From Quercus robur (taxonomy: Eukaryota; Streptophyta; Magnoliopsida; Fagales; Fagaceae), in contig NC_065537.1 of assembly GCF_932294415.1 (NCBI RefSeq), positions 1,426,001-1,490,000 on the forward strand: a DNA stretch of 64,000 nt, written 5' to 3'. The notes under the pieces are model-generated. The model was not told the DNA's origin, did not search any database, and saw only the letters and a program-made list of their open reading frames with translations. The stretch's first letter is position 1, and the number at the start of each line of letters is the position of its first letter. Of this stretch, positions 1 through 64,000 are shown one piece after another. The translations under genes and the position numbers were made by a program.

Positions 1-960
1 AGGTAAAACCATGTTCAACCCTGAAACTAAGCTCTCAAACAAACTCGTGCCATAATAATTTACAGGTTGAAAGCACCAGTTTGCTCTTAGAACTTTGATG
101 TTAGTGGCTTGAGGTCACTGTTATATCTATTTAATCGTGTTTGGTCCTTCACAACATACTTAAACTTCACGATGTTTATTATCTTCAGCTCACTGTTATC
201 TAATATATTATGTAAGGGGCCACCACTTCAGGTTTGGATTCCTCATATTTGATTAAAAAAAAATCCGTTAGACCTAATGCTAGAGTGAATGAGGTCATGC
301 CAAGTGTCTACATCGTCTTATTCGACGAGTCTACACTGCAAGGTTTCATCAATAAATTTTGTAATGAAAATATGATGCATGAGGAATAGTCCAGGCGAGG
401 ATCAAATTCAGAATAATATAATTGCTGATTTAAGATCGACAAAAATATCCAATTAGTGGAAAATACATGTAAGCTCAGCAAAACCTCCAATAAAAATAGT
501 TGCCTGAAGTCAAGATATAGCTTCAGCCATTGTTCCAAGGAAAATCTCCTAGGTGGTTCATCGTTAATATCAAAACCTGTAAATGAATTGTGCTTTCACA
601 AAACCTTCCATTTGTATTAATAATTACTATAATCTAAAAACACGTGAGCGTCGTACAGAATTATGAAATAAATGTTATTTACACACAGACTTGGATCTAC
701 TTGATATTATATAGAATCACATAATAACATAAAAAATTCTTAGACCATTACATCCATTTCAATAATACTAATGATAGTAACGATGGGCATGAAACTAACC
801 ATCATATTAATATATCAAATTACTTTCAACGGATACCATGTTCTTCAAATTGCCACTAAAATAAAAAAATATAGAACTGTCATACAATTCTCCAAATATG
901 TTATAGCAACCACGAACTGAAAATCGTCCCCCCCTTGGGTACAATACCCAATGGGAATCA
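1..960. other. AT-rich intergenic DNA, no gene recognised
   Basis: I see only short open frames with no recognisable motif, homopolymer runs and AT-rich sequence. It lies on the 3' side of the minus-strand transposon-protein gene that ends at 961, so its right edge is probably the 3' untranslated and downstream region of that gene. Confidence 0.5.
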
Positions 961-2094
961 TCAAGAGTCAGATGGTGTAGAAGGTGGAACAGGACGTCTA
1001 TAGTGAGCTAAGTCCGCTCGCATAGCTCCAACCTCGGCAAGAAGACCATGTAGAAGCTGACCATGGGCTGCCTGAGTCGTCATAATGGTCTCTATCATAG
1101 CATGAAGAGAGGGAGGAAGAGGGCATGTATGCGCTGCATCAACAGTGTCAACATCTATCTCATCATCACCATCCTCGGCAACAACAGATGTGGGATCCCC
1201 ATGCATGTCCTCATCTTGAACATCTCCAGTAGTAGACCGTACTCGTGGTCTGTTGGATGGACCAACACTGAGGTCGACAACCTTCTTTTGGGCAGTTCGC
1301 TGTTTCAGAAATTTGGCTCCTATAGGGGCTTGGATGTGAACCAACTCGTGGGAAGGAAAGTTCTTTAATCCTAAATATTTGAGGACCCTATGGATGAGAA
1401 CTGGGAAAAACAAAGCATGCCTCTTATACTTGCTCCTACGCACCTTGACAATGGTTTCGATGAAAAGGGAAGGAAAACAAATGGAACTATTGGTGACAAG
1501 GGCGTAAAGCAAGATACACCTATCTACAGGGATTGTATGGATATGAGAGATAGGGAAAATGTTATGACAAACTATCCTAAAGAAGATATAATTAAGCTCA
1601 GTCAACTCACTTGAGCTAATACTTCGGCCAGAATCCCGATTGTTTGATCGTCCACAAAGAACATCCATAACATCATCAATACGAGGAGACATAGAGTTTG
1701 GATAAGTAGGTGTACAAATTATAGGTACATCAAGGGCTTTAGATACGTGCTCCCTAGTTATTGTAAACGGTACACCACGTATGGACGATGCCACCTTGTG
1801 ACCACCAAGATCCTCATGCACCGATAGATTCGAATAGAATTCTCTAATCAAGTCAGCTGGAGGGGGTTGTATGTTTGTACATAGGGACAGCCAATGCCTA
1901 GACTGTAGATTCTCACGAACAAAAGGATGCAGTTCCTGTAAATTGATTTGCCTTTCTCCCCAAATACGCCTACGCTTAATTAAGGTTTCAAAGGTTTGCT
2001 CATTTTCTGGCGTGAGGAACCTTAATTGATCAAACACCACTTCAGGTTCGGATGCAGCTTTGCATTTTCCCCTCTTAGTCCTCTTCGGACCCAT
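961..2094 (-). CDS. Putative plant-transposon protein (transposon-associated family), 377 aa
   Basis: Single-exon reading frame starting at an ATG with a basic N-terminus (MGPKRTKRGK). It is followed by a block (about residues 25-45, LTPENEQTFETLIKRRRIWG) typical of the family annotated in plant genomes as 'putative plant transposon protein'. The middle (about 75-250) is a compact, mostly helical-looking domain; the C-terminal 120 residues are acidic and low complexity (DGDDEIDVDTVD) with a final Ala/His/Leu-rich segment. No DDE, RT or zinc-finger catalytic signature is visible, so it is not a transposase by itself. It lies about 800 bp downstream of dyad cluster 1 and in the same orientation as the MULE transposase and the PMD gene. 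The family's biochemical role is unknown; a DNA-binding accessory role is only an inference. No internal stop or frameshift is seen. Confidence 0.65.
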   Translation of the reverse strand: MGPKRTKRGKCKAASEPEVVFDQLRFLTPENEQTFETLIKRRRIWGERQINLQELHPFVRENLQSRHWLSLCTNIQPPPADLIREFYSNLSVHEDLGGHKVASSIRGVPFTITREHVSKALDVPIICTPTYPNSMSPRIDDVMDVLCGRSNNRDSGRSISSSELTELNYIFFRIVCHNIFPISHIHTIPVDRCILLYALVTNSSICFPSLFIETIVKVRRSKYKRHALFFPVLIHRVLKYLGLKNFPSHELVHIQAPIGAKFLKQRTAQKKVVDLSVGPSNRPRVRSTTGDVQDEDMHGDPTSVVAEDGDDEIDVDTVDAAHTCPLPPSLHAMIETIMTTQAAHGQLLHGLLAEVGAMRADLAHYRRPVPPSTPSDS

Positions 2095-2892
2095 AACTAA
2101 TCGATGGTCAGTAGTGCAAACACGATCAGCTCACACAAAAACAGAACCAAAATGAAGTTTGAAGCAGAGAACAAAAATTGAAGAGTAACCAGCTACCATG
2201 TGTAGAAAATCATGCACACAATATACTGTCTAGAGCAGTTTACAACAACACAATGAAAACCAAATATTCTTATTCACGGGTTGTTTAGTTGGTGCAATAA
2301 TTGTAATGCATTTTGGTGCGAGTCAATAATTTGAAGTTAGAGACCTAGAGTATATAACAGCAGTCTTATCATATAGGAAACATACAAGTGGATTTAGGAA
2401 CTGACATATATCATACCATCGTAGCTACATGTAGTAAGTTTCACCAGCTTCTACAAAAAACAGAAAATAAATTGCACAATGTACAGTTCAGACATACAAC
2501 CAGCATATATCTATACCACACACATATGGAGCCACTGGCAAGTTCATTTTGTGGAAGGAAGACAACCTATGACATAGGCAACCTTACTAACAACAATGCA
2601 TTTGAAACTTACTAACACCCAATTTCATCACAATCTTCATAGACATAGACATAGAAGTGTGAAGCATCAAAATGCAAAATTTGAGAATAATGCACCAACA
2701 ATGTGTAATTTCAAAGACAGCAACCGTTAAAAGAGTCTTACTATGTAAAATCCTCGACGAATTTGCGCGGGAAATTGTGGGTTCTAGCCGGATGAAGCGA
2801 GAGCAATCGAAGATGTAATTTCGGATAGCTGCAAGTTCTGCAGAACTGGGGAAGAGTTAATAAAAATGGGTAATAGATTGTAATGTCCATAT
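2095..2892. other. Probable 5' leader/promoter of the 961-2094 gene
   Basis: No coding potential recognised. A higher-GC stretch at about 2745-2870 (minus sense rich in CCCGCGC, TCTCGCTTC) looks like a transcribed 5' untranslated exon of the minus-strand gene and directly abuts the first dyad of cluster 1 at 2893. Confidence 0.35.
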
Positions 2893-3486
2893 AACTCGAT
2901 TTTCTGGAAATCGAGTTATATGCAATCAAATTTTCAGCACAAGGGCTTGCACATAAACCGACTGTCCGTAAATCGAGTTATGTGTAGCACAAATAACAAG
3001 AATCCAGTTAATGGTGGAACGGCTTTCTCATAACTCGATGTTGCAGACAACGAGTTAATTTCAAATAACTCGATTATACATAACTCGAGTTATTTTCCTG
3101 GGCCCCCAGATATTTGGACTGGTCCAGATGCAGTCCAAGACGAATCGAAGTTTAAAGGTAGGCCTGCCACAATACTCGATTCTACTTGAATCGAGTTCTG
3201 TGCAGTGGACACTCACAAGAATTCAAATTCCTCGAGATGTGGAAAATCCAGTTACGTTGTACACATGCACCCACCCAGCCCATATATTTGGACTGGTCCA
3301 GATGCAGTCCAAGAGGAATCCAACTGTATATGGCTACCTCGCACAAAACCGAACTCCGGTAAAATCGAGTTATTTGCAGTAGAATATCTCAAGAATGCAA
3401 TTTCTGTGTGTAATGGCTTGCATATAAATTGATACATCATAAAGCGAGTTATTTGCAGAGTTACTCAATTTTGTAGAACTTGAGTT
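2893..3486. repeat. Dyad cluster 1 (AACTCGAT-N9-ATCGAGTT, about nine sites)
   Basis: About nine 25-bp inverted repeats, half-site AACTCGAT and reverse complement, with a 9-bp spacer of varying sequence. First site 2893-2917, last 3462-3486; some half-sites have decayed by one or two bases. Two copies of a second dyad, TTGGACTG-N9-CAGTCCAA, occur near 3114 and 3289, in the same orientation and context (after CAGCCCAGATAT-like sequence) as in the 154-bp repeats of cluster 2. The cluster sits about 0.8 kb upstream of the minus-strand gene at 961-2094. Confidence 0.85.
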
Positions 3487-4104
3487 ATTTTCACTGGTCT
3501 CCCTTAATCTTCCTGTTAGGTGTAATCATTTCTCAACATTAATTGACAATAACAAGTAGTCTTCTAAGTTGTTCCAAAAATCATGCGGGGCCTTTTTATT
3601 TAATATTTTTTATTTACTTCTTTTTTAGTGGTATGATTCTCAATAAAATGTAAGTTTCACAGTTTTCATGAAAATTTCTTTTTCATGAAAATTTCTTGAG
3701 AAAATGGATTTAGAAATAATCCAGACTCATGATTCCTTATGACAATGATAGAATTACTTGCATTTCTACCGTGTGGATGACCCACTTTCATAAGCAGTTA
3801 ATGGCAGCAGTTATGATAGGAGTCTGACAGATGTTGTTTGCAGGTTTGTTTAGTTCAAAGATGATGTTTTTCTATAAATTTTGGTGTTTTGAATGCTTCC
3901 GTGTATCCTAAATCTCTCTCCTTTTTTATTTTCCCCTTATATTCATCCTTGCGTTTGCAACACTACTGTTCTTTTGAAGGACTACTGCAACAAAAAAAAA
4001 AAAATATCATCCATTTTGTGTAGATTTGATTTCAATATAATTTAATTATCTTATCCAGAAGCATGAGTATGGTCTCTCGAATTTTAATGTTTTTGTACAT
4101 GCAG

Positions 4105-4201
4105 GGAGCTTGGCATTGGAATAGTTCCATACAGTCCTCTTGTTCGTGGTTTTTTAGCTGGCAAAGGAGCCGTGGAAAATTTGGCTGCAAATAGCGTATT
4201 G
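4105..4201 (+). pseudogene. Isolated aldo-keto reductase exon (captured fragment)
   Basis: A 97-bp exon-like block reads [16 protein letters not shown]...[15 protein letters not shown], matching the region after the substrate-binding part of plant aldo-keto reductases (auxin-induced/perakine-reductase type, where the motif is ELGIGIVAYSPLGRGF). It is preceded by a polypyrimidine-like stretch and TGCAG, and followed by TTG|GTACAT, so it kept authentic splice borders and some intron. No other exon of the gene is visible on either side, so it cannot encode an enzyme. It lies between dyad clusters 1 and 2, antisense to the B3 gene. I interpret it as transduplicated by a transposon. Confidence 0.8.
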
Positions 4202-4928
4202 GTACATATTTCACCAGTATTTTGTGTTATTCATTTGTAAGATACAAAGATTTTTCAGGAAACAATGATATTTTTCTTTGAGCAACGATTCATCAAGTTC
4301 ATTGAATAAAACAGTACATATTTTAGTCCTTGCAGTTTACAAGAAGTTCCAACTTCATCTATAACATTTGAAAAATTGCTACCAAGTGAAATTTTGAAAA
4401 TTTAGCTATCAAGCTTTTCAATTTGCCACATTATATTGATTGACACAATTGATGGATTAACTTCTCACTTATTTTTTAAACATCTAAATTTGCAAACATC
4501 AAAAATAATGACTAAAAATTATTGCACATGGTGTTATTGTATTAAAGTGTTACAATATATACAAAACATACAACAATGTCATCTGAAAAGAACAAAATCC
4601 TATAGCAATAACAATGTTGACCCCCCTAAAATAAAATCCAAGAGTCGCCATTCAATGTAATATAATTGAATGACATGCAAAAAAGGCCAAAATCCAAACA
4701 AAAGCACAGAAAAAAAATACAGCATCACATTCATTTTAAAATACATATGAAAGTTCATCATAGTAATTAAAAATTTCCCAAGAGTGAAACTCTAAACATC
4801 ACAAAAGTACCCAATCAATAAAGTTGCAAACTGGGATGAACAAAATAGGGATGAATAGTAAAGTTGCAAAGTAAACACACTCTAAACATCACATAATATT
4901 ATCATCACTTTGCATCCACCCTAACCAC

Positions 4929-7014
4929 TTAGTCTTGGCACTTGAAAATGTGGACGTTTAACACAACACCGTCCCTCATAATCAGCTCAAATACGCAAAC
5001 ATCTCCTACTTACAAACTATTTTCCCTCACAAACGCAGACCAACCAGCTGATACGACACATGATGAACCCCCACTTCGTTCATAAAGGTATAGCTTCACA
5101 GGCCATAATCGGTCCATAATCTGGAGCTTGACAGGGAGTATAAGTGCTTTGGTGTAGTCCTTGGTAAACCCGTCTCTTGGTAAGTAGTTGATAATGTGTT
5201 GGGGTAAACTCTATACAAGGAACAATAATAGATATTTAACAAATATATTCCAGCAACAAGTATCTAATTGATCTACATCTTTTCACCTAAAAACACAAAT
5301 AAGAAAAAATCATTGCGAACAAAATGTCCAGCCACAAGTATCTAGTGTGACAATCTTTCTAATTGATCTATGAAAAATGATAGTTAATGGGAGTTGCATT
5401 TCTAAATTACAAAAATATTCCATTTTAGTGAAGCTAAAAGCTTACCGCACGATCCTTGCCATTAACGTAGGATGGACGCATGATAACAGTGAAAAGGGGA
5501 TTTTCTGATTTAAAAGCATTGGCTATAACAAGATTTTTAGCTACACCACCGCCTTTCTTAGGATGGGCTGATCCTGAAAGAAGTTGAAAATACGAAGTCA
5601 TGCACATAAAATTAATAGAGCAGAAGCTAAACAAATCAACCAGTTGCTTACAAAAGTGTAACATTCAAACCCGAACCCTCTCCCCTATAAAAGTGTTTGA
5701 TGATTTCAACAGAGCTGTCATCACTCTCATCATCTTCGATCCTATGAACTTGGAGTTCGTCGTCTAAAGTATAGTCTATTTCTGTTGCAGTGGCATCAAA
5801 TATGAGTACATGAAACTGTGAATTTCCTTCATATTTGAAAACCAGCAAGTGCCCCACGGCTACACCATGAGAGCTTGCAAATTCGGACCAACCATTTTGA
5901 AACCAAACCCCCCCAGCATTTTGTGTCAACTTGACTTTCCATTTTCTACCATTTGGAATAGTGAGAAAGGCCATATCTGACAGGTCCACTCCAAATTTCT
6001 GCACGAACTTATCTGGAATCCGCTGTAAAAAGAATCTCCATAACATAAATGCAGGCTAGGGAAATAAACACATGCAATCAATCCTTATACACAATGCTAG
6101 AAAATAAAAGTTTGAATGATGGTAGAATACTTCTTAGTTACAGCCCCCCACCCCCACACAAAAAAGAAAAGAAAATCAAACAAAATAAAATGTAATCCTG
6201 CAACATTGACGTTATATTTAATAGCTATGACAGTAACAAATCTTATGAATTTTGAAACCAAATTATACAACCTAATCTTATAACCAAAATAACCATCAAC
6301 AGCTGTCAACATTTTACATTTCTCTGTTGTTGTTGAAATGTAAAAAATTTTGGGGAAATGTTGTATTTTGATAATGTGTCTGTGATTTGGTTTTGGGGTG
6401 TTGGGGAAACATTGAAGATGACCCACTTTTGTTTATGGGCAGGATTTGGATTTAGACGTAGTAATTTTTGCCACTTAGCCACTTCATAAGTTTGTGAACT
6501 CTAAAAAACAAATGATAAAAAGAGTGAACGATTTCTGTATCCTAGTTTGATCCCAGGACACAGTTTCACAGTTTAAATTGAGTTATACATCTGTGGTGAC
6601 CCTATAAGCCCTATCACATTTTCAAAAAAATGCCATCTGCTCTTGCTCTATATTTATTTTTCCTCAATCTCTACCATGCGCCCCTGTTTCATTTTTTGTT
6701 CATATAAAAGTGTACGATGCAAAAGTACTCTGTTATGTGACTGTGTTCTTCTTAAAGTGTAACCTACGTATTGCAAAATGAAAGTTTTTCTAACTACATG
6801 TAACAAATGTACATTTTTTCAAGAATCACAAATAAAGAAGATGAAGTGTTCGAAGTGTATATTAGCATATGATTTTCAGAGGAATCTAGTTTATAAATTT
6901 GAGCATACTTACAAGCTTTCCTTCCTGAACAGCATTCGGCAGAATAATCTTGAAAAAGTGTGGGGACCGATCAGCAGGACCATCGTCGTTGTCTCTCCGC
7001 CATTGAGAAGCCAT
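4929..7014 (-). CDS. B3-domain (REM/VRN1-type) DNA-binding protein, second B3 domain with internal stop
   Basis: Four exons inferred. Exon 1 is 7014-6913 (MASQWRRDND...SPHFFKIILPNAVQEGKL, donor GTAAGT). Exon 2 runs from 6022 to about 5670 and completes the first B3 domain (RIPDKFVQKFG, GVWFQNGWSEF, GHLLVFKYEG) and an acidic linker (DDESDDSS). Exon 3 is 5573-5446 (NLVIANAFKSENPLFTVIMRPSYVNGKDRA). Exon 4 is 5210-4929 and completes a second B3 domain (LPRDGFTKDYTK, SAGWSAFVREN, GDVCVFELI). Plant B3 proteins bind DNA in the nucleus. Exon 4 has an in-frame TAA at 5012-5010, just before VGDVCVFE, so translation would stop inside the second B3 domain; the residues after it are still readable to TAA at 4931. 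The exon 2 donor is uncertain: the obvious GTAAGC gives the wrong phase, while a GG|GT a few codons earlier fits. The start codon lies only about 90 bp from dyad cluster 2. Probably a recently inactivated or truncated gene. Confidence 0.72.
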
Positions 7015-7105
7015 TGTTCTGGTTCTCCAAACTTTCGCTGAGAAGAAGTTGAACAGTTGTTGCTTTGTACGTTTGAGAACTAAATAGTGGGTTGGTCATA
7101 CACAT

Positions 7106-8301
7106 AACCCGATTATTACGAAATCGAGTTATGTGTACTGGGACTAAAAGGAGTCCATGCTGTGCGCAGTGTATCTCAGAGGAATCCATGTTGTGTGTGG
7201 TGGTTTGGAAGTCCATTTGAAGTAACTCGATATCCTGAACATCAGGTTAAAGTAGAATTACTCGATACTCAAGAAATCGAGTTACATGCGAATAACTCGC
7301 TTATAGAGAAATCGAGTTAAGATAATTGGACTGGGCCCGAGGCAGTCCAAGAGGAATCTAAGTGTAGACAATGGTGATCAACGTATCTCGATTCTATAGA
7401 TATCGAGTTCCTTTCAACATAACTTGGTAACAACTAAATCGAGTTAAGTTGACTGGGCTTCCTGACCCAGCCCAGATAATTGGACTGGTCCAGAGGCAGT
7501 CCAAGAGGAATCTAAGTGTAGACAATGGTGATCAACGTATCTCGATTCTATAGCAATCGAGTTCCTTTCAACATAACTCGGTAACCACTAAATCGAGTTA
7601 AGTTTACTGGGCTTCCTGACCCAGCCCAGATAATTGGACTGGTCCAGAGGCAGTCCAAGAGGAATCTAAGTGTAGACAATGGTGATCAACGTATCTCGAT
7701 TCTATAGAAATCGAGTTCCTTTCAACATAACTCGGTAACCACTAAATCGAGTTAAGTTTACTGGGCTTCCTGACCCAGCCCAGATAATTGGACTGGTCCA
7801 GAGGCAGTCCAAGAGGAATCTAAGTGTAGACAATGGTCTTCAACGTATCTCGATGCTAAAGATATCGAGTTTTTTCCAACATAACTCGGTAATAACTTAA
7901 TCGAGTTAAGTTGACTGGCTTCCCGACCCAGCCCAGATATTTGGACTGGTCCAGAGGCAGTCCAAGAGGAATCTAAGTGTGCACAATGGTCTTCAACGTA
8001 TCTCGATGCTAAAGATATCGAGTTTTTTCCAACATAACTCGGTAATAACTTAATCGAGTTAAGTTGACTGGCTTCCCGACCTAGCCCAGCTATTTGGAGT
8101 GGTCCAGATACAGTCCAAGAGGAATCTAGCTGTGTAGAGTGCTCTCCAACGTAACTCGGTACCCTATAAATCGAGATATGTTGAACGTAACTCGGATATA
8201 GAGAAATCGAGTAACCCAGATACTTGACAATTGAGAATGGATACAGTCGAAGGGGATTGAAAATGGACTGCAACGTAACTCGTTAGCTGGAAAATCGAGT
8301 T
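7106..8301. repeat. Dyad cluster 2, including the 154-bp tandem array
   Basis: Roughly eighteen 25-bp dyads of the AACTCGAT-N9-ATCGAGTT type between 7106 and 8301. The left part (7106-7320) has dispersed single sites, the middle is a tandem array, and the right end (about 8150-8301) again has dispersed sites. Examples with exact 8-9-8 spacing are 7106-7130, 7539-7563, 7575-7599 and 8277-8301. The cluster lies between the B3 gene start (7014) and the 3' side of the MULE transposase gene (9052). Confidence 0.9.
7321..8217. repeat. 154-bp tandem repeat, about six copies, each carrying four 25-bp dyads
   Basis: Unit starts at about 7321, 7475, 7629, 7783, 7936 and 8089, giving periods of 154, 154, 154, 153 and 153 bp; a degraded seventh copy may begin near 8218. 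In the second unit the dyads are ACTGGGCT-N9-AGCCCAGA (7452-7476), TTGGACTG-N9-CAGTCCAA (7480-7504), ATCTCGAT-N9-ATCGAGTT (7539-7563) and AACTCGGT-N9-ATCGAGTT (7575-7599). All have the same 8-N9-8 layout although half-sites differ. The 7629 and 7783 copies are nearly identical, so amplification is fairly recent. No open frame across the array looks real. Confidence 0.92.
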
Positions 8302-9051
8302 TCATTTAGTATAACCTTTCTACTTGTAGTTTTGCTTGCGACTTGCACTGTTCACACCCATTCAGTATGGTGCTTATTCATAGTAAAAGTGGACCTGCTG
8401 ACAACCATGCTGTGAACAACAAGTCATCCATACAAATCATAACCAACCACATCCATCAGTAACATTCCCCCATTTGCATTACGCGAATAAAAAAATCATC
8501 CATATATACAAGCTTATTTGTAAGTAAAGAGCCTCTATGCATTTAAATCAGTTGATGTACAAAAATAAAAAGTTCCATTTATGCATTTTAAACATTCTTC
8601 ACAATTGTAAGTTGAAACTTGGACAGCATCCGCCAACAATGGTTTTAGGCAAACATGGAGTCATAGCATTTGAGTGACACCTTCTATTTGTTCTTTTCAG
8701 AAGTTGCCTCCTTTCTGAGGAGTAGCCAACACAGAAATTAGTATACAACCCATGGTAATTAATAAATTGAATTGACAAATATAGAAGAGCATTCAAGCTT
8801 GCCTACTTAAATGAGGAGCATCTACAGTTACACCTTGGCAACAATTACAAATCTGCAGCAAAACATATACAGTTAGGGAAATAGAGACCTCATGAATACT
8901 AGAATATGTACACCACAAACAATAAGATTGAAAGAATACTACAAATTACTGCCCACATCTTAATTATAACTCATATAATGTAATATCTAAACATGTAAAG
9001 AAGAATAACTTATGATACCCCCTTGTTACTATGATTTGTAATTGTTACCTG
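8302..9051. other. 3' flank of the MULE transposase gene, no gene recognised
   Basis: AT-rich sequence without recognisable coding motifs. It lies downstream of the minus-strand transposase, and probably contains its 3' untranslated region; a downstream intron or exon cannot be excluded. Confidence 0.4.
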
Positions 9052-11679
9052 CTACATAGCACCATGGCTTGTTGAAGCCACATTTCGAGTTGGACATGTA
9101 CGACGGTTATGACCCTCTTGGCGACACAACCCACACTTCAACTTTGGTCCATTCTCAATCCACAATGAGGTTGGCAACTCCCTATCCTCGTCATCCATCT
9201 CATTGCGGATTCTCGTGGACTTGGGCCGACCTTTTTCACGGATCAACCGCTGGTTTGGCATCACGGTTCTCCTTTCTGCTGGCTCCGGCCATTCTAACCT
9301 ATCTTTTAGTGGTTGGAATATAGGCTCATAGCTGTGATACTGTTCTTCAAGGCGGTAGAAATGATCCATATACTCAGTGGCATCATGGTTGTGTTTGGCA
9401 CAAACTGCTATCAAGTGGGAACAAGGGATCTTGTTTGCTTCCCATTTGCCGCACGTGCATGTCATGTCTATGAGGGAAACCCTATGGGTGTGATCTCCCC
9501 CATCAGTGTTCAACAATGAAGACTGTGTCTCCACTGTATATAACCGTTGTTGCGCACTCATCCTTCTAACAATATGGAGCTTCGCCTTCTCTTGATTTTC
9601 CTCGAACTTGTCATAGGCATATTTGCACCACACTTGCCCCTCTTCCAACTTCTCTAGGGTTTTGTTTCGACGTTCGTCAAAGTATGAGTTCACCTTGTAA
9701 AATGTAAACTTCACCATTGCAGTTATGGGCAAGCTACGTGCGCCCTTAAGTACCCCATTGAAGCACTCTGACAGGTTGGTTGTCATTGCCCCATATCGGT
9801 GCCCATGGTCATGTACAAGTGTCCACTTTTCTTGATTTACCTCCTTAAGATAGTCGTACGCAGCCGGGTTGACATTCTTGATGCAATCCATGGTGTTCTC
9901 AAACTTCCTAACTTGATTCGCAGTTGCTGCGTTCCATACCAAGTTCTTCAACGGCACACTATTGAAGTTAGTGTTAACATTGCTTACTAAATGGCGGAGG
10001 CAATACCGGTGATGGGTTAAGGGCGGTTGCAAGTAGCCCCTAGTGGTGTCATCGAAGCATGATTGTATCCCACGATGCCTGTCGGATATTATACACAAAT
10101 TGGTGCGGTCTGTAACATAGGTCAACAGGCATGCCAAGAACCATCCCCATGTCTCCGTGCTCTCGCTTTCGACAACGGCAAATGCGAGTGGATAAACCTC
10201 GTTGTTACCATCTGTTGCCATTGCTATCAACAGCTTTCCTTTGTACTTGCCATAAAGGTGCGTTGCATCTATGCTTATCACCGGCCTGCAATGCCTAAAC
10301 CCTCTAATACACGGACCGAAAGCCCAAAACGCGGAGTTGAATATACAAGTCCCCGGGACATTGGGGTCACACTTTAATGTGGTCACAGTATCCGGATCTG
10401 CATCAGACAATGCAGCTAGAAATCGTGGCAATTCTGCGTACGACTCGTCAAAATCCCAGTAAATACGTGCAACTGCCTTCTGTTTGGCTTTCCAAACCTT
10501 GTACATAGTTACATCATGCCCATGCCTTGCATGCAACATACTACGCAAGTCCCTTACCTTTTGGGTTAGGTCTTCCCGTACATACTTCTCAAGTGCAATG
10601 GAGATGAACTTTGAATCCATCATCCGCCCATCAGTTGGTAGCTGGAGGGATGAGCAACTATGGGGACCCTTACATGTACTGATAACCCACATCCCGTGCT
10701 TCTTGCTGCAATTGGCCCGAATTGACCACAGACATGCCTCATTCTTACATCGCACTACCAGCCTATTGGTGTCAGACTTGATGACCTTGTATTGCTTATT
10801 ATGCTCCACAGAGTAGAGGGTCAACACATATTGAACAGAGGCTTTATTCTTGAATAGCATCCCCCTTGCTGGGTGGTCATCTTTATGCCAACTTGTAAGA
10901 TGTCCTGTACCCAATGCAGGTGATGGGTCATTAATATTGTCCCATGTGTTTGATGTGAACCATTCTGGGATAGGAACTGTTGTAAGGCAATCCTCCTCGT
11001 TATTTTCGATCAGTGGTACATTTAAGACCTCCGCGTCGTCCACTGGTCCATCAGTATCAATGAACTCTTCATACACATCTCGGCTGGCATCAATATCAAT
11101 TCCCCCGTCCATATCAGCTTGGACATGCTCATATGTGTGAGTAGACCCTCCCACATCATGTGTATTGGTGGCGCCCACCACTTCGGTGTTGTCCAAATGA
11201 TCAACCGCACTACATGGTTGAGTATTGTAGGGGAAAGGCGTGGCATAGGCAAAGGGAGGATGCACGTCAACCGACAATGAGTGTGGCTCTTCCACCCCAC
11301 TGGCATGCTGTGAACTTGCACTACCATGGAACCCAACAGCCTCAACAGTTACATACAAGTCGGACGCTATGAACTGGGGGGTCCGCTTAATCACTGCCCA
11401 CATCATGTCCACGTCAGCATCGCAACCCAACGGATTTGAGTTGTAGACAACCTGAGTACTCACAAGTATCTGGGGGGCACGGTACACAATGGATATCTTA
11501 TGTGACTCCTTGTCCAACCGTAGAGCTTCCATTATCTTCCGGTGCATTTTTCTCAAGTGTGTTCCCCATTTCAACTCAATGAACTTCTGCTTCACTGACT
11601 CGCCTTTATAGGACAGCCCATGCAAGTCATGGAAATACTGTTCCCCATCATAGTAAACGTAGAAGCAGTGACGACCCAT
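9052..11679 (-). CDS. Mutator-like element (MULE) transposase, SWIM and zinc-knuckle type, intact frame
   Basis: An uninterrupted frame of 875 residues from ATG at 11679 (MGRHCFYVYYDGEQYF). Order of domains: N-terminal PB1-like MULE segment (about 1-115); acidic low-complexity linker (170-230); MuDR-type DNA-binding region around residues 270-345 (FKNKASVQYVLTLYSVEHNKQ); MULE DDE transposase core around 465-645, with candidate acidic residues in ISIDATH (Asp 471), IISDRH (Asp 533) and NLSECFNG (Glu 638); SWIM zinc finger CTCGKW...CSHL near 740-760; and a C-terminal CCHC knuckle CGLCRQEGHNRRTC. The family cuts and pastes DNA in the nucleus. Unlike the other MULE in this window it has no stop codons, so it may be functional. 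Dyad clusters lie on both sides (7106-8301 and 12968-13133). Confidence 0.92.
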   Translation of the reverse strand: MGRHCFYVYYDGEQYFHDLHGLSYKGESVKQKFIELKWGTHLRKMHRKIMEALRLDKESHKISIVYRAPQILVSTQVVYNSNPLGCDADVDMMWAVIKRTPQFIASDLYVTVEAVGFHGSASSQHASGVEEPHSLSVDVHPPFAYATPFPYNTQPCSAVDHLDNTEVVGATNTHDVGGSTHTYEHVQADMDGGIDIDASRDVYEEFIDTDGPVDDAEVLNVPLIENNEEDCLTTVPIPEWFTSNTWDNINDPSPALGTGHLTSWHKDDHPARGMLFKNKASVQYVLTLYSVEHNKQYKVIKSDTNRLVVRCKNEACLWSIRANCSKKHGMWVISTCKGPHSCSSLQLPTDGRMMDSKFISIALEKYVREDLTQKVRDLRSMLHARHGHDVTMYKVWKAKQKAVARIYWDFDESYAELPRFLAALSDADPDTVTTLKCDPNVPGTCIFNSAFWAFGPCIRGFRHCRPVISIDATHLYGKYKGKLLIAMATDGNNEVYPLAFAVVESESTETWGWFLACLLTYVTDRTNLCIISDRHRGIQSCFDDTTRGYLQPPLTHHRYCLRHLVSNVNTNFNSVPLKNLVWNAATANQVRKFENTMDCIKNVNPAAYDYLKEVNQEKWTLVHDHGHRYGAMTTNLSECFNGVLKGARSLPITAMVKFTFYKVNSYFDERRNKTLEKLEEGQVWCKYAYDKFEENQEKAKLHIVRRMSAQQRLYTVETQSSLLNTDGGDHTHRVSLIDMTCTCGKWEANKIPCSHLIAVCAKHNHDATEYMDHFYRLEEQYHSYEPIFQPLKDRLEWPEPAERRTVMPNQRLIREKGRPKSTRIRNEMDDEDRELPTSLWIENGPKLKCGLCRQEGHNRRTCPTRNVASTSHGAM

Positions 11680-11837
11680 GCCAGACCTGGATAAGGACAA
11701 TTAATTGTGGTTATCATGCAGAAGATAGGGGGTTATGTTAATGCAACAGTAATTAATCTTTTACAGATGCACTATGATGCTATCCTAATTATAGGTGTAC
11801 ACACTTGATTCGTTTGGACACAAACATTGGCCTTTTA

Positions 11838-12000
11838 GGGGAGACGTGCCACAACAAAGAATCAGGGTGTTTGTAATATCGCTTGGTAAGGATGCAATAT
11901 GGAGTAGGAAAATGCAAACATGGTCAGCAAAACTTGTTCACCTCGTAGGCTTTCTTTTTCAGAACCCACACAGTAAAGACTTTCAGAACTGAAAGAGCCA
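11838..12000. repeat. Diverged direct repeat, copy 1 (partner 12758-12927)
   Basis: About 165 bp sharing blocks such as GTGCCA-AACAAAGAA, AAGGATGCAATA, TTGTTCACCTC-TAGGCTTTC and TTTTTCAGA with 12758-12927 in the same orientation. It lies in the 5' flank of the MULE transposase gene; the microsatellite-rich stretch separates the copies. Possibly old LTR-like or duplicated promoter DNA; function unknown. Confidence 0.6.
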
Positions 12001-12214
12001 TACAATTTAAACCTCAGTATACAGTACACATCATTGTTAATATGTATGAATGATTGCATATGTCATCATATGAATTCACCGTACAATGTTTGTTTATATA
12101 TATGTTTATTTAGAATGATTATATACATATTTCCCAAAAGAATTCTCAAAAATAATTATTATATACATTACTATATAAAACTCGAGATATTTAGGAACAA
12201 TATGTATACAGTGT

Positions 12215-12410
12215 CACTATCACACACACACACACACACACATATAAGATTATTCTCACATAAGTCATAAGAGCACACAATAATTAATCGTTTCTTGGAC
12301 AATTTTTTCCAGGATTTTCAATGCACTAACAGTTTTTGCAATTCCTAACAAAAATGTTTCAAAAAATTGGTGCCCTAAGCACATACATTATATGTAAACA
12401 TACCTATACA

Positions 12411-12442
<32 letters not shown>

Positions 12443-12514
12443 CATGTGATCATATATGGGTAGGTAGCTTTGTTTATATTTACATATATTTGCATATACA
12501 TACATACATACATG

Positions 12515-12555
<41 letters not shown>

Positions 12556-12690
12556 ATGTGTGTGTATATATATATACATATATTTGGGAATGCCACATAT
12601 ACATCTTATGATATGGGTAAGTACGTTTGTCTATATATACATATATCTATACATACATACATTTATGTATATATATACACACACATAATG
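12215..12690. repeat. Compound microsatellites (AC/TG, AT, ATAC)
   Basis: Runs of (CA)n near 12221-12242, (TG)n and (TA)n at 12411-12440, (ATAC)n near 12496-12512, (TG)n at 12534-12555 and (ACAT)n near 12645-12665. Open frames here read only Tyr-Ile-Tyr and His-Thr repeats and are artefacts of the dinucleotide repeats. Confidence 0.9.
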
Positions 12691-12757
12691 TCAGAATAAG
12701 ACAGTTGTGTAAGTCAATCTATTTATAAGTAGTTATGTAAGTGAATATATACCTGTC

Positions 12758-12927
12758 AGGGAAGATGTGCCAGAACAAAGAAGAAGGGGACCACAGCAAC
12801 AGCACGCCTGGTGAGGATGCAATAATGACAAGGAAAATGGCAGAAGAGTTAGCAAACTTTGTTCACCTCATAGGCTTTCTTTTTCAAAGACCAGACAGTG
12901 AAGGTTTTCAACACAGATAGAGCCAGA
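12758..12927. repeat. Diverged direct repeat, copy 2 (partner 11838-12000)
   Basis: Second copy of the repeat described at 11838-12000. It ends about 40 bp before dyad cluster 3. Confidence 0.6.
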
Positions 12928-12967
12928 CACGTGCATGGATTCTGAAATGTGGGGAGGGGGACAACAT

Positions 12968-13133
12968 GACTCGATATTAAAGAAATCGATTTCATATAAA
13001 ACTCGATACCACATAAATCGAGTTACTGTTGACAAGACGTATTGAAATGACGGCATTTCAGAAACTCGGTTAATTAGAAGTCGAGTTACATGTTACTCCG
13101 CATGCTATAACTCAATTTCTATAGATTCGAGTT
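12968..13133. repeat. Dyad cluster 3, four sites upstream of the RNase H1-N-like gene
   Basis: Four 25-bp dyads with a 9-bp spacer: GACTCGAT..ATCGATTT (12968), AACTCGAT..ATCGAGTT (near 12998), AACTCGGT..GTCGAGTT (near 13064) and AACTCAAT..TTCGAGTT (13109-13133). The last ends 100 bp before the ATG at 13233. The cluster is also the nearest one upstream of the divergent MULE transposase gene, so it could serve both. Confidence 0.85.
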
Positions 13134-13232
13134 TTAGCCCCATTTCCTCTACAAAAGCCCATTTCACACGTTAGAAGGTGCAACCACATTCTAGTGCAAA
13201 GAGTTCCCACCATTGCGTTTTTGTAGAGCAGG

Positions 13233-13571
13233 ATGGGACGAACCTATGTTGTGTTTAACGGTCGTGTTCCAGGCATATACGACAGTTGGCTAGATGCGAG
13301 TAGACAAGTTCATAAATTCCCAAACGCCAATCACAAATCATATAAAGATCGAAGGGAAGCCGAAGCTGCATACATGGAGTATTTGCATGGTAATGGTATG
13401 GGCGTGCATGGTGGTGTGTCTACATCGTGGGAAACTCCAAACATATCAACCTCAACTCCACCTAGCACTTCTCAAAGCGAAGGAACCAACTATGGCAGTG
13501 GAGACATTAGGCACACTTTGTTAAGGTATCAGTTGGAAGTTGCCATTGAGGAGCGTGACCACACATGTTGA
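13233..13571 (+). CDS. Small protein with RNase H1 N-terminal (viroplasmin-like) domain, 112 aa
   Basis: Residues 4-52 (YVVFNGRVPGIYDSW, then QVHKFPNANHKSYKDRREAE) match the nucleic-acid-binding domain found at the N-terminus of RNase H1 and in caulimovirus viroplasmin; this domain grips RNA/DNA hybrids. The following 60 residues are Ser/Thr/Gly-rich linker with a short helical tail. No RNase H catalytic domain follows within the 300 bp after the stop, so it is a domain-only protein, or the first exon of a longer one. The ATG is the first in frame and the only one before the domain. It is the only plus-strand gene of the transposon cluster, and dyad cluster 3 sits in its promoter position. 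It could be an accessory gene of the same element family; that is inference. Confidence 0.75.
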   Translation: MGRTYVVFNGRVPGIYDSWLDASRQVHKFPNANHKSYKDRREAEAAYMEYLHGNGMGVHGGVSTSWETPNISTSTPPSTSQSEGTNYGSGDIRHTLLRYQLEVAIEERDHTC

Positions 13572-14474
13572 ATGAAGTGGTGGCTCATGTTGTGGGGGAT
13601 GATGAAGTTGATGCACCCACGAGACAACGTACGGATGCATGAATGCAAAAGTACGACTTCTTGTTGTGGTATTTAGTAAGATATGTATACTTCCAAGTAC
13701 CATCTGTTGTCATGTGTGCTTTAAGTAGAAGTGTCATCGTTTTCCAATTGTTTCACTGGCAGATATGTATATATGGAAAAATAACCTTATTATTTTTGTT
13801 TTTGGACTACTTTGGTCTTATTCGGTCCATTATATCTACTTTGGTCTTATTCGGTCCACTGTGGTTTCTAGGAAAATCGGTGTACTACATTCTATTTACT
13901 CTATTTGATCCTATTCAGTCAGCTTTGGTCGTACCCCGTCTATTTGATTCACTACAGTCCATTATTGTGTAGTTACAAAATACTACATCAGCCTATACAC
14001 AATGAGCCACGATTAACGAATGTACATGACGTAAAAAACAACAATGAATTGCATAACCTCTACATGAACGATTTGGAAATCCTCCTCGTTGGAGGATTCA
14101 CTGCAATCCATACCAATCAAAGAAAATTCAAAGTTTAAAAAAGATAGGATTGGAATTATTCATACATGATAAATCGTCCAACATTAGAAAATTATCTAAA
14201 TTCTTCAAGTCAATTCTGAAAATTTTAATAGCCACAATATAGAAAGTCCAGAACAAAATGACCATGAATAAAAATTGACACCAACCAACTAAAAAAACAA
14301 ATAACACAGCTATATAAAGGTTCTTGAATCCCAAACACAGTAAATAAAACCCTAAAATTATGATGTACCTTGTAATATTATTCTGAATTAGAAAAAAAAT
14401 GAACACTTAAAATTTAAAAGTTACGTAAAAAGTGAACATTACATGGAATACTACAGGTTTCAACAGATACATTA

Positions 14475-14621
14475 CTATATCTTCCCTCTAGCTAGCTCCA
14501 CTGGACAAAACAGGTTCATCTCTATGAGAGTGGTCTTGCCACTGCCAATTCTGCCAACAATACGTATTTTGTGCCCTTCCTCAAATGTGCAACTCGTAAC
14601 TCTCAGAACAAGTGCATCAGC
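14475..14621 (-). pseudogene. ABCC (MRP-type) transporter exon, Walker A of the second nucleotide-binding domain
   Basis: Minus-strand translation reads [20 protein letters not shown] then [13 protein letters not shown], close to the conserved plant ABCC sequence around Walker A (GRTGSGKTTL). An acceptor TATAG precedes it at 14622. The frame runs into TAG at 14477-14475 where a functional gene would continue with LIDGLDI, so the exon is broken. Together with the ABCC block at 16189-16271 it keeps the parental exon order on the minus strand. A captured, dead gene fragment. Confidence 0.82.
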
Positions 14622-14813
14622 CTATATTTGATCTGTTTTATCAATGATATATAAAGCCATATTATAAAGCCAAGTTTGAAGCAAATAACACAACTCTCAA
14701 TCATGTGAAGATAAATACAAAACCAGTCAGATTGGTAATGAATGCCAAAGCATTAGTCCGCTTAGATAAAGTCCGGAAGAGCAACTTCAAATCAAGAATC
14801 AATCTCACTTCCG

Positions 14814-15017
14814 TCAAAAGTGCAAGCATTCCTTTCCCACTAAATACTCCACAGGAGACAAAGAGGTATCATCATGTCTAAATTTTTTAGCAATCAAACC
14901 ATGTAAAGCACTAAACATATGAGGATTACCCATGTCAACAGTTTGGTCAATTAATGCCAACTTATAGATCAGAAGTTTTATTAAATGCTTCTTCCACTTC
15001 TAACTTATAGGAAGCTC
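14814..15017 (-). pseudogene. Unassigned coding fragment
   Basis: Minus-strand frame with one internal TAG reads ELPIS*KWKKHLIKLL, then DMGNPHMFSALHGLIAKKF, then SLSPVEYLVGKECL and a stop. The composition looks like real protein and it is sandwiched among other captured exons, but I do not recognise the parent gene. Splice borders are unclear. Confidence 0.45.
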
Positions 15018-15421
15018 AAAGAAAATATGTTTGATGATCACCAAACAAACATGTAAGAAGAAAATTTTACAGCATCGTTAGTTTGCAAAATCTACAATTA
15101 TTTTCATTCCCACATGATTTCAACACATTGCAGATAAGGATATATATATATATATATATATATAAAGCACAATGAAGGCAAATAAATGGAAAAAATACCT
15201 GTATGCCCAACAAAAGTATGTGTACATTTGCTTCCTCTCCAAAGTTTTAAAGTTGTATCACTTGAACCTAAAATCGTGGTAGCATAAAAATGAACCCCAT
15301 AAGTTCATAGTGAAAGACATAGTTGGATCTATGCATTCCAATCTGATGTAACCAGTTCCAACTACCAACAAAATCTAAAACAATATCTAGCAGAACAGTC
15401 ATCTACTGAATCATATTATAC

Positions 15422-15525
15422 CGGTAACAAGCTCGCCTGAAGGCAGCTTTATGAGTGCTTGGATTGCTGCCTTATGAGCCTCCCAGGATTCTGAAGGTTG
15501 GCCACTTCTCCAACGTCTTAATGTG
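15422..15525 (-). pseudogene. PLAA-like WD40 protein exon (captured fragment)
   Basis: A 104-bp block with acceptor CACAG at its 5' side and donor G|GTATAA at its 3' side. It reads CTLRRWRSGQPSESWEAHKA followed by AIQALIKLPSGELVTG, which is the WD40 propeller segment of plant phospholipase A2-activating protein (PLAA/Doa1/Ufd3 family, ubiquitin-binding). No neighbouring PLAA exon is visible. It lies between two ABCC exons on the same strand, making a chimeric fragment set. Confidence 0.82.
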
Positions 15526-15737
15526 CTGTGGTGAAGGAGACATTAGATACTAACCGAAAATTATTGAGAAAAATGCATATACCTTTGTAAGCATAGATAA
15601 TAATTCAAACCCAAAAAACGGCAATACACAAACAATAAAAGTAACATTCAAACAGTATGCAAAGTTTTCATTAATGCCTCCATCATTTCATTAAAGCAAA
15701 TGATGGACAAGATTTGATTCATTGGCCAATGACACAC

Positions 15738-15771
<34 letters not shown>

Positions 15772-16188
15772 CTGAAAATCATAAAATAAGAAGGCTAATT
15801 GATGAAAAAATCAATAATCAATTAAATGTTTCTCATTGGGTTCCCAATTTGCTACCAAAATGAAAAGGTAATATATACAATGATAAATAACAATTACAAA
15901 CCCCAAGAAGCGAAAGGAACAAAACATGCACACATAACTAAGATTTTTGCCGTTTTCAGCTTTGGGTAAGTTATATTGTGAGCTGCTCTAAAACAATGCT
16001 AGAAAAAAATATAAATTCTATTCTCCAAAGTTCCTACTAACGAACTTGTAATCAAATGTACACAGATCTAATCATTCTAGAGAGGAGGGGATTTAAAGGA
16101 GATTAAAAATAATAAAATGGGAAGGAGGATGTACCAATCTAGGAATTGTAGGGAAGGCGAATCAGAAAATTAGGAGAGAGACACATAC

Positions 16189-16271
16189 CTAGCCAAGCAT
16201 TGTAGAGACTCGGATAAATGATTTGCTACAAAGGAGTTGGTTCTGCCATTGATCTGCATAAACTTCGTCAT
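16189..16271 (-). pseudogene. ABCC (MRP-type) transporter exon, end of second transmembrane domain
   Basis: Minus-strand translation MTKFMQINGRTNSFVANHLS-ESL resembles the plant ABCC sequence LMRINGTTKSLVANHLAES that precedes AGAMTIRAFEEE. The block ends in AG|GTATGTG, a strong donor. In the parental gene this lies upstream of the nucleotide-binding domain represented at 14475-14621, consistent with both coming from one donor locus. Confidence 0.65.
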
Positions 16272-16928
16272 CAAACTCTTTTACAGAAAGTATCAAATTA
16301 CTTCTTCTTGCTTATCAACAATACCACACATTTGTTTCTCACAAAAATAACAAAAATAAAAAAACAAATTACTCTCTTACAACCCACTTTACTGTAGCTA
16401 ACAACATACAAAAACACAAGAAAGTTTGGCTTCAAATGAATACCAATCCAGACATTTGTCAAATTGCAATCAAAACTCCAAGTGCAGAAAAACTTCCTAA
16501 TACATCAATAAATACAATACGCCTTATGGGTTTTCTCCAAAATATCAATTTCTTGACAACAAACACATTGACAGCGAGTATTCTCCCCAAGCAATGATCC
16601 AGAAATAGATGCACAGCCACCAAGATTCTCCCCAATTAGTAGAACATTTTGCATGCTTATTCCAGTCACCTATACACATGAAGAATAAGCACACAAGGAC
16701 AATCCAGCTCAATGGCCTTTTCGTGTCCACCATTGCAGTTAGGTCTAAAAAAAAAAAATACGACTTTAGAAGAAAAGTGAAACGTAACTATGCAGTCACC
16801 TATAGGCAGGAGGTATAAGCATACACTAAGGCATTTAATGATCTTTTCTTTTCCGCCCATATGCCCTGACAGGTCTAATCTTACCTGTTTCATCAGACAC
16901 AACAGCATAATTAAATTAACATAATCAA
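16272..16928. other. Spacer downstream of the PMD gene, with a diverged local duplication
   Basis: No gene seen. Two stretches, about 16667-16747 and 16795-16877, share an ordered set of words (GTCACCTATA, ATAAGCA, AGGTCTAA) and look like an old tandem duplication of about 128 bp period. Confidence 0.35.
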
Positions 16929-19900
16929 TCAAATGCACAGTACAAGTAGCTCAAGAAGATGGGAAGTGTAGACGAAGTACATACCATCACCGGTCCCGCA
17001 ATCGGGAGCATGCGCACGCGGGCGTCGCGATCTCCGCAAAGCCTCCACCGGCTCAATGTCCTCAGCCGGTATCTGCTCAATCTGTACAGCCTCTCCGTGG
17101 GCGGTTTGAGATGGAGCTGACATGGTGGGGTCCACATGCACTAGAGGTGGGGTGGGCATGCCTGGTGTGGGGACAAATATGCATCCACCATCATGGGCAG
17201 ATCCACTGAAAACTGGGGGCGACATACGAGGAGGGCCCTCAAAGTCCGTGCTAGCACCATGGGATGTAGTGTGGGCTGGAACAGTGCCCTGATGATCGAC
17301 GCTATGGGATGGCCCAGCACCATCGCCAGGCGTGCATCGCGGTGTCTTGCCGTCGTCATCAGACAGTACCCAATCAGTGCCAAGCCATGCCTCTTCTACA
17401 CCCTCCTCATTCCCTTCCTCGTAGATGGGAGCCGACTCGGTCGTACAGCTGCGACCAGCTTGACCACTTCCACGATGTCCACCCCTACGAGACCCACCAC
17501 GTTGCCCGCCACGAACTGGGGCCTGTGTATCAATGTCAACTGCTTCTGCAAGCGCATTCGCCAATTTAAGTCGGCCTAGCTCCTCCACAAGCTCTAGTGT
17601 AAATGTAAGGTCAATGTGCATGTCAGAACCTTCATCGCACCTCGGTATAGACCTAATCATCATCCGAACCTACAAAACAAGGGCGTCATAAAAGCAAGAA
17701 CGCAAGTATGATGCAAAACTTGGATAAATCTGTTCCAAAATCAAAAGAAAAAGTAGCAAACATAGCTAATGAAATCCTTATATTACTTATAATTATGAAG
17801 CATCTTTAAAAAGACAGTGTATAAAAATAGGGGTTGGCCCCCCCTGTGCAAAAATTTATAGTTCCAACCCAACACTCAGGAATTTTCAGTTTCCTGTTAT
17901 GTTTATCGCTATGCAATCTAAACATTGCGATAATACTTCTAAAAAACACGTATAGTTGGTTGTACATAAGTTCAATCTTAGCATAAGTGAAAATATCAGA
18001 ATTTCACTTCTGTATCTAGGCTTCACGAGATTTACAACTCCATTAATATCACATTGCAATCAGGACACATATTTTGAAGTTATTATTTCCTAACGTACAC
18101 GCCCAAATCAAATGAATTGAAAATATCAAACGCAAGCTTCAAGTTTCAATTAAGGGAAGTACCAAAAACTTAGAACATATATCATACTTGAATCTAGTAT
18201 AAATGCACATCTCCTTGCTGCATACTTGCAAGATTTTAAATGACCTTTAAGCTGTTGGGAATTGCATTCTACCAACAGTTTAGTAAGGGACTTCCCAATC
18301 CTAGAGGTAATATCTATCAAGGAATATGTAATACATTAATCAGTCCTGGAGGAAAGGCTATCTAAACTATCATGAAATGTGAATTTATCACTACTACACA
18401 GAGTTGCACCGTCCATTTTAAAGTACAAGCCAACCAAAAACAAAAAAAAAAATAAACAAAAAATAAAATAAAATACAATAAAACCCAACCCAACCTACCC
18501 TTTTTAAAAGTTGAATGTAATTATATGAACAAAGGTGTGGTCATCATTAGTCATTGCCCATTAACCATTCCTCATGCAAACAAATTGGATCAAGACAAAT
18601 TCAGTTTGTTATGAACAACTTAAATCATGCAGTATTTTGACTTTAAAACATAATGACATGTCATGCAGTATTTTTTGACTTTAAAACAAAATGACAGAGA
18701 AACTTATAGAGATGTAACAACGATAATTATTGTGGACTTTTGCATGCATGATAAAGCTGCTGAGGATATTTAATCCAACAATGGTTTCATCCATAAAATA
18801 GGAATTGTTGCCTCACCATGAGTTCCCAATACGCAGACTCTGGTGTTATGTACCGCCTTGTGTGGCGATTGTACCACATCATGTACTCAACGAGATACGT
18901 ATCATCATCGTCTAGGAGATCGGACCCGCGAACTACATTCACTCGGTTGGCCCATTGCCGAATAAAGGGATCATGTTCTACCTCCCAGTTCTTCTCCCAT
19001 TTACCCTGAAGGGATATCTTGTGAAGGGTAGTCGACGTATCCACGACACTTGGAACTGGTTGCTTCATCCCAAACTGACGGAGGACTCGCTCAGGATGAT
19101 GCCACTCCACTATCCAAAAGAATATCAACGGCACCTCGGCCCTCCAAATATGCTGCCCAGCAGTGCAATACGCAGGTAGGGAGCCTAGCGTATGCGTGTA
19201 CGGCTCCCATACAATCTGCATAAGTAGATTATGTTTGTGATAGTGAGACATCATACTAATTTAACATTATGTTTGTGATATGTAATATGCAAAGCATGGA
19301 ATTTCTAGCTTCTAGTCGTACACAAAATCTTCAGGGATTATTGGGCAGAAACTAAAAGAACAACAAAATTGACCTGCAAAAAATATTAAAAGATCTAGGT
19401 TGTTCATGTCCACCATTTTCAGCCCCATGTTCATATGCTGGACAGGGTTCAAAGCTAACTGACACCATCAAATACTAGGGTTTTCAATCTGAACCAAACT
19501 TAGAAGAGGGTACTAGAGCATCCTTATGGCTGTAAGATGAATCCAAGTTGATGATTTCGCAAAATCTTTTTATCGTAATAGAAATATTGTGCTACATTAA
19601 TTGCATTAGTCATTAACAATGTTTCAATGAATGAGAACAAAATGACTATTATAAGGTCTACTGAAGACATTGCATTTCAAGTACCACTTTATATTGCAAG
19701 AAATGGAAGCTATGTAAATTATTACATGGTATAATCCTCATCAAATACTGTTATTATATTTCTATGTAAATATATATTTCTTATAAATTTTAGTGTTGGA
19801 AATTACGTAAGCCTTTTAGTTATCTCAAACTAATCATGTCAATGTCTAAAATTACATTCCTCTTGAAGAATATGGTGAGCAGCATATTTTGCACGCTTCT

Positions 19901-22900
19901 AAAATTATATGAATAAAGTACTCGTTAATAATCCATAGCTTTTAATAATTTTAGGACTATTAAGGCAGCTAAAGTGGGGACAACTTAAGGAGTTGCATGC
20001 TGCAATTAAATTGTGCTCTCCAACTTTGGTGCAAGGAGCACGAACTAACTTTTCATTTAGGTCAACAACAAGAGGTAATGTGTCAAGCGTCTTTATGTTT
20101 TCTCATATATCACTGATTAACAATTATTTGTTTCTTTAAACTTAGGCCATTGTTTTCCAAGAAGACAATCGAGGCTGTGCATATTCAAAATATACCACTT
20201 GAATACGTAAATCGAAGTCAAACAGTATTCTACTAGACTGTAAAAATATAACCTTCAATTCAGCAAAGGTAATTTATAACGTACAATGTAACAATGTTTT
20301 TTGCATCACAATAACAATGTTTGTAATCCTGGATACCCCTATGTTAGAAGAAGAAATACTAAATTGTCTACTTATTAGGCAGAGCAATAACTATGGTTTT
20401 AAGCTCATAACATTTTATTAATTAATTACAAGTGATTTCACAAGCTTAATTACAAACCGTACAAGCTTAAATTTTATTTGTTTAATCAAATTTGTAGCAT
20501 ATATTGAGACTATATGCAAAAACAACCGACTAAAGTAGAGCGTGATAGTAATCTGGTGCAATTGTACATATGAAACTTCTAGCCAAGAGAGTTCGATCGT
20601 ACCTATGAAACTTATATCTATGCCCAAATGGAGCTCACACACTAAAACCACCTGCAGCACCAGTGACACCAATGAATTGTAAAGAGCTTAGATTCACATT
20701 GACTACCTATGAAAACACCATCAACTAGAACATCCCAAACGGATGTTTAGATAACATAAAAGTTTATATTAACCTTAGATGGTCACTTAATACTAAATAT
20801 TGCTATGTTCTGTCACAGGGGTAGTGAAATGCATAAACTCCAAACATTAGTAAGTTTTTGAAGGCAAAGCAACAATTGAGACTATCTTCGGTGCTCACTC
20901 TGGCATCCTAAACAACCCCAAATCTCACAAAGGGTTTAACCTATACCCTGGACTCTCGAGTTCCTAGTGGGGGGGCACTAATGGCTTTGTATTTTGGAAA
21001 TTTCACAGTGTGGACCCAAGCAATGACAACCATCCAGCATTGGACAAGGACAAGCTATGGCAATGGCTTAGCCTATGGTCACTCTATGACATTCAAGGCA
21101 GAGTAACTCCATCCTTTAGTTTGCTTAATTTCAAATTTCAATGAAAGCCAGAGAAGTGATCATGTGTTTTACGGGCCAATGATCAATAATGTCATCATTC
21201 CCTCTGTTTCTGTACTTAGGCCAAAAATGCAAATTGGGGTTATATTTTTGCTCTCATGTCATGATTACACAATAATTAGATAAAATTTTCGTAGTTTAAC
21301 ATTTGCAGCTTTCCCAACGTTCTAAATTTAAAGAATTTTATCATTTTATGAGATTTAACAGCCAACTATATTACAACAGTGAAGAGAAGCTCTAACTCAG
21401 CAAATTTAATTCAACGAAAATCTGGAATATAATTGTGGTAATATCTAAGTCAACCACCAAAACTATAGCGAATCCAAAAGGTGTGAAATATTAATAAGCT
21501 TCAACAGTTCTAAAAAAAATTTCTATTTTAAAGCTTTAATATTGAAGTATAACAACTATCAAAGATTCAAACTCTCTCTAAAAGAATTATGAGCACAAGT
21601 CTGGGCTAACCTGTTGAGCAAGACTCCAAAACGCATGTAAAGAAGCAGAAAGTGCAAAAACAACGAAGAAGACAGTGAAGCAGAATTCACGCAAGGATTA
21701 GGGAAAGAAAAAAATTTGGACCATTTCTCGATTTATGCGTGTCATCCTTGCGCAGGGGCCATGTGTTTTGAAAATATCATTTGTATTCTAATATGCCTTG
21801 ATTCCCTTGTTCTGAAAAGACCCATATTTGTCAAGTTTATAGTAGGAAATTTGTTGTTTAGAATTTAATTGATATCTTCTGCGTTTACAATCATTCGCCT
21901 TATATAAAGTCTTAAGAAATATTGTTTTGAAATTTTTTAGTTCATTTTCATAGCAGGCTAAAAGTTCTATTTTCTCATGTTAAATAGGTTGAAACGGTGT
22001 ATAATGACATAATCAGAAAATGAACACAAACTTTTGATTCAGTTAGTAGCTGGAAAGAATTTAAAGATGTCATCGTCAGTTTTGAAGATGCATCATTAAA
22101 ATCAAATGAATTACTTGAGCACACAAATACAACCAAAGACAAATCTGATTATCTTTGGTATACTATTAGGTAAATTCATTTCTCATTGAATTATAACCAA
22201 TTACATAATCCAATATGTGCGTCTTCTCTTCATTGCATCAGCTTAATGACATTTGTAACAATTGGTGGAGTTTTTGTTTTTGGTTGCAACACAAGTTTGA
22301 ACTCACTGTCTTGCACTAAACCAAGACTTCATGCTCAATCTTTTGCGCATGTTGCACATGCTTCAAACATCTTGGAAACGGGACAATTTATTCTGTGTTT
22401 TTTTTTTTTTTCTCGGTGTAAATCACAAACGTTTCCGTACATAATGAAGAATATAGCCAAATTCTACTTTATATATATATGACTAAATTTATATATAACC
22501 CATTGATTTAACCCAACTTAACCTGAGTCATGTGAGTTGGGTTGCATTGGAAAAAACCCTTCAATCCAACCCAATTTGGAAAAAACCCTTTGATTTAACA
22601 TTCAAGAATTTTTTACTTTTGTTTTACTTTATGTAAGGACGAGCAAGTATTCATGCAGGTGCTACAAATGGAAGTTCTAATGTGAAGTACTTCACGATGG
22701 ACATTCCAATTGAGTTAAATGATGGGATGGAAATCCAAGTATCAAACAAAATGATTGGATGGTATTATGAAATCAACTCATTCCTACAACAATCCAAGAA
22801 TTCAAAATAAAATAAAAATTGAGGGAAACGAAAATAAAAGCATGTGCGGTGCATTTGAGGGAAACGTGCTCGGCCCGTAGTCATAAGAATTGAGGGAAAC

Positions 22901-24151
22901 GTGGTCATAAGAATTCAAACTAAATTAACCGAATACCTGCTTGGCCCGTACTGTAGCCAGTGACGCCCGGTACGTAGCAAGGACGTGTGTGGCATGCTCT
23001 GCGGTGCATTTTGGCCCGCTCCACCTACCAAACATGAGGTGTCGACAAATGCTCATTACTGAACCTTACATTTAACAAACTTTGCTTTTATATTTCACAT
23101 CCATATACTAAGCATTGATAAGTTTCTTTCGTTTGTTAGTTTGGCATATTTTTAATTATATGAAAGAGACAAATAACGAGAACTCAATGAACGTACCTAA
23201 TGGCAAGGGGCCCTGAGTGCACTGGCGGTAGAGGCGGCCTCACAACAGGGCATAATTGTGGGAACCTTGAATAGGCCCATAGCTGCACCAACAAGAGTGC
23301 TCCTCCAATCTGCATCGCATCCTTCTTCGATGCACCACAAAGTTGCCTATACAGCCAGGCCAATGCTGCACTACCCCAGCTATACCATCTCGCATTGCTG
23401 ACTGGGTTGAGCAACTGCAGAGGCAGCAGTGAGACCCGGTCCGCAGACCTGTCCATGAACAAGAGGGCCCCCATCCGTACAAGTAGGTGGTAGCGGGCAT
23501 GTTGCTGCACGACTTCGTCAGCAGCGTCCACAACTAAGGGATCGGCAAACTGTGCATCAAGCCAGGTGTATCTTATCCTCGCCCCAGCAAGGGTAGACTT
23601 GTTTGAGTTTGGTATCGGGGGTGGAGGTTTATGGCCCAACAACTGTTCGCACAGCTCACTCCATTTGTAGTCTGTCTTCCCAGTGACAGGCAACCCATCC
23701 ACCGGAAGCCCCAGCATCACCTCCATATCTTGCAAGGTGATACCCATTTCTCTATGGGGTAAGTGGAATGTGTGCGTCTCCGGACGCCACCGCTCAACCA
23801 ACGCCGTGATCAAGGCGTGGTCGACCTCCATATCAGGAACCTTGAATAAACCAGTCAACCCTGCTGCATCTATGTGTTGCATGATACGTGGATCTAACCC
23901 ACCCTGTGGCAATACACATTTACGGCGTCGAACCTTTATCATGCCAGGCGCCTCCTGCACACGGACGAGTATTGTGTTAGGAGATTAAACACGAGGTAAT
24001 TATAAAACAAACATGTATTAATAATACTACTACATACCTCGTCAGCGGCGCACCTCCAAAGTGGACTTGACCGATGATTCGGCTGCTGGGCCAACTGGGT
24101 ATCCACATTGGGTCCAGGCCGCACTCTATCTAGTGCCTGCATATCTGACAT
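16929..24151 (-). CDS. Plant mobile domain (PMD) protein, MAIN/MAIL1-like family, five coding exons
   Basis: Exons in transcription order: 24151-24038, 23954-23197, 23024-22937, 19215-18817 and 17669-16929. Junctions are GT/AG and the phases agree, giving 699 residues. Exon 2 starts [13 protein letters not shown] and carries the typical motifs [20 protein letters not shown] and [10 protein letters not shown]; the short exon 3 supplies [20 protein letters not shown]; exon 4 has [27 protein letters not shown] (in two parts); exon 5 is an RGG-like, Ser/Pro-rich tail ending [17 protein letters not shown]. The PMD family is shared by Arabidopsis MAIN/MAIL1 (silencing and development) and by MULE and gypsy elements. 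A donor GTATGT lies at 16984, so a further terminal exon is possible. A 5' untranslated exon with donor at about 24597 is likely. Dyad cluster 4 lies about 650 bp upstream. Intron 3 (3.7 kb) contains a beta-galactosidase pseudogene in antisense. Confidence 0.85.
19955..22733 (+). pseudogene. Beta-galactosidase (GH35) exon set, antisense within PMD intron 3
   Basis: At least four plus-strand blocks with splice borders match plant beta-galactosidases. 19955-20074 reads [20 protein letters not shown]; 20146-20268 reads [11 protein letters not shown] then, after frame damage, [18 protein letters not shown]; 21988-22169 reads [20 protein letters not shown] then [18 protein letters not shown]; about 22635-22733 reads [20 protein letters not shown] then ELNDGM. 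The parental order is kept, but a TGA follows IIRK in the third block and the second block is frameshifted. Catalytic N-terminal exons are absent. The enzyme removes beta-galactosyl residues in the cell wall; this copy cannot. It is either captured DNA or an insertion into the PMD intron. Confidence 0.85.
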
Positions 24152-24797
24152 GGCAGCAAATACATTGTTAGCAATTTTCTAACAAGTAAACCACATTTAA
24201 TATAAAATAAAAGCATACATTCAGTAAGACATTATATTTTGAGCACAAGATTTTCAACATCACTTCTTAAATAAATAAGAACTTGCCATAAAAAAAATTA
24301 TTTCAGAACTATTTAAATCACTTCTTAAAGCTTCGGATAATTATTAATTAACTATTTTTGAAAATATAAGTTATAACACCACTCGATTTGCCAAAACCCC
24401 TCATCAAAACCCCAAGCACATTTAAACTCATTAATGAGAAAATCATCATTGCAGCATATAAAAGACAACAAAATTCTCATCTTCATTAGTAAATTTACTA
24501 CTTCCTTAAGTTTCAACAAAATAATCAAAATCCCACACAAAACGCAACCTAACATTAACCAACATCAGAAAATATTTCAGAGGGAGAGGACCGTACCTGT
24601 AATCAGCGGCGGCGGGAACCAACGACAATTGATGGAGACTCGAGGAAGAGTGGGGAAGCCTGATCGCAGAGCGAGAGAGACAGAGTGTGGAGAGAGAGTG
24701 ATGGCAGAGAGCGAGGGAAAGAGAGTGTACAGGGAGAGCGAGTGACTGAATAGCGTTGTGAGACGTTAGGGTCCTATTGATTCAAACCGCTGAAAAT

Positions 24798-24934
24798 AAC
24801 TCGATTTCCAGTTTCCCGAGTTATGACCGTCTACACAAACATTTTTTTATTGGGAAAAATTCGAAGGGTCAGACTAACTCGACTATACAAATATCGAGTT
24901 ATTCATTAAAACTCGATTTCTCTATTGTCGAGTT
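24798..24934. repeat. Dyad cluster 4, three sites upstream of the PMD gene
   Basis: Three 25-bp dyads with 9-bp spacer: AACTCGAT..CCCGAGTT at 24798-24822, AACTCGAC..ATCGAGTT near 24878, and AACTCGAT..GTCGAGTT at 24910-24934. Half-site positions match the other clusters. It lies just outside the likely 5' untranslated exon of the PMD gene and marks the right limit of dyad-bearing DNA in the window. Confidence 0.85.
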
Positions 24935-26152
24935 ACAAAAGAGGGGCAATTCCCTATTTAGTTTCAGAAAGAGGGCAAACGAATGTTTAATTTCCCAAAA
25001 AAGGGTATTTTCCCATTTTCTCCAATCAAGTAATGATGAAGCTTCTGTGAACTTGTTATACACTTTCAAGGAAGTGTCTATAAAATTGTAGCGTGAAGGT
25101 ACTTAACAATAATTCCTTATATCTTAGGCTTTTCAATTATTTTCAAACACATTATAAAATTGAATTTAATTGTCCTTAGAATGATAAAATTGTAGTATTT
25201 CATTGGCCTATAGACTCTATACAACTATGTCTGTCCTTTTTTCTTTTTCTTTTTCTTTTTCTTTTTTATAAAAGGGTTAATTTGTTTGTCTTAAACATGC
25301 AAAATTTGTAAATTTGAGCCAAATCCTAATAGTTTCATTTTAATCCATGCCTTGGGGGGTTGAATGTGGCAAAGTTTGTGGATTAATCTATGGGATAAAT
25401 TGCAATTTACCCTAAAGAAAATGATCACTCTGTACCAATAGCACTATCACTATCAATGTTGCCTTCTTAATGAAAGGACTACCATAGTCCCAATAACTAC
25501 CATTTATCTTCTATCATCTTCTTTGATTTCTACATTTTGCCAAGTTTTAAAACTATCACTTAATCTTGTTGTACCAACAAAGAATTTACCCTTTACTGCC
25601 ACAATCTGAAACTCCCAATTCCATTTAAAAACACTAATGATACTTTTGGATAACAGGATTTAGGTATGTGAATTTGGATTTGAGTGATTAAAATCCAAAT
25701 ACCTTGATTGGATAGTTTTAAAAAATGTCAAGAATTTGGATTTGACAAATCTACAAAGGATTTTAAACATTAAAATTCTTGAATTTGAAATAACTTCTAA
25801 ACCCATGGAATTTTAGAAATTCTTAAAGACATACTTGAATAGTTTTTAAATTTTATAATTTCAAATGATCATAGGTATAAAATGTATCCAAACAAGAAAT
25901 TTAATAAATTATAGATTTGGAATCAAGGCATTTCAAGTCTTTTACTTTAAAATTCAAATCTAAATCCAAATTTAAGTATCCAACCACAATTTTCTAAGTT
26001 GACCTTGGCAATAAAAGTGTTTACCGCTTTTGTTTCGTTGATCAAATCTAATACTAGTTGTTGAGGACTTGTTGTCTATCCAATATAAGCTTACGCGCTG
26101 CCTTATACCTGTAAAGTAGAGTCTAATACTATTTTATTATTAAGAATATGAT
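24935..26152. other. AT-rich spacer with a possible MITE
   Basis: No gene seen. A pyrimidine microsatellite (TTTTTC)n lies at about 25238-25266. The stretch at about 25640-25990 has loosely inverted ends (TTGGATAACAGGATTTAG-like left; TAAGTATCCAACCAC right) and many AATTTGGATTT words, and could be a small inverted-repeat element. Confidence 0.4.
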
Positions 26153-29100
26153 TACATCATGTCATCTAAAAACTTTAACCAGCGGGGGACCATTGCCTCG
26201 AAATATCCTTGAAAATGTGTTGATTATAATGTGCAAACATTATTGGATTTACCCGTACCTATAGAGAATTCAACTTCTGATCAAATCAATTGACGTGAAG
26301 GTTGAGACGCGGCCATTCAACAACAACAAACAATAATGGCTCAATCAAGAGAAGAACTGTAAAATACAACTTGTAACAATGTTCATGTACACAGCATCAT
26401 GAAAGTGTATGATTTAAAATATATCCACTTTAAAAGTGTGGGGTTTAACTAGTCCCAAATATGAAACTATAATTTTTTTTTATTTGCTTTCTCCTCAATA
26501 TTATCATTTTCCCATGAAATATCCTTGGTTTTAATTGTTTAGTAGAATTCTAACTGATGGGGGTACTTAGCATTCAAGCTAAGCCATTCAACACAGAGGT
26601 AAAGTACTTCTGGCATTTATTATTTTCAATTGAAGACAGCCATGACTAATGACTCATGAGTCAACAAATCATTTTTAATTGAAGCCCTGACCAAAGACTC
26701 GTGACACGTGAGTCAACAAAAAACTTCCATGAAATTGCAAAAGTTGTTTCAAGTCTGTACGGAAAGTTGTGTTTTCATTGATGATCCAGTCAAAAAGATA
26801 AAATGACTATACGGGAAGTTGTGTTTTCATTGATGTTTTAGTAAAAAAGCAATAAAGGTAATATGACTTTTGCAATGTGTCATCCCGATACGTTCTCAGT
26901 ACAGGCATACCGCGTAAGAAAAGTTGATCAAATAGCTCAGTACCGCGTAAGAAAAGTTGATCAAATAGCTCAGTACAGGCATACCGCAGTGACTGATTGT
27001 CATTCTTTTTTATATATTAAATAAATCAAGAAGAAAGGGATCTAGACGGGATCAATCACTATTCTTTTTCTATGCTAGAAGTCATCAGTCTTACGAAATC
27101 AGCCCCATCAGACTTATAAAAAGTGGCTCATGACAAGAACGTGGAGTCTTTTGGGTTAATATTGTAAAATTTAAAGTTAATTTGTGTTATACGAACTGTT
27201 CAAAGATAATTGGAAAATTGAGGAGAGAGACTGAATTTCGGCAATGGCATTGTCGAAATTCAGCCAAAAAGCAGGAGAGAGAATAAGAAAAGAAGGAGAG
27301 AGAAAATTTTTGAATTTCGGCAATGGCATTGTCGAAATTCCACTGTCCTGAATCCTATGTGTCCGAGTGTGCCCGAGTGTGGAGTGCTCTTAAAATAAAT
27401 AAAAAAAGGCAATGGCAGCAATGTCATTGCCGAAATAGGGGAATATTTTTTTTTTTTTTTAGCAATTGTGATATAATGGCATTGCCAAAAATGAGAAAAA
27501 AAAAGTGGTTTCGAAATCTCTAGAAGAGTAAAAAACAGGTTTCATGTCCACAATATTTTTACAATAAATCACATATAATTAGTTATTATTAGTTAAAAAA
27601 ATTTGTGACAACTAATTGTGACAATGGCATTGCCGAAATAGGAAAAAAAAAATTGTGGCAATATCATTGCCAAAATAATGAGAAAAATAAAAGTGACAAA
27701 CTACTTGAGACAATTGCATTGCTGAAATAGGGAGAAAAAAAATTGGAAATTTTTCCCTATTTTGGCAATAGCATTGCCGTAAATAAAAAAATAATAATAA
27801 TAATAAAAAAAAAAAAAAAGAAGAAGATAGAAAACGGCAATGGGATTGCCGAAATAGGGGGGAAAATTCCCCCCCCCCTATTTCGGCAATCCCATTGCCG
27901 TTTTCTATCTTCTTCTTCTTTTTTTTTTTTTCTTTTTTTTTTTACGGCAATGCTATTGCCGAAATAGGAAAGCAATGGAATTTCCAGTTTTTTTTCTCCC
28001 TATTTCGGTAATGCAATTGTCTCAAGTAGTTTGTCACTTTTATTTTTCTCACTATTTCGGCAATGATATTGCCACAATTTTTTTTTTCCTATTTCGGCAA
28101 TGCCATTGCCACAATTAGTTGTCACAAATTTTTTTAACTAATAATAACTAATTATATGTGATTTATTGTAAAAATATTATGGACATGAAACCTATTTTTT
28201 ATTCTTCTAGAGATTTCGAAACCACTTTTTTTTTCCCATTTTCGGCAATGCCATTATCACAATTACTATAAAAAAAAAAAATTATTCCCCTATTTCGGCA
28301 ATGACATTACTGCCATTGCCTTTTTTTTTATATTTATTTTAAGAGCACTCCACACTCGGGCACACTCGGACACACAGGATTCGGGTAGCAAAACTAGGCA
28401 GTGGAATTTCGGCAATGCCATTGCCGAAATTTAAAGATTTTCTCTCTCCTCCTTTTCTTATTCTCTCTCCTGCTTTTTGGCTGAATTTCGGCAATGCCAT
28501 TACCGAAATTCAGTCTCTCTCCTCAATTTCCCAATTATCTTTGAACAGTTCGTATAACACAAATTAACTTTGAATTTTACAATACTAACCCAAAAGACTC
28601 CAAGAACGTGGGCAATGGGTTTTACATGAAAATCACAACACAAAAAAGCTTCAGCATGAGTTTTTTTATATCTTCTATACTGGGTTGCAGGGCCCAGTTG
28701 ATAGCTGAGGAGTTCTTATGTGTTGCCGGACCTGGAAAAAAGTTTTACGCGAGAAAATTTTAGCTCAATGGGGAAAAATATCTAGCGAATTAAAAATTAA
28801 AAAAAAAAAAAAAATCAAACAAACGTTGAGTGCAACAGTAGTTCTAGTTAGCTTAACTCGTAAAGTTTCTTATGGCTGAATAAGAAATCTGAAGTTCTAT
28901 TTCTGCCTGCACCAAAAACTGATTACTGTCTTGGTCTAATGATAAAAAACTATCATCAAAAGTAGACACTATAGATTAAAATTCTCTCTCAAAAAAATAA
29001 AAATTTGAGTGCAACAATATTCGTTCCATCCGCAGGAATTGACTGCCACAGGTTTGTAAATTTCCAATATTTAGTATTTTTTTTTTCAACGTGTAAATTG

Positions 29101-31461
29101 CAGTAGCACCCTTTGAACTTTCAAGTTGTTACATCAATGCCTCTTCTATCAATGCCTCGTGACCTCATCCATTTTCTACCAAACGGAACACATGGGTCTC
29201 ACGTGAGCCTAAATGTTTTTTATCCAATAATGAGAAATGAAGGAAAATATAGGGAGAACGAAGGATGGAAGTAGGAATTTGTCTTCTGGGAACAACAACT
29301 TGAACTTGAACAATAAAATTTTGACCAACAAATATGCTAAAATTCAAATCTAGGTTAATATACAAAAAATAAAACTAGTATCTATTCTGTATTATTAAAA
29401 AAAAAAAAAAAATCTAAATAGAATAAAAAGACACAAATAACAGTTATGAATATATTTGAAATCATTTATGATATTTCAAAATGAATCTTGATCTTTTTTA
29501 AAGTATTGAAAATAATTTATATTAATTCTGTACTAAATTTTGCTACAATACTCTTTTATTGTTATCAAGTTGAAATGGACAAAAGCCAAAAAAACCTAGC
29601 CCTTTCTGTCTAGGGTTCTTACTAGGTAAAAACATTTCCATCAATCAATCTAAACAAAAAACGTGGTCAAAGCTTGAGTTCAATTGCTTCATTGCACTAG
29701 ACCCATTGCGATAGTAACATATGGCCAAAAGTCGGCATGTGTCACAAGCACAACAGTTCTAGTGCAGTGAAGCACTGGACATCACATACCCTAGTCAAGT
29801 CCTTAGGATAAATGATCCTATTTCATGGTAAGATGCTTACTGGCAATATGAACAAGTTTGGTGTGGGTGCTATGCATGCATGATGTTTCACGCACCTTTA
29901 TATATCCAATTGAAGCCATAATTCATAAGTCAAGAAATAGCTTTCACGAAGTTGTGGTTCTATTCCATACAAACTTGAAAATGACTTTTCCAAGTAGGGT
30001 CATCCCTATCTTTATTGCTTAGTCACTAAATATCAATAAAGATTAAACTTATTGTCCCAACCCGTTAAATTAAATAACTTAGTGGAAAGTTCAACACATT
30101 AAATAAAATTAAATATCTAACTCGAACATCAATGAAAAATTCAATTGGTCATAACGTGTAAGAAACGTTCAGCAATTCTTCGTTCTTCACCCATAGAAAT
30201 ATCAGGAAACTTGTTACTCAAATTATTGCATGCAGCGATTGCTTGTCACTTATTTTTCATTTTTTTTTTCTTCTTGGGATTAAATAAATCAAGAATATAG
30301 GAATAGTCGGGCCCAAGCACTCTACTCTTTCTGCGCTACAAGCCACCAGCCGAACAAAAAGAGCCCCATGACAAAATTGAGAGAAATGAAATTTTACACT
30401 CAAGGTACAAAAAGAAAATCCCAACCGCAAAAATTTTCAGCATGAGTTTTTTATCTTCTATAATGGGCTGTAAGGCCCAGTGGATGTCTGAAAAGTTCTT
30501 ATGCGTAGACCAAACTGGAAAATAGCAAAAGACTTCTTGAACTAGTGGTGCCTGAGATTTCTTCTAAAGGAGTAAGTTAAGTTTAACTATTCACTCTTCT
30601 ATGAGATCTGCACAATTACTTCTTCTAGTTAATTAATAAAGATTCAAACTAACAGAAGTTGAGTGCAAGAATATTCCAATATTTGTTTCATCCATGGGAG
30701 TTGATTGTAAAAGGATTCCAATATTTAGTAGTTTTTTTCAAAAAGGGTAAATAATTGCACTAGAATTCCTTGAACTTTCAAGTTGTTATTTTAAGGTTCC
30801 AACATTTAGTACAACTAAAATCTTGCCTTTCAGATGCTTTTTTGAATGCCGGTAAAACTGCATAAAATCACTTGTGTGCAACAAGTTTAATCCAATTAAC
30901 GCTGTAGCGGGAAAAAAAAAATACATGTAACTCACTCCATATGAGAGGAAAGTAATATATATGTATGGGCTACACAGTATACCAGCTCCTATAAAGTAGG
31001 AGAAGCACAATAATGACCAAAATTTCCATCAATTATAATCACGTCAACCCCAATTATTAAATCAATTTCTTACAGTATCTCTTGTCCAAGGCATAATATC
31101 ACAAGTGAAATCTTCATGGTAGCTAATAACTGGAATGTACGGATTCAAATGTATTAAGGCACATGGGACATAATGTAATCAGACCCAGTTTAATAACAAA
31201 ATTCAGAAATCCATAACTCATACTATCAAGCCTAAAATCAGTCTCATCTGAGCTTTGGATTAGTAAACCCCATATCCAGTTAAAAGTTGGGAAATTACTA
31301 CTACCGTGTTGGCTCATTAACACAAATTTGTAACCTTGCATTGAAGTTTATAGAGGTCATGCAAAATCTCCTGTGGTAAAATTTGGACTAGTGCTTTTTC
31401 TTGGAATTTGTGATTGCTATCAAACTCATCAAAGAGCATATAGAACCATAGAGATCAAAGA
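26153..31461. repeat. Tandem segmental duplication, copy 1 (unit of about 3.85 kb without insertion)
   Basis: This block is repeated in direct orientation immediately downstream (31462-47446). Both begin with TACATCATGTCATCTAAAAA and both end with CCATAGAGATCAAAGA, and the two are nearly identical by eye wherever aligned. At both break positions the next bases are TAC, a 3-bp microhomology. Copy 1 contains the foldback insertion 27144-28600 and keeps the empty sites of the Harbinger, MULE and LINE insertions of copy 2 (26580-26582, 26638-26646 and 29572-29583). No intact gene is visible. Within the unit, 27000-27130 plus 28611-29130 and 30236-30790 are a much older direct duplication of each other. 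Confidence 0.9.
27144..28600. mobile_element. Foldback (hairpin) transposon of 1457 bp with arms of about 725 bp
   Basis: The left arm (27144 to about 27870) and right arm (to 28600) are near-perfect inverted complements meeting at a G/C-rich core around 27855-27880. Ends are GAGTCTTTTGGGTTA and its complement. A 10-bp target duplication CAAGAACGTG flanks it (27134-27143 and 28601-28610); copy 2 of the segmental duplication has the single empty site at 43645-43654. Both arms contain many short palindromes around the core GGCAATGNCATTGCC within ATTTC..GAAAT, so small hairpins are nested in the giant hairpin. No coding capacity: the open frames here read poly-Lys/Phe from homopolymers. Class uncertain: MULE-like foldback (9-10 bp TSD) is my preference. 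Confidence 0.92.
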
Positions 31462-31889
31462 TACATCATGTCATCTAAAAACTTTTAACCAGCGGGGGAC
31501 CATTGCCTCGAAATATCCTTGAAAATGTGTTGATTATAATGTGCAAACATTATTGGATTTACCCGTACCTATAGAGAATTCAACTTTTGATCAAATCAAT
31601 TGACATGAAATTTGAGATGCGGCCACTCAATAAACAGTGGTTCAAACAAGAGAAGAACTGTAAAATACAACTTGTAACAATGTTCATGTACTACACAGCA
31701 TCATGAAAGTGTGTGATTTAAAATATATCCACTTTAAAAGTGTGGGGTTTAACATGTTCCAAATATGAAACTATAATTTTTTTTTTTTACTTGCTTTCTC
31801 CTTAATATTATCATTTTCCCTTGAAATATCCTTTATTTTAATTGTTGAGTAGAATTCCAACTGATGGGGGTAGTTAGCATTCAAGCTAA

Positions 31890-33954
31890 GAGCATTTGCA
31901 GCAGTGGAGCTAAAAAACTATAATGCTATTTTAGCTCCACCAATATACCAAAAAAGGCTTGCAGCAGTGGAGGCAAAGCTAAAATTTTTAGCTGATTTGC
32001 TACAGTGCACATCTATAGATAGATGTGCACTGTAGCAAACATCTAAAAAAACAAAAATTAATCAACTCCGATTAAAATAATAAAAGTCACTTTATTTTTT
32101 TTTCATTTTTTTATTCTATCTCCACTGTGCCATCATCACTCTCCAGAGCTCTCATCTCTCTCACTCATCAAGCTCTCCACGCCGTCGCCGTCCTAGCCCA
32201 GCCCACGCCGTCCGTCGCCATCCCAGCCCAACCCACGTCGTCACAAGCTCTCATCTCTCTCACTCATCAAGCTCTCATCTCTCTCACTCATCAAGCTCTT
32301 ATCTCACTCATCAAGCTCTCCACGCCGTCGCCGTCCCAGTCCAGCCCACGCCGTCCGTCGCCGTCCCAACCCAGCCCACGCCATCACCATCCCAGCCAAT
32401 CCACTTCAAGTCAGTGCTCTCTCTTTTCTTTTGTAGTGAATTTTTTCATCTAGTTGTTTGTTGTTTTGGCTTAATTTTTCTGGGCTTAGTGTTATTTTGT
32501 GGTGAAAAATGGTGTTGTTGCTATGTTATTTTAGGCAAATGGTGTTATTTTTTTGCTGTTTTTGCTGGAATGGAGGAATGTATTGGGAATTTTCTGTTTG
32601 CAGGAATTTGTTGTGTGGTTTCTGTGGTCTCTGTAATTTGTGCAGGGAAGTTTACATGTTTTGTTGTCACTGTAATTTGTTGTGTTGCACAAAACCACAG
32701 AGTTACGTTTGGGAATTTTCTGTGTGCAGGGAAGTTTACATTTGTTGTGTTGATATAAATGTCTCTATAAATGTGAGTTTGTTGTGTAATTTATCTCTGT
32801 AATTTGTAATATAAATGTCTCTATAATTTGTCTATAAATGTAATATAAATGTCTATAATTGTAATATAAATGTCTCTGTAATATAAATGTAAGTTTGTTG
32901 TGTAATTTTTCTCTGTAAATGTCTATAAATGTCTGTAATTTGTTGTGTTGATATAAATGTTAGTTTGGAAATTTCTGTGTGCAGGGAAGTTTATATATAT
33001 ATTTTCTAATTTTATGGAGTCAAGTAGGGACACAGAGTTATGTAGAGACCTAACATTTATCACGGGTATCATGAACGGGGATATAGAAATTGACTCACAA
33101 TTTTTTGGAACGTCTCAAAATACTCCTGTGTCAGTTTCTGATTCTCCACCTCCACCTCCACCACAAGTTGAAAATGCCTCTTCTACAAAAGGAAAACGGG
33201 GCTCTAACTTTACTGTAGAGGAAGATAAACTCTTAGTGGCAGTTATGCGAGTGTGTGAATGTATGAGTTTTATTGTAATTTGGTTTGAGTTATGTATGTG
33301 AGCAAATCTATGGACTACATTGTTCTTGCTATAATATGTGTTCTATTTTATATGTTTTCTTATAAAGTTCCTTCATTTCATAGTTCACATTGTTCCAAGG
33401 TTGCTTCCGGACAATTGAGACGATAATAGGCTATCATGATAATTGAGAAGTTGTTTTAGTAAAAAAAAAAATGTATGAGTATAATTTGGGGTTAAAAAAG
33501 TCACTTGTTAATACTAGACGATTATTTGCTATCATGCGGCGGCGGCGGCGGTAAAAGAGTCGTCGGTGGCAACGGCGACGACAGTGGTGGAAAAAGAGTC
33601 GTCGGTGGTGGCGGTGGCGGTGGCGACGACGACGACGGCGGTGGAAAAAGAGTGGTGGCGGCGGTGGCGGTGGCAACGGCAATAGTGACGGCGGTGGCGG
33701 TGGCAGCGGCAACGGCGGTGGCGGTTGAAGGTGGTTGTGATTGTTGTTTATTGTATAGGATATATTATTTTATTGTAATGGATATATTATTTTATTATAA
33801 TGGATATATTATTTTATTGTAATGTTTATATTATTTTATTATGTTAAAAGCTAAAATAGATCCACTGCTGCAGCATGTATGTAGGTAAAATAGATAAAGT
33901 AACTTTTGGTGGAGTTAAAAAGCTAAATTTTTAGCTCCACTGCTGTGGATGCTC
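31890..33954. mobile_element. PIF/Harbinger-type element, non-autonomous, 2065 bp
   Basis: Terminal inverted repeats start GAGCATTTGCAGCAGTGGAG (left) and GAGCATCCACAGCAGTGGAG (right, complement). It is flanked by TAA on each side (31887-31889 and 33955-33957), the 3-bp target duplication usual for PIF/Harbinger; copy 1 of the segmental duplication has the uninterrupted site at 26580-26582. Inside are imperfect repeats of CTCTCTCACTCATCAAGCTC (32147-32310), repeats of TGCAGGGAAGTTTACAT and TATAAATGTCT (32640-32990), a remnant of the Myb/SANT gene, and a GGC/GGT-rich run (33535-33730). No DDE transposase is present. Confidence 0.9.
33014..33255 (+). pseudogene. Truncated Myb/SANT-like gene of a Harbinger element
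   Basis: From ATG at 33014 the frame reads [15 protein letters not shown], a Ser/Pro-rich segment with six prolines, then [17 protein letters not shown], the start of the Myb/SANT-like domain of the second protein encoded by PIF/Harbinger elements (normally followed by SAWLN). After KLLV the similarity stops, so at least two thirds of the domain is missing. In autonomous elements this protein helps the transposase reach the nucleus and bind the ends; this copy is not functional. Confidence 0.75.
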
Positions 33955-34018
33955 TAAGCCATTCAACACAAAGGTAAAGTAATTCTGGCATTCATTTTCA
34001 ATTGAAGCCAGCCATGAC

Positions 34019-34194
34019 GGAAACTGATCCTCTCCATTTCCCTTTGAAATGGAGAGGCTCTAGTTCACGGTGGGGATTGAGTCCAAAATGATCCACGCTC
34101 AAAAATTGGACACATCATTTAAAATGTGTCCACCATACTTAACTGGAGTTCAGTTTACTTAACTGGGGTTTAACTCAATCGGACAAAAAAAACT
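34019..34194. repeat. MULE left terminal inverted repeat
   Basis: Matches the complement of 43039-43209 through GAAATGGAGAGGCTC, GGTGGGGATTGAGTCCAAAA, ACATCATTTAAAATG and AACTCAATCGGACAAAAAAA. It includes a perfect 12-bp hairpin, CCTCTCCATTTC/GAAATGGAGAGG, at about 34030-34058; the left arm of this hairpin is shortened in the right TIR. Confidence 0.9.
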
Positions 34195-34839
34195 CAAGTT
34201 AAACTCTTAACCCTCACCAGCCATTCAAACTCTCTCTCTCAAATTTCAAAGTTCAAACTCTCTCAACCTCCACTTCTAGCATACTCAACTCAAACCCATC
34301 AGCAAAAACAAAGAAAAATCCTTAGCTCACCAGAGATCCCGACACCCATACACGCATCCTTTTTAGACCCAGATCAGAGAGAGAGTAAGGGTTAGGGTTT
34401 GGAGAGAATCGGGTGTAGAGAGAGACATTGATGCTTTTCAAACCCAAATCAGAGAAGGTTAGGGTTTGGGTTTAGAGAAAATCGGGAAAGAGAGAAGTTG
34501 ATGATCTTTCAGGTTTGATCTATGGAGGGAAATGAGATTGAGAGACAAAGAAAGAGATTTTGGTCGAAGGAGAGAAGAAGCCACCATTGGAGGTGGTGGT
34601 TGCGGTGAGCCAGCCTTGCCGATTTGGTTCAAACCCAAATCAGAGAAGGTTAGGGTTTGGGTTTGGGGAAAATCGGAAAAGAGAGAAGTTGATGCTCAAT
34701 CTCCATGGCTATTGCTAGCAGCCACCGTGTTCCGCTCCACCAATTCCGGCCGTGGTTCTGGAAAAGTTACTCTATCTCCCTCTTTGATTTTTCCTTCTTT
34801 TAATTTTCTCAACAAAAAAAAGATTTTTTAATTTTTAGT

Positions 34840-34939
34840 ATTGTATTAGGATTTCGTTTTCTTTTGATAAAGAAATTGAATTCCCTGTTGTACTTGGGAA
34901 AAAAATAATGTGGAATTTGTGTTATTGGATACAGATTGT
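34840..34939. repeat. 100-bp direct repeat within the MULE (partner 35871-35970)
   Basis: Shares GATAAAGAAATTGAATTCCC, then ATAATGTGGAATTTGTGTTA and TTGGATACA with 35871-35970 in the same orientation, differing at only a few positions. Lies in unassigned DNA of the MULE and reveals a local duplication of about 1.03 kb period. Confidence 0.9.
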
Positions 34940-36423
34940 TCTTGGCCGAGCTTCATCTTGCAACCACACTACTGCCGGCGGCGGTGCATATAGATGGTGT
35001 TTACACCATTGGTGGCCGCTGGTACCCTTCTTTTTCATAAAACAATGGAGGTTTTTGGGTACAGCCAAATGTGCTGTGATTGAAGGGAAAGTGGTCGGCT
35101 TGTAGTTGTTGTGTGTTGTTGTCTTTGACATCAGTAAAGTAATTGTGTTGCTTGGTATATGCTAAAAAAATCATTATGAAATTTCTCTTTTTGTCCTAAT
35201 TTTTCTTAGGCACCTTTATTTTCCTAACTTGCATATGGGTATTTTGTGTGTTGTAGTTCATTTTAAAGGTATAAACTGTGGCTCTTGATAGGCTAACTTA
35301 AGGGGAAAATTTTTGCTTGCTTGAATTGTTACCAATCATACTTAACAAGTTTAGCCCAAATTTTAAGTAGTCAATTTAGATTTTTATATGTTAAGGCCTC
35401 CCTCAAATATTCTGGGTTTTTGGTTCAAAAGAATGTTTGAAAATTTGGTGATGTGTTTTTTCTTTTAATAAATCTTCAAATATTTCTAGATGAACTTTAA
35501 TTCTTGGGCATTTCAATGTTATACAGATATGTTACTGATTTATGAACTCTAATTCTAATTGGGCATTTCTAAGTTATACAAATATGGTACTGATCTATAC
35601 AATAAAGCAGAAATTGCATTTAAATTTAGGCACAATTGAGCTTATGAACAAGAGTTTGTTTTATGAATTTTCCCCATTTATTGTGGCCAAAGCTTAGATG
35701 GATTAATAGCTATATGTCTCTTGTTTTCTTGTTAACAGGATAAAATGTTTGGAAGCATTCCATGATCTAAGACACATTTAGAAAAGAGCATAGCAGCTAA
35801 GACACATTACATGGCAGTGCTACATAAAGAAAAGCTTGACATAAAAATTGCTAAGAATATGAAGTGTTGGTATTGTATTTGGATTTTGTTTTCTTTTGAT
35901 AAAGAAATTGAATTCCCTGCTGTACCTGGGAAAAAAATAATGTGGAATTTGTGTTATTGGATACAAATTGTGTTCAAGTGAAAAGACAACAAAAATAACA
36001 GAATCTGTATGTATAAATGGTGGTTTACCTACTTGTTTTCCTTTTAAATAAACAAGCATATATCTTTTGTCATTTTTCACCATGAGAGGACTAAATCCCA
36101 AACTTTTGCGAAGTTTTGCTTTGCTGATTTAAAGTTGTTATATATTCATCATAATCTTTAAGTTGATGAATGCGTTTTACCATTGTCAAACTAATTCATG
36201 AATTTTTCTAATTCATGTTCCATGTTTTTCTTGATTAGCTATAAACCGAAAATTACTTCAAATAATGATTTTTTTAATTGCTTAATAGTGAGCGAGTATT
36301 TGCTCTAGCAGACCTTTGAAATGAATTCCTCAAAAGTTAGGATTTTTTTTTTTTTTTTGTCCAAATTGGAGTATTTCTTGATCTGTTTTTTTTTTTTTTT
36401 TTTTTTTTCATGTGTATGACAGT

Positions 36424-37050
36424 ATGATGAGTTTAAGTGTTTATAGTCTAGCTGCTTGTGCAGACTGTGAGAAGAGTAACATTAAGACTAAACATGCCTT
36501 TACAGGTATGGTTTTCTTTTTTGGAACTGTCATAAATACTAAATTGTTCAGGGTTGATGCATTGTTTCTTTTTTATTCTACTCGTGATGGGTGCATTGTT
36601 CTTTTAAATGTCAATGTCAAGTTTGCCTTGTAAAAGTGCAATGTTGGCATGCTTTGACTTGAAATGCTACTATTTGCTAATCTTGGTCCCATATTCTGTT
36701 TAGGGTAAAAATTATGGACAATATGGACAAAGTGATGGGTGCATTGTTCTTTTTTCTTGCATATGATTAATGATGCCATATACAAACAATATTGAAAAAC
36801 AAGTAACAATAATTTTGTGTATCATGGTGCAGGGCTTCGAGTAACAATTGATTGCAAGCCAGAAAATGGACACTTAAAGACAAGAGGGGTAGGGAAACTC
36901 GATGAAGAAGGAAAGTTCAAAGTGTCTATTCATCGTAAGATTGTAGAAGATGGCAAACTGAATGAAGAATGCTATGCACAGCTTCACAGTGCATCAGCTG
37001 CACCATGCCCTACACATAATGGCCTAGAGTCTTCAAAAGTAGCATTGTGA
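36424..37050 (+). pseudogene. Captured Ole e 1-type proline-rich protein gene fragment, two exons
   Basis: Exon 1, to 36505, ends CADCEKSNIKTKHAFTG with donor GTATGG. Exon 2 starts at 36833 after TGCAG and reads LRVTIDCKPENGHLKTRGVG, then KLDEEGKFKVSIHRKIVEDG, then EECYAQLHSASAAPCPTHNG and ends in TGA at 37048-37050. This is the Ole e 1-like extracellular domain of plant cell-wall proline-rich proteins. The signal peptide and the C-terminal Pro-rich repeats of the parent are absent. The reading frame is open across the junction, so a small chimeric transcript could be translated, but it sits inside a MULE and is best read as a Pack-MULE-style capture. Confidence 0.85.
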
Positions 37051-37058
37051 CAGTTGTT

Positions 37059-38050
37059 ATTGTAAGAATTGAATTTTGATTGTAAGGATTGTGACAGTTG
37101 TTATTGTAAGGATTGAATTTTGATTGTAAGGATTGTGACAGGTGGAATGTGGATATTTATAGATATTTGTAAATAAAGATTGTGACAGTTGTGGGCTATT
37201 GATATTTGTAGATATTTTTAAGTAGGTGTAAGGGTGTGCTGCACAGGTGGTGCGAGTAAAGCTGCTGTGTGTGTAAGGGTGTGTAGGGGACTCTGCATGT
37301 GGGTGTGCACAGGTGGTGCGGGTATAGCTGCTGGGGTGTGCGTGTGTGCCTGCATATGGGTGCGTGGGAGTGTACAGTCTAGATAAATTGTACTGCTATT
37401 GTGGGTTGTTAGTTGGTTGGGACAAGGTGTGTAGTTAGTTGGTTATGTGGAGTGCTTATAAGGAGAGGAAAAGGATAGTAAAACTCATGTAGATAAGGAT
37501 TGTAAAACTCATGCAAAAGAAAAATTGACACCAATTAACATGCATACAACTCAAAACTTGGCTTATTTATATAAATTTTTTCTCCTAACAGCAACACTTA
37601 TATATAAAAACAACTCTTGCCTAGCATAACAATTATGTAGAAAAACATATTTATGCTGTGCAATACCAGACCTATGCAGTAACATTAATTATGCAGTAAC
37701 AGTAACAATAATTATGCGGTAACTTTAACAGTAATTATGCAATAACAGTAACATTAATTATGCAGTAACTTTAACAGTAATTATGCAGTAAAAGTAACAG
37801 TAATTATGCAGTAACTTAACAATTATGTAGAAAAACATATTTATTCTGTGCAATACCAGACCTATGCAGTAACATTAATTATGCAGTAACAGTAACATTA
37901 ATTATGCAGTAACTTTAACAGTAATTATGCAGTAACAGTAACATTAATTATACAGTAACTTTAATAGTAATTATACAGTAAAAGTAACAGTAATTATGCA
38001 GTAAAAGTAACAGTAATTATGCAGTAATTATGCAGAAATAGTAACAATTT
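37059..38050. repeat. Minisatellites within the MULE
   Basis: At 37059-37150 a unit of about 43-44 bp (TTGTGACAG, TTATTGTAAG, TTGAATTTTGATTGTAAGGA) occurs twice. At 37205-37350 there are GTGTAAGGGTGTG-type repeats. At about 37670-38050 a roughly 23/46-bp unit built on AATTATGCAGTAACAGTAAC is repeated many times with slight variation. Subterminal minisatellites are common in large MULEs. Confidence 0.85.
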
Positions 38051-38296
38051 TTGCAACAACAAATAATTATGCAGAAATTAACACCTTGCAGAGATACATC
38101 AGACATGCAAATTAAGTATTCTTTCCAAATAATAAAAAATCTAAACATTTGAATATGACTAAGTTTTGGACCATCAAAACTCCAATCCTAAACTAGGAAA
38201 ATTACAAAACAAGAGCACTTAATCTCAACATGTGTCATAGATTATAAAACATGATCCTAATCATGTGCATATATTTCCTGTAAAAATTGTACTAGT

Positions 38297-40513
38297 TTAG
38301 CAACAATAATAGTATACTATATTAATGTGTAAAAATAAAATAGAATGGTGAAAATAAGGATAATTGAAGATTACCTCTTGCACTTTTCTTTTCTTTGTTT
38401 GCTTCTTTGATGTGCCTTCCTTTGGTTTCCTTATCTTTTCTATCCATGATTTCGTCCTACGCTTTTTATTACGATAAACCTCTCTTTTCTTTATCCCTTT
38501 TAGTACAATCGTAATCGAAGCACATAATTGATCTTCTTTGTTTGCAAAATCGGTGGAAGGACTAATGATGTCTTCTTCTACATTAGCTTTGCAATTCCTA
38601 AGGTCACAAAGTTTTTTTTTTTTCAAATCTGCAATTGCTAAGCTTAGAATATTATGGCCTTCTTTAGTTTCACATGCCTCATTCACCAATTGAATATATT
38701 TTGGACATAAATCTCAATACCGATCTACATATTCCAGTCAAGTATCCGGCTTAATGTTATGTGTTGTGCAATTTTTTCCGCTTCCATCTTTTACATCTCT
38801 TCTCCACCTCTTCATAATATATCTATTAGGAATCAACTTGATATCCAATACATCAAGAACTTTCAAACCATGCCTACATAAAATACCAAATGACTCAAAC
38901 TTTCTGCAACTACAAGATAGAGTCTCATCTAATGGATTCCACATGACCTCATATTTTCCATTTTGATTGAAAACTCCAACCACATAACTATGTGTTTGAC
39001 TCACATTGCGTTCAAGGATGGATAGTGCCATTACCTCTTCAACTTCTGTCTGAAATAAATCAAACAACTTAGGCATGTACACTGTTGCTACTTGGTTAAG
39101 CATAGGAGAGCTTTTGAGCTTTAATCTTGGAAATTTCTGTCTAGAGTTGTATTCTGCTTCTAACTCCTTATCCCGCTTTTGATTGACAATTGTTTCAAAA
39201 TGAGTGAAAAACTCTACTATATTGAGATCAGTATGCAAGCAATCCTTCAAGTCAGCATTGAAACTCTCACTAAGCTGGGTTGTCTTCATTCCTGTAGTGA
39301 AAGTTCTCTTAACATATGCTTGGGCCCATTTTTCCTTCAATTTAAATAGATCAATTAGCCATTTATTTTCACGAACATTGTACTTATCTAGCATTTCATT
39401 CCAAGCTGTAAGAAACTCATCTTCACCGTCATACTCATAGATACATGCTAAGAAATCAGCGTTAAATTGAGGCTCAGTTTTTAGTAAATGACCCAAGTGT
39501 TTCTCAACATTTTGCCACATATGCCAACTACACAATGTATGATATGTCTCAGGCATGACTACTTTTATTGCAGCTGACATTGCTACATCTTGATCTATGA
39601 AAATAGTGATTGGCTTCTTTTTTGACATTGCTTCTAAGAAGGTCTCAAATAACCATACAAAAGATTCAATCGTTTCATCATATAAAAGTGCACCTCCAAA
39701 TACAACAGTTTCTCTATGGTGATTGAGACCCAAAAATACTCCAAGTGGCCTTGCATCTCTATTTGTGCTATACGTTGTATCAAATGTTATTACATCACCG
39801 AAGTGGCTATAGTCAATGATCATTCTTGCATCGGCCCAAAAGATATTAGTAATCAACTCTTCACAGTCCAATTGAGTAGCAAAATAATATGAAGGATTTT
39901 CCTTAAGTTGACGACTGAAATATCTTCCCAAGCTAGCAGCTGCCCCATGCTCCATGTCTCTCTGTCACTTACTATGTAAGTAGTTTTTAAGATCTTGCTT
40001 GGTAAAACCAAGATTATCATATCCACCAACTTGCTTACTAAGAAGCTCATAAGATTGCTTTAATCTTAATCCCGATTCATGTGCCAAATCAATTTCAATA
40101 GCATGAGTTGCAACCACTTTCTGTTGTGATGGCATCATGTGCACAGTTGATGGAAGGTGGAGATAGTGGTTATGCTCAGCAATAAATTCACTCACCACAT
40201 ATTTTTTACTATCTCGATTAAGTACAATAACCAAACGTGCTTTACAACCACATCTTGTTTCTGCTCGTGGATTCTTTACATTCTGATCTCTCTTGTCTTT
40301 GCCTCGAACTCCCTCCTTCGCACACACAAATCTCCTTGAAGTAACCACTCCAGTCTTTTTACATTTATTTACATACTCTTTTCTAATACTAAAACCAGCC
40401 TTTCTACCATATTCATTATAAAAACTATATGCAATCTCATCCACTTCAAACTCCATCCCTTTAAATGGGGTAGATTCCATGGGCACATTAGAAGGAACAT
40501 GTATTCCCATCAT
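38297..40513 (-). pseudogene. FAR1/FRS-type MULE transposase with three in-frame TGA codons
   Basis: One continuous frame of about 738 codons from ATG at 40513. The N-terminal FAR1 zinc-binding domain (about residues 20-135) has FVCAKEG, RCGCKARLV and EHNHYLH. The MULE DDE core follows (FDTTYSTN, IFIDQDVAM, LCSWHMWQN, LSESFNADLK), then a SWIM finger CSCRKFESFGILCRHGLKVL and a Lys-rich tail. Stops are TGA at 39967-39965 (after YLHSK), 38740-38738 (after IKPDT) and 38716-38714 (after VDRY). Each is one C-to-T step from CGA (Arg), with no frameshift. In the host, FAR1/FHY3 proteins of this family became light-signalling transcription factors; here the gene is inside its TIRs and is a dead transposase. 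Confidence 0.93.
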
Positions 40514-42131
40514 TATCCCTAGAAAAAATTGAACATAAATTTATTATAACTTTCACCTATCATTTATTTTCAAAACAGAGATGATGTAAAAAAAAAAAAA
40601 TGAGGATGTAATGAATGATCAACATACTAATGAGGATGTAGCTCATATGAGAGAAATGTTATATATCTTTGTTACTAAACATAAAAATTCAAGATGACCA
40701 AGCATGATTTCAACTCAACTCACTCAAAGGGCAGTCAATTTAAACATGACAGTAATAAACATGTTCTTTAAAATCTTGCATCCATAAAATGCCATCAAGA
40801 ATCATTATAAAGGAATCTTCTTATTATGATTAAAGAACTTATTTATTATGAGATTTTTTTTTTCAAAAGAGAAATTTATTAATTGAAATATCTAAACCTT
40901 GTGATCAACACCACAACAGTATCTTTTTGATCACCTCTCTATATATGTCCATAATCCACATTAAGCGTACAAGTAATCATTTTTTAATTTCACATAAACT
41001 CATCATTGATACTATTTTCTTATGAACCGATTATAATAGACTATATTAACAACTGTGGAAATATATATTTTTTTAAATTGTGCCACTAAACTTATTGATT
41101 ACACTATGAATTAGGATCATGTGTGTAAGGATTTTAGTGTTGATCCATTCCATAACATTTTATGGTAATAAATTCAAATTTATTGATGTAATTTTATCCG
41201 TTTGAAAATCTAGTTAGTTTTTTAGTTTATATTTAGAGCTACTCAAAGAAATGCTTACTAAAGAGGTTTGCTTGAGCGAAGGTCAAGATCGATTAAGTGC
41301 GATGTGAGGTGTGCTCGAGCAAGATGGTAAACTTGCTTAAGTGGAACATTAAAGGTCCGAGATTTTGCATGTCTCTCGCTTGAGTGAGGTCGTAAAAATA
41401 TACTTTCCTAATCTACTTTCCGAAGTGGTTTCTCCATTAAAGATATTCTTCTTTGATTTTCCACTTCATCACCAAATTTTATGTCATGCTTAATGTGCTT
41501 TTTATATTACTTATTGATTTGTTAATTGCTTAACTATAGTGAAAAATTAATTGTCTAAGTGGATCACTTCACCAATATAATTTGATAATTTTGCTCATTA
41601 ATTCACATTGGGGTCTAAACAGAAATTTCAATGTTCAATCTTATTTAATTATATGAAATTTTTAAGAAAGACTCTAACTTGCATCCAGCCATCAAAACAA
41701 CAATATAAACTCACCAAGAAGTTTTATTGATAACTCCTTTGAGTATCCTACTTGAGTATGGTGAGATTTATCACAAAGTATTTGACAAGATACTTACCTT
41801 TTTGAGTGACAAATTTACTTTGATAAAGTTCCCTTATTAGCAAATCTCTACAATTAGTCATTTAAATATCAAAGTTGCATGTGTTAATGGCAGGTGTTTT
41901 TTTTTTTTTTTCAAAAAAGCTACTAAAAAAGGCATATTCATTGGTCATAAGGGCCATGACTAGAGTACACTTGCTATACCATCCTTTTGTTTTTAGGGAA
42001 AACGTTCAAAAATTAACTCGTTTTCTTATGTTCGGTAATCAGGGGCAACTGCACATACATTTTAGGGGTTCATATTAGGGGGTTCAAATGAACCCCCTGA
42101 CTTGAAAAAATTTATTTGAACAACAGCTACA
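40514..42131. other. MULE interior upstream of the transposase, no gene recognised
   Basis: AT-rich sequence that should contain the transposase promoter and 5' untranslated region near 40510-40900. Nothing else recognised up to the epsin fragment. Confidence 0.4.
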
Positions 42132-42468
42132 ATGAAGGTCTTTGATCAAACCGTTAGGGACCTGTAAGTCTTAACTGTGATTCTTATTATGTAGTTTCTT
42201 ATCATGGTGATCTCATTGCTATTTGAGTGTTCTGTTTTCTTGATTCATCGTTGGCAATATTGGTGAGAAAAGATTATTCTTTGGATAGTTTCTCTTGAAT
42301 TACATGGTCAGTTTTCAGAGTTTAGTCTTGTTTATTCATTCATTATATCTTGTTTCTCTATTATTATATGACAACAATTGCCTAAGACGTTAACTTTTTT
42401 ATTGCTTTTCTTACAGTAAAAGAGAGGTGAATAAGAAAGTGCTTAAAGTCCCTGGAATTGAGCAGAAG
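42132..42468 (+). pseudogene. Captured epsin (ENTH-domain) first exons
   Basis: Exon A (42132-42163) reads MKVFDQTVRD and ends CT|GTAAGT; exon B (42417-42468), after TTACAG, reads KREVNKKVLKVPGIEQK and ends AAG|GTAAAA. Joined they match the very N-terminus of plant epsins, MKVFDQTVREIKREVNLKVL, which begins the ENTH domain used in clathrin-coated vesicle formation. No downstream epsin exons follow; the right TIR begins 570 bp later. A second host capture by this MULE, on the other side of its transposase. Confidence 0.85.
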
Positions 42469-42736
42469 GTAAAAAGATTTCCTTTAATTTTTTTTGCCTA
42501 TTTGGGTTTTCAAAACTTTGATTGATTTGTCCCCGTCAATATCTGGGGGCAATGGTGGTGAGATTGAACAATAATTGCCCATGTGTTGTCCCTATGTTTA
42601 TTATTGAAAGATCTTTGTCTGGTGATTATCACTCCTGTATTAGGTTATTGCTCCTTGACAACAATATAAATGTAGAAAAATGATCAAACATCAAATAAGA
42701 TAAGCATAAATAAGTTTACGGATATACCTCTGTTTT

Positions 42737-42965
42737 GGCAAGATAGAAACAGAGATGCTCTGAAGCTGAACTTGTTCTCTGAACCTTCTGTGAAGCTTTT
42801 TTTTTTTTTTTTTGGTTAAAATCTGTGAAGCTTTGAACGTGGGATGGCAAGATAGAAACAGAGATGTCTTCTCTGAACCTTCTATGAAGCTTTTTTTTTT
42901 TTGGGTTAAAATCTGTGAAGCATTGAACGTGGGATATATCTTTGAACCTTCTGTGAAGCTTTTCC
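42737..42965. repeat. Subterminal tandem repeat of about 109 bp, just over two copies
   Basis: GGCAAGATAGAAACAGAGAT begins at 42737 and again at 42846, each followed by CTCTGAACCTTCT-TGAAGC, a T-run, and GGTTAAAATCTGTGAAGC. Lies directly inside the right TIR. Confidence 0.88.
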
Positions 42966-43038
42966 CTCCTATAAGGTTTTCTTTGTTTTCCAGTGCACAG
43001 ATATACCTCTAACTCTATTTCACTTTTCCCTCCAAAAA

Positions 43039-43209
43039 GTTTTTTTTTGTCCAATTGAGTTAAACAAATCCTTCAATTTAAGTATTTAATTGGGGTTAAG
43101 TGTGGTGTTTTCATTTTAAATGATGTGGCACGTTTTTAACCCTTGATAATTTTGGACTCAATCCCCACCATGAGCTGGAGCCTCTCCATTTCAAAGAGGA
43201 TTTGGATCC
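43039..43209. repeat. MULE right terminal inverted repeat
   Basis: Inverted partner of 34019-34194. The two TIRs differ by several substitutions and a short deletion in the terminal hairpin. Confidence 0.9.
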
Positions 43210-44787
43210 AACCATGACTAATGACTCATGAGTCAACAAATCATTTTTAATTGAAGCCATGTCTAAAGACTCGTGAGTCAACAAGTTCCATGACACTAAT
43301 TGCAAAAGATGTTTCCAAGACGGTACGGAAAGTTGTGTTTTCATCATTGATGTTTTAGTCAAAAAAACAATAAAGGTAAAATGACTTTTGCAATGTGTCA
43401 TCCCAATACGTTCAATTAAATAGCTCAGTACAGGCATACCGCGTGAGAAAAGTTGCTCAAATTCTTCATTCGTCAACCACGCTAGCTAATATTAATGCAG
43501 TGACTGATTGTCATTCTTTTTTATATATTAAATAAATCAAGAAGAAAGGGATCTAGATGGGCTCAATCACCATTCTTTTTCTATGCTAAAAGTCATCAGT
43601 CTTACAAAATCAGCCCCATCAGACTTATAAAAAGTAGCTCATGACAAGAACGTGAGCAATGGGTTTTACATTCTGAAAGTGCAAAAAGAAAATCACAACA
43701 CAAAATAGCTTCCGGTTAATGTGTGTTCTAATCACCTATCTTTTTTTAAATATTTTTTCAGGAATTAAAAATGTTATCAATATTTTTTTAATTCTCAAAA
43801 AAAAATTTCTTTTAAAAATGGTTAATTATTGTGAATCTTATGGCGCACGTTAACAAAATCCAAGTTTTATTATATCTTCTATAATGGATTGCAGGCCCAG
43901 TTGATATCTGAGGAGTTCTTATGTGTAGCCGGACCTGGAAAAAAGTTTTACGCGTGAGAAAATTTTAGCCCAATGGGAAAAGATATCTAGCGAATTAAAA
44001 ATTAAAAAAAAAAAAAAAAAAAAATCAAACAAACAATAGAAGTTGTGTGCAGTAGTAGTTCCAGTTAACTCAACTAATAAAGTCTTTAATGGTTGAATAA
44101 GAAATCTGAAGTTCTATCTCCACCTGCACTAGAAACATATTAGTGTTTTGGTTTGATGATAAAAAGCTATCATTAAGAGCAGACACCATAAATTGAATCT
44201 CTATCTCAAAAAAAAAAATTTGTATGCAACAATATTTGTTCCATCCACAGGAATTGACTGCAACAGGTTTCTAAATTTCCAATATTAGTATTTTTTTTTT
44301 TTTCAACGTGTAAATTGCAGTAGCACCCTTTGAACTTTCAAGTTGTTACATCAATGCCTCTTCTATCAATGCCTCGTCCATTTTCTACCAAACGGAACAC
44401 ATGGGTCTCACGTGAGCCTAAATGTTTTGTATCCAATAATGAGAAATGAAGGAAAATATAGAGAGAACCAAGGATGGAAGTAGGAATTTGTCTTCTGGGA
44501 ACAACAACTTGAACAATAAAATTTTGACCAACAAATATGCTAAAATTCAAATCTAAGTTAATATACAAAAAATAAAACTAGTATCTATTCTGTATTATTA
44601 AAAAAAAAAAAAAAAATCTAAACAGAATAAAAAGACACAAATAACAGTTTTGAATATATTTGAAATCATTTATGATATTTCAAAATGAATCTTGATCTTT
44701 TTTAAAGTATTGAAAATAATTTATATTAATTCTATAATAAATTTTGCTACAATACTCTTTTATTGTTATCAAGTTGAAATGGACAAA

Positions 44788-45520
44788 GAGCTGGTGTTAT
44801 GGATGGTAGAGAAAGGAAAATCATTGGAGCTGTTTGAATATACGGCCTATACTATTTGGAATTAGAGAAACAAGGTTAGGCTCAATCTTCAAGCTAATCC
44901 GCTGCACCGAGTTGCTGCACAGTCAGTTGCAATGTTGGCGCACTTCAGATCAAGCACAGAAGCTTCAGGTATGCAGATCAGAAGCAACAAGCCAAGAGGT
45001 AACAGATGGCAAGTTCCACAAGCGGGTTTTGTGAAAGTGAACTTTGATGGTGCGGTCTTTGGTGAGTTAAATAAGTTAGGTGTTAGAGTTGTGATAAGGA
45101 ACAACAACGGGGCTGTTCTAGCTTCATGTTCAGAGAAGTTATCGTAGGCATATAAGGCAGAGGAGACAGAAACATTGGCTACCTGGAAAGCCTTGATGTT
45201 CGCCCATGAGTTGGGGTTCCAAAGGATAATACTAGAAGGGGATGCTCTTGGTTTAATTCAAGCTTTGAAGTCACAAGAGCAGAACCTAAGTCCATTGGGT
45301 TTGCTGGTGGGAGATGTGAAACTTTATTCAAATCATTTTCAAAGAGTGTTGTATTCTCATGTAAAGAGAAACGGTAATAGTGTAGCTCATAATTTGGCAA
45401 AACATGCTATATGCATACTAGATTTCCAAGTTTGAATGGAAGATATTCCACCTCATATTGTTTCGTTTTTGTATTCAGATGTAACTCATTTACATTAATA
45501 AAAGTACTTGATTTCTTTCT

Positions 45521-45567
<47 letters not shown>
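44788..45567 (+). mobile_element. 5'-truncated L1-type LINE insertion with RNase H domain and poly-A tail
   Basis: Bounded by a 12-bp target duplication GAAATGGACAAA (44776-44787 and 45568-45579); copy 1 has the single empty site at 29572-29583. A 43-base A-run (45522-45564) marks the 3' end. The frame from about 44800 to 45435 encodes the C-terminal RNase H domain of plant L1-like elements: FVKVNFDGAVFG, YKAEETETLA, ILEGDALGLIQAL and GNSVAHNLAKHA. It has TAG after IWN and TAG at 45145 (before AYKAEETE), both one C-to-T step from CAG. Most of the element, including RT and endonuclease, is missing. It arrived after the segmental duplication. Confidence 0.9.
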
Positions 45568-47668
45568 GAAATGGACAAAAGCCAAAAAAACCTAGCCCTT
45601 TCTGTCTAAGATTTTTACTAGGTAAGAGCATTTCCATCAATCAATCTAAATGAAAAAATTGGTCAAAGCTTGAGTCCAATTGCTTCATTGCACTAGACCC
45701 ATTGAGATAGTAACATATGGCCAAAAGTCGGCATGTGTCACAAGCACAACGGTTCTAGTGCAGTGAAGCATTGGACATCACAGACCCTAGTCAAGTCCTT
45801 AGGGTAAACGACCCTATTTCATGGTAAGATGCTCACTAGCAATATGGACAAGTTTGGTGTGGGTGCTATGCATGCATGATGTTCCACGCACCTTCATATA
45901 TCCAATTGAAGCCATGACTTATAAGTCAAGAAATAGCTTTCACAAAGCTGTGGTTCCATTCCATACAAACTTGAAATGACTTTTCCAAGTAGGATCAGCC
46001 CTATCTTTATTGCTTAGTCACTAAAATATCAATAAAGATTAAACTTGTTGTCCTAACCCGTTAAATTAAATAGCTCAATGGAAAGTTTAACACATTAAGT
46101 AAAATTAAATATCTAACCTGAACATCAATGAAAAATTCAATTGGTCATAACGTGTACGAAACATTCAGCAATTCTTCATTCTTCAACCATAGGAATATCA
46201 GAAAACTTGTAGCTCAAATTATTGCATGTAGTGATTGCTTGTCACTTATTTTTCTTTTTTTTCTTCTTGGGATTAAATAAATCAAGAATATAGGAATAGT
46301 CGGGCCCAAGCACTCTAATCTTTCTGCGCTACAAGCCACCAGCCGCACAAAAAGAGCCCCATGACAAAATTGAGAGATGAAATTTTACACTCAAGGTACA
46401 AAAAGAAAATCCCAACAGCAAAAATTTTCAGCATGAGTTTTTTATCTTCTATAATGGGCTGTAAGGCCCAGTTGATGTCTGAAAAGTTCTTATGCGTAGA
46501 CCAAACTGAAAAATAGCAAAAGACTTCTTGAACTAGTGGCGCCTGAGACTTCTTCTAAAGGAGTAAGTTAAGTTTAACTATTCAATCTTCTATGGGTGCT
46601 GCTTGAGTACTTCTAGTTAATTAATAAAGATTCAAACTAACAGAAGTTGAGTGCAAGAATATTCCGATATTTGTTTCATCCACGGGAGTTGATTGTAACA
46701 GGATTCCAATATTTAGTAGTTTTTTTCAAAAAGGGTAAATAATTGCACTAGAATTCCTTGAACTTTCAAGTTGTTATAATCAGGTTCCAACATTTAGTAC
46801 AACTAAAATCTTGCCTTTCAGATACTTTTTTGAATGCCGGTAAAACTGCATAAAATCACTTGTGTGCAACAAGTTTAATCCAATCAAGGCTGTAGCGGGA
46901 AAAAAAATACATGTAACTCACTCCATATGAGAGGAAAGTAATATATATGTATGGGTTACACGGTATACCAGCTCCTATAAAGTAGGAGAAGCACAATAAT
47001 GACCAAAATTTCCATCTATTATTATCACGTCAACCCCAATTATTAAATCAATTTCTTACAGTATCTCTTGTCCAAGGCATAATATCACAAGTGAAATCTT
47101 CATGGTAGCTAATAACTGGAATGTACGGATTCAAATGTATTAAGGCACATGGGACATAATTTAATCAGACCCAGTTTAATAACAAAATTCAGAAATCCAT
47201 AACTCATACTATCAAGCCTAAAATCAGTCTCATCTGAGCTTTGGATTAGTAAACCCCACATCCAGTTAAAAGTTAGGAAATTACTACTACCGTGTTAGCT
47301 CATTAACACAAATTTGTAACCTTGCATTGAAGTTTATAGAGGTCATGCAAAATCTCCTGTGGTAAAATTTGGACTAGTGCTTTTTCTTGAATATGTGATT
47401 GCTATCAAACTCATCAAAGAGCATATAGAACCATAGAGATCAAAGATACTACAGGACACAACTGTTTGATCAACTTATCGTTCAGAAATTTTATCTGTCC
47501 CCTTCAATCTTGGGGGTGCTTTTCTGTCTTTACTGGCTTTGAACTGTGTATCCAAAAAAAAAAAAACTAAAAAACTAAAAAACACAGCAAACAAAATAAA
47601 AACTGTAAATTAACAATATAGTATGGAGAACTTTACATGATATAAGTAGCAGACTGCACCACAAACCC

Positions 47669-50600
47669 TCATCGAAGAACAACGTTCAGCTTGCTCTGCA
47701 CCTGCTCTCTTACATTCCACTGCATACCACAATTAAAGAAACAAATTTGAATTGAATAATTATCTTCACCAAAAACATACTCAACAAAATGAAAAGTCAG
47801 CAAAATCTTATTAAATGAAATACCTGCAACTCATTAATTTCGTCATCTGTGAGTGAACGTTCCATCGATCGATATGCAATCCTATAACAATGACTGGTCA
47901 TTCCCTTCTTGTTGGTGAAATTGTCTATCAGTAACACCTAAGAGTCACAAAGTTCAATTTTAGACTAGCGTCATTGGCAAAATTCAGTTTTGGGTGAGAA
48001 GACATATTGGTGAGATATAGGATTGCCTCCTTAAGAGACCAAACTCAAGCCAGGTTCTGTAGTAACATTTGATAACAACGTTGAAAGTCTAATGAAATCA
48101 TGATATTTACCAATCTCAAAAAGTAGGACATAGAAAACCATACACAAAATAAATCTTAACTTGCCCACGATCCTGCTGACACTTTCATGGTCAACCATTC
48201 AACATGGATGAGCTCAAAGAACCTTAGCAAGACTTTTAAGGTATTTGCAGTTGTTATTTGGGGGCTTGTAGAACTAACATGGCTCGCCTCCAATAATGAA
48301 AATTCAGAATTGAGAATTACCCATTCTTGTTATAGAAGGTGATGACACTAAAAGTGCAGCTATGAATATGTATAGCTGTAACATGCTTGAGAAGAAAGTC
48401 TAGATCCCAATTTAAGGCTATCTATATTAGGTTGTCTAATAACATATCACCATTGATCATAAAAACAATCTTTTTTGTAATGACTCACTAAATATAGTCC
48501 AAAAAAAAAAAGTAAACAAAAACATCCACAGTATGTACATGTGCTTGCGAACATGTTAAATAACGCATGAAGTTCTTTTCAAATATCTCCACATTGAAAG
48601 GGAACTGCACTTGACATGTAAATATTCAGCTCTAATTATTCTACAATGCGACCCTTTGCTTTAACTCAAAATGAGAGATAACAGAAAGACGCTATATACT
48701 TTCAGAAAGATTTTGGGACAGAATGAAAAATGGCATAGGACATTGCTTCTAGGATGATGGGAGTATCCTTTTAGTCAAATATGAAGGGACTATGCTTTTA
48801 CTCTGCTGATCATTGTTAGGTCTTTAAATCCTACAATTTTATGATCCTATGGATCAACTTCAATAATAAAAATCCCAACAGAATTATAGTTTAGATTCTT
48901 GGATCTGGATCCCTCTTACAGACTTACCAATCCAAAAAATGCTACTTCCATGCCTACTAAAAAACAATTTTTCATACACCACAATAAACCCACCACCCAC
49001 TCTGGCATTACCCAATAAATCCCAAAATGAAGATAAACAATCAAAGCAACTGCAATAAGATCCCCAATACACTCCCTGTATTCAGCCCCTACCACCATTC
49101 TGCAAAGAAGATCCCTCTTCATAGCATTTTTTTTTCCATAACCATTTTCAATAAAGCTGTTAAAAACACCAAGCTTTCCTAAATGGGGAACAAACAGTCT
49201 CCCAATTTACAAAAAGGTACTTTATTTCCTAAGCCCCCTTAAAATTTCTCTTTGTAATTTCTCAAGCCTTCTAGTAACACTTACAAGCATGGGAAATATT
49301 GACATAATAGGTTGGTAGACAGGAAAGAGTACTCATAATTTCCTTTAGAAACGTACAATTTTCTTTCCATCCCATCAACCTTCTTTCTGTCTTTCTCCAA
49401 TAACACATCTCATGGAAATTTACTCATAACACAGACCAAGAGGCAGAGCCTAAGAAGAAAATGTAAAGCAATAAATTTACTGACCTTACAACCAACTACA
49501 TGTGTTAGCTCTACCACAGCCTGCACTTCCTCAACTGGAACCAGTTCACTCTTAGCAAAATTCAAATTTAAGCCCGAAATTGTTTCGAAACATAGTAAGG
49601 TTCATCTGAGAGAAATGTCCTTCTCTTACTTATCCCTATGAAGTATCATCAGCAAATTGTCCAAGTTAAATCCCAATAATAGTCTATAAAATCTTACAAT
49701 CCTTCAATTCAATCCTATATGATTTGTTTTGACCTAAATACTTTCTCACCAATTTTAGGTAGGTTACCTATTTTACCCACGCTGGAGCCCATAGATCAAA
49801 TATTCCCCCTCAAATTAAGTATTAGATAAATTTCTTAAAGTGCCTTTAGATGAACCATATCAGGTCCTAAAGTCTTCATTGGTAAGAAAGACAAACCTCA
49901 CATAGGTAACCATGAAAGATATTCTCTAATCTATTTCAAGCAATCACTCTCAAATCCTTCACATGCATAAAATGATTTATTAAGTAGCAATAATGATAAA
50001 GCGACTTGTAATGCACTGACAACATACCTTGCTGAACTTCTCACCATCTACCAAACAAACATTTGCCAGTGTTAGTGACTAATTTAATACCCTAAACAAA
50101 GCTGCTAGAGATTTATTCAACCACTCCATGCTGCCAAAAGTTGAGTATTGAAGCCTACTGACCCAAGGAAGGACTTTATAGAACTGCCTAAAGGTATGAG
50201 AAAGGTGAATCATTTCTTGGAAGTTAAAAAAGTGCAAAATGAGACCTCCAGCCCCCATAAATATACAGCGATGACCACAGTCAGAACTCAGTTCATATGC
50301 CCTGGAGTGTCTCAGTAAATTCTACCAAGCAAACGACAACAACAACAAGAAGCTTACAACAACGATGACGATGAAGACAAGATAGACATACAACCAGAAA
50401 AGTTCAGAACCAAGCTTCAGATCACATCAAGCATGATCATTACCTCAGTCTTCAAAATCACTTAATGACCCTTTCTACTAGTTGACATAGTCTAAGCATG
50501 ATTAGATGCACATATTTTTATTTTGTCGTTCATCACATAATAGTGCACAAATCTGTTGCTTATAAGGGAGCAATAAGGTAAAAACAATATAAAATTGATT

Positions 50601-53600
50601 GTAAACAATGATATCAATACATAAAATCAAAAGCAGTTTATTTCTGCAACATAACTTATATATAAAGATCAGAAAAAGAAACACTTAATTAAATGTATTC
50701 ATTTCCACTGAATGTCCAGGGCCTCCAGGCACACCCTCCCCTCAAGCAGCAAATCACAATGCATAAAGTTACTATATATAACAGAATACAGGAATAAATA
50801 GGTCAATCTAGTGAATGATTAAACAAGTTAACTGTTCGACAAAGCATCTGTTAGGAATAACATTTAAAAACATACCTCCTCAGCAAGATCTCCAGCAATT
50901 CCTCTCACAACTTCACATAAGTTGTTTTCAGTGAATGATTCATTGATCCAAAAACTTATATCTTTGTAACAAGGAGGATACTGCAACACAATACCATAAT
51001 TTCAAATTTCAAACAAACATTTACAACTTACAAGTAGCAGTTGGATGCCTAGAACCTTTAATAGGTGTGTAGGTGTGTGTGTGTGTGCATGTGTGTGTGA
51101 GATAGGGTAAAACTTGTTGCACATCAGTGCGTGCGGACACACAGGTGTGCAACAACTGAAGTTGTGAGATGAAGACACTATTTCAAACTTGAAATTGTGG
51201 CTTCAACTCACGTTTTCAATTGTTTGCACACCTGTGTATAGACACATAGGTGTGAAACAAACTCTGCCCTATATGATAAATAAAATTTTAATATGTATAA
51301 TAAGAAGGCTGAGAAGCTCATTATGCGAAGATAATCATAAAAAAAGGGGGCACATACCAATCCTTAAAAGATAAAAACAAAACAAAACAAAACCTTGTAA
51401 CAAAGGGTTTTCTTTTTGGTTCTTTTGTCATGTAAATAAGTTAAATTTATTCAAAGAAAGAGTTTCATGAACAAAATGTACAAGGCATAACAACATAAAA
51501 ATACATAGTGCAACATCATTCCTTTACAACAATGAAATTTCTATGGAAAAATTTTAATTATATTTTAGAGGGAAGAAAATGTTAGTAATACCTTTGAAAA
51601 TGGCTTGAATTTGACTCCCAGCTGACCCTTGGAAAACTGTTATACAAAACACTGAAGATCAGATATTCAGGTCCTCCAGATTATGTGATGAAACCAAGGA
51701 TGTAAATTTTGGCATAACACTAATTCAAATTCTAAAGAAGACTTAATTTCACACACAAATAGTCCAGCAGAGGAGAAGAAAATAATAAAGAATTATCATT
51801 TGATAAACTCAGGAATGACCTGTGAGGTGAATCGCTCATCGTTTGACCAGAAAAGCCGAATATCTGGTATGTCAAAAAGAACCATTGCTAACCGCTCTAA
51901 TCCAAGACCAAATGCCCAGGCAACATTATTCGTTTTGCCACTTCTCTTTAATATTTCTTGCTCTGTCACACCACAACCCAGAACCTCCAACCATTTCTCC
52001 TGACATCATATTGGGCATTGAAATAATGAATTACATGCAGCTTCAAATGAAAAAAAGGAAAGGAGCAGAGTTTTTCATAGAGGGCAGTATAAGGCTGAAG
52101 AAAGGTATCATGTATACATGCAACGCTACATATATATATATATAGCAAGATCAATGGCCTACCTGAAAATATATCTCAAGTTCAAATGATGGATTGGTGA
52201 ATGGAAAATAAGTATCAATCCAGCGCATTTCCACAGCACCTAATAATTTTAGCAAATTTAAACTCAAACCATTCATATATATATATTCGACAAAGTAAGC
52301 AGAAAAAAAGCCTAAGAACAAGACCATGAAAAAATAATAGAATTTTAATAAATTAATACTTCTAAAACCAAATTAGGTGATCTGTATACTATTCTTTTGG
52401 GAGTGCAAAATAGTCCCCACCTTTCAGTTTCCCTGTATCATCTTAATTTAGCTCCCAAAAGTAAATTAATGCTGGGTTTTTTTTCCCCACCTAAAATTTA
52501 CAGCTTTTTCCTGACAAATTCATTCAATGTTTCCACAACTCAGAATATTTTCTGGTTACTAGAGTGCATTTGCTCAGCAAGGTTTTGGTTCTAAGTTTAC
52601 CAAATAGGTGATTTGCCAAGCCCTCAAGACATTTCTTCAAGTCCTCAGCTGCATAAGATGTGGCATCTACACCAGATGCCTCCCAATCATCTGGTGAAAA
52701 CACACGTACACCTTCCATCTAAATATTAATGAAACAGATTCACCAAACAAAATGAAAAAAGAAACTTCAAGAACGTAATCAAAATATAATTTTGTTTGTT
52801 AGAATCAAAGGAGAAACCTGATGAAACACAGGGTAATGAGTCGAGTCAATGGAATCCCTGCGGTATACATCTCCTGTAACAAGAAAATGAGTGTGTCCTC
52901 TTCTCAATAACTCTGCCTGATGAGCACTTGTATGACACCTCAAAACAGATTGAGCATCAATATAGTATGTATCATTATAACTCCTGCTTACATGATCAGC
53001 AGGAACCAAGACATCATCAAAATTCTGCAAGAAGTACACTTACACTTACAATTTGTTTTATTATAAGTACTTACAATTACGAAAATAGACAAAACAAAGG
53101 GGAAAGTGCAAAACAATTCAAAATACTCACAATAAACATGTATCTGTAATCATAGTCTCAATAAAGATATAAACTGAGAGAGAGAGAGAGGCAAAGCATA
53201 AAACATGCAAAGAAGATGCAATCATGATAACAAACAAAATAATTATATACAAAAAAATAAAAACATGAAATCAGAATTTAGAAATTTCAAATCCTAGAAT
53301 TTGAATGGCTTCCACTCAAAATTTAAGTTATGGTGATTCTACCAAATACCAAGGTAGAAAACAGATGGCTGTGAAATTATGTGGTCAAAATTAGTAAAAT
53401 AATCTTAGATGATTTCTTTGGTTAATAAAACTTTTTTTGAGAAACTTTGGTTAATAAACTTAATATCAAAGACTTTAAATTTGACTGTGAGATCAAGAGC
53501 TTCACTTTGAAAGTTACGGTAATGCTTTTGGAAACCATAAATCCAACCTTAAGGGCTATCAGAAGTTTAGAAAATAATTCCATCCTTGTCCAACACAAGT

Positions 53601-54928
53601 GGCATACAAACTATATAATTTATCATGACGATAAATAGTTGCATGTGCAACAAATGCATCTAGCCATCATATGAGCAAAACTAGTTAAGGAGAGAGAAAG
53701 GCATCATAAGGACATGAACATGCAATTTGTCAAGAATAATGATACAAACTTGCACCAATACCTGTTTCACGGTTACAATTGGACAGAGATCATCGAATTT
53801 ATCAAACTTGTTAGGATAACTGGTGTCAAAGTACTCATATATAGCATTCTTCAGAATCCCAATCGGGTGCTGATCCCTCCTATGAAGTTGCATTCCAAGT
53901 TTTGAGAAAATTGTATCCGGGACATTGTTTGTAGGGTCATCCCTCATCACATCTACAAATCCATTATCCCAATATATGAAACTATGTTGTATATATGCAT
54001 AGGTAACCAAAACAGTATACTGACGTGAAAATCTAATAGGTTTGAACTTGTTTGCACTCAGAAATTGGTTGTCAGGACATTAAATATGCCCCACAATCCT
54101 AAAAACGAAAGCCCAGCACAGTATAACAGCTAAAATGATTTAAAATTGAAGTCTAATTTTTGAAGAACGTGCATTTCCAATAGTGTTAACCAGGCAAGCA
54201 ATCCGCAGAAATCCAGTCTCTCAAAAACTCAAACTAACGCAACAGTTATAGAATTTCGTATTCGAAATTTTTATGGGTACAATGTTCTCGAGTGTCTTTA
54301 CAAACCCCAAAATGCAAATACTAAACAGGAAAGCAAATAAAGAAACTCAGCAAACCCAGTAAATGACTCCTAAATTCATGGATATTGACAACTGTAAGGA
54401 ACAACAAAACGAGAAAAATTCAATGCCCCAGACTGCAATGGCCAATGTCAATCCCATAACATTATAACAAGATGAAAATAAAACCAACCCAGGTAGTAAA
54501 ATTGCTCACCAAGTACATAAATAACAAAAATACAGCATAATGAGAAAGTACAACAGAACCCAGAAACCAGACCAACCAGTACAGAAATTGCAAATGTAAA
54601 AATTACCCATCAAAAATCAGTGACACAGCAATTCAAAACACTATTACAATTAAACAGAAAAAAAGGGGACCAACCCAGATGATAAAATTAAGAAAAAAAA
54701 ATTGCAATTGGGTATCCAAGTTACCTTCTCGACCAATCTTGACTCCGCCAAGTTCGAGCACAGAGGCCACCGGTGACCTCCATTTGTTGCGGTGAAGCTT
54801 ATCAGAAGGAAGAGAAGAAGAAGCAGCAGAAGAAGAAGAAGTAGAGAAAGGAATGCAAAAGGCGAGGCTTCTGCTATTTCTAGAGAGAAAGAGTGAGGTT
54901 CTGGAGAGGAGAGTAGTGTGAGCGATTG

Positions 54929-54938
<10 letters not shown>
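47669..54938 (-). CDS. Phenylalanine--tRNA ligase, chloroplastic/mitochondrial, 10 exons, intact
   Basis: Single-chain organellar PheRS, which charges tRNA-Phe with phenylalanine in plastids and mitochondria. Exons: 54938-54725, 53952-53762, 53024-52818, 52718-52601, 52239-52163, 51999-51820, 51636-51592, 50980-50876, 47937-47824 and 47719-47669. All junctions are GT/AG and phases agree: 433 residues plus stop, about the usual family length. Exon 1 is a Ser/Arg/Leu-rich transit peptide ([20 protein letters not shown]). Core motifs include [43 protein letters not shown] (class II motif 2 area), [42 protein letters not shown] (motif 3), and a C-terminal anticodon-binding domain ([30 protein letters not shown]). 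No stops or frameshifts. Intron 8 (2.9 kb) holds a dead LINE. A T-run of about 25 bases lies directly before the ATG. Confidence 0.96.
48870..49610 (-). mobile_element. Decayed LINE reverse-transcriptase remnant in PheRS intron 8
   Basis: Minus-strand translation in shifting frames recalls the end of plant [26 protein letters not shown] then [12 protein letters not shown], later KIVRF and [28 protein letters not shown] and KWLWKK. Many stops and frameshifts. Older than the other elements in the window by its decay. It is in the same orientation as the host gene. Confidence 0.65.
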
Positions 54939-54969
<31 letters not shown>

Positions 54970-55047
54970 GAAAAGAAAAGAAAGGCTCTGTTTTGCGTTG
55001 AGAATGATCTTCTTATCTCCGCTTAAACCCCCACCATTTTGTCTCCG

Positions 55048-55569
55048 GTTTTTTATTTCGATAAATGACACCTGGCAAGAAAAATGATCCAACGGTTAAA
55101 AACGAAAGCAAGTCAACAAGCTAGCAAGTCACAGAGGCCCTTTTGTATTGAATTTTATTTTGAAAGTAATGGGTATTTCCGTTACAGCCTTATGGTTACC
55201 AATTCTTCTTCTTCTCACTCTCACTCTCAGTGTGTGCAATGAGATTTAAAATTCGTGGTTTATGGCATTGGTGACCTTAAGGAGGACACAAATTGAATCA
55301 GTCTATTCGTGAGGTATGTGCATACTTTGTGATGGATAGACTTTTTTCATGCTCTGGCGGTGGTAGTGTTGTGAGAACTTAGAGGAGGACTTGGCTTTGT
55401 TTGTTTGTTTTTGTTTTTGGTTTTTTTTTTTTTAACCATTGGGCTTCTCTCGTATTGCCGGTGATGTTGCGGGAAAAACAGAGAAGGAAAGAGGCAAAGA
55501 AGATGAGATTTATTTTTAACCGTTGGATCCTTAAGCTTGCCAGGTGTCATTTATCATTAAAAAAAAAAA
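55048..55569. repeat. Inverted repeat pair (60-bp arms) upstream of PheRS
   Basis: 55048-55107 and 55508-55569 are inverted copies sharing GATAAATGACACCTGGCAAG and GATCCAACGGTTAAAAA. The 400 bp between has no coding motif. Either a MITE-like element or the remains of one; no clear target duplication was found. It lies in the upstream region of the PheRS gene. Confidence 0.65.
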
Positions 55570-56409
55570 TAAGGGTGTAATTCATATTCTTTTTGCATTT
55601 CTACGTGCACCATCTGTCTAATAATGGTTTCAAATGTTGATATGCAAAGTCTAATAATTAAGCTTTTAAATTCAAATTTAATTTGACATTTTTATTAGGA
55701 AGGTTTTAATGAGTGATTGAATCTTTTCTTAAATACTAATTTTTTTTTAAAGAGTTCTAGATGGTTTGTAGTTAGAGATTGCTGCTATTTATATTTGAAA
55801 TGAATAAATTTTGTAACAAATTAAAATTTACATTTAATGATGATAATGTACTAGATCCAAACTAGGGAAACAAGAGTAATGCTAAAGTTACAAACTTTTT
55901 TTACAAAAAGTTTCATAAACTGCTGATATGATGAGTGGTTATTGGTAAATATAAAAAGTAATGTTAATGATGAGTTTAGATAAAAACTAATAAGAAGATG
56001 GATACATTAATAATTTGTAAAAATGTTATAAAATAGTTTGTTGCTATGGTATTAATCGGAAAAACAAATACCACTAAATGTCAACTTATGACAAAATGAT
56101 TGTGCTTAGATGATTGATTAGCTAATAATCATCATGATGACTAATTTATTACATTCACTTTGAATGATCCATAAAATTATTAATTTAACTTTTTTTAGAA
56201 CACTATATTGGGAATATAAGTATATAACATCAGATATACCAAATATACCCCTAAAAAATGATTTTTTTTTTTTAAAAAAAATTTAGAAAGCTTAAAAAAT
56301 GAAATTTATACATCATATATCACTGCTTCACATTATTATTTCTCTCTAAAAAAATATAAATATAATAAAATGTTAAACTGGTAGTACTAATGATTAGACA
56401 CATTCTATT
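55570..56409. other. AT-rich spacer, no gene recognised
   Basis: Low-complexity A/T sequence with homopolymer runs, no coding motif and no clear repeat borders. Confidence 0.5.
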
Positions 56410-56870
56410 GTGAGTGGGAACAATGCTTGGGTTAGAAGTTTGAGAACTGAGATTAAATTGCTGCAAGACCATGAATCAAGTATGTGGTGTCAGAGTTAAG
56501 GGTGTTGTGATTGAGTAAATGTGACAATAATACAGCTTTCTTTCACAGCAAAGCTACAAAGAGATTTAGGAGGAATCTGATTAGAGGAATAAGAGATGGT
56601 AATGGAGCTTGGCTGACCGAACAAAAAGAAATTGGGCATGTGATGGAGAATTATTACAAAGACCTTTTCTCCACCTCCAACCCGAATCCGGATGTTGCTT
56701 CTCTTGAGAAAATTCCATACATGGTGACCGATGAGAAGAATTTTGATTTGGTGAGGGAATTTACAGAATTGGAAGTAAAGGAAGCCTTAAATCAGATGGC
56801 ACCTTTAAAAGTGTCGAGTCCTGATGGTATGCCACCGTTGTTCTATCAACATTTTTGGTCAATAATGTAG
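56410..56870 (+). pseudogene. LINE reverse-transcriptase fragment
   Basis: Reads SGNNAWVRSLRTEIKLL..ESSMW, then after frame damage CDNNTAFFHSKATKRFRRN, LIRGIRDGNGAW, MENYYKDLFSTSNPNP and LNQMAPLKVSSPDGMPPLFY-QHFWSIM, the classic segment between endonuclease and RT in plant L1-like elements (usually GDRNTAFFH and MAPLKAPGPDGMP). It ends in TAG before the RT catalytic motif; no poly-A tail or target duplication seen. A truncated, dead copy. Confidence 0.88.
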
Positions 56871-57731
56871 CATGAATTTTATTCCATTGAAGTTTGGAGT
56901 TGTTTGGATTTTAGACCCTAACATTTCAAAATTTAGGTTTTATTTCCTAAAGTTTGGACGTATTTGGATTTTATACTTTAAAATTATGAAATGTCATAGT
57001 GTAAACTCCTAACACTCTCAAACTTTAGGGTGTAAAATCTCAACCCTCCTAAAATTTAAGGATAAAATCTAAATTCTAAAATGTGTAAAATTCATTTACT
57101 TTTAAAAGTTAAGAGGTAAAATTTAAATCCTAAAACGTTACCGTGTAAAATTTAATCAACCCAAAAGTTCATAAATAAAATTTAAATTATAAATTTGTAG
57201 GGTGTAAAATCTGAAATCTAAAATCGGTTATTTAAAAAATGACTATTTGTAAGAGACGCTTCTGTCCCGTCGTAGAAGGCCTAACCACTCGTTGAGTTCA
57301 AAGTTCAAAGTTCAGACTTCTGAGTCTTGACTCTTTTACTTAAGCAGCTCTTGTGTTGTGTTTCAACTTTCAACTTCCAATAATGAAGTCTTTAACAGTG
57401 TTTCTTCATTACATCAAATAAAGATAATTTTTTTTATTTCCAAAACTCATTCTCTCCCTCCGTATGTGACTCTATCTCGCTCTGGGTGTGAACTTCAGCA
57501 TCAAGATTCCGTGAAGTTTCAGCTCCGATCTAAGTGTGAAATTTTGGGTCGATCAGGGTATTTGAAATTTTGAATTTGTGAATTTTTCTGCTCTGGAGAG
57601 AGAATAATTTATAATTAAATGGAATAGTGGTAGATTGTTGACTTGAGTAGTAGTTGTAAATTGTAGATTAGCAAAAATTGAAAAAGTGGAATTTTTTATA
57701 TATACCAGAATTGACTAGAGGAGTTTATATA
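56871..57731. other. AT-rich spacer, then possible 5' region of the RPW8-domain gene
   Basis: 56880-57230 is made of repeated words like GTAAAATTTAAATCCTAAAA in several diverged copies. 57240-57600 is less AT-rich and could be promoter or leader of the RPW8-domain gene that resumes downstream of the copia insertion; this is only positional. Confidence 0.35.
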
Positions 57732-57902
57732 TGTTAATGTATATTATGTTATGGGCTTTAGGCCCAATTAGGTTACTTGTATAGCACACTTGTACTTGTA
57801 CTACATTCTACTTGTACTGCACACATATGCCTCCTATATAAAGGCAGTGATGTATATTCTTTTATTTATGAAATACAATACAATCTTCCAGTATTTCTAA
57901 CA
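57732..57902 (+). repeat. Copia 5' LTR
   Basis: 171 bp, starts TGTTAATGTATATTATG and ends TATTTCTAACA. No mismatch with the 3' LTR was seen. Confidence 0.96.
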
Positions 57903-58582
57903 TGGTATCAGAGCCACTGCTCTGACCTTTTCTTAGCAGTCTTGTCTTCATTAGTGTGGCTTCCTTTTAACAACGCTTCCGCCATCACACTGCCGCCGCA
58001 GCCTCTCTCCGTTGAACTTCCGACGTCATCCAGACGTCGTCCTTGGGTTCCGGACCTGCAGCCGCCGTCGTTAAGGAGTTTCACACTGCACAGACCACTG
58101 CTCCGCTGCAATTATTGCTCCGATTACGATTTTGAAGGTACCACTGAGATCGTCCAGCGCCGATCTACACATTCGTGGAAGCCTCGTCGCCATCGGAGAC
58201 TGCACGCGCCCCCACGCGCCGTTCAAAGTTGCTGTTCCGCCGATCACGCGCCACACGCGCCACCACGCGCCACAGCTTCTTTTCACGCGCCTCCATGCGC
58301 CGTCACGCGCCTCCACGCGCCTCAACAGCCTCGCTGACGTCATCGCTAACGTCAGCCCTAACAGCTTGCTGGCGTCACTGCTTGCGTCATCCGCTGACGT
58401 CACCTTCTGAATCTGAATTTGACCGTTGACTTCAGGTTGACCGTTGACTTTGACTGGCCGTTGGCCGTTGACCGTTGATCGTTGACTTTTCCAGGGTTGA
58501 CTTTTTCAGTCCAGGTTCTCCTTACCCAGTTTTTCGCGTAGATTTCATTTTTGCGCTCCATTTTTGCATATTTTGCTTCAAA

Positions 58583-61500
58583 ATGAAGAATAAGGACAAG
58601 TCTTCTACCTCTTGCAACAATCGTTGCCGACAATCCAACAAACGTTTTTGCAATTTTTGCAAACGTTTTGGCCATAATATTGAGACTTGCTATCAACGCA
58701 ACAAATCAGCTGTTTCCATTTCTGCTGCTACTGTTGCTAACACTGAGAGTGTCCAACCTATGGCTCCCGTCTCTGCAAAGTCTCAGTCTTCTGGATCCAC
58801 TTTCACCATTTCCAGAGATGACCTTATAAATATCATCGCCAATGTCATTCGTACGGTTGGTAATGCATCTTATTCCTCTTCTCTCTCAGTTTTATCTGGT
58901 ATGTCTCCTACCTCTTGGCTTATGGATTCTGCTTGTTGCAATCACATGACACCTCACTCGTCCTTATTTTCTGAGCTTAAACCTGCACCGCATCCTCTTA
59001 ATATTCGCACAGCAAATGGTTCCACAATGTCTGGTCATAATATAGGTTCCGTTATGACCTCCAATCTCTCGGTTCCTGGAGTCTTTAATATTCCTGACCT
59101 TTCTTATAATTTATTTTCTGTTGGACAATTAGCTGAGTTGGGTTATCGCATTATCTTTGATTATTCTGGGTGTATTGTGCAGGATCCGAGGACGGGACAG
59201 GAGCTTGGGACTGGTCCCAGAGTTGGGCGTATGTTTCCCATGGACAACCTTCGTCTTGCACTTGTTGCTCCTGTTTCTGTTGCTGCAGCTGCTACAGCTT
59301 CTTCAATTCCTTCCCTTGCACTTTGGCATGCTCGACTTGGTCATGCATCCTCCTCTCGGGTACAACAATTAGCTTCTAGAGGTTTGTTATGTTCAGTGTC
59401 TACAAAAAATTTTGATTGTGTTTCGTGCCAATTAGGAAAACAACCAGCTTTGCCCTTCAATACTAGTGAATCAATATCCACTGATATCTTTGACCTTATT
59501 CATTCTGATGTTTGGGGCCCTTCTTCTGTCTCTAGTATTGGTGAGTCTCGATATTTTGTTGTCTTTGTTGATGATTACTCTCGCTATAGCTGGATTTTTA
59601 ATATGAAACATCGTTCTGAATTATTGCAAGTATATTCTAATTTTGTAAAAATGGTTGAAACTCAATTTTCCAAACGCATCAAAATTTTTCGATCTGATAA
59701 TGCTCTTGAATATACTCAATATGCTTTCCAAGCTGTTTTGCATTCCTATGGCACTGTTCATCAACTAACTTGTCCAGGTACCTCTCAACAAAATGGTAGA
59801 GCCGAACAGAAACTTCGTCATATTCTTGACACTGTTCGTGCTCTTCTTCTCTCTGCCAAAGTTCCTGCTCCTTTTTGGGGCGAAGCTGCTCTTCATGCTG
59901 TTCATACTATTAATCGCATTCCGAGTCCGGTTATCCAAAATCAAACTCCATATGAGCGCCTTTTTGGGTCATCTCCAGACTATCACCACCTTCGCTCCTT
60001 TGGTTCTGCTTGTTTCGTTCTTCTTCAGCCACATGAGCATAACAAACTTGAGCCTCGGTCAAGGCTTTGTTGTTTTCTTGGCTATGGCGAAACTCAAAAG
60101 GGGTATCGGTGTTATGACCCTGTCTCTCATCGTCTTCGTGTTTCCCGCAATGTTGTCTTTTGGGAACATCGCCTCTTTGTCGAGCTCTCTCACTTTCGTG
60201 CCTCCCTATCTTCCTCCTCTGTTTTAGATCTTTTTCCAGATGAGGCACATATTCCTTCTGTAGCTGCTCCTGATCCTCCTGTAGTTACTCCTGATTCTCT
60301 TGTTGACTTCTCTGTCCAACCACCAGATATCACTGATCCCTTTCCTAGTTCACCCTTTAATGAACAGGTGGAAGATGAACAGGTTGAAGACGAGCTACCC
60401 AACCCCAACCCTGAGCTTAGGTCCCCTGCTCCTGCTCCGCCTGAAGATCTTGCACAAGACATTCCACCTCGTCACTCAACTCGAGTAAGATCTATTCCTA
60501 CACATTTACTTGACTATCATTGTTACACTGCTCTTGCTACATTACATGAGCCTCACACCTATCGTGAGGCTTCCACTGACCCTTTATGGCAGATTGCAAT
60601 GAAAGAGGAACTTAATGCATTATCTAAAAACCATACTTGGGATTTGGTGACACTCCCTCCCGGGAAATCTGTGGTTGGTTGTAAGTGGATCTACAAGATT
60701 AAGACTCGCTCTGATGGGTCCATTGAGCGCTACAAAGCTCGTCTTGTTGCAAAAGGTTTTACACAGGAGTATGGGATTGATTATGAAGAGATCTTTGCTC
60801 CGGTTGCTCGTATCTCATATGTCCGTGCCCTCTTAGCTGTTGCTGCTGCCCGTAAATGGGATCTTTTTCAGATGGATGTCAAAAATGCATTCCTTAATGG
60901 GGATTTACATGAAGAAGTTTATATGCAACCTCCTCCTGGTCTCTCTGTTGACTCAAATAAGGTTTGTTACCTTCGACGTGCACTTTATGGCCTTAAACAA
61001 GCTCCACGAGCTTGGTTTGCCAAATTCAGCTCTACCATCTCTCATTTGGGTTACATGGCCAGTCATTATGATTCTGCCTTATTTCTTCGTCGCACTGACA
61101 AAGACACTATTTTACTTCTCCTGTATGTGGATGATATGATCATAACTGGTGATGACCTCAGTGGCATTCAAGAACTCAAGAATTTTCTCAGTCAGCAATT
61201 TGAGATGAAAGATCTTAGACATCTCAGCTACTTCTTGGGTCTTGAAATCACTCATTCTACTGATGGACTTTATCTTACTCAAGCTAAATATGCTTCTGAA
61301 CTCTTGTCTCGAGCTGGACTCACTGATAGTAAGACTGTTGACACTCCAGTTGAGCTTAATGCGCATCTGACTCCCTCAGGGGGGAAACCATTGTCTAATC
61401 CCTCTCTTTACAGACAATTGGTTGGCAGCCTAGTTTATCTCACAGTTACTCGTCCAGACATCTCCTATGCTGTTCATCAGGTGAGCCAGTATCTGTCTGC

Positions 61501-62074
61501 TCCACAATCAACTCACTATGCTGCTGTTCTGCGCATTCTTCGATACTTGAAGGGCACCCTCTTTCATGGCCTTTTCTACTCAGCTCAGTCTCCTCTTGTA
61601 CTCCGTGCATTCTCTGATGCTGATTGGGCAGGAGATCCTACTGATCGCAGGTCTACTACAGGTTACTGTTTTCTCCTTGGTTCTTCTTTGATTTCTTGGC
61701 GAAGTAAGAAACAAACTTTTGTGGCCCGCTCCAGTATTGAAGCAGAGTATCGTGCTCTTGCTGATACCACATCTGAGCTCCTTTGGTTACGATGACTTCT
61801 TAAGGATTTGGGTGTGTCCACCTCCTCTGCTACTCCCCTCTATTGTGACAACCAGAGTGCCATTCATATTGCTCATAATGATGTCTTTCATGAACGGACT
61901 AAACACATCGAGATTGATTGTCATTTTATCCGTTATCATCTTGTCCATGGTGCTCTTAAGCTTTTCTCCGTCTCCTCCAAAGATCAACTTGCAGATATCT
62001 TCACCAAGTCACTTCCTAAGGGACGCACTCGTGATTTGGTTGACAACCTCAAGTTGGTCTCACATCCACCTTGA
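58583..62074 (+). pseudogene. Copia polyprotein (protease, integrase, RT, RNase H) with one in-frame stop
   Basis: From the first in-frame ATG at 58583 to TGA at 62072: 1163 codons, interrupted once by TGA at 61793-61795. Order: CCHC knuckle CNFCKRFGHNIETC at the very start; protease motif WLMDSACCNHMTP (DSA in place of the commoner DSG); GAG-pre-integrase zinc region WHARLGHASS and CVSCQLGK; integrase core HSDVWGPSS, FRSDNALEY and TSQQNGRAEQ; RT with VKNAFLNGDLHEEVYMQPPP and YVDDMIITGDD; RNase H FSDADWAGDPTDRRSTTGY and SIEAEYRALA. The stop falls in ELLWLR*LL, where related elements have Trp, so TGG to TGA is likely. The usual 200-300 residue gag before the knuckle is missing. Mobility would need proteins from related copies. 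Confidence 0.94.
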
Positions 62075-62087
62075 GTTTGAGGGGGGC

Positions 62088-62258
62088 TGTTAATGTATAT
62101 TATGTTATGGGCTTTAGGCCCAATTAGGTTACTTGTATAGCACACTTGTACTTGTACTACATTCTACTTGTACTGCACACATATGCCTCCTATATAAAGG
62201 CAGTGATGTATATTCTTTTATTTATGAAATACAATACAATCTTCCAGTATTTCTAACA
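62088..62258 (+). repeat. Copia 3' LTR
   Basis: 171 bp, same as the 5' LTR, preceded by the purine tract at 62077-62086. Confidence 0.96.
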
Positions 62259-62445
62259 ATATAAATGCTAAGAAGAATTCGATGTTTGTAGGAGTTCATT
62301 TCACTGCTAGTTCATTTCATCTTAAAAAGAAAAACGAAAAAAATTCAATTCATTTTTGGCATATTTTTATTATTATTTATTATTTATACAAGACAGAAAC
62401 TCTACGCAAGCTTAATCTAAACATATATTGGATACAGAACAATTT

Positions 62446-63714
62446 ATGGCAGCAGCATATGTTGGAGGGGCTGCTCTTGAGGCAACATTTTTAGAGGTTT
62501 TTGCAGTGTTGCATGACACAGTTAAGAATGTGGGAAGCAAAGCCCATATGTTCAAACCCATTCTTAAACACCTCGAATCCACGCTAGATCGTTTATTGCC
62601 TATGATCAATGATATAAAACTACTAAGCCAACAACTTGATTGCCCAGAAGAGGAAACATTGGGCTTGATCGAAGAAATGAAAAAGGGTGAGAAACTGGTT
62701 CGCAAGTGCTCGAAAATCCTGTGGTGGAACTACTGTTTCAAGGTCCATTACGCCATTAAACTTTGCAAGTTGGATGAGGACATTGCAAGCAGGGCCGGCT
62801 CAAGGCCTAGGCAAGTTAGGCCTAGGCCTAAGGCCCCACCAAAAAAAAAAAATTTTTCCTTAGGATAAAAAGGCCCCACTTTTCATAGTTAAAGGCCCAA
62901 ATTTTTATACAATCATATATATTTTCTAAATGTTGTACATTTTTTTTATTAGTGATATACAAATTTTACTATTGGCTTACAAATTGCCATATTATTAATA
63001 ACAAAAAACGTGATATAAACATTTATTAGTTAAATTGATGAAGTTTATCAATGAGAGACAATATCACATTATATTTTGAACATTTTATAGTGCTTTTAAT
63101 TAGCGCATTTTTCTTTTTCATTTCTATTAAGACTCTCAAAGTACGAGACCAATAGAACCTTAACTCAACTGAAACCCTAAAATATTTCAAAAAGATGTTG
63201 CAAATGTGTTAAATCATCAATTATAGATTAATCTCCCCTAAGAGTTTGAGACTTTGATTTTTGTAAATTAATATCCTACAAAACCATAAACCAAATAATA
63301 TCTATATCTCTCTCTCTTAAAATCAAAATATAAAATTAAAAATTAGATTACAACTTTATTTAACTATGCATCGTCTTATATCCAAAATAAAGTATCTTTT
63401 TCAATCATAATATATTTTTATTTCTTTTTATTAATATTTATAATTCAACTATGATATTCAATTCTCTATATGAAATTAACATTAGTCTAATTGGTATTAT
63501 TTATGTATTTAATGTATCAAATTAACCTTAATTTGATTAATATTAAATAATTTTGTTTAATTAATATTTACATATTAAAGGCCCCGTATAAATTTTTCGC
63601 CTTAGGCCCCAAATTATGTTGGGCCGCCCCTGATTGCAAGGTTTGGTCAGGTTGATTTGCAAATGCGGAAGACTTCATTGGTGCAAATGCTTTGTCCTGA
63701 TGACAAAATTGAAG
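62446..63714 (+). CDS. RPW8-domain disease-resistance gene, first exon split by a hAT element; gene continues past the window
   Basis: Start ATG at 62446 gives MAAAYVGGAALEATFLEVFA and the helical RPW8 domain (HMFKPILKHLESTLDRLLPM, EEMKKGEKLVRKCSKI, YCFKVHYAIKLCKLDEDIA). RPW8 domains form the N-terminus of helper NLRs (ADR1/NRG1 class) and of RPW8 proteins, which act at membranes in immunity. The frame is broken at 62790 by an 843-bp insertion; across the duplicated ATTGCAAG it resumes as RFGQVDLQMRKTSLVQMLCP and ends DDKIEG with donor G|GTACTT at 63714. The NB-ARC and LRR parts would lie beyond 64000. With the insertion in place, translation passes into hAT sequence and ends at about 62868, so this allele is probably null unless the element is excised or spliced out. 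Confidence 0.88.
62790..63632. mobile_element. Non-autonomous hAT element in RPW8 exon
   Basis: Ends CAGGGCCGGCTCAAGGCC and, in complement, CAGGGGCGGCCCAACATA; an 8-bp target duplication ATTGCAAG (62782-62789 and 63633-63640). Both features are typical of hAT. 843 bp, AT-rich interior with no transposase; the ends are rich in AAGGCCC words and the left end has an A-run. Removing the element plus one duplication restores the RPW8 frame exactly (GAG GAC ATT GCA AGG TTT). Confidence 0.95.
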
Positions 63715-64000
63715 GTACTTTCATCTCTCTGTTCTTTTGTGTGTGTGTGTAATTTTACTTTTTAATTGGCTAGGTTTTTTTAGGAAGTATTGTTTGCATA
63801 TTAGTGGAAGTTATTTAAAGTGCTAGAGAATCCTTTTCATAATAAAAGTAAACTGTTTCCAGGGGCTCAATAAATTTTCAATGAGATGTTTCTTAATATT
63901 TAAATATTGATTAAATAATTTTTATTTAATTTTCTATCTTATAATTTTTTCTCTTTTGTTCAAAAACCATTTTCTTGCTTTTTGAGATGTAAAATTATTA
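63715..64000 (+). other. First intron of the RPW8-domain gene (partial)
   Basis: Starts GTACTTTC after the exon end, T-rich, no coding motif; runs out of the window. Confidence 0.6.

Follow-up and report, generated by a model that had tools for sequence, protein, structure and literature searches.

The VANC genes of Arabidopsis VANDAL transposons are of the DUF1985 type and encode anti-silencing proteins, which cause sequence-specific loss of methylation. Their evolution is reportedly treated by Sasaki et al. 2022 (EMBO J). VANDALs are of the Mutator-like (MULE) type, and the available portions of two studies describe their short motifs, 8-9-mers (YAGTATTAY; AGTTGTCC/AC), as clustered in noncoding regions, partly in tandem repeats that grow and shrink, and as differing between related families (PMC5735166, PMC10398659); DUF1985 is mentioned once in the available text of the former. 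In maize MuDR, the transposase MURA binds the terminal inverted repeats (TIRs), through a site described in the accessible part of PMC3310237 as a motif of about 32 bp, and these TIRs serve as both binding sites and promoters. MURA is also reported to cause TIR hypomethylation (PMC10398659, in part). In En/Spm, a member of the CACTA superfamily, the element-encoded helper TNPA binds subterminal repeats (12-bp motif in En-1) and regulates the element, and helper and motif vary between families (PMC2613891, in part). Finally, transposon silencing in Arabidopsis involves PMD proteins (excerpts of PMC7156037 and PMC9899485).

We analyzed a 64,000-nucleotide stretch of the Quercus robur genome (the window), in which a first-pass annotation had described about 34 copies of a dyad with a near-constant 9-bp spacer, in four clusters near several transposon genes. 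The dyads mark a 31.7-kb MULE (31,692 bp) with at least seven predicted genes. Its left end, which begins GGCC..., lies 6.7 kb ahead of the window (C4:1419332, window coordinate -6668), and a second giant copy occupies C1:13230018-13272173, with matching blocks 92.5-98.8% identical to the window copy. The parts of the element within the window are as follows.

1..25023, minus strand (that of the transposase): giant MULE, part in the window, delimited by TIR match, second copy and target duplications
961..2130, minus strand: Transposase_32 (T32) gene, a 389-aa open frame (Pfam PF20167, E 2.4e-26)
5648..6055, minus strand: exon for a B3 DNA-binding domain, B3-1 (Pfam PF02362, E 1.7e-17)
9052..11700, minus strand: MULE transposase, an 882-aa open frame (Pfam DBD_Tnp_Mut, MULE and SWIM; PF10551 E 1.5e-19)
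13227..13571, plus strand: RNase H1 N-terminal-domain (RNase H1-N) gene, divergent from the transposase (Pfam PF01693, E 1.2e-15)
18787..19260, minus strand: PMD exon, C-terminal part (Pfam PF10536, E 1.4e-19)
23184..23984, minus strand: PMD exon, N-terminal part (Pfam PF10536, E 2.2e-49)
24875..25023, minus strand: right TIR (blastn), 83% identical to the left TIR over 145 bp, with dyads at 24876 and 24910
25024..25033, no strand: right target-site duplication AATCAAGTAA, 9/10 identical to the left copy AGTCAAGTAA

Target duplications, read by eye, agreed at 9/10 bases in the window copy, 8/9 in the C1 copy and 9/9 in both L133 and a giant of a third lineage; the figures were 10/10 for each of L171 and L172 and 9/10 for L173. 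Three coiled-coil-like genes (CC1, CC2 and CC3) also belong to the element. An aldo/keto-reductase-like stretch had no match in Pfam. Of 51 MULE matches, T32, PMD and CC1 each lie beside 48 and RNase H1-N beside 49. There are 28 full-length transposase matches at 95% identity or more, window included, 22 of them without a stop, and B3-1 occurs at 36 loci, counting the window, at 96-100% over residues 4-134 or more; one of them carries a stop.

The element has the features of the Mutator superfamily: a MULE transposase domain, a 9-11-bp target-site duplication and long TIRs (100-500 bp in the superfamily, here about 145 bp at 83%). It resembles VANDALs in carrying motif arrays of varying unit number in noncoding regions. 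However, the motif is a 25-bp dyad rather than an 8-9-mer, neither PMC5735166 nor PMC10398659 uses the word "palindrome" in its main text, and no VANC-type Pfam domain was found in the scanned oak ORFs, with no DUF1985 match among 7 window ORFs, 3 L157 ORFs and 43 T32 relatives. VANDALs, moreover, have degenerate TIRs. These data therefore do not support placing the element among the VANDALs. Maize MuDR and other TIR-MULEs share with the oak element a MULE transposase, long TIRs with 9-11-bp target duplications and non-autonomous relatives with common ends (PMC3310237, in part), and the oak TIRs may likewise be binding sites and promoters. Unlike the MURA site within the TIR, however, the oak dyad forms clusters at internal promoters as well as lying at the ends, and the oak element is 31.7 kb long with PMD, T32, RNase H1-N, B3 and coiled-coil-like genes. 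Likeness to En/Spm lies in the repeated subterminal motif and, putatively, in an element-encoded regulatory helper such as TNPA that binds it, but not in the CACTA hallmarks: the oak left end and 9-10-bp duplication differ from CACTA ends and from the 3-bp duplication of a soybean relative, and the En/Spm transposase is of another family (PMC2613891, in part).

With AACTCGATN9ATCGAGTT as the pattern, the window contains 30 matches at up to 3 mismatches, all within the four clusters, against an expectation of 0.20; none of 100 shuffles reached 30. Allowing up to 4 mismatches raises the count in the clusters to 34 dyads, as the first-pass annotation had it, the site at 2908 overlapping that at 2893.

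2893..3486, no strand: dyad cluster 1, about 800 bp upstream of the T32 gene, with two TTGGACTG-N9-CAGTCCAA also inside
7106..8301, no strand: dyad cluster 2, upstream of the B3 gene, containing the 154-bp array
7320..8128, no strand: 154-bp tandem repeat, 5.3 units, with ten dyads at up to 3 mismatches
12968..13133, no strand: dyad cluster 3, in the interval separating the MULE gene from the divergent RNase H1-N gene
24798..24934, no strand: dyad cluster 4, just inside the right end of the element

A fifth cluster of five dyads (-6579 to -6344) lies at the left end, ahead of the window, so that dyads stand just inside both ends as well as upstream of several genes. The close link to genes holds, but a single MULE carries all the clusters, with one of the four in the window at its end. 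The earlier report of no dyads after 25 kb also fits, because the transposon stops at 25023. Half-site pairs (up to 1 mismatch per half-site, gaps of -8 to 40) were spaced by 9 in 24 of 28 cases, the remainder being -6 in two, 26 in one and 35 in one, which agrees with the near-constant spacer. Ten of the 30 window dyads are not independent, because they sit in the single 154-bp tandem array.

Genome-wide, the exact AACTCGAT-N-ATCGAGTT dyad occurs 1614 times with a spacer of 9 (control 3), compared with 43 times at spacers 0-8 (control 7) and 109 times at 10-30 (control 55). The check on spacer length had been set beforehand, and 1614 against 152 passes it. TACTCG-N13-CGAGTA likewise occurs 1626 times (control 27), with 51 occurrences of the same halves at N4-12 (control 265; range covered N4-13). 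We judged association with MULE, PMD or transposon-protein genes from sampled loci, drawn from the 50 sites listed of the 1614: 18 of 22 adjoin the same TIR sequence, 16 of them outside this giant, and two are the ends of the C1 giant. The expected association therefore holds only insofar as short elements share the giant's ends; most exact dyads sampled elsewhere sat at element ends with none of these genes in view. Viral and prokaryote contigs, with the palindrome counted on both strands, yielded 15 and at least 117 stretches, respectively, with one site in each listed stretch; we took these single sites, in organisms with nothing in common, as chance. By title, no plant MULE paper was among the listed matches of a full-text search for either 8-mer, and in the available text of PMC6914339, on a plant factor and transposons, the 8-mers are confined to an oligonucleotide for a guide RNA. 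The DOWN motif linked to PMD mutants in Arabidopsis, CATGCAGTTT (PMC9899485, in part), differs from the dyad and was dropped as a candidate.

A second dyad, TTGGACTG-N9-CAGTCCAA, is interleaved with the main one in clusters 1 and 2 and occurs at 277 places genome-wide (control 0). Among the matches listed (50 of 277), every place is in or beside giant copies, as judged against the MULE, T32 and PMD match lists. Its spacer sequence is largely conserved too, and since it is part of the array unit, we rejected its equal geometry as independent evidence for the 9-base spacing. In other, 99%-identical copies, the listed exact TTGGACTG units at the array number from 2 to 13.

Such array growth could mean that the dyads are functionless by-products of TIR duplication and tandem expansion. 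Between the window and C1 copies, changes fell on 18/180 spacer, 8/200 core and 7/120 remaining arm positions, compared with 379/14505 other bases, so the core is no better conserved than other DNA (p=0.26), as decay would have it. Yet spacer length holds at 9 while spacer sequence changes, at some 2.5-7.5 times the rate of other DNA at the same loci. In three pairs from another subfamily, the spacer changed at 8/63, 9/63 and 15/63 positions while the core changed at 0/70 in each (0/70 versus 15/63, p=5e-6); outer and inner arm positions changed too in two of the pairs (5/42 each). Dyads are also present where flanks no longer align, and we consider decaying duplicates a very unlikely account. 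Each half-site contains a CpG, and CpG retention is alike in dyads (31/36) and outside (264/311; p=1).

The dyad might instead act as a hairpin or cruciform, the stem-loop itself being the signal as RNA or single-stranded DNA. A fast-changing spacer would suit an exposed loop, and some sites fold well (-8.5 kcal/mol, z -6.25). In short-element sites, complementarity is in excess at mirrored positions 1, 8, 9 and 11 and the spacers are partly symmetric, and one dyad changed symmetrically at position 8 (L160 1277 versus L162). An earlier, less clean set of 53 giant-locus sites had excess complementarity at positions 5, 6 and 8; a pure half-site model does not need the excess in either of these sets. 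Among 50 collapsed cluster sites of giants, however, only position 6 of 12 showed an excess and the outermost bases were unpaired in 26, and eight of ten picked sites folded into an outer stem of only 5-6 bp (-2.4 to -5.0 kcal/mol). Because mirrored bases mostly do not covary, the data favor a dimeric protein, as first proposed, and a hairpin appears quite unlikely.

In a subfamily sharing 67% transposase identity, dyads still occupy the equivalent positions, although its promoter (L160) does not align with that of the window. In one copy, five stretches selected for gene position rather than for dyads held 7 (L160), 18 (L165), 11 (L166), 0 (L167) and 7 (L168) dyads, with 0-2 in each of 8 Markov shuffles of 74 kb. 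There was no convincing dyad in L167, in L157 outside its end cluster, or in the window between 13133 and 24798; therefore, not every gene has dyads nearby. By eye, a TATA-like box follows closely downstream of the final cluster dyad in L160 and L163. The core ACTCG-N13-CGAGT and the spacing are kept, while outer bases vary between lineages: position 1 is T in 4/40 half-sites of one element lineage versus 36/70 of another (p=1e-5).

Short half-sites are used by plant B3 and other factors. The element might thus have adopted sites of a dimeric oak transcription factor with 5-6-bp half-sites, host signals driving its genes and the copies at the ends being incidental; the TATA-like boxes would suit this. 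But 18 of the 22 sampled exact sites adjoin TIR sequence, and one factor would not predict outer bases that differ between lineages in one genome, which makes host-factor sites unlikely.

We therefore favor, with a probability of roughly 0.6, self-recognition: the dyads would be sites of a putative dimeric protein encoded by the giant MULE family, either the transposase or a TnpA/VANC-like helper, serving both the ends and gene activation. The thousands of tag copies probably exist so that a protein can recognize the elements and their short derivatives. At the ends of both, the putative reader would help in marking the termini or assembling them for transposition. Acting at the clusters that lie upstream of T32, B3, MULE and RNase H1-N, it would jointly activate the element's genes, perhaps by counteracting methylation. 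The transposase itself is the leading single candidate, by analogy, because MURA binds Mutator TIRs and reportedly causes their hypomethylation. A helper (T32, a coiled-coil-like protein or B3) is the next candidate. T32 has a basic N-terminus in alignment and a C-terminal helix predicted in a low-confidence model; since structure models of T32 and CC1 are of low quality (mean pLDDT 52.5 and 61) and a PDB search with CC1 gave no match at E<=0.001, fold singles out no reader. The case for B3-1 as a conserved reader is weakened: it was not matched in L160, L165 or L166, and in L167 only at E 5; L168, a copy read in part, has only a B3-like remnant with a stop, and B3-like frames without stops occur at other places. 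More tentatively, half-sites and spacing may carry the code while the spacer is diversified, such that an element-encoded dimer reading ACTCG-N13-CGAGT would desilence and mobilize giants along with short elements, the rapid change of the spacer would let copies escape homology-based small-RNA silencing, and lineages would use AACTCGAT, WACTCGMT and TACTCGAG as dialects of one geometry.

PMD and T32 are carried alongside a transposase by a single mobile element, which also bears a precise genome-wide cis-code. If a helper binds the dyad, an activation or anti-silencing system distinct from VANC exists in plants. The fixed-length, fast-changing spacer needs explaining in any case, whether by mutation where DNA is protein-bound or looped, by conversion between copies or by selection for diversity. 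Oak supplies over a thousand exact sites at which to study spacer change.

The first-pass annotation had claimed about 34 clustered copies of a 25-bp dyad, two half-sites around a constant 9-bp spacer. A pattern search of the window recovered 30 dyads with at most three mismatches, compared with 0.2 expected, all in the same four clusters (2893-3486, 7106-8301, 12968-13133 and 24798-24934); 10 of the 30 belong to a 154-bp tandem array. When gaps of -8 to 40 were tested, 24 of 28 half-site pairs in the window stood exactly 9 bp apart, in agreement with the constant spacer. In the wider set of ten clusters described below, close gaps between neighbouring dyads ranged from 4 to 11 (33 cases), so the inner spacing alone is fixed. 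We also scanned the 785.7-Mb assembly, using the reversed pattern as a control. Exact AACTCGAT-N9-ATCGAGTT occurred 1614 times (control, 3), while the same half-sites gave 43 places at spacers 0-8 combined (control, 7) and 109 at spacers 10-30 combined (control, 55), and the two ACTCG cores therefore stand 13 apart in almost every exact instance of this first form. The form with T outside, TACTCG-N13-CGAGTA, was found 1626 times (control, 27) and at N4-12 51 times (control, 265), so shorter spacers are no competitor here either.

Window positions 24875-25019 match, at 83%, a reversed stretch 6.5 kb before the window (in locus L157). The resulting element copy spans 31,692 bp, from -6668 to 25023, with target duplications AGTCAAGTAA/AATCAAGTAA. 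A second giant copy (C1:13230018-13272173; duplications CATATGTAA/CACATGTAA) is interrupted by a copia-like insertion, and its blocks are 92.5-98.8% identical to the window copy in a comparison that covers all but 4 kb of the C1 copy. By its transposase, terminal inverted repeats (TIRs) and target duplications, the giant is a Mutator-like element (MULE); by its TIRs it is not a VANDAL. The copia inserted in the C1 giant is a relative (~70% DNA identity) of the region at window 58472-61795 (+), a Copia-type polyprotein with a 1107-aa open frame. Elsewhere, a 1.46-kb palindrome outside the giant (window 27142-28602; main arm blocks 93-96% complementary) is probably a foldback or MITE-type element. 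Window 38738-40540 (-) is a second MULE transposase region, with MULE and SWIM domains in 38738-39964 and a frame at 39965-40540 that looks like its N-terminal part.

Genes predicted in the giant are three coiled-coil-like genes (CC1-CC3), a second B3-like stretch that contains a stop, Transposase_32 (T32), the B3 exon B3-1, the MULE transposase, RNase H1-N and PMD. The coiled-coil-like proteins, apparently paralogous and also present in L168, lie in L157 as follows:

4230-4712 (+), small coiled-coil-like protein
5013-5504 (-), small coiled-coil-like protein
8364-8981 (-), small coiled-coil-like protein

A Pfam scan of CC1-CC3 in L157 gave nothing above the cut-off. Pfam likewise gave no match for a 30-residue frame at window 4106-4195 (+), which to us resembles an aldo/keto reductase exon that the element has captured. 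The MULE transposase search yielded 51 scored matches among 1721 candidates, and T32, PMD and CC1 each lay on the expected side and strand of 48 of them and RNase H1-N of 49. Twenty-eight matches were full-length with at least 95% identity, and 22 of these contained no stop, indicating that the family moved recently; B3-1 was found at 36 places in the genome at 96-100%. Eight MULE matches represent another subfamily, with 67% transposase identity. The candidate dyad readers seen in both subfamilies are MULE, T32, PMD, RNase H1-N and CC1-3, of which CC1 is the most conserved, at 93-94% in the majority of main copies. Among the 120 of 186 matches listed for CC1, all named relatives come from Fagaceae (Quercus suber, Lithocarpus litseifolius and Castanea dentata). 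The coiled-coil-like genes share 87-98% DNA identity across subfamilies whose transposases share 67%, and this left-end block may possibly have been exchanged between them.

In the giant, each TIR contains dyads, and further sites stand upstream of the T32 and B3-1 genes and in the interval that separates MULE from RNase H1-N. We examined 22 exact-dyad loci, a non-random sample taken from the first places listed on C1; L142-L144 are one giant copy and L137 and L138 resemble tandem copies. Outer TIR sequence, with the dyad removed, aligned beside a dyad in 18 of the 22, compared with 1 of 22 in a reversed-sequence control. Two of the 18, L142 and L144, represent the C1 giant's ends, and the other 16 lie elsewhere, 9 of them with TIR sequence on both sides. 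L143 is the inner promoter of the C1 giant, and no outer TIR sequence aligned beside the dyad in L147, L149 or L152. The short element L133, a few hundred bases long, carries its dyads in mirror order and has a perfect 9-bp duplication. Repeated CCCTATAGTGGCGTTTT-like units lie between the dyads of L133 and three further short elements (L171, L172 and L173). Another giant copy, at C1:36810763-36812635, has 13 exact TTGGACTG-N9-CAGTCCAA units in 154-bp steps, the longest run among the copies listed.

In one copy of the 67% subfamily, 7 dyads lie in the interval from MULE to RNase H1-N (L160), 18 upstream of T32 (L165), 11 further on (L166) and 7 close to the left end (L168); L167 holds none. 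Apart from the RNase H1-N gene, L160 had no blastn match to the window promoter slice, and the single match of its sister L162 was weak, spanned 61 bases and fell outside the dyads (E 0.003). A forced alignment of the left-end dyad stretches of the two subfamilies, which adjoin the coiled-coil-like genes, gave 33-70% identity per 100 bases; the TIR matched over 52 bases at 77%. Two copies at ~82% (L163 and L164) have kept their dyads, and here the promoters remain alignable with that of the window. Outer bases differ by lineage: T occupies position 1 in 4 of 40 main-family half-sites versus 36 of 70 in the 67% subfamily (p=1e-5), and A occupies position 7 in 33 of 40 versus 37 of 70 (p=0.002). 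A third lineage includes a giant of ~23.4 kb on C1 (MULE C-terminus 60% identical, PMD 58%) that carries TACTCGAG-N9-CTCGAGTA close to either end and has a perfect 9-bp duplication. The same tag occurs in three short elements, whose duplications agree at 9-10 of 10 bases. The TACTCGAG and CTCGAGTA arms occur in 45 of 50 TACTCG-N13-CGAGTA places among the matches listed.

Base requirements were derived from 83 sites in ten clusters, 50 after near-copies were collapsed. In a separate count for the giant, left end included, collapsing reduced 32 sites that had no more than one core mismatch to 20. In the 50 sites, the information content was 1.5-1.7 bits at each of positions 2-6 (ACTCG), 0.9 bits at position 1, 0.4-0.65 bits at positions 7-11 and nil at the centre, and complementarity of mirrored bases was at chance level in 11 of 12 positions, position 6 excepted. 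In a first, less clean set that included chance sites, complementarity was in excess at positions 5, 6 and 8; in 37 short-element sites it was so at 1, 8, 9 and 11. Among the dyads shown in the between-copy comparisons, none had an internal gap. Across 20 matching dyads of the window and C1 copies, differences affected 18 of 180 spacer positions, 8 of 200 in the core, 7 of 120 in the rest of the arms and 379 of 14505 in other DNA (spacer versus other, a ratio of 3.8, p=1.9e-6; spacer versus core, p=0.025; core versus other, p=0.26). Three copies from the 67% subfamily, compared pairwise over 7 dyads, differed at 8, 9 and 15 of 63 spacer positions, at 0 of 70 core positions each time, at 0, 5 and 5 of 42 remaining arm positions and at 7, 16 and 17 of 276 bases of neighbouring noncoding DNA, with 1.7-4.1% in the rest of the locus; spacer change was 4.4-7.5 times that of the whole locus and 2.5-5 times that of the neighbours. 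Within the window array, 40 of 180 spacer, 4 of 200 core and 145 of 1030 remaining positions differed, the last count being inflated by a register shift. As spacers outpace their surroundings, relaxed constraint alone is insufficient; the fast change could stem from mutation where the DNA is looped or bound by protein, from conversion by other copies or from selection that favours diversity.

A dimeric DNA-binding protein as predicted reader, one of the two readings offered in the first-pass annotation, fits the symmetry of the half-sites, their strict inner spacing, the outer bases that differ by lineage and the scant covariation of the stem. Our literature searches, which covered open-licence papers, listed no description of the dyad or the giant element. 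MURA and TNPA each serve both transposition and expression of their own element, and the positions of the dyads at ends and promoters would fit such a factor or a VANC-like anti-silencing factor. We infer that the giant may work like a MURA, TnpA or VANC system.
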